Assembly (NCBI GenBank): GCA_013289095.1
Contig: JABDAO010000007.1
Span: 1 to 57,867 of the forward strand
Source: Bacteroidota bacterium
GTDB lineage: Bacteria; Bacteroidota; Bacteroidia; Palsa-965
Reading direction: 5' to 3'
Length of the DNA: 57,867 bases
A program made the position numbers and the translations under genes. The notes beneath the pieces are model-generated. The model searched no databases. It was not told the DNA's origin and saw only the letters and a list, made by a program, of their open reading frames with translations. Of the stretch, positions 1-57,867 are shown in pieces (the first letter of the stretch is position 1; each line of letters starts with the position of its first letter).

Positions 1-273
1 TTCATAAATACATGCTTCTTCTTCGTCAATAGAGCCTCCTCCTTCATAAATACATGCTTCTTCTTCGTCAATAGAGCCTCCTCTTTCATAAATACATGCT
101 TCTTCTTCGTCAATAGAGCCTCCTCTTTCATAAATACATGCTTCTTCTTCGTCAATACATCCTTCTCCTTCATAAATACATGGTTCGCCTCCGTCAATAC
201 CGCTTTCCTTTCGTAAATACGCCTTTCTCCTTTATACATGCAGCTTTCACTGTGTAAATACACGCGGTTGCCA
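1..273. repeat. Degenerate tandem array, 21-bp unit in a 42-bp dimer register (clear copies 1-42, 43-84, 85-126, 127-168, decaying 169-273)
   Basis: Repeated ttcataaatacatgcttcttc/ttcgtcaatagagcctcctcc. The two halves match at 14 of 21 positions, so the 42-mer is a diverged dimer of a 21-mer. Array is cut by the window edge. Confidence 0.93.
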
Positions 274-382
274 TGCAGTAGCACCCGACACGTCGACTGC
301 AAGAACTGAGTTTCCACAAAATCCGTTCGTAATTAGGGTTCACTCAAATTAACCAATCGTCACACAATCATTCACTTACATT

Positions 383-534
383 TGTTTATCCCGCATTATT
401 CATCAGGAATTGGCCTTCCCACTCAAATGGCTGACAGCACATGCACCCAGCGGGATAACCGGGATGCACACACACAAAAGGCTTAACGCACGTTGCATTA
501 GCCTGTTACACGGCAAATGCAAAATCCCGGGTTA
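383..534 (-). repeat. Dispersed hairpin element family 1, copy A
   Basis: Near-identical to 27363-27512 (tgtttatcccg..attattcat.aggaattggccttcccactcaaatggct..cagcacatgcacccagcgggataaccggg...aaatcccgg) and diverged reverse-complement homologue of 21111-21233 and 32834-32955. Confidence 0.85.
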
Positions 535-846
535 TTGTCAAACTGGCACAAGCAGAAGTATTGATTTAGCTTAAAAGGCTTGCAGCCAGTATGTTTCAGA
601 CAGTCATTCTGTTCAATGATTTTTTCAATACGGAGTGTATCGAACTAAGTAACCCCGCGCTAAAGCGCTACCGTGTACCCACAAGTTTGAGCCTTATATT
701 TGTCTCAAAAACAGATGTATCGAACGAACTATATCAATGCTTTTTGGGGATTTGCGCTTAGAAAAGAGAGGCGAACAGTTAATAAGCCGATTGTTTACCA
801 GTTTTACGCAATGACAAGGTCAGTGAAAAGCAGACTCTTTTGCACA

Positions 847-1197
847 GGTTCCGTGGTGCCTTACACAGGTTCCTTGGAGCCTTTCACAGGTTCCGTGGTG
901 CCTTGCAAAGGTTCTGAGGTACCTTACACAGGTTCCGTGGTGCCTTGCAAAGGTTCTGAGGTGCCTTACACAGGTTCCGTGGTGCCTTGCAAAGGTTCTG
1001 AGGTGCCATTCAAAGGTTCCGTGGTGCCTTACACAGGTTCCTGGGTGCCTTTCAAAGGTTCCGTGGTGCCTTACACAGGTTCCGTGGTGCCTTGCAAAGG
1101 TTCTGAGGTGCCTTACACAGGTTCCGTGGTGCCTTTCACAGGTTCCGTGGTGCCTTACACAGGTTCCGTTGTGCCTTTCAAAGGTTCCGTGGTGCCT
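847..1197 (+). repeat. Tandem 21-bp array, about 17 units; stop-free heptad GS(V/E)VP(Y/C/F)(T/K)
   Basis: ggttccgtggtgccttacaca / ggttctgaggtgccttgcaaa repeated in phase; translation GSVVPYT GSLEPFT GSVVPCK GSEVPYT and so on. Lies within ORF 700-1200. Confidence 0.95.
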
Positions 1198-1250
1198 TGA
1201 TAAGGAAGCGCTGCAAAAACATCGGGGAAATGAAGGGCATCTCTAATGGG

Positions 1251-1334
1251 TGTATTGCGAAGGATAAAGGATATACTGCAAAGAATAAAGGGTGTGTTGC
1301 AAAGGATAAAGACCCGGTTACAGGTGATAAAGGT
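1251..1334 (+). repeat. Short tandem 21-bp array, about 4 units, different consensus from the preceding array
   Basis: tgtattgcgaaggataaagga / tatactgcaaagaataaaggg / tgtgttgcaaaggataaagac / ccggttacaggtgataaaggt. Confidence 0.8.
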
Positions 1335-1543
1335 TATAAAATCAAAACTCAGCGCTTAAAACCTTGCATCCTGTCCATACGCGATTGCCCTGTGACCCAG
1401 TCTTGTCTTTGATCGTACTCTTTAAATTTTATTGTTTTCTGCAACACTATCATAAAAATCCTTGTACTTCCGTTAATTTGATTGAATAATGGACATTTCT
1501 AATAACCTCGATCTATTGACTTCTCTCTGCCTCTCCCCCAAGG

Positions 1544-1701
1544 GCTACCGTGTACCCACAGGTTTTCTGATAGCTGTTAATCCATCGTGATTTATAACGA
1601 AAGGCGTATCCTGGTTCCACCCAACCCCAGACATCGCGCTGCTCCGGAGCGGGATGCCTGGGGTTTTGATGATCATAAAAAAGATGTGGGTACACGGTAG
1701 C
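1544..1701. mobile_element. MITE-like palindromic element with 17-bp perfect terminal inverted repeats
   Basis: gctaccgtgtacccaca (1544-1560) and tgtgggtacacggtagc (1685-1701); internal stem aaccccagacatc/gatgcctggggtt. Confidence 0.7.
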
Positions 1702-1937
1702 GCTAAAGCGCGGGGTTACTAATTGATTCAGGTAACGTACCTTTTAATAGGTTGATAAATACACGCAAGGAAGCCTGGCGTGTTCTGCCTTTTTGAGTGA
1801 ACCCTAAATAAAGGCAAGACATGGAAATACAAACACAACCGGGGCTCCTCATGGGCGCACTCGTTTAAGGACGAAAGCTTTCAGGCTCCAGTGAGCCACG
1901 GGGCGTGGACTAAAAATTGTTCGAAGTGCGATGGAGA

Positions 1938-1967
1938 TAAAAAAAACCCTCCAGATGGAGGGTTTTG
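1938..1967 (-). terminator. Rho-independent-type terminator for the DUF6089-like gene
   Basis: aaaaaaccctccagatggagggtttt stem-loop with T-run on the minus strand just after the stop at 1975. Confidence 0.75.
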
Positions 1968-1974
1968 AAAGGTC

Positions 1975-2943
1975 TTAGAATTTAGCCCTGAATTTTCGTT
2001 TCTTGTATTTTTTGCCTTTGAAAATACTTCCGTAATGCGATTTGTAGTAAGTGCTTTTGCCTCGCAGTGCATAGCTGAAATTAATTGTTGTGGTGAGATA
2101 ATCATCATTTTTATCGTTGTAGCCACGTACATTCGCATGGCCTCCTGGCTGATTTGTCAAACCCTCTCCGGTCTTAAGCCATCCATAATTATTTAAAATG
2201 GCAGGGTTTGACGTGACCTCACCAGTTCGATCAGCGAATGCTGCTGATTTTCCATTCGCTCCGCCTGGGAGTGTAGCTGGGTCTACATAATTTCCATGTA
2301 CATCATCAATCTCATCGGTAAAGGTGGTTCGGTAGGTGATGTCCCACCCAATGCGGTATCGCTTCTCGATAGTGAAATAAAATCCGATCTGGGCTGGAAT
2401 CGCAAATCCATATAAACTATAGCCATGACCTTCGGTCTGCAGGGGCTCCAGTGCGACAGGTGTATTGCCATAACCCGGAGGCTCGGTAAGTGACAGTGGG
2501 TTGAAATGGAAACCTGCAACACCTATTCCGGCATAAGCGCGAAAATCATTGCGGTAACGGTAGGTATGACCGAGGTCATTGATCTCGAAAAAGTAATATT
2601 GAGCCAGTAAATTTATTTCTTGAATATTGTCCTGAAAGTCAAGATTACGATCCCGCCGGTTTTCGTATGGAGAATCTTTGTCGCTTCCTTGAACATGTGT
2701 GTATGCGAAACCGCCTTGAATGGAGAGACTTGGAAACATTTTGTACCGAACAAACAGTCCGTCACCCGTACGGGTTTCGCCCATTTTCATGTCGGCGATG
2801 TAGTGACGGGCAGGACCTGCACCTCCTCCTATATCACCAATATAATTGCCTGCACCAACCTGTACTCCAACATCCCATTTGTATTGGGAGAAGGAAATCA
2901 TTGGCATGGATAAAGCGGATATGATGAGTAGAACTCTTCTCAT
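1975..2943 (-). CDS. DUF6089 family / PorG-like outer-membrane beta-barrel protein
   Basis: MRRVLLIISALSMPMISFSQYKWDVGVQVGAGNYIGDIGG..., signal peptide and GxxNYxGDxGG start; ORF to 2961, start chosen at MRRVLL. Confidence 0.8.
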   Translation of the reverse strand: MRRVLLIISALSMPMISFSQYKWDVGVQVGAGNYIGDIGGGAGPARHYIADMKMGETRTGDGLFVRYKMFPSLSIQGGFAYTHVQGSDKDSPYENRRDRNLDFQDNIQEINLLAQYYFFEINDLGHTYRYRNDFRAYAGIGVAGFHFNPLSLTEPPGYGNTPVALEPLQTEGHGYSLYGFAIPAQIGFYFTIEKRYRIGWDITYRTTFTDEIDDVHGNYVDPATLPGGANGKSAAFADRTGEVTSNPAILNNYGWLKTGEGLTNQPGGHANVRGYNDKNDDYLTTTINFSYALRGKSTYYKSHYGSIFKGKKYKKRKFRAKF

Positions 2944-3166
2944 TGTACAAATGTACACCATTGTTGAACAATTCCTACTGTTTGTCGAAAAATATTTTGG
3001 CGTATTGCTCTAACCCTACCGATGTCCGATTTATGAACATTGCTCGCCACTCAGTTTTGAGTTCGGAGCAAGCAACACTGGCCTGACAGTTTCAGTAAAG
3101 AGAAATGAAAATCAGCTACTTTTACCTTTGATTTTTCCGGCTCCCTTATCTTTTCCGGGCCGGAAG

Positions 3167-4141
3167 ATGTCCACTCAAATTTATCCAAGGATGAAAAATC
3201 GGATTTCAGCGCTATTTAAAATTCAGTACCCTATTGTTCAGGCCGGTATGATCTGGTGCAGCGGCTGGAAACTGGCCTCGGCCGTAAGTAATGCAGGAGG
3301 TTTGGGTTTGATTGGTTCGGGTTCAATGTACCCTGAAATACTACGCGAACATATTCAAAAATGCAAGGCAGCAACCTCCAGGCCTTTTGGGGTTAATTTG
3401 CCCTTGCTCTATCCCGATATTGACAAACATGTTCAGGTAATAGTCGAAGAAGGAGTAAGCATTGTCTTTACTTCCGCCGGCAATCCCAAAACCTGGACAG
3501 ATATCTTAAAGTCGAACGGCATAACAGTTGTTCATGTTGTCTCAAACTTGAAATTTGCCCGTAAAGCGGAAGATGCAGGTGCAGATGCCATTGTAGCCGA
3601 AGGATTTGAAGCCGGTGGTCATAACGGCCGGGAGGAAACAACTACACTCTGTCTGGTGCCCTTGATCAGGGAGGCCATTCATATACCCCTGCTGGCCGCA
3701 GGCGGTATCGCAACCGGAAAAGGGATGTTGGCTGTTATGGCTTTAGGGGCAGAGGGTGTGCAAATAGGGTCTCGCTTTGTGGCTTCAGAAGAATCATCAG
3801 CACACCTGAATTTTAAGGATCGTGTGGTTCATGCTGCCGAGGGTGAAACACAGCTGATGCTCAAACAGCTCACTCCGGTGCGTCTGCTCCGAAATGATTT
3901 TTTTACTGAGGTAGCGCTTGCCGAGCAGCGTGGCGCTTCGCGCGAGGAATTGACGACCCTGCTCGGACGGGGGCGTGCTAAAGCCGGGATGTTTGAAGGG
4001 AAACTGGATGAAGGTGAATTGGAAATAGGGCAGGTAAGCGCTGTAATCCGTGAAATCTTACCTGCCGCATCCATTGTGCAGGAAATAATCACCGAATATG
4101 AAGAGGCCCGGTGCAATTTGCTTGCCTTGAAACTGGAATGA
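3167..4141 (+). CDS. NAD(P)H-dependent nitronate monooxygenase / FabK-like flavin oxidoreductase
   Basis: YPIVQAGMIWCSGWKLASAVSNAGGLGLIGSG, EGFEAGGHNG, AAGGIATGKGMLAVMALGAEGVQIGSRF motifs. Confidence 0.9.
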   Translation: MSTQIYPRMKNRISALFKIQYPIVQAGMIWCSGWKLASAVSNAGGLGLIGSGSMYPEILREHIQKCKAATSRPFGVNLPLLYPDIDKHVQVIVEEGVSIVFTSAGNPKTWTDILKSNGITVVHVVSNLKFARKAEDAGADAIVAEGFEAGGHNGREETTTLCLVPLIREAIHIPLLAAGGIATGKGMLAVMALGAEGVQIGSRFVASEESSAHLNFKDRVVHAAEGETQLMLKQLTPVRLLRNDFFTEVALAEQRGASREELTTLLGRGRAKAGMFEGKLDEGELEIGQVSAVIREILPAASIVQEIITEYEEARCNLLALKLE

Positions 4142-4375
4142 CTGCGTAAGAGCGATGGGCCTGTCCTTCCGATCATATACTTACGTTATGATTTACCGTG
4201 AAGCGTTCAGTCTATCCATACTTTTTGTTCACTTCAACGCTTCGAATTCGGGCCTGAATTCATGAATGAAGAGTACAGGATGGTTTCCTGCCGGCTCATG
4301 AAAAGCATCGGGACATCTAAAGCTATTACTTTTCTGCAATAAAATCGTCTGAAAATGCTCCTCCCTCTTACACGC

Positions 4376-4585
4376 TTTTGCCTTGAACCTTCCTCAAGCG
4401 ACTTCCTGATTTTATCATTCAGCGCTTTGAACTTAGAGTGCTTCTACTGGACTACACAATTCTGCTCTGGAATCTCCCATAACTATTCCGCGATCAGATT
4501 CTTCCGCTATGGGATCTCCCATAGCGGTTCCCCGAGTACATGCTTTCGCTCTGGGATCTCTCCTAGCGATTATCCGAAACCATTC
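4376..4585. repeat. Degenerate tandem array, 42-bp unit (clear at 4460-4501, 4502-4543, 4544-4585, diverged upstream)
   Basis: ttctgctctggaatctcccat... / ttccgctatgggatctcccat... / tttcgctctgggatctctcct... at exact 42-bp spacing. Confidence 0.85.
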
Positions 4586-4953
4586 TTTCTAAATCCTGCC
4601 TTCAAAGGTACAAGGGCCTGAATATGTCTGTCTTCCCTGAAATCATGGAATGCCACTATCCGAGCCTGGGCTGCCTTTTTACACGCATGACCAGCCAGGC
4701 TCCGCTCAGTCTTGGATAATCCTGCATTATTCTGTTGGAGATGCCAACGCTCTGAAAAGGCCACCAACTTTCAGGAGCAGCGGGATAACCCAAATCCTTC
4801 ACACAGATGGACAATGCGCTGAACAGTAGCGAACTACGTTTCTACTGTTCATTTTGGGATAATTTGTAATTTCACCGCGCAAGCGGAACGAACGGTTTCA
4901 CGGGTTGCTTGCTGTTCAATGCTGGAATTCATGTATTCATACTTATTCTTCTC

Positions 4954-6195
4954 ATGATAAAATTTAACAGATTTACGTTAGATAACGGACTACGGGTGAT
5001 CGTACATTCCGACACTTCCACACAACTGGCTTGTTTAAACATACTGTATGATGTTGGGGCCCGGGATGAAGACCCTGCCCAGACAGGTTTCGCCCACCTC
5101 TTCGAACACTTAATGTTTGGCGGATCCGTAAATATACCTAGTTACGATGAGCCTCTTCAACGGGTGGGGGGCGAAAACAATGCGTTTACTTCTAATGATA
5201 TCACAAACTATTACCTGACATTACCGGTCAACAACATCGAGACCGGTTTTTGGCTAGAGAGCGATCGAATGCTGAGCCTGGCATTTTCGGAGAAAAGCCT
5301 GGAAGTTCAACGCAGTGTGGTGATCGAGGAATTCAAGCAACGTTACCTCAATCAGCCTTACGGTGATGTGTGGCTGCTGCTCCGTCCGCTGGCTTATAAA
5401 GTACACCCCTATCTTTGGTGTACGATAGGCAAGGAAATAAAACACATCGAAGATGCCCGTATGGATGATGTGAAAGCCTTCTTTAAAAAACACTATACCC
5501 CTTCAAATGCGATCCTGGTTGTATCGGGTAATGTTCAATTTGGTGAGATAAAGCAATTGACTGAAAAATGGTTTGGTACCATCCCGACAACGCCCAAACC
5601 TGTTCGCAACCTGCCCCCCGAACCTGTACAAACCGAATACAGGAACCTTAGCGTCCAGCGCGATGTGCCCAGTGATGCGCTGTACATGGCCTTTCACATG
5701 TGTTCGAGAACGGAAAAGGGGTATCATGTCATGGATCTGATATCCGATCTGCTCTCTCGTGGTAATTCTGCCCGTTTGTACAATTCGCTTGTAAAAAGCA
5801 ATCAGTTGTTTTCCGAAATCAGCGCCTACCTCATGGGCGACCTTGATAAAGGGATGTTCGTGATTTCTGGGAAATTGCTCGAAGGAATTTCCTTTCAGCA
5901 AGCCGAAGACGCAGTATTCCATGAATTGGAAAAGCTAAAAACAGATTTGATTTCAGATATGGAGCTTCAGAAAGTAAAGAACAAGATGGAATCGACAATT
6001 GTTTTTGGAGAAACGAGTGTGCTCGACAAATCTATGACCCTGGCACTTTTCGAACTTCTGGGTGATGCCGAAGGCATTAACCTGGAGGTAGGAAAGTACA
6101 TGGCGGTTACCAGGGCCGAGATTCAGGAAGCCGCCCAGACCGTATTACGAAAAACAAATTGCTCTTCACTCTTTTATCAAGCGCTGAAACACTGA
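4954..6195 (+). CDS. M16 family zinc peptidase
   Basis: HLFEHLMFGGS (HxxEH) and N-terminal FTLDNGLRVIVHSD. Confidence 0.95.
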   Translation: MIKFNRFTLDNGLRVIVHSDTSTQLACLNILYDVGARDEDPAQTGFAHLFEHLMFGGSVNIPSYDEPLQRVGGENNAFTSNDITNYYLTLPVNNIETGFWLESDRMLSLAFSEKSLEVQRSVVIEEFKQRYLNQPYGDVWLLLRPLAYKVHPYLWCTIGKEIKHIEDARMDDVKAFFKKHYTPSNAILVVSGNVQFGEIKQLTEKWFGTIPTTPKPVRNLPPEPVQTEYRNLSVQRDVPSDALYMAFHMCSRTEKGYHVMDLISDLLSRGNSARLYNSLVKSNQLFSEISAYLMGDLDKGMFVISGKLLEGISFQQAEDAVFHELEKLKTDLISDMELQKVKNKMESTIVFGETSVLDKSMTLALFELLGDAEGINLEVGKYMAVTRAEIQEAAQTVLRKTNCSSLFYQALKH

Positions 6196-6288
6196 GCCTC
6201 TTCACAAGAACATTTCATCGAAACGTATTCTCGGTCCGACAGCTACGGAGATACATATACTGAACAGCTTTTTAATAACCCGACACAG

Positions 6289-7590
6289 ATGAACACACTT
6301 CAACAGCCAGACCGCAAACATGCCCCTGCATTCGGAACACTTGATCAAGTAGCTATCGCCGAGGCCAAAACTATCAAACTTGGAAATGGGATTCCGCTCT
6401 TTAAAATCGATGCTGGCACGCAGGACCTGGTAAAGATTGAGTTCATTTTTCCTGGCGCAGGGGCAACCAGCCAGCCCGGTCCGCTTGTTTCTGTCGGAAC
6501 GAATGATATGTTGGATGAAGGTACCGGGCGTTTTTCATCCTCCGAGCTGGCCGAGCGCATTGATTACTTTGGCGCATTTTTGCAAATGGAATCGACCCTT
6601 GATTTCTCTTCCGCTTGTTTATTCTGTTTAAATAAACATTTGCGTGATACCTTGCCCCTGTTGGAGGAAATGATAAAAAGCGCCAGTTTCCCGTCACATG
6701 AATTTGATACCTATCTTCAGAATAAAAAACAAAAATTTCTGACCGATGAGGCAAAGGTTTCGACCATTGCACGGAAAAAATTTACCCAACTGCTATTTGG
6801 TGATGTGCACCCGTATGGTCATTATCTGAGCCAGGGCGATTTCGAAACGCTTGACAGGCAGCAACTCCTCCATTTTCATCAACGTGCTTACCGGGCCGAC
6901 AGTTGTCATGTGGTTGTTTCAGGAAAAATGGATCCCCAGCTGGATCTCCTGATCGACACCCATTTTGGGGATAAAACTTGGTCCTCCATGAACACGCCGT
7001 CAGCAAAACAACCGGCACTGATCCAATCAACGCTGGTCAAAAAACATTTTGTTGAAAAGAAAGATGCTGTTCAAAGCGCGATCCGTATCGGAAGACTCCT
7101 GTTCAATAAAATGGATCCTGATTTTATGGGTATGCAGGTACTGAATACCATTTTTGGCGGATATTTCGGTTCCAGACTGATGTCGAATATTCGGGAAGAC
7201 AAGGGATACACGTATGGGATTGGTTCCGGCATCGTTTCACTGAAACAGGCCGGATATTTTTTCATTTCAACCGAAGTAGGAGTAAGCGTTTGTAAAGATG
7301 CCTTAACCGAAATTTATTTCGAAATGGCACGTCTGCGAAACGAACTCATTCCCGAAGAAGAATTGATCCTGGTGAAGAATTATTTGCTGGGCACGTTTCT
7401 CCGAAGTGCAGACGGGCCTTTTTCGCTGGCCGATAAATTTAAAAACATTTATGATTACGGTCTGGACTATACTTATTATCAACGGTATGTACAGGTCGTT
7501 AAAAATATAACATCTATTGATCTTCAGGCACTTGCTAATAAATATCTCCAGGAAGGACAGATGACGGAGTTGGTCGTGGGTCTTCAATAA
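6289..7590 (+). CDS. M16 family peptidase-like protein, second non-catalytic-type subunit
   Basis: LGNGIPLFKIDAGTQDLVKIEFIFPGAG, no HxxEH seen; VLNTIFGGYFGSRLMSNIREDKGYTYGIGSG; adjacent to first M16 gene. Confidence 0.92.
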   Translation: MNTLQQPDRKHAPAFGTLDQVAIAEAKTIKLGNGIPLFKIDAGTQDLVKIEFIFPGAGATSQPGPLVSVGTNDMLDEGTGRFSSSELAERIDYFGAFLQMESTLDFSSACLFCLNKHLRDTLPLLEEMIKSASFPSHEFDTYLQNKKQKFLTDEAKVSTIARKKFTQLLFGDVHPYGHYLSQGDFETLDRQQLLHFHQRAYRADSCHVVVSGKMDPQLDLLIDTHFGDKTWSSMNTPSAKQPALIQSTLVKKHFVEKKDAVQSAIRIGRLLFNKMDPDFMGMQVLNTIFGGYFGSRLMSNIREDKGYTYGIGSGIVSLKQAGYFFISTEVGVSVCKDALTEIYFEMARLRNELIPEEELILVKNYLLGTFLRSADGPFSLADKFKNIYDYGLDYTYYQRYVQVVKNITSIDLQALANKYLQEGQMTELVVGLQ

Positions 7591-7890
7591 GCCCAACGGG
7601 TGTGCTGGAAACGGAGCGCCAGCTGCCAATACGTCTGGGTGACAAGAACCATTGTCCGGTCAGTTCAGTATGTTGTGCTTTGCGGATCCAGATAGCAATT
7701 GCTAACAGGATCAGAGCGATTGCATACATTGGCTTTAAAAACACGATAAAAGCATGTACCGGGATGAAGATACGGTCTGTGAACCCTTTTCCTATTTCCG
7801 ATACCCACTTAGGTGTGGGATTGCGCTGAAAATCACTTATTTGGATAAGTCATTGAATCTTCATATATTTGTTGATCAAGGGATAATGTC

Positions 7891-10050
7891 ATGCAGAAAC
7901 TTGTTTTTCTTTCTCTGCTTTTTTTCTTCTTTTCTGTTTCTTCCGCTTTGCAAGCCACTCCGGTTCTTGAAAGATCGGGTAGAGGAACCGTTGAGGTCAA
8001 CCGGAGTCAAGGTGTGTGTAACCCAGTCTTTAACCGCCTTCCGGTTCGTGTAGTCCCTTCCCCTAGTCTGCGTTGCCTGAATGTTCAGGCAAACGGTGAC
8101 GTGATTCTAACCTGGTTCTTGCCCGATACAATCAGCGCCGATGGCAAGTTTAACAGCTATTTTATCTACAGTTCGAACAACCCGGGAGGGCCGTATACCA
8201 AGCTGGACAGTATTTTTACATACACCACCAGCTCGTACACGAATGTGGGAGCAAACGCGAATGGGGCTTCTAAATATTATTACGTACAGACACGCTATCA
8301 GATGGGAACACTTAATTTTTCACCTCCGATCGATACGCTGCATTCCATCTTCTTAACGGTCACCAACCCTGGCAATGGAACTGCGGTTCTCAACTGGAAC
8401 GCCCTTGCAAACCCGTTGCCTGTCACCTCACTTAAATGGTACCATGTCTACTGTGAACATCCTGCGAATGTCTGGACCCAGATAGATTCCACAAAAGGCC
8501 TGAACTTTACAGACACCATCATCATCTGTCATGCATTCCTGAATTACAAGGTCACCATCGACGATTCTATGGGTTGTACTTCTGTTTCTAATATTAGCGG
8601 AGCCACATTTTCGAATATCATAGCGCCCAATGTCGTTGTTCTTGACTCGGTATCTGTTAATTCAGGCGGTCAAGCTGCGCTGGGCTGGGTAAAAGATGGT
8701 TCGGTCGATACCAAGGGGTATATTATTTACAAATACAATGGGGTTAAATGGGTAGCAGTAGATACGGTTTTAGGTGCATCGGTCACGTCCTTTGTTCCTC
8801 CATCTTCCGCTGCCGGTCAGGGAAGCGAGATCTATGGTGTTTCTGCTTTCGATACCTGTATGAATGTATCGGTGCTCAGTAATGTTCAAAAAACCCTGTA
8901 TCTGACTTACCGCATGGATATCTGCGATGCGGCCATGCATCTTACCTGGAACAACTACATCAATATTCCGGGAAGCGTAGGCTCCTACAGTATCGAAGAG
9001 AGTATAAATGGGGGGCCATTTACAATCCTGGCTGTCACTCAACCAGGTGATACCACCTATACCGCAGCAGGATTGACCGATCAGCTAACCTATTGTTTCC
9101 GGGTTGTTGTAAACAATGGTTCTGGCGATATCACTGCCGAGTCGAATAAATTTTGCTATCTGGTTACCATACCCTCTCAACCCAAGTTTAATTACCTGCG
9201 TGTTGCCAGTGTACTTGTACCAGGCAAGAGCGTTAAAGTTATGGCCTTCATTGATGTAACGGCAAATGCCCAGAGTTATCATTTTTACAGAGCCTCTTCA
9301 CCGAGCGCCACGCCAGAACACTTTGCTTCGGTATCTGTAAGTACGCCCGTGAATTCATATGTCGAGGTGATAGACAATGCAGTTGATCCTTCGCTTTCGA
9401 GTTATTATTATTCAATGTATGTAGTCGACAGTTGTGGTACCGAAAGAGCAATGTCGAATGTAGATCATACCATATTGCTCACGGCCACTGTCAACGATGG
9501 TACTCCTTCAAACGACCTTACCTGGAATGATTATGCGAGGTGGCTGGGAGATGTAAGTTCCTATAATATATACCGAGCCATAGATGGAGTATGGAACGGC
9601 CCGATAGCAAATGTCCCTTTTACTGGAGCCGGGACCAACAAATACTCCGATAATGTATCTGCCTTCTATCCAACCACCGGCAAATTCGAGTACTTTGTTC
9701 AGGCGCTTGAAGGGCCCAATGATCCGTATGGTTTTGCTGATACAAGCAATTCGAATGTGGTGAATACCTATCAGAACGCTACCTTCTATATCCCCAATGC
9801 TTTTAAACCAGCGGGCATCGATAAAGTATTTATGCCGGTCTGGACCTTTGTGGACATCTCAGATTATTCACTTGAAATATTTGACCGCTGGGGATTGAAA
9901 GTGTTTTCAACGACTGACAAGAACACGGGCTGGGATGGAACACTCAAGGGTAAGCCCTGCGAAATGGGGGCTTACGTCTATCTGATCACTTATAAAACGT
10001 CCATTGGAGAGTATGTTGATCGCAATGGAACAGTTACGCTCTATCGTTAA
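7891..10050 (+). CDS. Gliding motility-associated C-terminal domain protein (T9SS type B sorting), fibronectin-like repeats
   Basis: Signal peptide; C-terminus FYIPNAFKPAGIDKVFMPV...SLEIFDRWGLKVFSTTDKNTGWDGTLKGKPCEMGAYVYLITYK. Confidence 0.9.
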   Translation: MQKLVFLSLLFFFFSVSSALQATPVLERSGRGTVEVNRSQGVCNPVFNRLPVRVVPSPSLRCLNVQANGDVILTWFLPDTISADGKFNSYFIYSSNNPGGPYTKLDSIFTYTTSSYTNVGANANGASKYYYVQTRYQMGTLNFSPPIDTLHSIFLTVTNPGNGTAVLNWNALANPLPVTSLKWYHVYCEHPANVWTQIDSTKGLNFTDTIIICHAFLNYKVTIDDSMGCTSVSNISGATFSNIIAPNVVVLDSVSVNSGGQAALGWVKDGSVDTKGYIIYKYNGVKWVAVDTVLGASVTSFVPPSSAAGQGSEIYGVSAFDTCMNVSVLSNVQKTLYLTYRMDICDAAMHLTWNNYINIPGSVGSYSIEESINGGPFTILAVTQPGDTTYTAAGLTDQLTYCFRVVVNNGSGDITAESNKFCYLVTIPSQPKFNYLRVASVLVPGKSVKVMAFIDVTANAQSYHFYRASSPSATPEHFASVSVSTPVNSYVEVIDNAVDPSLSSYYYSMYVVDSCGTERAMSNVDHTILLTATVNDGTPSNDLTWNDYARWLGDVSSYNIYRAIDGVWNGPIANVPFTGAGTNKYSDNVSAFYPTTGKFEYFVQALEGPNDPYGFADTSNSNVVNTYQNATFYIPNAFKPAGIDKVFMPVWTFVDISDYSLEIFDRWGLKVFSTTDKNTGWDGTLKGKPCEMGAYVYLITYKTSIGEYVDRNGTVTLYR

Positions 10051-10226
10051 GGATCCCCCCTAAATTCCAACTCCTCTTCTTCTCTTAAGCCATAACTACT
10101 GGTACCGGGTTGCCTTGTTTTAGATGCGATTGCAGATTAGCGTGGCAAGTTGCAATCCCTGCCCTACGAAAAAATCCCTATATTTGCCCGAATTTTAACC
10201 CTGAGTAAAATTCAACCCCCGTTCAT

Positions 10227-11699
10227 ATGTCATTAGATCCCGAAAAATTTCTAGGTGAAGGTCTTACCTACGATGATGTATTATTGGTGCCAGCGTACTC
10301 TGAAGTTCTGCCCCGCGAGGTTGATGTAAGCACCTACTTCACAAAAAAAATAAAACTGAACACCCCGATCGTTTCTGCTGCCATGGATACTGTTACCGAG
10401 TATCAGCTGGCAATAGCTATTGCCCAGGAAGGCGGTATTGGTGTGCTTCATAAGAATATGACCATCCAGGAACAAGCTGAACATGTACGTAAGGTAAAAC
10501 GTGCCGAAAGCGGAATGATTCAGGATCCCATTACGGTGCATGCAAACAATACTGTTGAAGAAGTCGTCGCCCTGATGAAAGAGCATAAAATTGGCGGTAT
10601 CCCGGTTGTGGATGCAAGCCGTAAACTGCTGGGTATTGTTACGAACCGCGATCTGCGTTTTGAAAAAAACATGAAACGTCTCGTTGCTGAGGTGATGACC
10701 CGCGAAAACCTGATCACGGCAAAACAAGGAACCGATCTGAAGAAGGCGGAGGTCATCCTGCAGGATAATAAAATTGAAAAACTTCCGGTAGTCGACAAGG
10801 ATTACCGTCTCATTGGGCTGATCACCTATAAGGACATCATCAAAGTAAAAGTGCGTCCGATGGCCTGTAAAGATCATCTGGGACGTTTACGTGTGGCTGC
10901 TGGAGTGGGAGTTACAGCCAATGTTATGGAACGGGTAGAGGCCTTGGTCCATGCCGGGGTTGATGCCATTATTATTGACACGGCTCATGGTCATTCCAAA
11001 CAGGTGATCGAAACCCTTAAAAAGGTTAAAAAAGCATTTCCTGACCTGGAAGTGATTGTTGGAAATATTGCCACCGCCGAGGCGGGTAAAGCATTGGTTA
11101 AGGCAGGAGCGGATGGAGTCAAGGTTGGCATCGGCCCTGGCTCAATCTGTACAACCCGTATTATTGCCGGAGTTGGGGTCCCCCAGCTCTATGCTGTGTA
11201 TGAAGTAGCCAAGGCATTGAAAGGAACGGGGGTGCCTGTTATAGCCGATGGGGGCATTCGGTTCACTGGCGATATTGTAAAGGCGCTCGCTGCGGGTGCC
11301 AGTACCATCATGGCCGGGTCTCTCTTCGCCGGGGTGGAGGAATCTCCCGGTGATACCATTATTTACGAAGGCAGGAAGTTCAAATCATACCGTGGCATGG
11401 GTTCTATCGAGGCCATGCAACAGGGTTCCAAAGACCGGTATTTTCAGGATGCCGAAGATGATGTCAAGAAACTCGTGCCCGAAGGCATTTCCGGGCGGGT
11501 TCCGTTCAAAGGAACCCTGTCTGAAGTGATCTACCAGATGATTGGAGGTTTACGCGCCGGAATGGGTTACTGCGGAGCTAAGAATATTGAAGCGTTGCAG
11601 AAGGCCAAATTTATACGTATCACTGCTTCCGGCATGCGCGAAAGTCATCCGCATGATGTAGTAATTACACGCGAAGCCCCAAATTATTCTACACGCTGA
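10227..11699 (+). CDS. guaB: IMP dehydrogenase
   Basis: [17 protein letters not shown], tandem CBS domains, [34 protein letters not shown]. Confidence 0.98.
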
Positions 11700-11721
11700 C
11701 AAGGAGGGTTGAATCCGGAAC

Positions 11722-12231
11722 TTACTTGCTGATCTCTGTGTTGACAGCGGCAGACAGTGGTTTGCTCATCCCTACAAAATAGCAAGGCCTGTCGATCACA
11801 ATTTCCCTTGGAAACGGAGCTGTTTCACCCGTAAGCGAGTATCCGAGTTTACGATAGAATGCAGGAAGCTCTTCCCTCAGATTCACAATCCTGATGATCA
11901 TCTGTGTGCACCCATGGGCAGATGCCAGCCCTTCGGCTGTCTGAATGAGCAATCGCCCTATACCGGAGCCCTGTTTCAGCGGATCAACGGAAAGCATCCC
12001 GAAATAGCCCGATTTGTTTTCCAGTTCCAGATATACACAACCCAGCAGGGCCTGATTCGTTTCCGCCATCAGGAATTGGCCTTTCTTCATCTCAAGCTGG
12101 AGGGTCGGGGCATCAATTCGGTTGCCACTGACAAAAAACGCTTCGAGTTTAAAGGCTGCATTTATCAATGTTTCGAGTGCCGGGATATCAGCAAATGTGG
12201 CTTTTCGGATGCTGATCACTGGTCTGGTCAT
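11722..12231 (-). CDS. GNAT family N-acetyltransferase
   Basis: IRKATFADIPALETLINAAF...FGMLSVDPLKQGSGIGRLLIQTAEGLA. Confidence 0.93.
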   Translation of the reverse strand: MTRPVISIRKATFADIPALETLINAAFKLEAFFVSGNRIDAPTLQLEMKKGQFLMAETNQALLGCVYLELENKSGYFGMLSVDPLKQGSGIGRLLIQTAEGLASAHGCTQMIIRIVNLREELPAFYRKLGYSLTGETAPFPREIVIDRPCYFVGMSKPLSAAVNTEISK

Positions 12232-12237
12232 GGGAGG

Positions 12238-12741
12238 TCATTTCTTGGGTTCAGCAGCTTTGAAGTCAAGTGAAAGCGAATTTACGCAATAGCGCATACC
12301 TGTTGAGGTGGGCCCGTCGTCAAAGAGATGTCCGAGATGGCCCCCGCAACGGGCACACATGATCTCTGTACGCACCATACCGAGACTGGTATCACGATGT
12401 ACTTTTATTTTTCCACCTGCTATTTCCCTGTCAAAACTAGGCCAGCCGCAGTGTGAATCGAATTTCATGTCGGAGGAGAATAATTCATTTCCACACGCCG
12501 CACAGACATACATTCCTTTTTCCTTGTTTTCAAGTAATTTCCCGCTAAAAGGATGTTCGGTGCCTTTGTTCCGGATGACATCGTATTGTTCTGGACTTAG
12601 AATGGCCTTCCATTCAGAATCTGTTTTAATGATCGGGGTGCTGTCATTCATGGCTGCTGGTTTAGCATGTTGAGTCTGGGTTTGTCCGGTGCAAGACCAG
12701 CAGAATACCGCTGTGACGATGAAAAAGAAAGTTGTTCTCAT
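12238..12741 (-). CDS. msrB: Peptide-methionine (R)-S-oxide reductase, exported
   Basis: YDVIRNKGTEHPFSGKLLENKEKGMYVCAACGNELFSSDMKFDSHCGWPSFDREI...RYCVNSLSLDF; N-terminal lipobox-like CWSC. Confidence 0.96.
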   Translation of the reverse strand: MRTTFFFIVTAVFCWSCTGQTQTQHAKPAAMNDSTPIIKTDSEWKAILSPEQYDVIRNKGTEHPFSGKLLENKEKGMYVCAACGNELFSSDMKFDSHCGWPSFDREIAGGKIKVHRDTSLGMVRTEIMCARCGGHLGHLFDDGPTSTGMRYCVNSLSLDFKAAEPKK

Positions 12742-12818
12742 AGTTTTCGTTTTTCTAAATTACGAGAAACCACCGTGCATGGATTGGTTCATTAACATTC
12801 ATTAACGTATTTTATGTC

Positions 12819-12847
12819 TGTCGAATAAATATGTACATTTATCGACA
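12819..12847. promoter_or_regulatory. Interrupted palindrome upstream of the hybrid kinase, possible operator or hairpin
   Basis: tgtcgaataaatatgtacatttatcgaca; arms TGTCGA(a)TAAAT / ATTTATCGACA. Confidence 0.4.
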
Positions 12848-12877
12848 AATTTACATTATTTAACGCATTAAATTTCA

Positions 12878-14872
12878 ATGTCTCAGCCAGGATCCAAACC
12901 ATCGGTAACCACATTGTTGAATAGAATCCGGGAGCTTGAAGAAGAGAATTCAGCTTTGAAACGGGGAGTTTTATTCAATAACCAGGGAAATACAGTCTCT
13001 GTTCCGGACGGGGTTAAAGAGATTTTCGCACAAGCACAACAAACCGTTGGGAATTATTTCAGTAATCTCCGATTTGACCCTACACATGGAACCATCGAAG
13101 TAGGGCAGGAGCGGTATGTACTTGTCCGGGCTTCCTCCTTATCGTACGATTTTCTGAATACAATCCTTCAATTATACAACGACCGAGGCACCGTTGAAGC
13201 TTTTTTGATCGGGAAAAATTTTCTCTTTGACATCGCTCATGTGCTAGGAATGAGCGATGCAAAAAACTTTCACCTCAAGATGAACCTGGAGGATCCGATC
13301 TCCAGGCTATCGGCCGGCCCTGTACATTTCGCATATTCAGGCTGGGCGTTTGTAGACATCCTGCCCGACAGCAACCCCAGCCCGGATGAAAACTTTTTTC
13401 TTCATTATCATCACCCATACTCGTTCGAAGCCGATTCCTGGCTTAAAGCAGGCAAGAAATCGCCATCTCCGGTATGTATGATGAATTCAGGATATTCATC
13501 GGGCTGGTGCGAACAGAGTTTTGGATTGGAACTCACCGCAGTAGAAGTATCCTGTAAGGCTTGCGGCGACGAATCTTGCACCTTTATCATGGCTCCTCCC
13601 AGTCAGATCAATGAGCACTTGCGTAAACATGCAGTACCGGCGAATCTGAAGTTTTCTGAGAAGAAGCAGGATTATTTTGTGCCCACTTTTTTTGAACGGA
13701 AAAAGGTGGAGGAAGAAATCCTCCGCGCCCGAAAAAAAGCGGAAGAAAGTGATCAGGCAAAGTCTGATTTCCTGGCCAATATGTCGCATGAGATCCGCAC
13801 TCCAATGAATACCATCCTGGGCTATTCAGACCTGATCCTCAAAGAAAAACCTCCCGAAAAGTTCAAGGATTACCTGTTGACGATAAAACGAAGCGGGCTC
13901 ATCCTGGAGCGGTTAATTACAGATATTCTGGATCTCTCGAAGATTGAAGCTGGGCAGTTGTCAATCGAATACCAAACCTGTTCATTGGAAGAGTTCTTCC
14001 ATCTAACCGAGAATACCGCTAACAACCTGGCACTGAACCGAAGCAACACGGTCAGGATAAAACAGACCATTGGTAAAAATGTACCGAAATTTATCCGTAC
14101 AGATCAGATCCGTTTGCAACAGATGATGGATAATTTGTTGAGCAATGCCATCAAGTTTACAGAAAAAGGCACGATTGAATACGGAGTCCGTGTACTTGAC
14201 AAGGTGACATTGGAATTTTTTGTGAGCGATACGGGTATAGGGATATCGAAAGAAAATGAAAAAAAAATATTTTCTCAATTCGGGCAGGCTGATACCGGAA
14301 TGACAAGAAAATATGGCGGAACCGGTTTAGGACTTACGATATCAAAAAAACTGGCAACACTTTTGGGGGGCGAGCTCAGGCTGATTTCTGAGCCAGGCAA
14401 GGGGTCGGTCTTTAGTTTTACTCATCCCATTCATCCTGTCCTCCCTCAAAAAGACAGCAAACCGGGGCCTGTAAAAAACACGATCCTCCCTACGGGAAAA
14501 TTGATCCTCCTGGTCGAAGACCATCTGGTAAACCAACGCCTGACCAGGCTAATTTTAGAAAGATCTGGTTTTCGGGTCATCACCGCGTTTAATGGTCAGG
14601 AAGCCTTTGATCTGTATCAAAAGACAACCAATCTGGATTTCATTCTGATGGATATCCAGATGCCTGTGCTCGATGGACTCGCTGCAACTGCCATGATCAG
14701 GGAATTTGAATTTGAAAATCAGCTCAAACGCATCCCCGTAATCGCCATGACAGCACATGCCATGAAAGGCGATCTGGAGAAATGCCTGGGAGCAGGATGC
14801 GACACATACGTCAGTAAGCCATTTATGATAGATACGCTCCTTCAGGCCATTCAAAAAATACTGGTGGAATAA
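12878..14872 (+). CDS. Hybrid sensor histidine kinase/response regulator with V4R (4-vinyl reductase) domain
   Basis: Cys-rich V4R region ...[33 protein letters not shown]; His[27 protein letters not shown]; HATPase; receiver [14 protein letters not shown]...[14 protein letters not shown]. Confidence 0.93.
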
Positions 14873-14990
14873 CAAGGGGAGATTTGGGAATTCGGATTTG
14901 GGATTTAGTGAGAGGTTCTGGATTTATTTGTAAATTGTTTTGGATTTCGGATCCGACAATTTTAAATTTTGCCTATTAAAATCCCAAATC

Positions 14991-15620
14991 CTAATTCTTC
15001 TTTACATACTTCCAGTTTCTTATTTTCCCTTCTGCAATCCATTCTATCGCCTGATCCAAACGCCTGGAGCGTGTTTCTTCGGTTTTTGCTTCTGTCAGCC
15101 AGCTGATGTATTCATTCCGTTTGCCTGGGCTGAATTTTTCGAACCAGAAAGAAGCCTCCTTGTTCTGCTTCAGGGCTTTGACAAACCAGGGGGGGACGGC
15201 AAGCGCTTTCTTTTCAACATCAGCTGCTTTGGGTCGGGGAGGCCTGTTGACTCCAGTAACGTTTAGCTTCACCGCCTCCTTCATATAGGCCAGTAAAATC
15301 TTGTCATCCGGAAGATCTGAAAGTGATTTTAGCTTGCCCAGATGGCCCATCGAATTGGCTTCGCTACGCGCCACGGTGAACAATTTATGAGGATCCTTCA
15401 TGAGCGATGCCTTCCAGAAACCCACAGCGCAATGTTCTTTAAACGCGGCCATGCTGCAGCACATACCCTGGCAGTCAAAATGGGGAAACCCCCATTTTAT
15501 TGTCTCATCAACATCGGTAGATGCTTCGTGCATCAATTTCCTGAAATGCCGGAGTATGGGTTGGGCAAACGGCGCCGCTTGGGCAATGTAGGCATCCACC
15601 CGCTTGTCTTTTTTTGCCAT
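14991..15620 (-). CDS. YdeI/OmpD-associated (DUF1801-type) family protein
   Basis: DETIKWGFPHFDCQGMCCSMAAFKEHCAVGFWK...PPWFVKALKQNKEASFWFEKFSPGKRNEYISWLTEAKTEETRSRRLDQAIEWIAEGK. Confidence 0.88.
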   Translation of the reverse strand: MAKKDKRVDAYIAQAAPFAQPILRHFRKLMHEASTDVDETIKWGFPHFDCQGMCCSMAAFKEHCAVGFWKASLMKDPHKLFTVARSEANSMGHLGKLKSLSDLPDDKILLAYMKEAVKLNVTGVNRPPRPKAADVEKKALAVPPWFVKALKQNKEASFWFEKFSPGKRNEYISWLTEAKTEETRSRRLDQAIEWIAEGKIRNWKYVKKN

Positions 15621-15748
15621 GCGTTTTTGGGTTTTTGTTCCTCAAATATATTGAATTGTTTATAAGCTGGCGATGACACCTGCACAAGACAAGGACAGAT
15701 TAAAGAAATCAGCCGAAGGACTGGGCTTTTTTAATACCTTTCGGCAAA

Positions 15749-16822
15749 ATGCCCTTGATGCTTGCTGAATTTCAAATCCCCGAACCGGTACGTTTGAGGA
15801 GACCGGATGTGGTTCCTCATCTGGTCTTCTGGGGACTCTTTTTTTTATATCTGATCTGGGACTCCTATTACGACAATACCCTGGAAGTGATCCTCCTCCA
15901 AAGTGTTTTTTACCTGCTTATTACCGGAATGCTGGTTTATGTCAATATCCTGTGGATGGTTCCGAACTATCTGTACACGAGTCGTTATCCGGCCTACCTG
16001 GGTCTTTTTGCCATGCTTATCCTCATTGGAAGTACTTCCAGGTACTACGTAAACACTTTTTTTGTACCCATTCCCGAGACCAGGCAGTTTCCGGGGATTT
16101 ATCTTTACTTCCGGCGGTTCTTTATGACCTCGTTCGAAGTGTCGGCCATTACAGCGCTGAAAATTTTACAAGACAGGTTTCGGGCCCGCACAGACCTTCG
16201 GCAGATGGAAAAACAAAAACTGGAGACAGAGTTGAAGTTCCTGAAAGCCCAGATGAGCCCCCATTTTTTATTTAATACCCTGAACAACATCTATTTTCTG
16301 ATTCGGAAAGATCCCGAAAAAGCATCTGATTCGGTTCTTAAACTTTCGGATATCCTTCGCTTCCGTTTATATGGGGTGAAGGAGTCGAGGGTTCAGGTTG
16401 AAGGGGAGATCAAATATATCTTGAACTACATAGAGCTCGAGCAGTTGCGTTATGAAGGCAGGCTCACCGTAACCTTTAAACAGGAAGGTGAAAAGATTCC
16501 CTTCTTGGTTGAACCATTTTTCTTTCTTGATTTTGTGGAGAATGCCTTCAAGCACAACAGCATCATGAGCGAACCCAGCGGCTGGATCAGAATTGGTTTT
16601 GCCATCGCCACAGGCAGGATCGATTTTACGATCGAAAACTCTTGTCAGATACCCGATGAGGAGGAAGAAAACCGACCGGAAGAGGTGATGCGGACAAAGG
16701 AAGGGGGTATTGGCATGCCCAATATCCGTAAACGGCTGGAATTACTTTATCCCGGGAAACATGAACTGATCATCACCAAGAAAAATCATATATTTAGTGT
16801 ATCTCTTTCGCTTTTTCCCTGA
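15749..16822 (+). CDS. LytS-type sensor histidine kinase
   Basis: FLKAQMSPHFLFNTLNNIYFLIRKDPEKASDSVLKLSDILRF; GGIGMPNIRKRLELLYPGKHEL. Confidence 0.95.
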   Translation: MPLMLAEFQIPEPVRLRRPDVVPHLVFWGLFFLYLIWDSYYDNTLEVILLQSVFYLLITGMLVYVNILWMVPNYLYTSRYPAYLGLFAMLILIGSTSRYYVNTFFVPIPETRQFPGIYLYFRRFFMTSFEVSAITALKILQDRFRARTDLRQMEKQKLETELKFLKAQMSPHFLFNTLNNIYFLIRKDPEKASDSVLKLSDILRFRLYGVKESRVQVEGEIKYILNYIELEQLRYEGRLTVTFKQEGEKIPFLVEPFFFLDFVENAFKHNSIMSEPSGWIRIGFAIATGRIDFTIENSCQIPDEEEENRPEEVMRTKEGGIGMPNIRKRLELLYPGKHELIITKKNHIFSVSLSLFP

Positions 16823-16843
16823 CCCTAGAAACCTGTATAAATC

Positions 16844-17569
16844 ATGCTCCTCATGAAAATTCAATGTATTGTTGTAGACGACGAACCCCTGGCACGCGAA
16901 GGCCTTGCGGATTATGTGAACCAAGTGGATTTTCTCGAATTAGCAGGCACCTGTTCGAGCGCCATTGAAGCCAACAACATGCTTGCTTCAAACCCCGTGG
17001 ATCTCATCTTCCTGGATATTGAAATGCCAAAACTCAGTGGGCTGGCCTTTGTTCAATCGCTGAGCAATCCTCCCCTCATCGTGTTTTGCACTGCCTATCC
17101 CAATCATGCACTGAAGGGTTTTGAGCTGGATGTACTCGATTATCTCGTTAAACCAGTTTCATTCGAGCGGTTCCTGAAAGCAGCCAATAAAGCCAAAGAG
17201 CGGGTAAAACCGGTATTGCCGGCCGAAGAAACGGAGAAAGAGGAAGAATACTTCTTTATCCGAACCGATAAAAAACTGCTCAAAATAAAATACAGCGAGA
17301 TCGAATACATTGAAGGCCTGAAAGATTATGTAAAAATCCACACCAGCAATGGCTTTAAGCTCGCACTCGTGAACCTTAAAAACATTGAATCAAAACTGCC
17401 GGACAGTAATTTCTTTCGTGTCCACAAGTCGTTTATCATCTCACTGGATAAAATCACCTCGCTCGAAGGCAATTTTGTGACGCTTGGAGAGCAGGAAATA
17501 CCCGTCGGGAAAGAGTATAAGGACCGGTTTTATGAGAAACTCATTACCAAGAAGATCATTAGCAGGTAG
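16844..17569 (+). CDS. LytTR-family response regulator
   Basis: IQCIVVDDEPLAREGLADYV...DLIFLDIEMPKLSGLAF; LytTR domain YIEGLKDYVKIHT...RVHKSFIISLDKI. Confidence 0.96.
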   Translation: MLLMKIQCIVVDDEPLAREGLADYVNQVDFLELAGTCSSAIEANNMLASNPVDLIFLDIEMPKLSGLAFVQSLSNPPLIVFCTAYPNHALKGFELDVLDYLVKPVSFERFLKAANKAKERVKPVLPAEETEKEEEYFFIRTDKKLLKIKYSEIEYIEGLKDYVKIHTSNGFKLALVNLKNIESKLPDSNFFRVHKSFIISLDKITSLEGNFVTLGEQEIPVGKEYKDRFYEKLITKKIISR

Positions 17570-18253
17570 GTACTGCTTCTGCCGTAGCAGCTATTCTTAT
17601 TCTGAAGGTTGTTCGTCTATTTAAATGCCGGGTTTGTATACTTTTATTTATTGCCTGGTTTTTTTATCTGATCTTTATTTCGGAAAGAAAAATTAAATTA
17701 AATGCGATCTTAAATACAGTATACATGGTAAGAGTTTTTAACGATCCTGGAACATGTTGTCAGTCTGTTTCACTCCCGTCAAAAAACAAATTCCTGCAGG
17801 ACATTGATTTGATTCTGATTGGATAATTGAAACAAGAGAGGACTATTCTTCTGATAAGGACCCAACAGAAGAACTATTATATAGATTTTTTGTTTGTGTT
17901 AGTGAAAGCCGGTTTCCTGCTCAGGGCCGGTTTTTTTGTTCAAGGCTCTTTCCTTCACTCCCCCCGGAAAAAGAGGAGGCAAGCGCTTAACTCTTCTAAG
18001 TTCATTCAGCCGGAATTTCCCTGCTTGAATACTCTTTGCGTCTGTATTTGCCCGCTTTCCGGATGAAGAAATCTGGAGTAAGGTTGTTTCGTGCCAGGAT
18101 CATATAGTTCCATACCGAAGTAATGTAGTTTGATCCAGGAATACATGGATCGTTCACGGTGATTGGTGTAGGACAATTTGAAGACGTTGCATCCACAGCA
18201 TGGGTTGTCCTGGGTAGCTCCATTTCAAAAGAAGACTGAGGACACCACGCAAC

Positions 18254-18290
18254 AAAAAAAACCGCTCGGATGGGAGCGGTTTTTTTTGTT
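18254..18290. terminator. Bidirectional terminator hairpin downstream of pnp
   Basis: aaaaaaaaccgctcggatgggagcggtttttttt. Confidence 0.85.
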
Positions 18291-18307
18291 GAGAATAGAA
18301 AAACAGT

Positions 18308-20446
18308 TTATTTTGCTTGTTCTTCCGCTTCTTTCGGTGCAGGCAGCAATACCTTGCGGCTAAGCTTGAATTTACCTGTCTTTGGGTCAACACCGATGAG
18401 TTTTACCTTCACCTGATCGCCTTCCTTCATAATGCCTTCGAGTGAATCTAACCGGCGGTGTTCTACTTCGGAGATATGCAGCAGGCCGTCTTTGCCGGGC
18501 ATAAACTCGATGAACGCGCCGAAGTTGAGGATTGATTTTACTTTTCCTTCGTATACTTCGCCCACTTCGGGTACCGCAACGATGTTACGGATGCGGCGCA
18601 GGGCAGCTTCAACGGCTTCCTGGCTGTCGCCTGCAACGTCGATATAGCCCATTTCGTTCTTTTCTTCGATAACGATGGTGGTGCCTGTCTCACGTTGCAT
18701 TTCCTGGATGATCTTTCCTCCAGGCCCGATGATGGCCCCGATGAATTCTTTTGGAATGGTGATCTGAACCAGGCGGGGTGCATGTGGCTTGTAATCAGTC
18801 CTTGGTTTATCCAGGGTCTTGTTGATTTCGTTGAGGATATGTAAACGGCCGGCCTTGGCTTGTTCGAGGGCCTGTATCATTACTTCGTAAGGAAGACCAT
18901 CTACTTTCAGGTCCATCTGACAAGCGGTGATACCGTCTTTTGTTCCACATACTTTAAAGTCCATATCGCCCAGGTGATCTTCATCGCCGAGGATATCGCT
19001 CAGTACGGCGTATTTGCCGTTTGCGGTAATAAGACCCATTGCAATGCCGGTAACCGGTTTTGCGATGTTTACGCCTGCATCCATCAGGGCAAGTGTACCT
19101 GCACATACGGTAGCCATAGAAGAGGAACCGTTCGACTCGAGGATATCTGACACCACACGTACAGTGTATGCACAATCTTTTGGAAATACTTGTTTGAGGG
19201 CACGCAGGGCCAGGTTTCCGTGACCAACTTCACGACGTCCTGTTCCGCGGTTTGGACGGGCCTCACCGGTAGAAAAAGCAGGGAAGTTGTAGTGGAGGTA
19301 GAAACGCTGTTCGCCGGAAATTACGGCTCCATCAATTTTTAACTGATCGAGTTTGGTTCCGAGCGTAACCGAGGTAAGCGATTGTGTTTCACCGCGTGTG
19401 AAGATAGCCGAGCCGTGTGCACAGGGCAGGTAATCTACTTCGCTCCAGATCGGGCGGATGTCGGCAGTTCCACGGCCATCCAGACGTTTCTTTTCGTCGA
19501 GCACCAGGTTACGTACGGCATGGTATTCCACATCGTGGTAATACTTTTTGATCAGACCTGTTTTGGCTGCACGTTCTTCGTCCGAAAAAGTAGCCAGGTA
19601 ATCGGCAAGAACTTTGCCGAAAGCTTCGCTGCGCGCATGTTTGTCCTTGTCGCCTGTTTTGGCCACAGCATAAGCTTTCTCGTAGGTGTCTTTGTACACC
19701 TTTTCTTTCAGCTCGGCATCGTTGGTTTCGTGGTTATAGGTACGTTTCACAGTGGGCGCTCCGGCCTGTTTGGTGAACTCGTTGATGTTTTTGATCTGAT
19801 TACGAATGGCTTCGTGTGCAAACTTGATGGCAGCAACCATGTCTTGTTCAGAAATTTCTTTCATCTCGCCTTCCACCATGGTGATGTCTTTTTCGCTGGC
19901 AGCAACCATCATATCGAGGTCTGAATTTGCCATTTCCGAAAAATTGGGGTTGATCACGAATTTGCCATCCACCCGCCCGACACGTACTTCGGAAATAGGG
20001 CCGTTGAATGGAATGTCGGAAAGTGCAATAGCCGTTGCGGCAGCCAGACAGGCGTAGGCATCGGGCTGAATATTTTTATCAGCAGAGATGAGGGTGATCA
20101 TCACCTGTACATCGGCATGAAAATCGTCGGGGAACAGCGGGCGCAATGCACGGTCTACCAAACGACTGGTAAGGATTTCATTTTCGGACAAACGGGCTTC
20201 ACGTTTGAAAAAGCCGCCCGGGAATTTTCCGGCAGCAGCAAATTTTTCCTGGTAATCAACAGAAAGCGGTAAAAAATCAACCCCTTCTTTGGCGTCCTTG
20301 TTGGCCACCACGGTGGCAAGCAACATGGTGTTTCCGACTTTCACGACAACCGAGCCATTGGCTTGTTTGGCGAGCTTTCCTGTTTCCAGTGTAACCATTC
20401 TCCCGTCTCCGAGATCGAATGTTTTGGTGATTCCTGTTTGTGACAT
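18308..20446 (-). CDS. pnp: Polyribonucleotide nucleotidyltransferase
   Basis: RNase PH domains, KH ([24 protein letters not shown]) and S1 ([33 protein letters not shown]). Confidence 0.98.
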
Positions 20447-20651
20447 CTTTTTTTTGTTTTGTTTTCTTTTGTTTTCTTGTTCCTCTTTTGTTGTTGCCTC
20501 GTTTTTCCTGTTTTCTGATTTGTGAATCGGTTCAGCTGGGAAGTCAAGGTAGCCGGATGAATGTGTTTCAACCGTTTAAATCAACGAAAATCGGGGAGCA
20601 GCTGGTCTTGATTCGGTATGTAAAAGCGTGGTATTGAAAGGCTATGTAACA

Positions 20652-20692
20652 GAAAAGCATCCCAGGAAAAATTCATGGGATGCTTTTCGTCA
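20652..20692 (-). terminator. Terminator of rpsO
   Basis: aaaagcatcccaggaaaaattcatgggatgctttt stem-loop just after rpsO. Confidence 0.75.
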
Positions 20693-20709
20693 ATGTGAAC
20701 AGGTATAAA

Positions 20710-20979
20710 TCACTTTCTGAGTTCCAGGGTTTTTATGATAGCCCGGTAGCGCAGGATGTCGTTCTTTTTCAGGTAATCAAGCAGGCTTTTGCGTTTACCA
20801 ACCAGGTTGATGAGCGAACGTTGTGTATTCACATCTTTCTTCTTGGCTTTGAGGTGTTCTGTCAGGTGGTTGATACGAAAGCTGAACAAGGCAATCTGCC
20901 CTTCGGATGAACCGGTATCTTTTTCGGATTTTCCGTGCTTTTTGAAAATTTCTTTCTTTACTTCTGTTGTTAAATACAT
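20710..20979 (-). CDS. rpsO: 30S ribosomal protein S15
   Basis: MYLTTEVKKEIFKKHGKSEKDTGSSEGQIALFSFRINHLTEHLKAKKKDVNTQRSLINLVGKRKSLLDYLKK. Confidence 0.98.
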   Translation of the reverse strand: MYLTTEVKKEIFKKHGKSEKDTGSSEGQIALFSFRINHLTEHLKAKKKDVNTQRSLINLVGKRKSLLDYLKKNDILRYRAIIKTLELRK

Positions 20980-21110
20980 CGTACTGTTGTTTTGAATTGT
21001 TCTAAACGGATTGCAAAAATAGTAAAATCTTTAATACTGGCAAATTATTTTGAGAATATGTGGTACCTCTCATCGAGGTAAAGACCGTAAGAGATTCTTG
21101 AATGCCTGCA

Positions 21111-21233
21111 TAAACCCTGATTGTGCATTAGATGGCTTGTGCGCTAATGCACAGTGTGTTAGGATTTGCGCGGTTCCGATAGTCATCGGGATGGGTTATT
21201 CCGCAGAGGCCCGTTGTGCTGCTTTTCAGATGT
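21111..21233 (+). repeat. Dispersed hairpin element family 1, copy C
   Basis: tgtgcattagatggcttgtgcgctaatgcaca (perfect 10-bp stem) then ccgatagtcatcgg; homologous to 32834-32955. Confidence 0.8.
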
Positions 21234-21417
21234 GATATTGATCTCTGGAACCGAAGATGGGTTGATTGTCGGGAATGAGAGTCTGGTCAACAAGGTGAAC
21301 GTATTGTTGGCCGGGTGGGAACATACAGGAGCAGCAGAAAAATGGGTACGTTAAAATTGGGATTTCACTTTTTGAAAGATCAACTTTTCTTCAGAGCAGC
21401 AAGACCAGACCACAGGT

Positions 21418-22263
21418 CTAGTTTTTTAGCATCGCAATCACCGCCGAAAGTGTGGTCTGTAGATCCTTCCGGTGCACAATTTTGTCCAAAAAACCATGTT
21501 CAAGCACAAATTCTGAGGTTTGAAAACCTTTGGGGAGGTCCTTTCCGATGGTTTCTTTCACCACACGAGGTCCTGCAAATCCGATGAGGGATCCTGGCTC
21601 GGCTATGTTTAAGTCGCCCAACATGGCATACGAAGCTGTTACCCCTCCTGTTGTTGGGTCGGTGAGCAGGGAGATATAAGGTATTTTAGCATCATCCATG
21701 AGCGCCAGTTTGGCGGCAGTCTTTGCCATTTGCATGAGCGAAAAGGCTGCTTCCATCATCCGGGCCCCGCCCGATTTGGAGATGATAAGTAAGGGGATGT
21801 TTTTTTCAAGACAATAATCAATGGCCCGGGCTATCTTTTCGCCTACCACAGAACCCATAGACCCTCCGATAAAGGTAAAGTCCATGCAACAACACACTAA
21901 GTCATTTCCACCGATTGTTCCGTGAGCGGTACGCAGGGCATCCTTCAACCCCGTTTTCTTTTGCGAATCGGCTACACGGGAAACATAACTCTTGGTGTCA
22001 ACAAATTCAAGCGGATCGCCAGAAGTCAACCCCGGATTTAGCTCTAGATACTCAGCATGGTCGAAAAGAATAGAAAAATATTCCTCTGAACCGATACGTT
22101 CATGGTACTCACAGGAAGGGCAAACATACAGGTTCAGTACATGTTCGCTGGAGGTAGCCAGTTTTTTACACGACGGGCATTTATACCACAACCCCTCGGG
22201 CGTTTCCTTCTTCTCCTTGGTGGAGGTCGTGATTCCTCCTTTTATTCTTTTAAACCAACTCAT
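21418..22263 (-). CDS. accD: Acetyl-CoA carboxylase carboxyltransferase subunit beta
   Basis: WYKCPSCKK...[16 protein letters not shown] zinc ribbon; [52 protein letters not shown]. Confidence 0.97.
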
Positions 22264-22333
22264 GTTCTCTGTGGATAGGGAATGATGTGCGAAATGAAAG
22301 CATCAGCAGGTCTGCTCAAACCCGACAAGGCTT

Positions 22334-23434
22334 TTAGGCAACGGTAATGTCTTTGTTTAAATAAACGTCTTGAACAGCATTTAATAATGCAACCCCTTCA
22401 TTAAACGGTTTTTGAAAGGCTTTACGGCCCGAAATAAGACCCTGGCCTCCCCCGCGTTTGTTGATCACCGCAGTGGTCACCGCTTCGGCCAGATCGGAGG
22501 CTCCTTTTGATTCTCCTCCTGAGTTAATAAGCCCGTTGCGGCCCATGTAACAATTGGCTACCTGGTAACGGCAAAGATCGATGGGGTGGTCTGAACTCAG
22601 TTCTGAATAAACTTTCGGGTGTGTTTTTCCGTAATTGAGAGCAGTATATCCCCCGTTTTTATCGGATAATTTTTGTTTGATAATATCGGCCTGGATCGTC
22701 ACGCCCAGGTGATTGGCCTGACCGCTCAGATCGGCTGATGTATGATAATCCACCCCGTCTTTCTTGAATGCTGCATTACGCATATAACACCACAGAATGG
22801 TAGACATTCCCAGTTCGTGAGCCCTTTCAAAAGCCTGTGCCACTTCCACAATTTGACGGGGCGATTCGGGAGACCCAAAATAGATTGTGGCACCTACAGC
22901 CACTGCTCCCAGGTTCCAGGCATCTTCCACAGATCCGAACATAATCTGATCGAATTTGTTGGGGTAGCTCAGGAATTCGTTGTGGTTAAGCTTTACAATA
23001 AACGGGATTTTATGTGCATATTTCCTCGAAACCGACGATAACACGCCAAAAGTGCTGGCAACTGCATTGCAACCGCCCTCAATTGCCAGTTTTACGATGT
23101 TTTCGGGATCAAAAAACAGAGGGTTGGGAGCAAAAGAAGCCCCGGCCGAGTGTTCAATGCCTTGATCGACAGGCAGAATAGAAACATATCCGGTTCCGCT
23201 CAGGCGGCCATGGTTGTACAGTGTATTCAAACTCCGAAGCACCTGGGGCGTACGGTTTGAAGGGCCGAAACAACGGTCCACAAAATCAGCACCCGGCAGG
23301 TGGATGAGGTCTTTTGAAATGGTTTTGCAGGTATGATCCAGGTAATAGGCTGCTTTATCGCCGAGGAGATCGCTAATTTTTGAACTGGCTGTCTTGGTCA
23401 GGCTCATGGGGTCGAGTTTATTTTCGGAAGGCAA
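22334..23434 (-). CDS. Class I (DhnA-type) fructose-bisphosphate aldolase
   Basis: [43 protein letters not shown]...[29 protein letters not shown]. Confidence 0.95.
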
Positions 23435-23458
23435 AGCTAGGAAAAAAAACGGATGTCT

Positions 23459-24160
23459 CTAATGGCCTGGGCAAGATGCATCGTTTGACGGAACCAAACA
23501 GCGAGGGACATTCCACTGGTTCTTATACTGATCAGCCAAAATAACCTTTCCTGTGCAGTCAGTAAACTTCAACTCTTTGTTTCTCCGTACAATCCTCATC
23601 TCTCCGGCCAGGATTGCCAGGATCAGGAGTTCTTTCAGCTCCGGGACGGCCGCTTTGGGGTTTTGTGTTCCCAGACGTATCCCTTGTCGGTTATTATACA
23701 GATCCATAACACCTGCCACCGAATCGGGCAAGGCTCCCTCTTCGGCCCGGTGATGCAGAAAATCGAGGTAATTGCCTTTTTCATGGGCTTCGCCCAGTCT
23801 TTCTGCTTTATGGGGCGCTATTTTTTGTGAAAGCATCCCCATCCAAAGCGCATGACGCAGGGCGTCTGATTGTCCATCCCTGATCAGTCCATCCAGTCGT
23901 TTGTCGTCCTTGCTCTTTTCGGCCTCTTTTAAAGCTTCCTGAGTGATGTGAAAGGCCTTTTTGGCAATAAAAGGATGGGCAAACACCCAGCGTTTTTCGG
24001 GAAGGGATAGTGCATGAAAGGAATGCAAGAGGGGTTGAGCCGGGAAAATATCAGAAAACGCGGTGAGCATGACAAGCATGCCGTATGTAGCCCTTTTTCT
24101 AAGCTCAGATAGGCTGCTTATCCTTGAATCAATCAGAAAACCCAGGAGATCTTTTATCAT
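23459..24160 (-). CDS. DUF6973 domain-containing protein
   Basis: DGQSDALRHALWMGMLSQKIAPHKAERLGEAHEKGNYLDFLHHRAEEGALPDSVAGVMDLYNNRQGI; start set at MIKDLL, ORF extends to 24286 with a GTG. Confidence 0.7.
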   Translation of the reverse strand: MIKDLLGFLIDSRISSLSELRKRATYGMLVMLTAFSDIFPAQPLLHSFHALSLPEKRWVFAHPFIAKKAFHITQEALKEAEKSKDDKRLDGLIRDGQSDALRHALWMGMLSQKIAPHKAERLGEAHEKGNYLDFLHHRAEEGALPDSVAGVMDLYNNRQGIRLGTQNPKAAVPELKELLILAILAGEMRIVRRNKELKFTDCTGKVILADQYKNQWNVPRCLVPSNDASCPGH

Positions 24161-24282
24161 CAAGTGCGTAGGATATAAATACAAGTCTTTTTGTCGGCCA
24201 GCAAGCGTATTCGCTTCATGGAAAGAGGAAGTGCATGTTGTCGATGCGTTAAAGATACCTGTAAATCTCAAGGGTGAGCTAT

Positions 24283-24609
24283 TCACTCAAACACTTCCTT
24301 TTTTTTCATGGCTCTTGTTTGGCGCTTGTCAATAATAAGACTTGCCATCCCTGCGATAAAAGATGCCAAACCAACAAGGATTGGAGCGGATCAATATTCG
24401 GGTACAACAAAAAAGGGCAACCCAATGTCGACATAGGTGGACATGGCAATAATATAAAAGCCAAAGAAGAAACAGCGTAACGCAGTTGCCACTATACCAA
24501 GCCACTTACTTATTTTAGCCAATCCCCCTCGCACAAGCCATCGCGTCAGATAGGCGCGAACGGGACGTGGGAGGCCTCTTTTGGAGGCCCGCACTAATTC
24601 CTTGCGCAC
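24283..24609 (-). pseudogene. Possible decayed small membrane protein gene
   Basis: ...LGIVATALRCFFFGFYIIAMSTYVDIGLPFFVVPEY(TGA)SAPILVGLASFIAGMASLIIDKRQTRAMKKKEVFE(stop): hydrophobic reading continues past an in-frame TGA. Confidence 0.3.
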
Positions 24610-24648
24610 GAACAGCCCGTCAAATTAGCGCGAACGGGAAATCCGTTG

Positions 24649-24795
24649 TATTTCAATTGAAAACAACCTTTTTCAATTGAAATACAAGGTACTTCAATTG
24701 AAAAACAACGTATTGCAACTGAAACAGGACAGATTGCAACTGAAGCACGACGTATTGCAACTGAAATACGATCTGCTGCATCTGCAATCAGACGA
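24649..24795. repeat. Tandem 21-bp array, 7 units
   Basis: ttttcaattgaaatacaaggt / acttcaattgaaaaacaacgt / attgcaactgaaacaggacag / attgcaactgaagcacgacgt / attgcaactgaaatacgatct / gctgcatctgcaatcagacga; first interval is 20 bp. Confidence 0.93.
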
Positions 24796-24863
24796 TAAAT
24801 AAGGGAAGAAAAAGCTGGTCTTCCCAGCTCGGATAGATGCGATTGCCGTATGTAACCCCTTGT

Positions 24864-26981
24864 TTAATAGCTCATCCCCAGATTATAAAACGTAAAGCTC
24901 CACATATCCGCAAACTCGTCAATCTGTTTGGAGGTAGGTTTTCCTCCTCCATGGCCGGCGTTTACATCAATGCGGATGAGGGTAGGCTGATCGGAGGTGT
25001 TTTTTTCCTGCAGTGTGGCCGCGAATTTGAATGAATGGGCAGGCACCACCCGGTCGTCATGATCGCCGGTGAGTACAAGTGTTGCCGGATAGGCCACGGC
25101 TTTGATATTATGCAGGGGCGAGTATTTCAGGAGGCAATTAAACTCTTCCTGGTTATCGCTCAACCCATAATCGCCGGCCCAGGCACGGCCTATGGTGAAG
25201 AGGTGATAACGCAACATGTCGAGCACACCAACCGTTGGTAAAGCCACCTTGGCCAGATCGGGGCGTTGCGTCATCACTGCGCCAATGAGAAGCCCGCCGT
25301 TGGAGCGTCCGTGTATGGCCAGTTTCTCGGGCGTGGTGTATTTTTCTTTGACCAGGTATTGGGCCGCAGCGATGAAATCATCAAACACATTTTGTTTGTT
25401 GCATTTGGTCCCGGCTTTGTGCCATTCTTCTCCGTATTCGCCTCCACCGCGCATGTTGGCCACGGCATATACTCCTCCGTTTTCGAGAAAGATGGCCCTG
25501 TCTATCCTGAACTCGGGGCTATAGCTTACGTTAAATCCTCCGTAGCCAAACAAAAAGGCCGGATTGCTGCCGTCAAGTTTGATGCCTTTTTTACAGGTAA
25601 TAAACATAGGGATTGGGGTCCCGTCCTTGCTGGGGTAAAAAACCTGTTTTGTCTCGTAGTCATCCGATTTGAAATCAATCTCAGGTTTGCTGTACACCTG
25701 AACCGTTGCGGTATTGAGGTTGTATTTGTAGATGGCCGGAGGGGCGGTAAAGGTGGTAAAGGCAAAGAACACAAGGCTGTCGTCTTTATTTCCAAACACA
25801 TTGTCTATCATGCCCAGACCTCCGGGTTTTACTTCGTTTTCGGTTTTTCCATCGCGAGAACAAACAAACAAACGGCTGGTCACATCTTTGAGGTAACGGG
25901 TGATGAATTTGGTTCCGGCAACCGAAACGCCTTCGAGGAGATCATCGGTTTGGGGGATCACGTCTGGTCTGTTTTCAGGTCCGGGTTTGTTTAGATCAAC
26001 CGATATGAGTTTGTATTTGGGGGCTTTGTTGTTGGTGAGGATGTAAACAACGGCTTTGTCATGGTCGATTACATGATACTCATCCTCAAAACGTTCGGAA
26101 ACACTCACAAAAGGTGCATCGTTGCGGGTGAGGTCCTTGATATGCAGTGAATTGCCGCTGGTTGATTCTCCGCTGGAAACAGAGAGCAGGGTTTCGTCGT
26201 CGGTAACATCGGCCTCGAGGGTACGTTTTGGATGTTCTTTGTCTTCATAAATCAATTGATCCTGGTCTTGTTCAGTACCTGCCCGGTGAAAATAGATTTT
26301 GTGGTTCAGGTTTTTAGCGGTGAGTTCGGCTCCTTTGGCGGGTTCATCAAACCTGCTGTAATAAAATCCATCTCCTTTCCATGCAATATTCGAGAATTTA
26401 ACCCAACGCAGATGATCGGCCAGGACTTTGCCCGAGGTGATTTCGAGTATCTGGATATCTTCCCAGTCGGAGCCGGCTTTGCTGGTTGAATAGGCCAGGT
26501 ATTTTGCATCATGCGAGATGCCGATTCCGGCTAATGACACGGTTCCATCGCTGCTTAATGTATTGGGGTCTAGCAGAGGGCGGGGAGCGCCACTTAGGCC
26601 TTGGCGTATCTGGAGTACGCTTTGGTTTTGGGTCCCGGTATTGTGGTAATTAAAATAGTAGTTTCCTTTTTTGAACAAAGCCCCGTTTTTCTCGAACGAC
26701 CAGATTTTTTTCAAGCGTTCCCTGATCTTTTCCCGGAATGGAATCGTTGAAAGATAATCATAGGTCACCTTGTTTTCTTCCTTTACCCAGGCTTCCGTTT
26801 CAGCCGAGCGGTCATTTTCGAGCCATCGGTAAGGATCGGCAATGACGGTTCCGAAATACGTATCGGTTTGATTGCCTTTTACCGTTTTAGGATAAGTAAT
26901 GTGGGTATTGAGCGGCGACTTGGTGTTGCAGGAAGCTGCGATCAACGAAATAAAGGCCAGGACCGGGAATGTTGATTTCAT
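24864..26981 (-). CDS. Prolyl oligopeptidase family (S9A) serine peptidase
   Basis: DPYRWLENDRSAETEAWVKEENKVT...GGEYGEEWHKAGTKCNKQNVFDDFIAAAQYLV...AIHGRSNGGLLIGAVMTQRPDL...GDHDDRVVPAHSFKF. Confidence 0.97.
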   Translation of the reverse strand: MKSTFPVLAFISLIAASCNTKSPLNTHITYPKTVKGNQTDTYFGTVIADPYRWLENDRSAETEAWVKEENKVTYDYLSTIPFREKIRERLKKIWSFEKNGALFKKGNYYFNYHNTGTQNQSVLQIRQGLSGAPRPLLDPNTLSSDGTVSLAGIGISHDAKYLAYSTSKAGSDWEDIQILEITSGKVLADHLRWVKFSNIAWKGDGFYYSRFDEPAKGAELTAKNLNHKIYFHRAGTEQDQDQLIYEDKEHPKRTLEADVTDDETLLSVSSGESTSGNSLHIKDLTRNDAPFVSVSERFEDEYHVIDHDKAVVYILTNNKAPKYKLISVDLNKPGPENRPDVIPQTDDLLEGVSVAGTKFITRYLKDVTSRLFVCSRDGKTENEVKPGGLGMIDNVFGNKDDSLVFFAFTTFTAPPAIYKYNLNTATVQVYSKPEIDFKSDDYETKQVFYPSKDGTPIPMFITCKKGIKLDGSNPAFLFGYGGFNVSYSPEFRIDRAIFLENGGVYAVANMRGGGEYGEEWHKAGTKCNKQNVFDDFIAAAQYLVKEKYTTPEKLAIHGRSNGGLLIGAVMTQRPDLAKVALPTVGVLDMLRYHLFTIGRAWAGDYGLSDNQEEFNCLLKYSPLHNIKAVAYPATLVLTGDHDDRVVPAHSFKFAATLQEKNTSDQPTLIRIDVNAGHGGGKPTSKQIDEFADMWSFTFYNLGMSY

Positions 26982-27362
26982 TTGAATATTTTGAAGCTCA
27001 AAAATACCAAATTCTTTGGGTTTAAACCTGCAGCGATTCGTGCTTGCATGAATCAGGTGAAATGAATATCTTTGAATTGATCGGCTTGTTTTGTTTCATC
27101 CTCTGACCAGCCAATTACTCAGCGTTGGTCTTTCAGATACAGGTCAGGCTTTCTGCATGCCAAGGAGTTAGCATCCTCAATGCGATTTTTATGCGTTTTT
27201 TCAATGCCTAAGTCGAACCGTTGTTGTGGTTTGTCTACAAACCTTTGAACTTATCCTGAAATAGCATACATTCGGCCGGATTTCAGCTGAAAAAACATTT
27301 GTTATTAGAGATGCCCTATATCTTGTTACTCAAGATTTATACCTACTCATTGGAAATAAGCA

Positions 27363-27512
27363 TGTTTATCCCGAATTATTCATTAGGAATTGGCCTTCCC
27401 ACTCAAATGGCTGGCAGCACATGCACCCAGCGGGATAACCGGGCTGCCCACACACAAGGCTTAACGCACTTTGCATTAGCCTGTTACACGGCTAATGCAA
27501 AATCCCGGTTTA
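27363..27512 (-). repeat. Dispersed hairpin element family 1, copy B
   Basis: Near-identical to 383-534; perfect stem ttgcattagcc(gtgtaaca)ggctaatgcaa on the minus strand. Confidence 0.88.
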
Positions 27513-27612
27513 TACCAGTTTTTAGCCACTTTAAGGATTTTTTTATCCGCGAAAGTGGCTTAGAACTGGTTATACCGGGGGGCTTGCCCTTATTCTCTTG
27601 TTCTTTCGGTAT
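27513..27612 (+). repeat. Hairpin element family 2, copy 1, immediately upstream of a T9SS-protein gene
   Basis: taccagtttttagccacttt (27513-27532) / aaagtggcttagaactggtta (27552-27572); second pair tataccg / cggtata; matched by 45611-45713. Confidence 0.75.
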
Positions 27613-27650
27613 ACATCGCCACCTTGCCTGGTTCCTGTAAAAACAAACCC

Positions 27651-30600
27651 ATGAAAAAACACCTTGGTTTCTGTCTTGCCTTGCTTATTGCAACAACCGG
27701 TTTTGCCCAACGTGGAAAAGGAGGGGCAAAGACTATTACCGCCGCTGCCACCATTGTAAACGAGTATACCCATCTCACTGCCGACGCGGCTTCTGGCTCC
27801 ACCTCCCTTACCGTAAATGCGAGCGGGCTCAATGTCAACAATCGTTTTGCCGGTACACTGGCAGCAGGCGACCTCCTCTTCATCTACCAGGCCCAGGGCG
27901 CTAAACTCAACGGGGTGATCAATAATCCGGCTGCCCCGCTTTTTGGTTTGCCGAATGACAGCTCCTGGGGCGGCGTGGTGAGTTATGAGAATTGTGGGTT
28001 GTATGAGTTCCAGGAAGTATCGGCTGTACCCAATGCAACAACAATTGCGCTCGATTGTTCATTGAAAAACAGTTATTCGGATACCGGCCTGGTAGAGGTT
28101 ATACGGGTTCCCCGCTATTCAACGCTTACCATAAATGCAGCCGGTGTCATCACTGCACAGCCTTGGAACGGAGCCCTGGGCGAGGGTGGTATTGTTGTGT
28201 TGGAAGTGCTTGGCAATACAGTCATCAATGGCAAAATAGATGTAAGCGGTCTTGGTTTCAGGGGTGCAACCGAAATCGACAATAATTCGAACTATGGGGG
28301 AGGATACTGGGCTGCCATTTCTCCGGGAACAAACGGCGAGGGTGAGCAAAAAGGCGAAAGCATCGGGGGCTTTGGAGTAAAATACGATCCGCTTGGAGGG
28401 CATCGCTGTAACGGAGCTCCAGCAAACGGAGGCGGAGGCGGTCGTTGTCACAATGCCGGAGGAGGAGGTGGTTCGAATGCGGGGGTTGTTGCAAACTGGG
28501 ATGGAAAAGGCATGCCCGATAATTCGGTGGCTACCTATACCACCTGCTGGAACTTAGAATTGCCCGGTCTGGCTGCTCAAACCTCATCGGGCGGAGGCCG
28601 AGGTGGATATACATTTGCTTCAAACCAAAAAGACCCCACCCTGTTCGGCCCCGGCAACGCTACCAACCAGGTTTGGGGGGGTGATTTTAGACGGGTTGCC
28701 GGAGGGTTAGGCGGGCGCCCCCTGGATTACTCTACCGGACGTGTCTTTTTTGGAGGAGGGGGTGGAGCCGGCGATCAGGATAACAACGTAGGAGGAATTG
28801 GTTCTCCGGGAGGAGGCATTATCTATCTGATGAATTACGGAACCATTACAGGCGCCAATGGGCAGGTAAATGCAAACGGGAATGCAGGCGGGAATACCCC
28901 ATCCAGTATTTTTGCCCCAGGAATAGACGGAGCCGGTGGAGCCGGAGGTGGTGGAGTGGTGATTGTCAACTCGGTTGGTGCAGTATCTGGTTTTACCGCT
29001 TCTGCCAATGGAGGCGTTGGCGGAAACCAGGTTGTAAATAACAGTGTGACCGAATCTGAAGGGCCAGGAGGTGGAGGAGGGGGAGGATATATCGCAATAT
29101 CAAACGGAGCCATTGTACAGACGGCCAACGGCGGAGCCAATGGAACCACCAACTCGGCCTGTTTTAATCCTAAATTTCCGGCCAACGGAGCTACAAAAGG
29201 AGCTGTAGGTATAACTTCACAGCCGATTTCCAGTTTTACGATCACCACAAAAACCGATTCGATTTGTGCCGGACAGACAGCCACACTCAATGCTACGCTC
29301 AATGGCACGACCCCTCCGGGAACAACAATACTCTGGTATACAACAGCAACAGGTGGGGCTTCTGTAGGTAGCGGGCCGGCATTCACCACACCTGTCATCA
29401 ATGCCCAAACCATTTATTATGCCGGCACCTGCCCCGGAACATTCAGGGTTGCCGACACCATTAAAATAGTGCCCCCTCCCACAGCCAGCGCCGGTCTGAA
29501 TGTAACCGTTTGCGGAGGTGGTTCAACAACACTTACCGCAACCGGTGGTGTAACTTATTCCTGGACTCCGGGTGGTACGCTGAGCAGCACTACAACGGCC
29601 GTGACTACCGCTACTCCCACGGTTAATACTACCTATACGGTTACGGTAACAAGTTCGTCGGGGTGTTCAAATACTGCAACGGTTTCTGTTTCCATTGGCG
29701 GAGGCGGTGTTTCACCAACGGCAAGTGCGGCCCAGACCATACTTTGTCAAGGCAAAAGCACGCTGCTCTCTGCAACCGGTGGTGTGACTTATAGCTGGTC
29801 GCCATCGGGTGGATTGAGCGCCTCTAACATTGCCAATCCAACCGCCACACCAGCCGCTTCAGCAACCTATATCGTTACTGTAACCAATGGCAGTGGTTGT
29901 ACCGGCACGGCCACAGCCAGCATTACGGTTAACAGCAGGCCAACAGCCAATGCCGGAACAAATGTAGCCGAATGTGCCGGTTTGGGTACTGCGTTGAACG
30001 CAAGCGGGGGAGGTACGTATTCCTGGTCGCCTGCGGCCGGTCTGAGCAATGCCTCCATCTTTAATCCTACTGCCACCGAAGCGAGTAATACCACCTTTAC
30101 CGTGACCGTTGTAGATGGCAACGGTTGCCGCGATTCGGCCACGGTAAACCTTGTTGTAAACCAGAAACCAGCTGTTGTGACAGGTCCTGCTGCCGGAATT
30201 TGTACGGGGGGCAATACCGTGCTCAATGCAAGCGGAGCCACAAGCTATACCTGGACACCGGCTACCGGGCTGAGCTTTTCGAATATTTCAAACCCAACCG
30301 CTTCGCCTGCTTCGACCCAAACCTATACCGTTACCGGTACTGACGTAAACGGTTGTGTCAACACCGATACGGTTACTGTAAGCGTTGGAACGAATATAAC
30401 ACTGAACATCAGCGGCAGCACCTCTTTCTGTCAGGGCGCTCCTGGGGGCACGGTGGTCTCGGCTGGCGGGGCCACCTCCTATACCTGGACGCCTTCTGCC
30501 GGGCTGAGCTCATCGACCGTTTCTAACCCTACGTTTACTCCATCTTCAAGCCAGACCTATACCGTAACCGGCACTACCGGCAGTTGTAGCGGAACCCAGG

Positions 30601-31865
30601 TTGTAAACATTACGGTAAACACGCTTCCGGTAGCAAATGCCGGACTTGATGTTGCCTACTGCCCTGGCGGTTCAACGGTATTGGCCGGTACAGGGGGGGG
30701 GGCTTATTCCTGGTCGCCTGCGCTTGGGCTGAGCAGCACAACCATCGCAAACCCTACCGCAAATCCTGCATCGACGAATACTTACACCCTTACCGTGACC
30801 GATATTAACGGGTGTAAAAACGCCGCCGATGTTACCATCACGGTGAATCAACTCCCAACCATACTTATCAGCGGCAATCTTGTTTCCTGTGCAGGCACAG
30901 GCACTACACTCACCGCAAGCGGGGCCAATAGCTATAGCTGGACACCGGGCACAGGGCTCACCAGCTCCACCACAGCTGTTACTACTGCCGATCCTCTGGG
31001 AACAATGACTTACACCGTAACCGGTGTTGATGTCAATTCGTGTACGAATTTCGCATCCGCAACAATCACCGTTGATACTCCTCCCAGGGTGAGCGTATCT
31101 GCTGCCATCACTACAGGCTGTACGCCTTTTTGTGTGAATCTTGCAGCCATCGATTCAAACGGCTCATGCAGTACTGTGCTCTATACTTACGGTGATGGAA
31201 ATACGGGAAGCAGCCAGAATCATTGTTACAGCACCGCCGGAACATATCCGGTATCGTTTACCTGTACCGATTCGCATGGATGTTCGGGATCGGTCACCAA
31301 TCCTGCATATATTCACGTAACCCCAGCCCCTGTTGCGGCTTTCACCGCATCCGAAGGATTGACGGTTACCTACTCGGGCAGCAAACCCGACAGCACCTGC
31401 TTTTTGAACACCAGCACCGGGGCTACCTCCTGGTCGTGGAATTTTGGAAACGGAACCACCTCTGCCCGTCAGCAACCCTGTGTTGCTTATGCCGATAGTG
31501 GAACCTATTGTGTTAGTCTTACGGCTATGAACGGTGCATCCTGCCAGAATACGGCCAATGTCTGTGTGCACCTGGAGCAGGTGGCAGAGGCTGCATACAC
31601 CATACCCAACGTGTTTTCGCCAAACAACGACGGGAAGAACGATTTCTTCTTTATCAAAAACTCCGGCTTGAAAAGCCTTGTTTGCACAATCTATGACAGA
31701 TGGGGTATGAAGATGAACGAATTCAGTGCATTGAACGGGCAGTGGGATGGTAATACCCCGGGCGGAGGCAAGGCTACCGATGGAGTCTATTATTACGTAA
31801 TCAATATTCAGACCCTGTCAGGCCAGACCCGGGAAGAGAAAGGATTTGTACAGTTGTGGCGATAG
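27651..31865 (+). CDS. Giant T9SS type B (gliding motility-associated C-terminal) surface protein; Gly-rich N-terminal region, many Ig-like repeats, PKD domain
   Basis: MKKHLGFCLALLIATTGFAQ signal; repeated YSWxPxxGLSxxxxxNPTAxPxxxxTYTVTVTxxxGC; C-terminal YTIPNVFSPNNDGKNDFFFIKNSGLKSLVCTIYDRWG. Confidence 0.94.
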   Translation: MKKHLGFCLALLIATTGFAQRGKGGAKTITAAATIVNEYTHLTADAASGSTSLTVNASGLNVNNRFAGTLAAGDLLFIYQAQGAKLNGVINNPAAPLFGLPNDSSWGGVVSYENCGLYEFQEVSAVPNATTIALDCSLKNSYSDTGLVEVIRVPRYSTLTINAAGVITAQPWNGALGEGGIVVLEVLGNTVINGKIDVSGLGFRGATEIDNNSNYGGGYWAAISPGTNGEGEQKGESIGGFGVKYDPLGGHRCNGAPANGGGGGRCHNAGGGGGSNAGVVANWDGKGMPDNSVATYTTCWNLELPGLAAQTSSGGGRGGYTFASNQKDPTLFGPGNATNQVWGGDFRRVAGGLGGRPLDYSTGRVFFGGGGGAGDQDNNVGGIGSPGGGIIYLMNYGTITGANGQVNANGNAGGNTPSSIFAPGIDGAGGAGGGGVVIVNSVGAVSGFTASANGGVGGNQVVNNSVTESEGPGGGGGGGYIAISNGAIVQTANGGANGTTNSACFNPKFPANGATKGAVGITSQPISSFTITTKTDSICAGQTATLNATLNGTTPPGTTILWYTTATGGASVGSGPAFTTPVINAQTIYYAGTCPGTFRVADTIKIVPPPTASAGLNVTVCGGGSTTLTATGGVTYSWTPGGTLSSTTTAVTTATPTVNTTYTVTVTSSSGCSNTATVSVSIGGGGVSPTASAAQTILCQGKSTLLSATGGVTYSWSPSGGLSASNIANPTATPAASATYIVTVTNGSGCTGTATASITVNSRPTANAGTNVAECAGLGTALNASGGGTYSWSPAAGLSNASIFNPTATEASNTTFTVTVVDGNGCRDSATVNLVVNQKPAVVTGPAAGICTGGNTVLNASGATSYTWTPATGLSFSNISNPTASPASTQTYTVTGTDVNGCVNTDTVTVSVGTNITLNISGSTSFCQGAPGGTVVSAGGATSYTWTPSAGLSSSTVSNPTFTPSSSQTYTVTGTTGSCSGTQVVNITVNTLPVANAGLDVAYCPGGSTVLAGTGGGAYSWSPALGLSSTTIANPTANPASTNTYTLTVTDINGCKNAADVTITVNQLPTILISGNLVSCAGTGTTLTASGANSYSWTPGTGLTSSTTAVTTADPLGTMTYTVTGVDVNSCTNFASATITVDTPPRVSVSAAITTGCTPFCVNLAAIDSNGSCSTVLYTYGDGNTGSSQNHCYSTAGTYPVSFTCTDSHGCSGSVTNPAYIHVTPAPVAAFTASEGLTVTYSGSKPDSTCFLNTSTGATSWSWNFGNGTTSARQQPCVAYADSGTYCVSLTAMNGASCQNTANVCVHLEQVAEAAYTIPNVFSPNNDGKNDFFFIKNSGLKSLVCTIYDRWGMKMNEFSALNGQWDGNTPGGGKATDGVYYYVINIQTLSGQTREEKGFVQLWR
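29505..31075 (+). repeat. In-gene repeats encoding about 75-80-aa Ig-like modules
   Basis: Recurring TYSWxPxxGLS...NPTAxPxxxxTYTVTVTDxxGC...VTVxVN at roughly regular intervals in the translation. Confidence 0.8.
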
Positions 31866-31877
31866 TTATCCAGCCTT

Positions 31878-31922
31878 CAAGACACCCCCATTTCGGCCAT
31901 GCCGGGATGGGGGTGTTTGTTT
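31878..31922 (+). terminator. Terminator-like hairpin after the giant surface protein gene
   Basis: acacccccatttcggccatgccgggatgggggtgttt. Confidence 0.65.
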
Positions 31923-32300
31923 ATTATACCTGGATAAGCGGTGTTGATTCAGGAGCGTGGATGTTTTACTTTCTTAGTTGTTAGCGGGGCGTAATGCAAA
32001 AAGGAGAATTTTACTACATCTGGAACAGCCGTGTCAACACATCAGATACAGCCCCAACTGCCAACGAGCGCCTGATACTTCTCTAATCAGATCTAAGAAT
32101 CGGATGAACAGGATAAATAGGCTGATTCCTTTGAAATGCTAAACGGTTTAATTTTTCTGAATTACCTTTCTCCGGCAAAAAGTGTTCAGCCAGGCAAACA
32201 CAACCTCTGTGTTCAATCTGCCGTGGAATGAATAATACCTGCGCTGGCCCGTAGTATACATTAAACGGTACATGTAAACACAATTCCCGATCATCTGCCA

Positions 32301-32762
32301 ATGTATGCTGGCAAGGAGATGATGTATGCAGAAGTAAGAATGTGTAATGTGGAAGATGATTTGTGTACGATGGAACATGGTTTAGGCAACAAAACACCTG
32401 ACATGGTCGGAAAGTCAACTAAAACCGGTACGATTTCAATTGAAATCGTTGCAATGGAAAATGAAATAGAACAGATTTTATTTGACATCAGTACAAGAGA
32501 ATAAGACAGCGGTACCATGTCAGCTTACATCGTTATCATGGAAAATGAAACAGGTATGATAGAAAGAGAAACAGGCATCATGTCAATTGAAATGTGTACA
32601 ACGGAATAGGAAACAGGTATCATTTCATTTTACATCGGTGCGATAGAAAGTGAAATGGAAACGATTGCAATTGACATCGGTACAAAAGAAAATGAAATCG
32701 ATACGATGTCAAATGAAATGTGTGCGATGGAAAGTGAAACAGGTGAGATGGAAATTGCAATG
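32301..32762. repeat. Tandem 21-bp array, 22 units in phase over 462 bp
   Basis: Units such as ggtacgatttcaattgaaatc, gttgcaatggaaaatgaaata, ggtatgatagaaagagaaaca, ggtgcgatagaaagtgaaatg, tgtgcgatggaaagtgaaaca; consensus near ggtacgatggaaaatgaaatc. Confidence 0.95.
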
Positions 32763-32833
32763 TGATAAAATGGATTAAAAGAGACAAGAAAATGACCCGT
32801 GCCATGATCCTAAGCTTGAGATTTGCCGGCGAT

Positions 32834-32955
32834 AAAACCCAGCTTGTGCATTAGATGGGGTGTGCCCTAATGTACCGTGTGTTAGGATTTGGACTTTCCC
32901 GATAGTCATCGGGATGGGTTATCCTGCGGGTTCGTCGTGCTGCTGGCCTTTTGAG
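32834..32955 (+). repeat. Dispersed hairpin element family 1, copy D
   Basis: aacccagcttgtgcattagatggggtgtgccctaatgtaccgtgtgttaggattt...cccgatagtcatcgggatgggttatcctgcggg matches 21111-21233. Confidence 0.8.
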
Positions 32956-33518
32956 CGCGAATGCCTGCTTCGAATGCATCCTGCGGGTTTATAGTACAGA
33001 CTGCGTTCATTTACTTGGTATAGGGAGGATCAGGTAAAAACAAAGCCCCGGGTGTAGCATCCCGGGGCTATAGTGTACATGGCAAAAAAAGTGCAAAGAA
33101 AAAGCCCTTTTCCTCTGTTGCTTTTTTCGTGCTACAAAAATGCATCTTTTTTGGCTGAGCGTTGATTATGGAATTGTTATTTTCACCTTCAGGCCCTCTC
33201 ACTGCCTGATTTGCAATGGCTTTGTTTTTTAACAGGGTGCGGCAGGGAAGCCTGAACCGATCTTTCTGAAAACAGGGCCTGTCCTTTTTGTCATTCACCC
33301 AAACGCATCGTTTTTTGGCCCCGGTTTGATTAAAGTCATGAAAAACAGGCGTTATTTTAACTTTTCGTGAAAAAACAGGGAAGATGTGGTATCTATTTTT
33401 TAATTTGGACATAAATCTCTACTTTTGAAAGTTCAGAAACAGATCCCCTTTCGCTATACTAATTCGTATTCAATAAATTTGAAGGGAATGAGTATGCGTA
33501 GGAGCTGTTTATCCATTT

Positions 33519-34046
33519 ATGAAAAAATTGCTGTTCATCTGTCTCTGCCCCTTGCTCTTCTCTGCCTACCAGCAGCAGGAAGACGCTGCCGCAATGAACG
33601 CAAAGAAAAAAACCATTTTCCTGTACAGTTTTACCAAGTATATTGATTGGCCACCGGATTATAAGGAAGGAAATTTTGTGATCGGGGTGTTTGGAAACAA
33701 CCCTACGCTTGTTTCTGAGCTCAATAAAATGGCAGCCACCAAAATGGCTCAGAGCCAGAAGATTGAAATAAAAAGCCTGAACTCGATTGAAAGTTCAGGA
33801 AAGTATAATATCCTGTTCATTCCGGCCGAAAGCACGGCTCAGAGCGGTGATGCCATAGCCCGGTTAAAAGGACACGGAACCTTGGTTGTTACCGAAGAGA
33901 AAGGCATGATCAAGAAAGGCTCGGCCATTAATTTTGTCACCATCGAAAGCATCATCAAGTTTCAGCTTAGCATACCCAATGCAGAAAAACAACATTTGAA
34001 AATAGGCCGGGAGCTCGAAAGCTATGCCGTAAAAACCAATGATTAA
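33519..34046 (+). CDS. YfiR family protein (DUF4154)
   Basis: KKKTIFLYSFTKYIDWPPDYKEGNFVIGVFGNNPTLVSELNKMAATK...ILFIPAESTAQ. Confidence 0.88.
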   Translation: MKKLLFICLCPLLFSAYQQQEDAAAMNAKKKTIFLYSFTKYIDWPPDYKEGNFVIGVFGNNPTLVSELNKMAATKMAQSQKIEIKSLNSIESSGKYNILFIPAESTAQSGDAIARLKGHGTLVVTEEKGMIKKGSAINFVTIESIIKFQLSIPNAEKQHLKIGRELESYAVKTND

Positions 34047-34953
34047 CAGGATCACATATCGCTTTATCTTCATGCTGGTTTGCATGTGCACCTCGGTGTA
34101 CATGCAGGCGCAGCAGAATGATGATTTTGTGACGGCCTACAAATACATCCAGCTCAACCAGGTTGACAGCGCCCGTGCACGTATTGATAAAGCCATGCGC
34201 GACTCGGTTACGCTGGGTAAGGATCCTCAGGCCTGGTATGTAAGAGGCTATATTTATAAAGTGGTTTATAAAACCAGGGAAGCGTCTGACCGTAATTCAC
34301 CCGCCCGTCTACAGGCCGTATATTCCTTCTTTAAGTCGATTTCACTGACTGCCGATACAGGCAAGCAAATGCGTGCCGATTGTAAAGTAAACCTGAAATA
34401 CCTGGCTGCCCGCTTCTACAACGATGCTGCCCAGGCCCTCGATACATCGAACTACAAAAACCCGATCCAATACTTTGCCCAGTACCTGAGCATCATGAAA
34501 AAGATTGAGCCAGATATGAGTACCGTAAAGATGGAGGTTGAATTTGCCATGGCCCTTGCAACCACCTATACCAGTCTTTATCAAGCCAACCAAAAGACCC
34601 GGGCCAACTTCCTGGAACTTGCAAAAGGATCACTTGCCAAGGCCCTCAGCCTCGATCCGAACAATGTAAGCGCCAACTACAACATGGGCATCCTCTACTA
34701 CAACCAGGCCGTTTACCTCATCAAAGGACAGGATTACGACATTGATCTTACCTCCCTCGATGCCATACAGGACAACCAGGTTCAGTTGTTCAAACAATCT
34801 CTTCCGTTTACTGAAAAAGCATACGCACTCGACCCTAAGAAAGAGGAAGCCTTGCTTGCCCTTTCGGGAATCTATTTTGGTTTGAATGATTTCGAAAAGT
34901 CAAAACTCTTCCAGGAAAAACTGGATCAGCTCAAAAAAGAACAGAAACACTAA
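34039..34953 (+). CDS. Tetratricopeptide repeat protein
   Basis: Signal peptide; LAKALSLDPNNVSANYNMGILYYNQAVYL...EKAYALDPKKEEALLALSGIYFGLNDFEKS; start overlaps YfiR-like stop. Confidence 0.85.
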   Translation: MINRITYRFIFMLVCMCTSVYMQAQQNDDFVTAYKYIQLNQVDSARARIDKAMRDSVTLGKDPQAWYVRGYIYKVVYKTREASDRNSPARLQAVYSFFKSISLTADTGKQMRADCKVNLKYLAARFYNDAAQALDTSNYKNPIQYFAQYLSIMKKIEPDMSTVKMEVEFAMALATTYTSLYQANQKTRANFLELAKGSLAKALSLDPNNVSANYNMGILYYNQAVYLIKGQDYDIDLTSLDAIQDNQVQLFKQSLPFTEKAYALDPKKEEALLALSGIYFGLNDFEKSKLFQEKLDQLKKEQKH

Positions 34954-35034
34954 CTGAACGAAGAAGGAGCTGAATGAGGTGTTCTTCCCCGGGCTGGTTT
35001 ATACGATAATCAAAGGACAGACCCTTTTACCCCT

Positions 35035-36849
35035 ATGAAGTTTAGATTTACAATTGGACGTAAAATAGGGTTAGGATTTGCCATACTCATCCTGCTTACC
35101 CTTATTGGTTTTGGCGCTACACTGCTTACCATCAAAAAGAGCAGCGCTATCAACAAGGAGATCAATCAGCTCTACACCCCATCGGTGGGTGCCCTCCGGG
35201 AGTTGAGCCTGATGGTTGTCAGGTCAAAAATGTTGATCGGCAACTGGATCCATACCCAGAAAGACAGCGAGGACAAGAGCAAGCTCAAGAAACTCCTACA
35301 GGGAGAATATCCCCAGCTCAAAGAAAAAATCCTTTCCTACGCTTACAACAAAACCAAGGAAGCCAATCTGCCCGAATGGAGCGATGATGCCAAGGCCGAA
35401 ATCATGACCATCCTGAGCCTTACCGATAAGCTCTGGGATGCACATAGGGAAGTCATGTCGCAGCTCAATTCGTTCGACAGCTATCAGGATGCCATGATAC
35501 ACATGACCAACCAGATAGAGGTTGAAGATGTAGACGGGGGCATCAATGTTGAAACACGTCTGATCCTTGCCAAACTCGACGCCCTCATCACCCGTCAGCA
35601 GAACAGCGTGAACGACAAGAGCGAGGAAATGCGCAGTTCGTTCCAGAACCTGCAAAGCGTGGTGGTCACCCTGGGCATCGCCCTTCCGCTGGGTGGTATA
35701 CTCATTGCTTTGTTCACGGTTCAAACCATTGTACGTCCCATCCGCGAGATCCGGAAAATAATCCTTGATATGGGAATCGGAGTAATGCCCAAACAACGCA
35801 TCAAGAACCGCAACGATGAAATCGGAGAAATGTCGGTGGCCCTGAACGGGTTGATAGACGGTTTGAAATCAACAATCGAGTTTGCCGATGAGGTAGGTGC
35901 GGGCAATTTCGATTCGTATTACAAACCGCTGAGTGCAGAGGATGCCCTGGGCCATGCCCTTTTAAAGATGCGTACGGATCTGGCCGAGAACGAACGTATC
36001 CTCGAAGCAAAGGTGATTGAACGTACCGAAGAAGTGGTGCGTCAAAAAGAAGAAATAGAAATACAAAGCGGTAAACTGCAGGTGCTTTATAAACATGTAA
36101 CCGACAGCATACGCTATGCAAAACGTTTGCAGGATGCAATTTTGCCTCCCGGTGTGTTTGTAAAAGAACTGATGCCAGACTCGTTCATCCTTTTTAAACC
36201 AAAAGATATTGTCAGCGGCGATTTCTACTGGCTGAACCAAAAAGGAAACCGTGTGCTGGTAGCAGCTGTTGATTGTACAGGCCATGGTGTACCCGGTGCA
36301 TTTATGTCGCTCGTCGGAAACAACATGCTCAATCAGGTTGTTAAAGACAATGCCGTGGTTGATGCAGGCGATGTGCTCAACAAACTCAATACGCTGGCCG
36401 CAGCAACCATCAGCCAGAAGACAGACGAAGGCGCTGTGCGCGATGGGATGGACATCACCCTGTGCATCATCGACAAAGAAGAAATGACCATCGATTTTGC
36501 CGGGGCCAACAACCCGCTTTATTTTTTCCGGAACGGAATTTATCATGAACTGAAAGCCGACAAGTTCCCAATCGGTTATTATTCCGAAGAACAGAAAAGC
36601 TTTACCAACAAAAAGATCAAGATCGAGAAAGGCGATACCTATTATATCTTCTCCGATGGTTTTGCCGATCAGTTTGGCGGGGCACGCGGAAAGAAATTTA
36701 TGGTCAACCAGTTCCGCACCCTGCTTACCCGTATTCATTCATTGCCCATGGATCAGCAAAAAACAATCCTTAACCAAACCATCGAAAACTGGAGAGGCAA
36801 TCTGGAACAGGTGGATGATATTCTGGTTATCGGGTTTAGGGTGAGTTAG
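35035..36849 (+). CDS. HAMP domain SpoIIE (PP2C-type) protein phosphatase
   Basis: N-terminal TM plus helical sensor, HAMP (VRPIREIRKIILDMGIG...NRNDEIGEMSVALNGLIDGL), SpoIIE (SGDFYWLNQKGNRVLVAAVDCTGHGVPGAFMSLVGNNML...YIFSDGFADQFGG). Confidence 0.95.
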   Translation: MKFRFTIGRKIGLGFAILILLTLIGFGATLLTIKKSSAINKEINQLYTPSVGALRELSLMVVRSKMLIGNWIHTQKDSEDKSKLKKLLQGEYPQLKEKILSYAYNKTKEANLPEWSDDAKAEIMTILSLTDKLWDAHREVMSQLNSFDSYQDAMIHMTNQIEVEDVDGGINVETRLILAKLDALITRQQNSVNDKSEEMRSSFQNLQSVVVTLGIALPLGGILIALFTVQTIVRPIREIRKIILDMGIGVMPKQRIKNRNDEIGEMSVALNGLIDGLKSTIEFADEVGAGNFDSYYKPLSAEDALGHALLKMRTDLAENERILEAKVIERTEEVVRQKEEIEIQSGKLQVLYKHVTDSIRYAKRLQDAILPPGVFVKELMPDSFILFKPKDIVSGDFYWLNQKGNRVLVAAVDCTGHGVPGAFMSLVGNNMLNQVVKDNAVVDAGDVLNKLNTLAAATISQKTDEGAVRDGMDITLCIIDKEEMTIDFAGANNPLYFFRNGIYHELKADKFPIGYYSEEQKSFTNKKIKIEKGDTYYIFSDGFADQFGGARGKKFMVNQFRTLLTRIHSLPMDQQKTILNQTIENWRGNLEQVDDILVIGFRVS

Positions 36850-36979
36850 CAGCAGATTTTGAAAGATTTTGAGGTTACTCTACTTGCGAAAATTTTCTGA
36901 TGTCGAATGCAAGCCATAACCATACTCCCCGCATATAAATCAACAGTCTGAATTTTAATTTTTTTTTTACGTTGCTTTC

Positions 36980-37735
36980 ATGCAAACCAGATACTCTTCC
37001 TCCTTCAAAAGTGCCACATTCATTCTCTGTCTTTTTCTCTCAACATACATAACCGCCCAGGTCAGCTCCCTCACCCCACTCGTCATTGGTTCTAACGGAG
37101 GCACAGTTACCGGTTCCTCCTTTTCACTTTCATATTCCATTGGCGAGCCGGTGGTGCCTACAGCCAGTTCTTCGAGTTTGATTCTTACCCAGGGTTTTGA
37201 ACAGCCTTCGGCAAATACCGTTCTGGGCCTTCAGTTCACCGTAGGCTCCACCGATCTTTCCTGTGCCGGGGCCAATGATGGTACTGCCAGCGCTCAGATT
37301 ACTTCGGGAACTGCGCCCTTCACCTATTCATGGAGTACTGTGCCTGCACAAACCACACAGGTAGCCACCGCACTTGTGCCTGGGTTCTACATCGTTTCTA
37401 TTTCGGATGCAAGCGGTTTTGTTTCGGTCGATTCAGTCACGATCAAGGATAATTTCAATATCTGCGGAATCCATGTCTATTCGGGTTTTTCGCCGAATGG
37501 CGATGGGAAGAACGATACCTGGATCATCGATTACCTGGAAGTGTTCCAACCCAACACCGTAAAGATTTTCGACCGCTGGGGCGATGAGGTATGGGCGACT
37601 GATAATTATGACAACGCCACACATGTCTTTGCCGGCGCCGACAAAAAAGGCGCAGCCTTACCTGATGGCACCTATTTCTACCTTATCCGGTATGGACCGC
37701 ATGAACAACGCGGCTGGGTGGAACTATCACGATAA
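36980..37735 (+). CDS. SprB-repeat-like T9SS type B sorting domain protein
   Basis: DLSCAGANDGTASAQITSGTAPFTYSWS...GFYIVSISDASG; YSGFSPNGDGKNDTWIIDYLEVFQPNTVKIFDRWGDEVW. Confidence 0.93.
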   Translation: MQTRYSSSFKSATFILCLFLSTYITAQVSSLTPLVIGSNGGTVTGSSFSLSYSIGEPVVPTASSSSLILTQGFEQPSANTVLGLQFTVGSTDLSCAGANDGTASAQITSGTAPFTYSWSTVPAQTTQVATALVPGFYIVSISDASGFVSVDSVTIKDNFNICGIHVYSGFSPNGDGKNDTWIIDYLEVFQPNTVKIFDRWGDEVWATDNYDNATHVFAGADKKGAALPDGTYFYLIRYGPHEQRGWVELSR

Positions 37736-37759
37736 TATGCGCATTACGCAAGAGGTCTA

Positions 37760-38683
37760 ATGAAAAACAGTCTGTTACTTTTTTATTTCATGGGTGTTGT
37801 CTTTGTGGCCTGTGCGCAACAGGATCCTCAGTACAGTCAGTACATGTTCAATCAGATTGGCATCAATCCAGCCTTTGCCGGTACCCGGGATGTACTGAGC
37901 GCCAATTTGTTTTACCGGAATCAGTGGACCGGTTTCCCCGGCGCACCCACCACCGAAGTATTCAATATGCATTCACCACTCCGGGGCGATCATGTTTCGG
38001 TAGGGCTGCAAATCGTGGGCGATCAGATAGGCCCTGTGGGTACAACTTCGATCCTGACCACCTATGCCTATAAGATAAAAACCCGAAAAGGTCATCTCAG
38101 TTTTGGTCTGAGCGCCGGTGTGATTGATCATGTGATCGACTATTCGAAGATAGAATACAAAGATCAAACCGACCCTTACGCAAACCTGGGGTCGGTGGCA
38201 AAGATTGTCCCTACATTCGATGTGGGCATTTATTATTATACCAAGAGCTTTTATGTGGGCTATTCCATCACCCATATCAATCAGCCTCCCTACGGAAGCA
38301 TCAAAGACAGCGCTACGGGCACCGTCAATGCCCTGATCAAAGCCAATCAGTTTTTTACGCTTGGAAAAGCCTGGCAGTTGAATGAGAATCTGGTGTTCAG
38401 ACCATCTGTCTTGGTGAAGGCCGTAACGGGGCTTCCCTGGAGTATCGATCTCGATGCCGGTTTCCTGATCCGTAATGCGCTTTGGCTAAGTACAACCCTG
38501 CGTAGCAGCGGGGCCATTGCTTTTATCGTGCAGTATTCTATCAGCAGCAGGTTGAAAATAGGGTATGCCTATGACCTTACCATCAGCGACCTGAGCTCGT
38601 ATGCCCGTTCTTCGCACGAACTATACCTGGGCTATGATTTGAACCTTTATAAAACAAAAACTCCTTCTGCAAGGTATTTCTGA
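37760..38683 (+). CDS. PorP/SprF family type IX secretion system membrane protein
   Basis: QQDPQYSQYMFNQIGINPAFAGTRDVLSANLFYRNQWTGFPGAPTTEVFNMHSPL. Confidence 0.97.
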   Translation: MKNSLLLFYFMGVVFVACAQQDPQYSQYMFNQIGINPAFAGTRDVLSANLFYRNQWTGFPGAPTTEVFNMHSPLRGDHVSVGLQIVGDQIGPVGTTSILTTYAYKIKTRKGHLSFGLSAGVIDHVIDYSKIEYKDQTDPYANLGSVAKIVPTFDVGIYYYTKSFYVGYSITHINQPPYGSIKDSATGTVNALIKANQFFTLGKAWQLNENLVFRPSVLVKAVTGLPWSIDLDAGFLIRNALWLSTTLRSSGAIAFIVQYSISSRLKIGYAYDLTISDLSSYARSSHELYLGYDLNLYKTKTPSARYF

Positions 38684-41484
38684 TGCACGCAATTGCCAAT
38701 TTCGCTGTCTGTAATTTTCTAAGAACCGGGTTTGGTATTCGTGCCCGGTTTCTTTCTGTTGCCTGCTCGGTCTTTTTTTTCTTGCTTTCTTGCGGGATTC
38801 ATGCACAGCTTAACAGGGCCAACCGGTATTTCGAAAACCTGGAATATGTCAAAGCCATCCCTTTTTATGAAAAAGGCCTGAAGCGAAACCCCGACCCTAC
38901 GGCCGAAGCCAATCTGGCATATTGCTATAAATTTTTAAAAGAATATCAAAAAGCAGAAACCTGGTATGCCAAAGCGGTAAGCGCACCCGGTACTGCGCTG
39001 ATCAATTATTTTTATTATGGACAGGTACTTAAAAACAACAATAAACCCGAAGAAGCAAAAAAACAGTTCGAGCGCTATCTGCATCTGACACCCGACGACA
39101 AAATTGCAAAGGTGGAACTGCAATCCTGCAGCGATATCAAGACCTGGCTGGGCCAGACACCCCTGTATGAGGTAAAGAATGCAGGGGTGATCAATACACC
39201 CTATGCCGAATTTTCGCCCTGTTATTATGATAAAGGACTGGTCTTCATTTCCGACCGTGCAAAACTTGATTTGTTGAACGGAAACAATGACAGGTCTACC
39301 AACACGGCCTATCTTTCGGTGTATTATGCAGGGTTTAAAACCGGGGCTGGCGATTCTGCATCTTTCGAGGAGGCTCAGGCGTTCCCGGTACGCATCAACA
39401 ACAATTACCACAACGGCCCGGCATCGTTCAGCGCAGATCAAAACCTGATGGCCTTTACCAGGGTCGATAAACAGTTACGGCTCATCACCAAACACTTTAC
39501 CAATCGTGCCAAGATCTATTTTTCTAAAAAGAAAAACAATAAATTCGAAACACCTGTTCCGTTTCCTTTCAACAGCGATGCCTATTCAGTGGCGCAGCCA
39601 GCGCTCAGCGCCGATGGCAAGACGCTTTATTTCAGTTCCGATATGCCTGGCGGTTATGGAGGAAAAGATATCTATGTAAGCCATGCCGAAGGCGAGAGCT
39701 GGAGCAAACCCGAAAACCTGGGGCCTGATGTGAACACGTTAAAAGATGAGGTGTTTCCATACATACGTTCTGACAATATGCTTTTCTTTTCATCCGACGG
39801 ACATGCCGGTTTTGGAGGCCTGGATGTCTTTTCTGCAACAGTGAACAAAAACGTATGGGGTGATATCACCAATCAGGGAGCACCACTGAACAGTACTACC
39901 GATGATTTCGGGATTGTATTCAATGAAACAAACACGCGCGGCTATTTTTCATCCGACCGAACCGGAGGAAAGGGAGGAGATGATCTTTACAGTTTTGTGG
40001 TGACAAATAAATTCACCCGGGTGGCAGGACGCATTGTACTGAGCATGGATGGAAAAGAAACCGCCAAAAACGCGGGTGTTACCTTGATGACCGACGACGG
40101 ATATGTGGTTAAAATTACCAGCACCGACCAAAACGGTTTCTTCAGGTTCGAGAACCTGCCTGCGGATAAAAAGTATGTAGTGAAACTCGATGAGGATGAT
40201 CCCGCCTTTTCGGGCAAGACCAAGGCCTGGCTTGCCGATGAACAGGATAAGCTCATCCGGGTAACACTCCTCCACAGTACTGCCCGAGGCCCTCGTTTTG
40301 CTTTTCGCCGCCTGCCTGCCGATGCCAGCGCCATACCCGAACTCTATACCAGCGATGATATGATAAGTCTTGCCGGAAACCTGCTTGCAGGTGCAAACCC
40401 ATCGGTGCCTATCGCCAACCAGAGAGTAGTCCTGAGAAATTCAAAAGACGAAGTGCTGCAGACCACTACCACCAATGCGTTCGGGGCCTTTGCTTTTAAA
40501 GACCTTCCTCCCGATCAGATCTACCTGGTGGCTATGGAAAGCAATGATACCAGGTTGAGCATCAACACAAAAATAACCATCACCAACAAAAGCGGGAAAG
40601 AGCTGGCCAGTGCGCCCCTTTCGGCCAAAGGCACATTCGAGTTCGAAATCATGGCGGCCGATATCACCACGCTCCGGGCCATGAGCGTTCCGGATACCGA
40701 TCTGCGGGTGGATCTGCGTGGATCGCTTCTGGCAGGCGATGGCAGCAAGACCCCCCTGAGCAATACAATCATCCACGTACTGAACGAAAAAAGAGAAACC
40801 GTACAGACCATCAAGACCGATGAACATGGCTATTTTCAGTTCGAAAACCTGCCTTCTGATGAGAACTACCTGGTTACTGTCGGCGATGGAAATGACCCCA
40901 TGCTTGCCAAACTCGACAAAATATTGCTTACCGATCATAGCGGAAAAATAATCCGTATCCTTCAGATCAGTAAGGCCGGGAAATTTGATTTCGAAATCCT
41001 GCCTGAAGATCAATACATCCTGGGCCGTATTTACGTAAACGATCCCTGGCTGAAAGTGTTGCAGTTGAAGCAGGAGTCGGAAAAGGAGAAAGCGGCACGT
41101 GGAAACGACAGCATAAAAATAATCGAAAATATTTATTACAGCTTTGCCGACTGGCATATCCTTCCCGAAGCCGAGAACATCCTGGCCAAGGTGGTGCAGG
41201 TGATGCAGAACGATGCTGATCTGGTGATCGAAGTTGATTCGCATACCGATTCCCGGGCTTCTTCGGAGTTTAATATGATGCTCTCCAACAAACGGGCAAA
41301 GACAGCCGTAGATTATATCGTTGCACATGGTATAGCCTCAAAACGGATTACCGGAGTAGGTTTTGGCGAAACAAGGCTCCTGAACAAATGCGCCGATGGC
41401 GTGGAGTGCAGCGATGAAGAGCATGCCAAAAACAGAAGGACGGAGTTTAAGATTACGAAGATTGAGGCGAAGCGGAAGAAGTAA
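38683..41484 (+). CDS. OmpA family protein with TPR, PD40 beta-propeller and CarDB/SdrD-like segments (PorE-like)
   Basis: TPR; TLYFSSDMPGGYGGKDIYVSHAEGESWSKPENLGPDVNT; C-terminal IEVDSHTDSRASSEFNMMLSNKRAKTAVDYIVAHGIASKRITGVGFGETR. Confidence 0.95.
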   Translation: MHAIANFAVCNFLRTGFGIRARFLSVACSVFFFLLSCGIHAQLNRANRYFENLEYVKAIPFYEKGLKRNPDPTAEANLAYCYKFLKEYQKAETWYAKAVSAPGTALINYFYYGQVLKNNNKPEEAKKQFERYLHLTPDDKIAKVELQSCSDIKTWLGQTPLYEVKNAGVINTPYAEFSPCYYDKGLVFISDRAKLDLLNGNNDRSTNTAYLSVYYAGFKTGAGDSASFEEAQAFPVRINNNYHNGPASFSADQNLMAFTRVDKQLRLITKHFTNRAKIYFSKKKNNKFETPVPFPFNSDAYSVAQPALSADGKTLYFSSDMPGGYGGKDIYVSHAEGESWSKPENLGPDVNTLKDEVFPYIRSDNMLFFSSDGHAGFGGLDVFSATVNKNVWGDITNQGAPLNSTTDDFGIVFNETNTRGYFSSDRTGGKGGDDLYSFVVTNKFTRVAGRIVLSMDGKETAKNAGVTLMTDDGYVVKITSTDQNGFFRFENLPADKKYVVKLDEDDPAFSGKTKAWLADEQDKLIRVTLLHSTARGPRFAFRRLPADASAIPELYTSDDMISLAGNLLAGANPSVPIANQRVVLRNSKDEVLQTTTTNAFGAFAFKDLPPDQIYLVAMESNDTRLSINTKITITNKSGKELASAPLSAKGTFEFEIMAADITTLRAMSVPDTDLRVDLRGSLLAGDGSKTPLSNTIIHVLNEKRETVQTIKTDEHGYFQFENLPSDENYLVTVGDGNDPMLAKLDKILLTDHSGKIIRILQISKAGKFDFEILPEDQYILGRIYVNDPWLKVLQLKQESEKEKAARGNDSIKIIENIYYSFADWHILPEAENILAKVVQVMQNDADLVIEVDSHTDSRASSEFNMMLSNKRAKTAVDYIVAHGIASKRITGVGFGETRLLNKCADGVECSDEEHAKNRRTEFKITKIEAKRKK

Positions 41485-41593
41485 GGATGCCGACAAATAA
41501 AGGCTCGCTTCAGGCGGCCTGTCTGTACTTTCCGGCTCAGCTAATTCCTGTTCTTTCGGATGTATCATGTTGCTTTTCGCTTTCCGATCGGGC

Positions 41594-43198
41594 TTATTTC
41601 TTCTCCTGGGTATCCAGATCCTGCATCACCTTGGCTGCTTTTGCGCGGTATGCTCCTTTTCCCTTGCTCATATCTTCGAGAATAGGTTTGGCCCCAGCCG
41701 TGTCGCTGTCTTTGATCAGGGCAAGGGCTTTGTACCATCTGGCTGCTTCGTCGAATGAAACAGTGTGGGCCCCGATCACCTTGTTGAAATCCTGAATAGC
41801 ATGTTTTGTATCTCCTTGCGGGAGACTGAGCAAGGAAACACCCTCATAAAAGAGCGCTTCCACATTGCTTGGTTCGGTCGAAATGATTTTTCCGAAACGG
41901 GCAGCTGCGGTTGCAAAGTCGCTGCTGCGGTAGGCGTCCATGGCATCATCCAGGGGGCTGTGCCTGGAGTTTGATTTGTCGGCAACTTTCACATCGGGTG
42001 CAGGGCCATTCCCGGTTCCGTTTGCCGCAACAGGCTGGGCGGGGGCAGCTGCCGATCCGGCAAGCGAACTCTTTGTATTCACGGTTCGGGTTGAATCGGC
42101 CCTGATGGTGGTGTATTTTTCATCCTTATCCAGATACATATTCCCCGATCTCGTTTCACTTTCATTGGTGGTGGTTACCTTTTGTTGCAAGGCGTCAGGT
42201 TTGCGATCTGTTGCTTCGCCCGAGGCTATGTCTTTTCCTGAAATATCTTTGCTGGCTGGTGCATCGGCTGCATAATGCTCCATCTTTTTGGCCGGAGCTT
42301 CCTGTTTGTAAGAAGCATTGTCATCCGTCTTTTGGAGGTCCTTTTCCTTAGCTTTTTTTCCTTCCCATTTGTCGTATAACCCCGTATCATCCGAAACAAC
42401 GGTTTCATCTGATTCCTTTCTTTCACTTACATGATCAACGGCATTCTTGGAGGGCACATCGCTATGCAAGGCGGCAAGGGGTGTACTTGCAGGAGCTGCA
42501 GGGCTAGTCACAGCATCTCCGGTCGAGACGGTCTTGCTGTAACTCTGGCCCGACGAAACCGGCAAGGTCACTTCATTCGGAGGTGGAGGAGGGGGTGCTT
42601 CGGTTTTCAAAACCTCCTCTTTTGATACACCTCCACTAGGTTGTTCTTCGTGCATGGTCCATGCGTAGGCCGGGGCGGGTTTTTCTTCATCCTTCAACGC
42701 TTCGGGCTCTGGATCCCGTGCAGGGAATGGTTCGAAATGTCTGTAAAAAGTCTGGTCGTCGGAGGTAATTGGTTCGGGTTTATTGACCCCATCGGTTTTG
42801 GGGGTAAGCATCCGTTTGCCGGTTTCCTGCGCCACCTCTTTTTTAGTCATCTCGGGGGCTACATACCGCAGCACGACAAAGCTGCCAACCAGCAGGATGA
42901 GTACCGCTGCGGCAGCCAGCCGGGAGTTGAAATTGAAACGTATCATCCGCCCGCCTTCCAGGGCCTGTTCATTTTCGGCCGGAACAGGCATCGCTTTAAC
43001 AGGCCCGCTCACCTTCGTGCGATCTTTCACCAGTTCCAGTCCTTCCATGGCTTCTGAACAAAATGCGCAATCGAGCATGTGTTTTTCAACCTGGTGGCAT
43101 TGGGCAGGCGAAAGCAGCCCGTCTATATAACCGAACATGGCCTGTTTGGTCAGACAAGCGGTCTGTATATCAAACAGGGGGATGTTTGTTGTCTTCAT
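41594..43198 (-). CDS. Anti-sigma factor-like membrane protein with zinc-finger N-terminus and TPR C-terminus
   Basis: QCHQVEKHMLDCAFCSEAMEGLELV (H-x3-C-x2-C), single TM LAAAAVLILLVGSFVVL, TPR-like C-terminus; adjacent to sigma factor. Confidence 0.8.
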   Translation of the reverse strand: MKTTNIPLFDIQTACLTKQAMFGYIDGLLSPAQCHQVEKHMLDCAFCSEAMEGLELVKDRTKVSGPVKAMPVPAENEQALEGGRMIRFNFNSRLAAAAVLILLVGSFVVLRYVAPEMTKKEVAQETGKRMLTPKTDGVNKPEPITSDDQTFYRHFEPFPARDPEPEALKDEEKPAPAYAWTMHEEQPSGGVSKEEVLKTEAPPPPPPNEVTLPVSSGQSYSKTVSTGDAVTSPAAPASTPLAALHSDVPSKNAVDHVSERKESDETVVSDDTGLYDKWEGKKAKEKDLQKTDDNASYKQEAPAKKMEHYAADAPASKDISGKDIASGEATDRKPDALQQKVTTTNESETRSGNMYLDKDEKYTTIRADSTRTVNTKSSLAGSAAAPAQPVAANGTGNGPAPDVKVADKSNSRHSPLDDAMDAYRSSDFATAAARFGKIISTEPSNVEALFYEGVSLLSLPQGDTKHAIQDFNKVIGAHTVSFDEAARWYKALALIKDSDTAGAKPILEDMSKGKGAYRAKAAKVMQDLDTQEKK

Positions 43199-43776
43199 GG
43201 TTGTTGGTCCATAAATATTTTCAAATTGCGCTTTCCATTCTGGATATAGCTTTTTACATCATTGAGCGAATACCCGGTGGTTTCCACAATCTCCCGATAG
43301 CTTTTTTCTTTTATATAAAATAACTCCACACAGATGCGTTGTCCTTCGTTCAGTTTTTCAATACCCTGTTCGAGTTTGGTGAGTTGCTGTTCTTTCTCGA
43401 GTACAGGGTTATGATGCAATTCAAACCCCGATTCCATATCGGGCCGGAGGTCTTTCTTTAGCTCTTTTTGGTTCTTTTGAAGGCTTTGAGCGCTGCGTAA
43501 GTGCATGAGGCAGTGATTCTTGGATACAGAAAACAACCATCCTTTGAAATTGGCTACTTCGTGTTTTAACAGATCGGCCAAGAGACGCTCGAAAATGAGG
43601 CTTTGGACGTCTTTGGCTTTGTCTTCATCCCGGAGGTATTTCATGCATACCCCGTAAACCAGGTGCATATACCGTTTAAAAAGCTCGCCTACACAGAGGT
43701 TTTCGCCGGTTTCCTTGTATTTGGCAACCAGCTCGGCATCCGAAAGATTCCGTATGTTAGAGGAGACGAGAACCAC
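43195..43776 (-). CDS. ECF RNA polymerase sigma-70 factor
   Basis: LVAKYKETGENLCVGELFKRYMHLVYGVCMKYLRDEDKAKDVQSLIFERLL...CVELFYIKEKSYREIVETTGYSLNDVKSYIQNGKRNLK. Confidence 0.94.
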   Translation of the reverse strand: MVLVSSNIRNLSDAELVAKYKETGENLCVGELFKRYMHLVYGVCMKYLRDEDKAKDVQSLIFERLLADLLKHEVANFKGWLFSVSKNHCLMHLRSAQSLQKNQKELKKDLRPDMESGFELHHNPVLEKEQQLTKLEQGIEKLNEGQRICVELFYIKEKSYREIVETTGYSLNDVKSYIQNGKRNLKIFMDQQP

Positions 43777-43854
43777 GCTTTGTAAAGGTATGAAAAAGAG
43801 GCTAGCCGGCCGGGATTAGGAGATGTCAGGGGATAGAAAAATCCCTCTTGCCTC

Positions 43855-44769
43855 CTAACTTCTGATTTCCCAGACCATCAGCGAGCGGTCATCCCCGGCT
43901 GATACCAGGCAAGCCGGATCGTCTGACCAGTACAATGCATTGACCGAATTTACATGCCCTTCGTGAATTTCCTTGTTGATGCGCAGTAAAAACTCGTTTG
44001 TAGATGCATCCCAGATTTTAATGGTCTTGTCGCGGCTGGAGGTGGCGTATAATTTATGATCCGGACTGAATTGAATGGAGTAGATAGAAAAATTATGGGC
44101 CGGGATCGAAAAGCGGGGAGAAGCACTGTCTTCCAGGGCCCAACCATTCAAATGTGCATCTTTCCCGCCAGTGAGTATAAGCTTGCCCTGGGGATGATAT
44201 CTTACGGCATTGACCGAAAGCGTATGTGCTTTGAAACGGTTTGTTTGGGCAAGCGTAATGGCATCGAGCAAGATGATATCACCATCGCCGGTGGCAATGG
44301 CAAGTTCTGTTTGCTGAACATTGAGATCGAGCTGACGGAGCTTTGAATTGCTGAGTCGTTGTATTTTACGTGCAGAGCGTGTAGCGAGGTCGCACACGGC
44401 AAACCGCCCATCGGCCCCAAGTGTATAAAATGAATTATGTTTTGCCGAGTAGCGTATTGAAAACACCTGAGAAAGGTGGTTTTTCAGCACCTTGATTTCC
44501 TGCTTCTTTTCAAGGTCAATGATGTGGATATTGCCTATGGATGTACCGGCAAGCAACAGATTTTGTTCGCGGATGAAACATAAACTGTACACCGGGTTTG
44601 GAAGATGCGCCAGAAAGGGGATGTTCTTACGTGTAAACAAATCCCACGCGGTGATCACACAATCGGCTCCGCCCGAGAAGACCATACCTGGCTCCGGTCC
44701 AGGTTCGAGTGCATAGATGGCCCCCTGATGACCGGTTAACGATTTAAGTAAAATAGCTTGAATTTTCAC
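43855..44769 (-). CDS. WD40 repeat protein
   Basis: Repeated GH..S/A-V..V/L ... D..IKIWD motifs (SSRDKTIKIWDAST, SAGDDRSLMVWEI). Confidence 0.93.
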   Translation of the reverse strand: MKIQAILLKSLTGHQGAIYALEPGPEPGMVFSGGADCVITAWDLFTRKNIPFLAHLPNPVYSLCFIREQNLLLAGTSIGNIHIIDLEKKQEIKVLKNHLSQVFSIRYSAKHNSFYTLGADGRFAVCDLATRSARKIQRLSNSKLRQLDLNVQQTELAIATGDGDIILLDAITLAQTNRFKAHTLSVNAVRYHPQGKLILTGGKDAHLNGWALEDSASPRFSIPAHNFSIYSIQFSPDHKLYATSSRDKTIKIWDASTNEFLLRINKEIHEGHVNSVNALYWSDDPACLVSAGDDRSLMVWEIRS

Positions 44770-44826
44770 GGCTTTAAATTACACATTCGGTTTGAAGGGA
44801 ATCTTTGAAATGAATATTTTTAGGAG

Positions 44827-45270
44827 ATGAATTCAGGTCACTATACGCTAATGTATGACAAGTCTTCTATGGGTTTTGAATTTGAAAGCATTGGGAAAAA
44901 AGGTGCGATCGAGAAGGTTGTTCAATTTAGTCATACCGGTTTGCCGGATACCTATAATCTTGGTTTAGGAGACAAGGATGTCAGATCAGGTAGAATAGAT
45001 GATGATGTGATATCCGATAATGGTGATAGTAAAAAAGTGCTTGCTACTGTAGCCAGGGCAGTAATACGTTTTTTTGAGCAAAACACCTCCTGTCAGATAA
45101 TAGCTATAGAAGGTACTAAAAGCAGAACAAAGCTCTGTCAAATTGGGATTTCGAACAACTTAGAAGAGATAACTAAAAATTTTATCATCTATGGACTCAA
45201 AGATCGTAAATGGCAAGTCTTTGAGAGAGGACAGAATTATGAAGCTTTCCTGATAAAAGAGAAGGAGTAA
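44827..45270 (+). CDS. DUF6934 family protein
   Basis: YTLMYDKSSMGFEFESIGKKGAIEKVVQFSHTG...YNLGLGDKD...DDDVISDNGDSKKVLATVARAVIRFFEQ...IEGTKSRTKLCQIGI. Confidence 0.75.
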   Translation: MNSGHYTLMYDKSSMGFEFESIGKKGAIEKVVQFSHTGLPDTYNLGLGDKDVRSGRIDDDVISDNGDSKKVLATVARAVIRFFEQNTSCQIIAIEGTKSRTKLCQIGISNNLEEITKNFIIYGLKDRKWQVFERGQNYEAFLIKEKE

Positions 45271-45293
45271 TTTTCGTATCGTTGTATTGTTAA

Positions 45294-45440
45294 TGAAAAC
45301 TCAAAATGAAAAGGACAAAATAAAGAGGAAGAAAAGGGCAGTTCCTGATTCATCTACTAAGCTGATATAGGATGAGAGCCTCAATGAGATGAGTAAAACC
45401 ATCCTTTTTCCCAAAAAATGGAAATGGCGAATAGGATCTT
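45294..45440 (+). pseudogene. Possible decayed small partner ORF downstream of DUF6934 gene
   Basis: MKTQNEKDKIKRKKRAVPDSSTKLI(TAG)DESLNEMSKTILFPKKWKWRIGS(TAG): same frame reads through one internal stop. Confidence 0.35.
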
Positions 45441-45510
45441 AGCCACTACGAAGCTACCCTCTTGATTTTGTCATGTGCCAGTTTGGAACCGTTAAGTCAT
45501 TCTCTTCCTC

Positions 45511-45538
45511 AAAAGCCCTCCCAGGAGGGCTTTTGTAA
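45511..45538 (+). terminator. Terminator hairpin
   Basis: aaaagccctcccaggagggcttttgt. Confidence 0.75.
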
Positions 45539-45610
45539 TTCCCTTCATTTCTTCCCGTACATTAATTTATCTGCATCCTGTCGGCCCTGCTTTTTTTCGG
45601 CTTAGTTTTA

Positions 45611-45713
45611 TACCCATTCTTAGCCATTTTAGGGATTTTGTGCCTGAGAAAGTGGCTTAGAATGGGTTATACCGAGGGGGTACTGTTTGTATTCTCATGT
45701 TCTTTCGGTATAT
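45611..45713 (+). repeat. Hairpin element family 2, copy 2, upstream of small zinc-ribbon gene
   Basis: tacccattcttagccatttt / aaagtggcttagaatgggtta, then ttataccgagggg...attctcatgttctttcggtata; parallels 27513-27612 with compensatory stem changes. Confidence 0.75.
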
Positions 45714-45789
45714 CGCTTCAACAGAAACCTCTGGAAAACAGCTAATAAACATTCACGAGTATCAGATAAACCATAAAAATCACAGTCAC

Positions 45790-45981
45790 ATGGCAGTTTC
45801 TATTTGTCCCAAATGCGGTTCAGGTTCGTTCGAAGTGGTTGAGCACTCGCCTTTACACGCCAAATTCGCGATGTTATTTGTACAGTGTCTCTATTGCGGG
45901 GCTGTGGTGGGTGTTACACACCGAACAGATACCGATAAATTGCTGGTAAAAATTGCAGAATCACTGAATATTCATGTTTAA
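45790..45981 (+). CDS. Small zinc-ribbon protein
   Basis: MAVSICPKCGSGSFEVVEHSPLHAKFAMLFVQCLYCGAVVGV, two CxxC pairs. Confidence 0.75.
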   Translation: MAVSICPKCGSGSFEVVEHSPLHAKFAMLFVQCLYCGAVVGVTHRTDTDKLLVKIAESLNIHV

Positions 45982-46373
45982 TGCGGCTCAATCAGCAGGG
46001 GGCAGGTGCATTTTTATGCTGGTTTACCGCCGGATGACGTACCTCCCCGCCCTTTTTCTGCCATCCAGCTGTTTATGTTATAGCTAAGTGGCGCTTAATC
46101 AGGGCCTTGTCTGCTTCCTCGCCTTTGGGTATACGCATTTGTCTTCCTTGAACGGATTCTTGTCGCATCCGAGAAGATGTATGTCCTCCCCGAAACCAGT
46201 GTTGTCCTAATATGAAACCATGTCGGCCCTGCCCGAGCAGATTCTTCTTTTATATGAATCGTTGTTCGTTCTGTCAGTTCTAAACCTTAGCGGAAGACCG
46301 GAATAGCATCCTATTTACCGACAAAATGTCAGGCAGTGTTCGTGGTACGTGGTTTGACAGCCGGGAGCCTGTT

Positions 46374-46775
46374 ATGTTTCAACGCGATTATATATCCCGC
46401 ATTATCGAAGAAATGAGCGACATCCCTGCCCGGGTGATGGATTCCCGTCTTTCTGGAAAGGTGGAAAGGGCCTGGGAGCAGATTCATGCATTTTATGCGA
46501 CCTATCCCAAATTCAAACCACCCCATCTCCTGGATCTTACACCAGCCGAAATTCTTGGTAGCTTCGCACCCGGAAATATACTGGAGTTGGAACCGGTTGC
46601 TGCCCTGTTGTGCGAAGAAGGAGAATTGCTGTTGCTTCAGGATAAAAAGGAGGCCTTCCGGAGATGGAAGAAAGCGCTGGAATACCTCGACTTTGTAAAT
46701 GAGCACGACAGCCAAACATATTCCGGTGAAAGAGTAGAGCGCATCCGGGTACTGAAAGAGAAATTATGCGGATGA
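46374..46775 (+). CDS. Hypothetical protein
   Basis: MFQRDYISRIIEEMSDIPARVMDSRL...; helical protein, start chosen at 46374. Confidence 0.65.
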   Translation: MFQRDYISRIIEEMSDIPARVMDSRLSGKVERAWEQIHAFYATYPKFKPPHLLDLTPAEILGSFAPGNILELEPVAALLCEEGELLLLQDKKEAFRRWKKALEYLDFVNEHDSQTYSGERVERIRVLKEKLCG

Positions 46776-46841
46776 GTACAGTACCCCCCTCGGGTACATT
46801 TTAAAGGAATGAAAAAATAAATAAAACTAAACTCAATACTT

Positions 46842-47444
46842 ATGAAAAACAGTTCAATTATCCTCGGAGTTGTGCTTTTGTTGTTGGCCATCTTTTTTAT
46901 GAATGGTTGTAGCACCCGTAATAGTCTTGTTGATATGGATGTAAAAGTTCAGGCGCAATGGCACCAGGTAGAAAACCAATATCAACGCCGGAGCGATCTG
47001 ATCCCGAATTTGGTTGCAGTGGTTCAGAATTATGCAGATTTTGAAAAGTCAACACTCGAAGGGGTTATTGCTGCACGGGCAAAAGCAACACAAATCACCA
47101 TCGATCCCAGCAAGCTGGATGAAGCATCGATTCGAAAATTTCAACAGGCACAGGGTGCGGTAAGCTCTTCGTTGGGCCGTTTACTAGCGGTATCAGAGAA
47201 CTATCCACAACTCAAAGCAAATGAAAATTTCATGGGCCTTCAGACCCAGCTGGAAGGCACCGAAAATCGTATCTCTACCGAGCGGATGGCTTTTAACGAG
47301 GCCGTTCAACAATACAATGCTTCCATACGCCGATTCCCGGCTAATATCTGGGCCGGGATGTTTGGATTCAATCAGAAAGCATTTTTCGAAATGAAAGAAG
47401 GAGCGGATACGGCCCCCGATGTCAACAAATTATTCAAAAAATAA
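46842..47444 (+). CDS. LemA family protein
   Basis: SLVDMDVKVQAQWHQVENQYQRRSDLIPNLVAVVQNYADFEKSTLEGVIAARAKA...FMGLQTQLEGTENRISTERMAFNEAVQQYNASIRRFP. Confidence 0.97.
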   Translation: MKNSSIILGVVLLLLAIFFMNGCSTRNSLVDMDVKVQAQWHQVENQYQRRSDLIPNLVAVVQNYADFEKSTLEGVIAARAKATQITIDPSKLDEASIRKFQQAQGAVSSSLGRLLAVSENYPQLKANENFMGLQTQLEGTENRISTERMAFNEAVQQYNASIRRFPANIWAGMFGFNQKAFFEMKEGADTAPDVNKLFKK

Positions 47445-47455
47445 ACCACTTCCGC

Positions 47456-47899
47456 ATGTCAGAGAAACAAGCAAAGGAATTCTTCAGCGAAGAAGAAAAA
47501 TTATCCATTCGCGATGCCATTGTAGCAGCCGAGACCCATACTTCGGGCGAAATACGTGTGCATGTCGAAAACCATTGCAAAGGCGATGCGGTGAAACACG
47601 CCGAAAAAGTATTTGCCCGGCTCAAGATGAACAAAACAGCCGAACGGAACGGGGTGCTATTCTTCGTGGCCGTGCTCGACCGCACCTTTGTCATCTATGG
47701 CGATGTGGGCATACACAGCCACGTACCCGAGAATTTTTGGGATTCGGTGAGAGACCACATGCTTCCCTTCTTCAAACAGAAACAGTTTACCAAAGGCTTG
47801 TGCGAAGGCATACGTCTGGCGGGTGATAAACTGCAGGAGCATTTTCCTCACCAGGACGATGACAAAGACGAGTTACCGAATGAAGTAAGTTTTTCCTAA
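47456..47899 (+). CDS. TPM domain-containing protein
   Basis: IRDAIVAAETHTSGEIRVHVENHCKGDAVKHAEKVFARLKMNKTAERNGVLFFVAVLDRTFVIYGDVGIH. Confidence 0.93.
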   Translation: MSEKQAKEFFSEEEKLSIRDAIVAAETHTSGEIRVHVENHCKGDAVKHAEKVFARLKMNKTAERNGVLFFVAVLDRTFVIYGDVGIHSHVPENFWDSVRDHMLPFFKQKQFTKGLCEGIRLAGDKLQEHFPHQDDDKDELPNEVSFS

Positions 47900-47908
47900 A
47901 TCAACATC

Positions 47909-48700
47909 ATGATCCGATCCCGGCATTTTATACTCATTCTGCTTTCCTTTTTTGCTTCAATTGGCGCTATGCAGGCCCAGGATGGAATACCCGACAGGCC
48001 CTCTCCGCCTCATCTGGTAAACATCCTTTCTAAAAATTCGACAATCCTTTCTCCTGCAGAGGTCACTGCGTTGGAAGCCAGATTGGTTGAATTCGGGAAC
48101 GCGACCTCCAACCAGATCTGTATCCTGATTGTGGATGATCTCAAAGGCATGGAGCCGAATGATTATGCCACGCGTGTCATTCGTACTTGGAAGGTGGGTC
48201 AGGAGAAACTGAATAATGGCATTGTAATCCTGATTAAACCGAAGACGGGTTCAGAAAATGGGCAGGCTTACATCACTACCGGGTATGGCCTGGAAGGAGC
48301 TATTCCTGACATCACCTGTAAAAAGATTATGGAGCATGAAATGATCCCGCATTTCAGACAAGGGCAGTATGCCGACGGGATCAACGCTTCGGTAGATGTT
48401 TTGATGTCGCTTGCAAAAGGCGAATACAACTCCGATGCGTATGCCAAGCGTGTAGGCAGGGCAAGCGGAGCGAGGAGCCCCAATGCGGTTGCCATTATTG
48501 TAATAATCATCCTGGGTATATTTTTCTTATTCATCCGTGGCGGTGGGATGGGCGGAGGAAGTGGCGGTGGCGGTTTCTGGATAGGTGGAGGAGGATTTGG
48601 CGGCGGAGGTGGCGGTGGTTTTGGAGGCGGTGGAGGCGGCGGTTTCGGCGGTTTTGGAGGCGGAAGCGGTGGAGGCGGTGGCGCCGGAGGCAGCTGGTAA
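47909..48700 (+). CDS. TPM domain-containing membrane protein with Gly-rich C-terminus
   Basis: ILSPAEVTALEARLVEFGNATSNQICILIVDDLKGMEPNDYATRVIRTWKVGQEKLNNGIVILI...YGLEGAIPD; GGGGFGGGGGGGFGGFGGGSGGGGGAGGSW. Confidence 0.95.
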   Translation: MIRSRHFILILLSFFASIGAMQAQDGIPDRPSPPHLVNILSKNSTILSPAEVTALEARLVEFGNATSNQICILIVDDLKGMEPNDYATRVIRTWKVGQEKLNNGIVILIKPKTGSENGQAYITTGYGLEGAIPDITCKKIMEHEMIPHFRQGQYADGINASVDVLMSLAKGEYNSDAYAKRVGRASGARSPNAVAIIVIIILGIFFLFIRGGGMGGGSGGGGFWIGGGGFGGGGGGGFGGGGGGGFGGFGGGSGGGGGAGGSW

Positions 48701-48757
48701 ATGAAATACATATTCTTTCTTCAGGAAATGAAGACTGACAAACAGGGTTTTTAGTTT

Positions 48758-49507
48758 ATGTCAAGAGCAAAGATTGGCAAATGGGTGGGAGGTACCCTGG
48801 GCTGGGCATTCGGAGGCCCGGTAGGCGCCTTGCTTGGTTTTGCCATTGGGGCCATGATAGATACCGCTGAGTTTGAAGTCTCTACCGGTGGTGCAGGCCA
48901 AGCTGCACGTTTCAGGCCTCAAACTTCTACCTATGGCGATTTCAGCGCCAGTCTGCTCATCCTTTCGGCAGCAGTAATGAAGGCTGATGGCAAACACCTC
49001 AAATCCGAACTTGATTATGTACGCAAATTCTTTGTCCTCCAGTTTGGCGAAGCGCATACCCTGCAAGCCATGGTCACATTCCGTGATTTGCTTCATAAAG
49101 AGATACCGGTAGCCGAAGTCTGTGTACAGATCAGACAGTTTATGCCCCTTCCTCAGCGTTTGCAACTGGTACATTACCTGTTTGGCATCGCCCAGGCCGA
49201 TGGGGTGGTCGATCAAACAGAGGTTGATGTCATCCAGATGATTTCGGCCGGTTTGGGTATCCCTGCGGCAGATTTTAATTCGCTGAAAGCAATGTATTTC
49301 AGGGATGTGCATAGTGATTACCGGATTCTGGAAACAGAACCTTCGGTAAGCGATGAGGACTTGAAAAAAGCTTACCGCCGTATGGCCGTGAAATATCACC
49401 CCGATAAAGTAAGCCAGCTGGGCGAAGAAGTGCAACGCGCAGCGAAAGAGAAATTCCAAAAGGTACAGGATGCCTACGAACACATCCGGAAACAACGCGG
49501 TTTATAA
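48758..49507 (+). CDS. TerB/DnaJ domain (DjlA-like) co-chaperone
   Basis: GGPVGALLGFAIGAMID; TerB-like core; C-terminal J domain DYRILETEPSVSDEDLKKAYRRMAVKYHPDKV. Confidence 0.95.
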   Translation: MSRAKIGKWVGGTLGWAFGGPVGALLGFAIGAMIDTAEFEVSTGGAGQAARFRPQTSTYGDFSASLLILSAAVMKADGKHLKSELDYVRKFFVLQFGEAHTLQAMVTFRDLLHKEIPVAEVCVQIRQFMPLPQRLQLVHYLFGIAQADGVVDQTEVDVIQMISAGLGIPAADFNSLKAMYFRDVHSDYRILETEPSVSDEDLKKAYRRMAVKYHPDKVSQLGEEVQRAAKEKFQKVQDAYEHIRKQRGL

Positions 49508-49644
49508 CAAAGTGCGCTGCTCATTGCTGACGGCCCGCTTCTGCCTTGGTTTCTATTGAATTTTTAATGAAGCTCAAAAGAAGGAAGCCCCTGTCTTCAC
49601 CTGGTTTCTTTGTTGTATCTTTGATTCAATCCATTCAAAGCGGC

Positions 49645-51192
49645 ATGATAAGAAAGCGATCCAGCTACTGGCAACTAAGGGTATTGGTTTTGCTCGGTTT
49701 TCTGAGCGTGAACGCCCTGAAAGCCCAGTGGGTTACGATTCCCGATGCTCACTTTGTTTCCTGTCTTCAAGCGCTGGTGCCGGCTGCCATGAACGGAAAC
49801 CTGATGGATACCACCCATCCGGCTGTGACCACAACCACACACCGCATGCAGGTCAGTAAAAAAGCCATAGCTGATCTTACCGGCATTCAATATTTTCACG
49901 CCCTAACTTATTTAGATTGCAGCAATGATTCATTGGCAATGCTTCAATCGCTCCCCAACTCCATAGACAGCCTTGTCTGCGATACCAATAAGCTGGGCTC
50001 CATTTCTGCGCTTCCTGCTTCTTTGCTTTATCTTACCTGCCGGTCGAATATACTCGTTACACTTCCTGTTTTTCCTGTCAACACCCGTACGGTCGATTGC
50101 CGTTACAACCACCTGGATACGCTCAATTTGCTTCCAGCCGCATTACATACGCTCATTTGTTCCCAGAACCGTATTAACAATTTGCCAGCGCTTCCCACTG
50201 GCTTGCAGGTCTTGCGTTGTGACTGGAATAACCTCAATACGCTTCCTGCCTTGCCAAACACGTTGACATACCTTTCGTGTTATGATAATAATATCCTAAG
50301 CCTTCCTGTTTTCCCGGCCTCACTAACCTTTATAGATTGTGCTGATAATTTTATTACCACCATGCCTGCATTGCCGGCTTCGCTCCTGTATTTATTCTGC
50401 CAGAATGATGCTTTTGGCAGTCTGCCCCCGCTGCCATCGGGGCTCGTGATTTTGTACTGCAATTTAAACCCGCTTTCTGCAGGCTTGCCGCAACTGCCGG
50501 CTTCGCTTACCTTTCTGAATTGTTCGAACGATGTATTGAAGATCCTGCCCCCGCTGCCGCCTTTGCTAGACACCCTGCACTGCGAGGGGAACCGACACCT
50601 GACAACTCTACCGGCATTGCCCTCAAAATTGAGATACCTCAACTGTTCGAACGATAGCTTGACCCTGATCCCGCCCATACCGGGTTCTCTTCTTGCTTTG
50701 AATTGTCAGACCGATTTTCTGACCAGTTTGCCACAGCTGCCGGATTCTATCCAGGCGATCCTGTGTGGCAGCAACCAGATACACTGTTTCCCGGTTTTTC
50801 CTCCTTCGATCACTACACTTACTATTGATCCGAATCCATACGGTTGTGTATCCAATCATATCCCTGCCATGGGGGCCGATACGGTGACACATCCGCTTTG
50901 CGGCCCGGTTAACCAGTATAATTGCCCGATGGCGAGTAATATAGGCATCAGGCAATATTCGGAAAACACCGAAGGGCTTCATGTTTTTCCAAATCCCAGT
51001 ACAGGGTCTTTTTCGATCAGTTGTGAGCAGGTTGCAGCGTGGTTACAGGTTACCGATGTACTCGGAAGGATAGTTTTTTGGATAAAGCCTCAGGGCGAAA
51101 CACAGCAATTGCAACTCAAAACTCCTGGCGTGTATTTTATTCGGGTTAGTATGCCTTCTGGTATCCAAACTGGAAAAGCAGTGGTGAAGTAA
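49645..51192 (+). CDS. Secreted leucine-rich repeat protein with T9SS type A sorting domain
   Basis: About 15 LPxLPxxLxxLxCxxNxL repeats; C-terminal GLHVFPNPSTGSFSIS...YFIRVSMPSGIQTGKAVVK. Confidence 0.94.
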   Translation: MIRKRSSYWQLRVLVLLGFLSVNALKAQWVTIPDAHFVSCLQALVPAAMNGNLMDTTHPAVTTTTHRMQVSKKAIADLTGIQYFHALTYLDCSNDSLAMLQSLPNSIDSLVCDTNKLGSISALPASLLYLTCRSNILVTLPVFPVNTRTVDCRYNHLDTLNLLPAALHTLICSQNRINNLPALPTGLQVLRCDWNNLNTLPALPNTLTYLSCYDNNILSLPVFPASLTFIDCADNFITTMPALPASLLYLFCQNDAFGSLPPLPSGLVILYCNLNPLSAGLPQLPASLTFLNCSNDVLKILPPLPPLLDTLHCEGNRHLTTLPALPSKLRYLNCSNDSLTLIPPIPGSLLALNCQTDFLTSLPQLPDSIQAILCGSNQIHCFPVFPPSITTLTIDPNPYGCVSNHIPAMGADTVTHPLCGPVNQYNCPMASNIGIRQYSENTEGLHVFPNPSTGSFSISCEQVAAWLQVTDVLGRIVFWIKPQGETQQLQLKTPGVYFIRVSMPSGIQTGKAVVK

Positions 51193-51317
51193 TTTCCCCT
51201 CTTGATGTGACTAACACGTTGTCTTATCCTTTAGGCAGTTATTATTAACTTTGTTTTCAACCTCTTCTGACTGAAGGAAGCGACTGTGATGCTTTTACCG
51301 TTATTTTCACAACCGGC

Positions 51318-51827
51318 ATGAAAAAAGGAATAAAATACCTAAGCATCATCCTGCCCTTGACCGGACTGTTGAGCTGCAATCCTCCACCGACAGAAATAGC
51401 CAAAGACCTGCATGAGCGTGTTGTTTATTTAGAAAAAGAACTTGCCAATACATACAAACCGGGTCTGGGCGAATTCATGAGTTCGATCCAGGTACACCAT
51501 GCAAAACTGTGGTTTGCAGGGGTCAATAAAAACTGGAAGCTGGCTGATTTTGAAATCCAGGAAATTAAAGAATCACTCGACGATATCCAGAAATTTTGTC
51601 AGGATAGGGAGGAAGTAAAATCAATCCCTATGCTTACACCCGCAATTGATTCGGTGATGAATACCATCAAACACCAAAACCTGGTCTCGTTTAAAAGCGG
51701 CTTTACATTTCTTACCGGTACCTGTAACAACTGCCACCAAAGCACCAACCACGAATTTAATGTGATACAGGTTCCCGAAATACCTCCGTTCAGTAACCAA
51801 CGTTTTTCGGTTGACATGGCGCACTAA
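51318..51827 (+). CDS. Putative lipoprotein with one CxxCH haem-binding-like motif
   Basis: Lipobox LTGLLSC; C-terminal TGTCNNCHQSTNHEFNVIQVP. Confidence 0.75.
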   Translation: MKKGIKYLSIILPLTGLLSCNPPPTEIAKDLHERVVYLEKELANTYKPGLGEFMSSIQVHHAKLWFAGVNKNWKLADFEIQEIKESLDDIQKFCQDREEVKSIPMLTPAIDSVMNTIKHQNLVSFKSGFTFLTGTCNNCHQSTNHEFNVIQVPEIPPFSNQRFSVDMAH

Positions 51828-52116
51828 ACATTTCTTTGTCTGTGATGTGAATAATCTCTGTGCCTCTGTGTGTTAAATACAACGAAAATCAAAGTCAAAT
51901 GGGCGCTGTAGAATGGGTTTGTATAAGAAAGTCCTGTATTTCAGAAGAAAAAATAAGTTTTTTTTGTTTCTGTTGAATTTTAAATAATTTAGCTCTATCA
52001 TCATCTTTCAGCACAGACAACATTGCATACAGGAGTACCGGAAAACCTGCGAACAGAGTACGGGGCGTAATCCGAAAAGCCTGATGAGTAGGAGCTCAAA
52101 ACTAATCTATCACTTC

Positions 52117-52389
52117 ATGAAAAAGTATGTACTTATCATTGCCGCAGCTACATTCCTGACTGCAACCGCATTCATCGTCCCACAACAAAATGCCAAGAGC
52201 GAAGCCAGTGAGCATCCTCGCATCGAGAAAGCCATCAAAGAACTTGAAAGCGCAATTGATTATATGGAAAAAGCTCCCCACGATTTTGGCGGACACAAGG
52301 CCGATGCCCTGGCAGATTCAAAAAAAGCGGTGAAGTCGTTGAAGCTGGCCCTGGCCTACCGCGCAAAGGAGGATAACAAGAAGAAATAA
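52117..52389 (+). CDS. Small exported hypothetical protein
   Basis: MKKYVLIIAAATFLTATAFIVPQQNAKSEASEHPRIEKAIKELESAIDYMEKAPHDFGGHKADALADSKKAVKSLKLAL. Confidence 0.75.
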   Translation: MKKYVLIIAAATFLTATAFIVPQQNAKSEASEHPRIEKAIKELESAIDYMEKAPHDFGGHKADALADSKKAVKSLKLALAYRAKEDNKKK

Positions 52390-52410
52390 CAAGGGTTCGT
52401 TTTTATACGT

Positions 52411-52460
52411 GCTTTGAGGCAAAAGCCCCATTCCTTTTCCAGGTTTGGGGCTTTTGCCAT
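52411..52460 (+). terminator. Terminator hairpin
   Basis: ggcaaaagccccattccttttccaggtttggggcttttgcc followed by attattttt. Confidence 0.8.
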
Positions 52461-52468
52461 TATTTTTA

Positions 52469-52554
52469 GGGCATCTCTAATAACCCCATTTTCTTGACCT
52501 CTCCCGACCCTCTCCCAAGGAGAGAATGTTTGGAAGGGGTTATTAGAGATGCCT
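52469..52554. mobile_element. MITE-like element with 18-bp perfect terminal inverted repeats
   Basis: ggcatctctaataacccc ... ggggttattagagatgcc, inner ctctcccaaggagag; partial ends recur at about 1235, 1490 and 27301. Confidence 0.75.
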
Positions 52555-52693
52555 TTAGTGTATGTCCGGGCAGCAGGATGTCAGAACTGAGATGTGTTGG
52601 GCTTCCCCCTGATAAAAATCAGCAGCAGAGATACAGAATGCGTCTAGTTTTGTTCAGACAGGAAACAAAACCCACCTTATCCCTAACAGCGCT

Positions 52694-53539
52694 ATGACTA
52701 TCCTGGTTCCCACCGATTTTTCGACCTATGCAGACAATGCGTTGCAGTATGCGGCAGGGCTGGCAAAGCAAACCGGCGCTGAGATCCACGTAGTTCATGC
52801 ATTTGATCGTACACAGCTCATTCCCTTTACTTCCGGTATGTTTGTTCCGAAAGAAATACAAGCGGTGGAAGAGGGGGCCATGCAAGCGCTTAAAACAAGC
52901 GCTGCCGGCATACAACAGAGCAATATCCGCTGCGAACCGGTGAACCGAGAGGGCTCTGCTGTCTCCGTTATTCTTCATGTCATTGAGGAGATAAAACCCG
53001 ATCTGGTTGTGATGGGAACAAGAGGAGCCGCTGGGCTCAAAGAATTGATGCTTGGAAGCACTTCACAGAACGTGATGGAACGGGCAGGATGCCCTGTACT
53101 CGTTGTGCCGGAGAATGCTGTATATCGGCCGATCCGAAAAATAACGTATGCAACCGATTATCATGCCAGCGAATTACCCGTTCTCCCTCAGTTGAATGCG
53201 GTGGCCCGGCTGTTAGCCGCATCGGTAACAATCTTGCACGGATCGGAGAACGAAACCCGGCGTACACTCGAAGAAGCCACCATGAACGATTTCAGAAACA
53301 GGGTACTGAACCAACATCCAGACACCGCCTGGAATTTTACCCTGGCATTCGGGAAAAACATTCTGGAAATTCTTGAACACTATATCCACACAGAATCACC
53401 CGATCTGCTTTCCATTTCCATGCAACACAAAAGCCTGGCAGAGAAAATTACAGGTCAAAGCCTGACAAAAAAGATGCTCTTTCATGCCCATCTGCCAATT
53501 CTTGCCATTCATTCGTGCCAAGCTGTGCCCGTTAGCTGA
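52694..53539 (+). CDS. Universal stress protein, tandem Usp domains
   Basis: MTILVPTDFSTYADNALQYAAGLAKQTGAEIHVVHAF...LVVMGTRGAAGLKELMLGSTSQNVMERAGCPVLVVPE. Confidence 0.96.
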   Translation: MTILVPTDFSTYADNALQYAAGLAKQTGAEIHVVHAFDRTQLIPFTSGMFVPKEIQAVEEGAMQALKTSAAGIQQSNIRCEPVNREGSAVSVILHVIEEIKPDLVVMGTRGAAGLKELMLGSTSQNVMERAGCPVLVVPENAVYRPIRKITYATDYHASELPVLPQLNAVARLLAASVTILHGSENETRRTLEEATMNDFRNRVLNQHPDTAWNFTLAFGKNILEILEHYIHTESPDLLSISMQHKSLAEKITGQSLTKKMLFHAHLPILAIHSCQAVPVS

Positions 53540-53736
53540 TTTACGTTGTTCCTTGACTTGATAGATCTGGGGTATGACTTAAAAGCCATGAGCGTATCAT
53601 CAATTGACCGAAAGTAAGGTGTATTCATCACGCACGGATTACTGAGGATCGCCTGAGTTTTTTTTATTCGCTGATTCCCAAGTGTCTCAGCGGTAAATCC
53701 AAACCAAATTCACGATGCCGGTCAGCTATATAAAAA

Positions 53737-54390
53737 TCATTGTTTCAGGATACGGATGCTGCCCTTCGGCTTATTATCAATGCTAAGAATGGCATGATAA
53801 ATACCTGGGGCCAACCCGGCTATATTTAGTTCGGTATCGTTTTGTCCTTCGGTGAGTTGGACAGGCAATGACAAAACCGTTTTCCCAAGCCCGTCAACCA
53901 GGGTAATCACGCCATGCTCAGAAAGCGCCGTCTGTGTTCGAAGGGTGATCTGATCTTTTGCAGGGTTTGGAAACGAGGCAAACGAGAACCCCGGCGTCTT
54001 ATTTTCCTCTATACCCGATGTTGTTACAGTCTGAAAATATCCGGTCATCTTCGAATCATTCTTGCATTTAAAGGTATAAGTGCCAGGTATTTTTACCACA
54101 TAACTAAAAAAGTTATCGGCAAGGCTTAAATTATCTATTGGATGATCCCAGCTTACGGCCCCATGAGGGATGCTGACAGAGGTGGTCGTATGTTTTCCAT
54201 TTTTCCAGACCCATTTAATGGTATCGCCAACATGCACCTGGGTCAGGGTAGAGGGATTGAACTGCGGGCTTCCCACGGTGATACACCAAGTCTTTGCCTG
54301 GAGCATTCCGCCCCAGCTGATGAACAGGACAAGACTGAAAAGAAGGAATTTACAGGCGCTTGTTTTTTGTTTTGATGGTTGATTTTTCAT
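53737..54390 (-). CDS. Cupredoxin/plastocyanin-like secreted protein with T9SS type A sorting domain
   Basis: FNPSTLTQVHVGDTIKWVWKNGKHTTTSVSIPHGA...PGTYTFKCKNDSKMTGYFQTV; FSFASFPNPAKDQITLRT...PGIYHAILSIDNKPKGSIRILKQ. Confidence 0.92.
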   Translation of the reverse strand: MKNQPSKQKTSACKFLLFSLVLFISWGGMLQAKTWCITVGSPQFNPSTLTQVHVGDTIKWVWKNGKHTTTSVSIPHGAVSWDHPIDNLSLADNFFSYVVKIPGTYTFKCKNDSKMTGYFQTVTTSGIEENKTPGFSFASFPNPAKDQITLRTQTALSEHGVITLVDGLGKTVLSLPVQLTEGQNDTELNIAGLAPGIYHAILSIDNKPKGSIRILKQ

Positions 54391-54792
54391 GATTGAGGTT
54401 TTTTTGTTTGTTTAATCTATTTGGTGGATGATCTGCGAACCCCGGCTTTTCGGAAGAAGGCCCTGGAAAAGGTGTGATCAGTCTTTGTTTTTCGCTGCCC
54501 GGGTTGCCTTGCATCAGCTCCCATGGCTGATTAATAGTTTTACGTTTTGCAAAACGAAAGCAATAGTACTATGCAAAGTACGCTTATCGGAATATTTTCG
54601 GTGAAATGCGCGTTTTTGTCGGTAGATTGTGGTAGGGGGTAGTCAGCCAAAGCTGTCATCTGATTCATCCATACCCCCATTTTCAAAACCTGGAAGATTC
54701 TCCGTATTTTTCAACCCTGGTTCATGACAGGTTTGAAAAAGCAAGCCTTGACTGATTTCCTATTTAATATCTTCTGATCGATCAATTTTTCT

Positions 54793-55251
54793 ATGGAAAT
54801 AAAACTCACGCCTGTAGGCATAGTCAGGAATTCACGTAAAACACCCGTTGATGATCACTGGGGAACAGTGGTTTCAGAAATAGAATTGGCCCCGCATTTA
54901 CCAGATGAAGCATTCAGCCAGATAGCTGATTTCTCGCATCTGGAGATCATTTATTATTTTAACCAGGCAAACCCATCGGATATTGTTTTTTCGGGCAGGC
55001 CCCGCAGAAATCCTGCGTATCCGGTGGTGGGCATCTTTGGGCAGCGTAAGAAAGACCGGCCCAATAGCCTCGGTCTTTGTACTGTACAGCTGCTGAAACA
55101 GGAGAGAAGGATCATCACCGTATGCGGTCTGGATGCCATCGATCATACTCCCGTACTCGATATCAAACCTGTTTTTCGGGAGTTTCAACCCAAGGGTATC
55201 ATCCGGCAACCGGGCTGGGTAGAGGATTTGATGAAAGCATACTGGAAATAG
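54793..55251 (+). CDS. tRNA (N6-threonylcarbamoyladenosine(37)-N6)-methyltransferase TrmO-like (TsaA/YaeB family)
   Basis: LTPVGIVRNSRKTPVDDHWGTVVSEIELAPHLPDEAFSQIADFSHLEIIYYF...GIFGQRKKDRPNSLGLCTVQLLK...VCGLDAIDHTPVLDIKPVF. Confidence 0.93.
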   Translation: MEIKLTPVGIVRNSRKTPVDDHWGTVVSEIELAPHLPDEAFSQIADFSHLEIIYYFNQANPSDIVFSGRPRRNPAYPVVGIFGQRKKDRPNSLGLCTVQLLKQERRIITVCGLDAIDHTPVLDIKPVFREFQPKGIIRQPGWVEDLMKAYWK

Positions 55252-56066
55252 GAGGCCGAGGAGTTTTTTAGATGGATTTTCCCGATAGGAGTGGTGAAAA
55301 CACGTTTCTGTTTTCCTGTCATCGCGTGCCAGGCCGGCTATACGGTGTAGTTAAGCTACCCAATGCATCCGAAACATTGCAACTTGCATGGTCAAAAAAG
55401 GATTGCAGATCCTCTCGGCCTGTTTCGGATGCTTACGCCGCTAAAGTATGTGCCTGAAAACGGCACGCTGCTATTTACTTTGGCCGGACGCTGGCCTGCT
55501 GCCCATATCCAGCCCTGAATTCGTGACAGGGTGGAATCCGGGCACTGACCCGGTGCGTGTCTTGCACGAACAAACAGGGAGCGATCCTGTAACGGCGGCA
55601 AGGGTATACGTACCAGGCTCTGCATCTGCATACTTTCCGATTCTTGACCGGGCTGCCTTTAGCAAGTACAGGAGTAGTTGTATTTCATGGGTAGCTTTTG
55701 CGGGTATAGCAGACAAAAGATTTAGATATGTATCCTGAGAATTGAAGGGCTGAAATCAATCTCCCTGGTTTATAATCCGATGTTGTGGAGACACCGGCTT
55801 GTTGTTTTGCTTTCTTTTTTTTGTGATTTTTTATTATCGCTCCGTCTTTGGGTTTTGTGCCACTCTCCTTGCAGCACCCAAGGCTGGTATTGGATTCTTT
55901 TTTAGTTTCTAATGTAAAATTAATATGCAATTTTTCATTTGTCAATAGTTTCTCAAATAATATTTTAAAAACACGTATATATGCGTAGTGTTTTTGAGTG
56001 AATCTACGTGTTTCAGGATAGTGTGTCTGGCTGGTGCGGGTTGTTTTTTGAAATAAAATGATACTT

Positions 56067-56297
56067 GCAAAACCTTGATCACAAATTGATACGTTTACCA
56101 CAGAACTAGCACAAGGCGTCTTACAACTCCAACAGTTTAGCTTAGAACTTGATGCATTTACCTCAGAACTCGTTCAAGGTTCTTTAGAACTTGAGGTGTT
56201 TCTCTCAGAACTTGTTACGTTTACCCTGGCACTCTATATGTTTCCCTTAGAACCCGTTCAATATTATTTTCAATGCGAGGGGTTCACTTTGGGCTCC
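56067..56297. repeat. Tandem 21-bp array, about 10-11 units
   Basis: gatacgtttaccacagaacta / gcacaaggcgtcttacaactc / caacagtttagcttagaactt / gatgcatttacctcagaactc / gttcaaggttctttagaactt / gaggtgtttctctcagaactt ..., each exactly 21 bp from 56088; first unit less certain. Confidence 0.92.
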
Positions 56298-56761
56298 GAA
56301 GGGGTTAACTTATCTTACAATACATCACCCTTGGTGCATGGTTCAACTTGTTGGAGGAGAGTCTGGAGTTGTGGGGAAAATGGTCTGGGGTGGTCAATCA
56401 ATGCCCTAACTGAAGACCGTATTCTGTAAACAGACCTGAACTGCGAAGAGGCAGGTAACACCGAATGTATGGGTCAGATTCCTGGTTGAAGAGGGCTCTC
56501 AGTCTGAGGAGCAAGCCTGTAGAGTAAATGTATGGAAAGTGAGTTATTCATAGAGAGACGTTCAATTGGTTCATTAGTTATGCCCAACGGTTTCTGAACA
56601 TTCTACTCGTGTTTTTGGTTCAATGCATTGAAAAACAGTGTATTGGTGTATATTTAAGTGTATTTGTAAGCTAATCACCCAAACCGTATTTATCCTAATT
56701 TTAACAGGGGCCGTATGTATTCAGGAAACGAATATCTTTGCAGGGGTTCTCAAAAAACAAG

Positions 56762-57523
56762 ATGATGAAAAACAAGTTTCTCTCGCTTCTGTGTATTTCA
56801 ACGATTTCGGTCGGTATGTTTGCTGGTACTGACTTGCTTCCGGTTAAAGGAAGAGGAAAAAGCAGCCCTAAAATGTTTATTGGCCTATCTGTAGGGGCTG
56901 GTTTGCCCATGGGTAATTTTGGCAAATCAACCAAACAGGCTGTGAATGATAGTACTGTTCAGGGGTATGCAAAAACCGGTATCTACTTTAACCTGAGTGC
57001 AGGTTATAAACTGAGCAATCTGATTGGGGTGATGATCCAGCTTGGAGGAAACTTAAATGGTTTTAATAGCGTTGCTTACGATGCAAACGCGAACAATCCG
57101 GCTGGGACTACGGTAGGGACTTCGCATTACATTGGTTCCTATTTGGTTGGCCCATACCTGGGTATCCCGGTAGGAGATAAGCTGTCTGTCAATGTAAGGG
57201 TCCTGGGTGGCCTGATGACAGATAAATTTTCGAGTGTTACCAGCACCTTATCGCCGGGCAGTGCGTTACAGCAAACATTCAACCATCAGTATGCCCCGGC
57301 CATGACTTTTGGTTACGACGCAGGCGCCGGGCTTACGGTTCATGCAACCGAACGAATTGGTATTGCATTGAATGTTGATTACCTGGGGGGCACGCCAACC
57401 TTTACGAAGTCGACCGAGACCTATACCGGCCCGCTAATCTCTACGGTAGGCACAAGAACAGACAAATGGCCGCTGAGCGTGGGTATTGTAAATGTATCTC
57501 TTGGGTTGGTGGTAAGGTTCTGA
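56762..57523 (+). CDS. Outer-membrane beta-barrel protein
   Basis: Signal peptide; KMFIGLSVGAGLPMGNFGK...; GYDAGAGLTVHATERIGIALNVDYLGG; terminal VSLGLVVRF. Confidence 0.88.
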   Translation: MMKNKFLSLLCISTISVGMFAGTDLLPVKGRGKSSPKMFIGLSVGAGLPMGNFGKSTKQAVNDSTVQGYAKTGIYFNLSAGYKLSNLIGVMIQLGGNLNGFNSVAYDANANNPAGTTVGTSHYIGSYLVGPYLGIPVGDKLSVNVRVLGGLMTDKFSSVTSTLSPGSALQQTFNHQYAPAMTFGYDAGAGLTVHATERIGIALNVDYLGGTPTFTKSTETYTGPLISTVGTRTDKWPLSVGIVNVSLGLVVRF

Positions 57524-57560
57524 CCCGGCTATAAGTATTAAATTCAGACAGTTTCAGTCT

Positions 57561-57867
57561 ATGAAAAACAGACTTGGTGTCTTTTTTTGCATTTTGTGTG
57601 CTGCTTCAGGCATGGCTGAAGGCATTCTTCCCTTTAAGGGAAGCAACAAACCCAAGGGCAGCTCCCTATTTTCTGTTGGAATATCAATAGGCACAGGTAT
57701 TCCGTTGATGGATTTTGCCGCCAGGAACTTACAGCTCGGGCCCGGTGGACAGATGTCGGGATGGGCAAAGACTGGTATTGCATTCAATGCCCATGCCTCC
57801 CTCAAACTGGCCGACCATTATGGGGTCACCTTGTTGCTCGGAGGAAACCGCAACGGGTTTAATGCTG
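57561..57867 (+). CDS. Outer-membrane beta-barrel protein, paralogue of preceding gene, truncated by window end
   Basis: MKNRLGVFFCILCAASGMAEGILPFKGSNKPKGSSLFSVGISIGTGIPLMDFAARN...WAKTGIAFNAHASLKLADHYGVTLLLGGNRNGFNA, matching order of segments in 56762-57523. Confidence 0.85.
   Translation, partial: MKNRLGVFFCILCAASGMAEGILPFKGSNKPKGSSLFSVGISIGTGIPLMDFAARNLQLGPGGQMSGWAKTGIAFNAHASLKLADHYGVTLLLGGNRNGFNA

Follow-up and report, generated by a model that had tools for sequence, protein, structure and literature searches.

The window, by which we mean the whole 57,867-nucleotide stretch of DNA analysed here, is one complete contig of the source MAG (2.95 Mb, 167 contigs, 62% complete). It encodes the type IX secretion domains CHU_C and Por_Secre_tail, which points to class Bacteroidia, and its PNPase is best matched by Bacteroidia MAGs at 69% identity. 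A tRNA search of the window found none, and an Rfam search at the gathering score gave no match, so that its arrays belong to no known RNA family. Arrays were detected with TRF, which favours regular arrays, together with lag identity and autocorrelation, with shuffles as the null. Genome-wide figures rest on 1.25 Mb of the source MAG, and three congeners from the same genus (G001, G002, G003) were compared. The features of interest in the window are as follows.

1..273, no strand assigned: 21/42-bp array of family CTCCTTCRTMAATACAYSCTT (TRF 1-220, 42 bp x 4.7, 94% match), degenerate at its right edge
668..1700, no strand assigned: MITE-like element of type C with a perfect TIR of at least 14 bp (CTACCGTGTACCCA) and a 10-bp target duplication (CGCTAAAGCG), holding two arrays
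843..1198, no strand assigned: 21-bp array, 17 copies of unit CACAGGTTCCGTGGTGCCTTA (TRF and lag identity), inside the type C element
1251..1334, no strand assigned: 21-bp array, unit GCAAAGGATAAAGGATATAYT (TRF 1256-1311 and lag identity), inside the type C element
4142..4908, no strand assigned: 767-bp intergenic stretch with an array and a REP-like element (synteny in L252 of G001 and L254 of G003)
4376..4591, no strand assigned: pure 42-bp array (TRF 4460-4589 and lag identity)
24648..24795, no strand assigned: 21/42-bp array with palindromic core TTTCAATTGAAA / TTGCAACTGAAA (TRF 24648-24788 and lag identity)
32301..32770, no strand assigned: degenerate 21-bp array (TRF 32634-32764, left part weak), with homologues in L063, L041, L034 and L030
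56067..56297, no strand assigned: weak, degenerate 21/42/63-bp array, unit approximately ACTTGATACGTTTACCTCAGA (TRF 56144-56222, score 51)

All seven arrays proved real by lag identity (shuffle p = 0.0005 each, which is the floor of the test). In each, self-identity peaks at lag 21, 42 or 63 and is at background at lags 20, 22, 41 and 43. The 4376-4585 array has a lag-21 identity of 0.31-0.34, near background, and thus no 21-bp sub-period; the 56-kb array, though weak, is significant, with identities of 0.47, 0.54 and 0.56 at lags 21, 42 and 63 versus 0.25. The initial annotation had described a spacing of 21 or 42 nt throughout, which holds at these seven arrays but not at 20446-20504 and 48583-48691, where tandem repeats have other periods. 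The former is a low-complexity tract; the latter call lies in a Gly-rich, FGGG-type coding tandem repeat (48583-48700) with periods of 24 and 33.

The exact 21-bp register of the arrays extends across the source MAG. Of the 135 tandem arrays that TRF detected in the 1.25 Mb, 91, covering 20.7 kb together, have a period of 21 or a multiple: 46 at 21, 28 at 42, 8 at 63, 5 at 84 and 4 at 126, versus 3 at 20 and 2 at 22. The intergenic autocorrelation that the initial annotation had proposed as a check gave sharp peaks at 21, 42, 63, 84, 105, 126 and 147 only. Intergenic 9-mers recurred 1035 times per 100 kb at lag 21 and 2032 times at lag 42, about 40-80 times the matches at flanking lags (29 and 26 at 20 and 22; 25 and 16 at 41 and 43), whereas coding DNA showed no comparable excess (11 at lag 21 versus 7-8 at 20 and 22). 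Long arrays thus showed no broad spread of periods. For arrays of at least 90 bp the best lag between 5 and 135 was always a multiple of 21, a result not independent of the TRF count because these arrays had been preselected by TRF as 21-multiples. Low-copy repeats likewise show a period excess at 21. Pure 42-bp arrays occur at window 4460-4571, L036 and L039, and the 42-, 63- and 84-bp blocks are higher-order repeats, as in satellites. No excess of 10/11-bp or 31/32-bp arrays was found, and the orientation of genes around arrays was unbiased (18 ++, 14 --, 14 -+, 11 +-).

This register is independent of sequence. Arrays of at least 140 bp fall into about 20 unit families that lack a common sequence, and searches found neither a motif common to the units nor a protein binding the arrays. 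Among 39 consensus units, congeners included, mean pairwise circular similarity was 10.00 of 21 versus 9.87 for shuffled units; with a mean so near chance, a single consensus for all families was rejected. There is a small tail of related pairs, 13 at 14/21 or more versus 2.1 expected. Palindromy is not the rule (mean z 0.42, with z>2 in only 5 of 52 arrays), and no 10.5-bp sub-periodicity was found overall, power at two cycles per unit being raised neither for AT/GC content nor for variability. The GGGAACATGTC/GGGAAGCTTA family differs from the other units in having an 11+10 half-unit.

The claim that the window's unit sequences are unrelated fails in two respects: the 24.6- and 32.3-kb arrays share a TTTCAATTGAAA-like core, and families recur. 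Family GGGAACATGTCGGGAAGCTTA occupies 13 loci, several others are found at further loci in the genome, and copies of the 1..273 family lie in L044, L026, L017, L053, L033 and L031. Nor are the seven loci all independent, as had been assumed, since dispersed copying produced many of the arrays and there are families related to one another.

Arrays with 21-multiple periods recur in the congeners, mostly with different sequences. G001, G002 and G003 contain 21-, 42-, 63- and 84-bp arrays amounting to 4.6 kb (a figure that may include coding repeats), 1.2 kb and 0.7 kb, respectively, and one family, ATCTATAGAYGGAG, is common to G003 and the source MAG. Long 21-bp arrays were absent from the same-family genomes sampled (~18-60 kb from each genome, 330 kb in total). 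One of these relatives, G009, has a different dominant period, with 14-nt arrays of up to 43 copies (TTCCAGATTCCAAG) at L200 11908-12504 and 9545-9741. Probes for a phage or plasmid origin gave no match among the viral contigs, plasmids and phages tried, and in the open-access literature we found no report of a 21-bp length lock.

Several arrays lie inside elements with TIRs and target duplications (TSDs), whose ends were exposed by aligning array copies. The type C element, with its two arrays, combines a 10-bp duplication and a TIR at a null rate of 0.2%; it is inserted into a REP palindrome (CCCCGCGCTAAAGCGCGGGG), the halves of which flank it at window 650-667 and 1701-1718. At L262 this palindrome is repeated next to a Y1_Tnp (RAYT-like) gene. 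Type A elements have the TIR GGGTCAAyGTCA and 8-bp duplications (L020, ATAATTTG; L064, ATTTTTTT; L011, GAGAATAG); type B elements have the TIR CAGGGCAATCGCG and 10-bp duplications (L030, L035 and, in L048, a 390-bp copy that has no array). TIRs and a TSD, with no transposase, mark window 668-1700, L011, L020, L064, L030 and L035 as MITEs, and L010, L012 and L027 have type A ends but no perfect TSD. At least nine arrays are thus housed in TIR/TSD elements, which are of three types and in some cases now degenerate; a TIR search around the remaining arrays detected none for most. The arrays behave as modules, since one family is found in elements of type A as well as type B, and L048 3901-4290 and L055 2507-2852 are members of these element types that lack long arrays. 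No PF13808 gene, as an ISAs1-type partner for the type B TIRs, scored above cut-off in the genus, and the single DDE_Tnp_1 gene of the source MAG has no matching TIRs.

The 4.4-kb array lies in an insert gained or lost in a lineage-specific manner: the gene pair 3128-4141 / 4909-6195 is 767 bp apart in the source MAG versus 40-45 bp in G001 and G003, so that the insert was either gained in the source lineage or lost in theirs. Inverted repeats hugging arrays are clear only at L034, L043 and L052; at L043 7209-7535 and L052 17610-17809, near-perfect 20-27-bp inverted repeats directly bound the arrays in a foldback-like arrangement.

Other repeats share this intergenic DNA. A second MITE family (TIR AGGGTTCACTCAAA, ~330 bp) has 28 ends in the 1.25 Mb, with sites at window 335 and 1805 and in L012, L013, L022, L044, L045, L050 and L066, some of them nested with arrays. 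REP-like bipartite hairpins of ~140 bp (TTTATCCCGC...GCGGGATAACC...GGGTTTAT) occur at window 383-535, 4717-4858, 27363-27513 and 32831-32990; they are often fused to arrays, and a single probe had as many as 45 matches in the 1.25 Mb. The arrays themselves are not REPs or BIMEs, which combine hairpin units with a RAYT gene; the genome's REP-like hairpins and Y1_Tnp genes are separate from them. Nor are they CRISPR arrays, their units being contiguous and without spacers. An Argonaute or RNA-guided origin was rejected, no Piwi gene being found in the 62% complete MAG.

Register-breaking indels are depleted in the arrays. Five homologous copies of the 32.3-kb array align over a 441-column core at 65-75% identity, and although they differ at 25-35% of sites, the sole gap is one exact 21-nt deletion in one copy. 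Gaps other than 21 nt numbered 0.0098 per substitution within arrays and 0.0104 between copies, versus 0.106 in those dispersed intergenic repeats of the source MAG that are not arrays; such indels are thus about tenfold rarer in arrays than in a baseline of hairpin-rich, REP-like repeats that may be indel-prone. TRF's own indel counts were 0.030 for 21-multiple arrays versus 0.113 for other arrays. This depletion supports selection on length or a mechanism tied to length, as the initial annotation had proposed, but part of the shared period is explained by copying, given the dispersed copies and their carriage in TIR/TSD elements. Selection seems to act against loss of the 21-bp register.

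We tentatively favour, at a probability of roughly 0.4, the reading that the arrays are satellite-like, mobile DNA in which selection on helical phase keeps the unit length at two B-DNA turns. Units would arise and then expand through duplication of 21-, 42-, 63- or 84-bp blocks, and the arrays would spread by copying, partly as cargo of non-autonomous TIR elements of types A, B and C. At 10.5 bp per turn, no integer length below 21 bp (2 x 10.5) completes whole turns, and strict phasing would permit multiples of 21 only, because periods of 10.5 and 31.5 bp would end on half a base pair. Each unit would then show the same helical face, and the array might serve as a phased scaffold, offering either aligned sites to a polymerising or clustering DNA-binding protein or coherently bent DNA; candidate readers would be a nucleoid protein, gyrase wrapping or a transposition-end factor. 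A one-base shift would break the phase and be lost. In a wedge model, a coherent bend was kept at period 21 for any unit and not at 20 or 22; predicted bend per unit showed no excess over shuffled units (z 0.17). As the units are enriched neither for bend nor for 10.5-bp periodicity, we infer that the period, not the unit, would be the selected property. The fuller version, a length-defined, sequence-independent scaffold in which exact two-turn spacing is selected, has either a DNA-binding protein that polymerises or DNA topology as its reader, and is spread by several mobile element families, strikes us as doubtful.

The main rival is neutral satellite turnover, to which we give somewhat less credence than to helical-phase selection. 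MITEs and recombination would have copied a small number of ancestral 21-bp arrays, or a single one, around the genome while slippage and conversion renewed the units until families could no longer be recognised, the period being inherited passively. The spread of families over many loci (13 for GGGAACATGTCGGGAAGCTTA), the nine or more arrays carried by TIR elements, degenerate copies included, the excess of related unit pairs, the satellite-like 42/63/84 blocks and the part of period sharing due to copying of related arrays all fit this account. However, mean similarity between families scarcely exceeds chance, passive inheritance does not predict a tenfold indel deficit, and the excess at 21 extends to low-copy repeats. 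Neutral inheritance of an ancestral period could also, together with a duplication bias, act alongside selection.

Such a bias acting by itself appears improbable. Slippage or template switching during repair would prefer duplications of about two turns, so that arrays would be born repeatedly at 21 bp and have no function. The preference for 21 among low-copy arrays agrees with this, as does a class-wide signal: intergenic DNA of 80 other Bacteroidota loci contained 10 clusters at lag 21 versus 0-4 at lags 19, 20, 22 and 23. That excess is weak and spread over 21-23, however, whereas in the source genus 20 and 22 are almost missing, and the register is kept in old, diverged arrays.

Two further accounts carry very little weight. 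Under the first, the 21 nt would be seven codons of heptad-repeat peptides; it draws on a stop-free frame in 48 of 52 arrays and on a home-made gene caller that marked one array family as coding. Stop-free frames are, however, at chance expectation, and the caller's label most likely arose because long array ORFs sat in its own training set. Variability was biased by codon position in only 2 of 52 arrays at p<0.05, showing no codon phase, and distinct substitutions gave no synonymous excess in any frame; four of the five 32.3-kb copies have forward-frame stops, with a dN/dS-like ratio of ~1. By frame, synonymous and stop tests the arrays are non-coding and do not lie in one protein family, and a coding heptad repeat was rejected. 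The other, equally remote account makes the arrays working parts of mobile elements, with repeated sites for a transposase or host factor phased for end synapsis, as their presence in three TIR types and a register conserved between element copies might suggest, but one family is carried by elements that differ in their TIRs, L048 3901-4290 and L055 2507-2852 lack long arrays, most arrays have no detected TIR and array spans far exceed known end sites.

Satellite-like non-coding arrays are typical of the source genus. Tandem repeats are usually judged by sequence; here, at dozens of loci in four species, length is fixed and sequence free. If selection on helical phase is the cause, the arrays would offer, in bacteria, a counterpart to the preferred lengths of eukaryotic satellites, as well as a route to a chromosome-scale protein or topological process that reads DNA phase; if duplication bias is, they would reveal a two-turn step in the birth of bacterial repeats.

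Bacterial minisatellites (VNTR loci) likewise lie between genes, with their repeats head to tail, and vary in steps of entire units. VNTR loci within one genome have many unit lengths, however, whereas here nearly all long arrays have one length and differ in sequence. Cyanobacterial STRR and LTRR and the REP/BIME repeats are also dispersed, non-coding and intergenic, but they are not 21-bp arrays: STRR are heptamers of few sequences, and REP/BIME units are hairpins. Plasmid iterons and the ends of Tn7 and Mu carry protein-binding repeats about two helical turns apart (~22-bp TnsB or MuA sites), a similar spacing; each such system uses one sequence in few copies, in contrast to the ~20 or more unrelated sequences found here. 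Eukaryotic MITEs and other TIR elements with internal tandem repeats resemble the array-bearing elements in their TIRs, target duplications, internal array and lack of transposase, but here several unrelated TIR types with the same internal period occur in one bacterium. The arrays also have the hallmarks of satellite DNA, namely tandem arrangement, locus-specific homogenisation and higher-order repeats, and may be regarded as its bacterial analogue. Eukaryotic satellite DNA has a preferred, nucleosome-sized monomer length (PMC8122249). As in our arrays, monomer length is preferred while sequence turns over, with higher-order repeats and concerted evolution; unlike eukaryotic satellites, the arrays are bacterial, short (0.1-0.7 kb) and dispersed over many loci, and their length corresponds to two turns of DNA rather than to a nucleosome.
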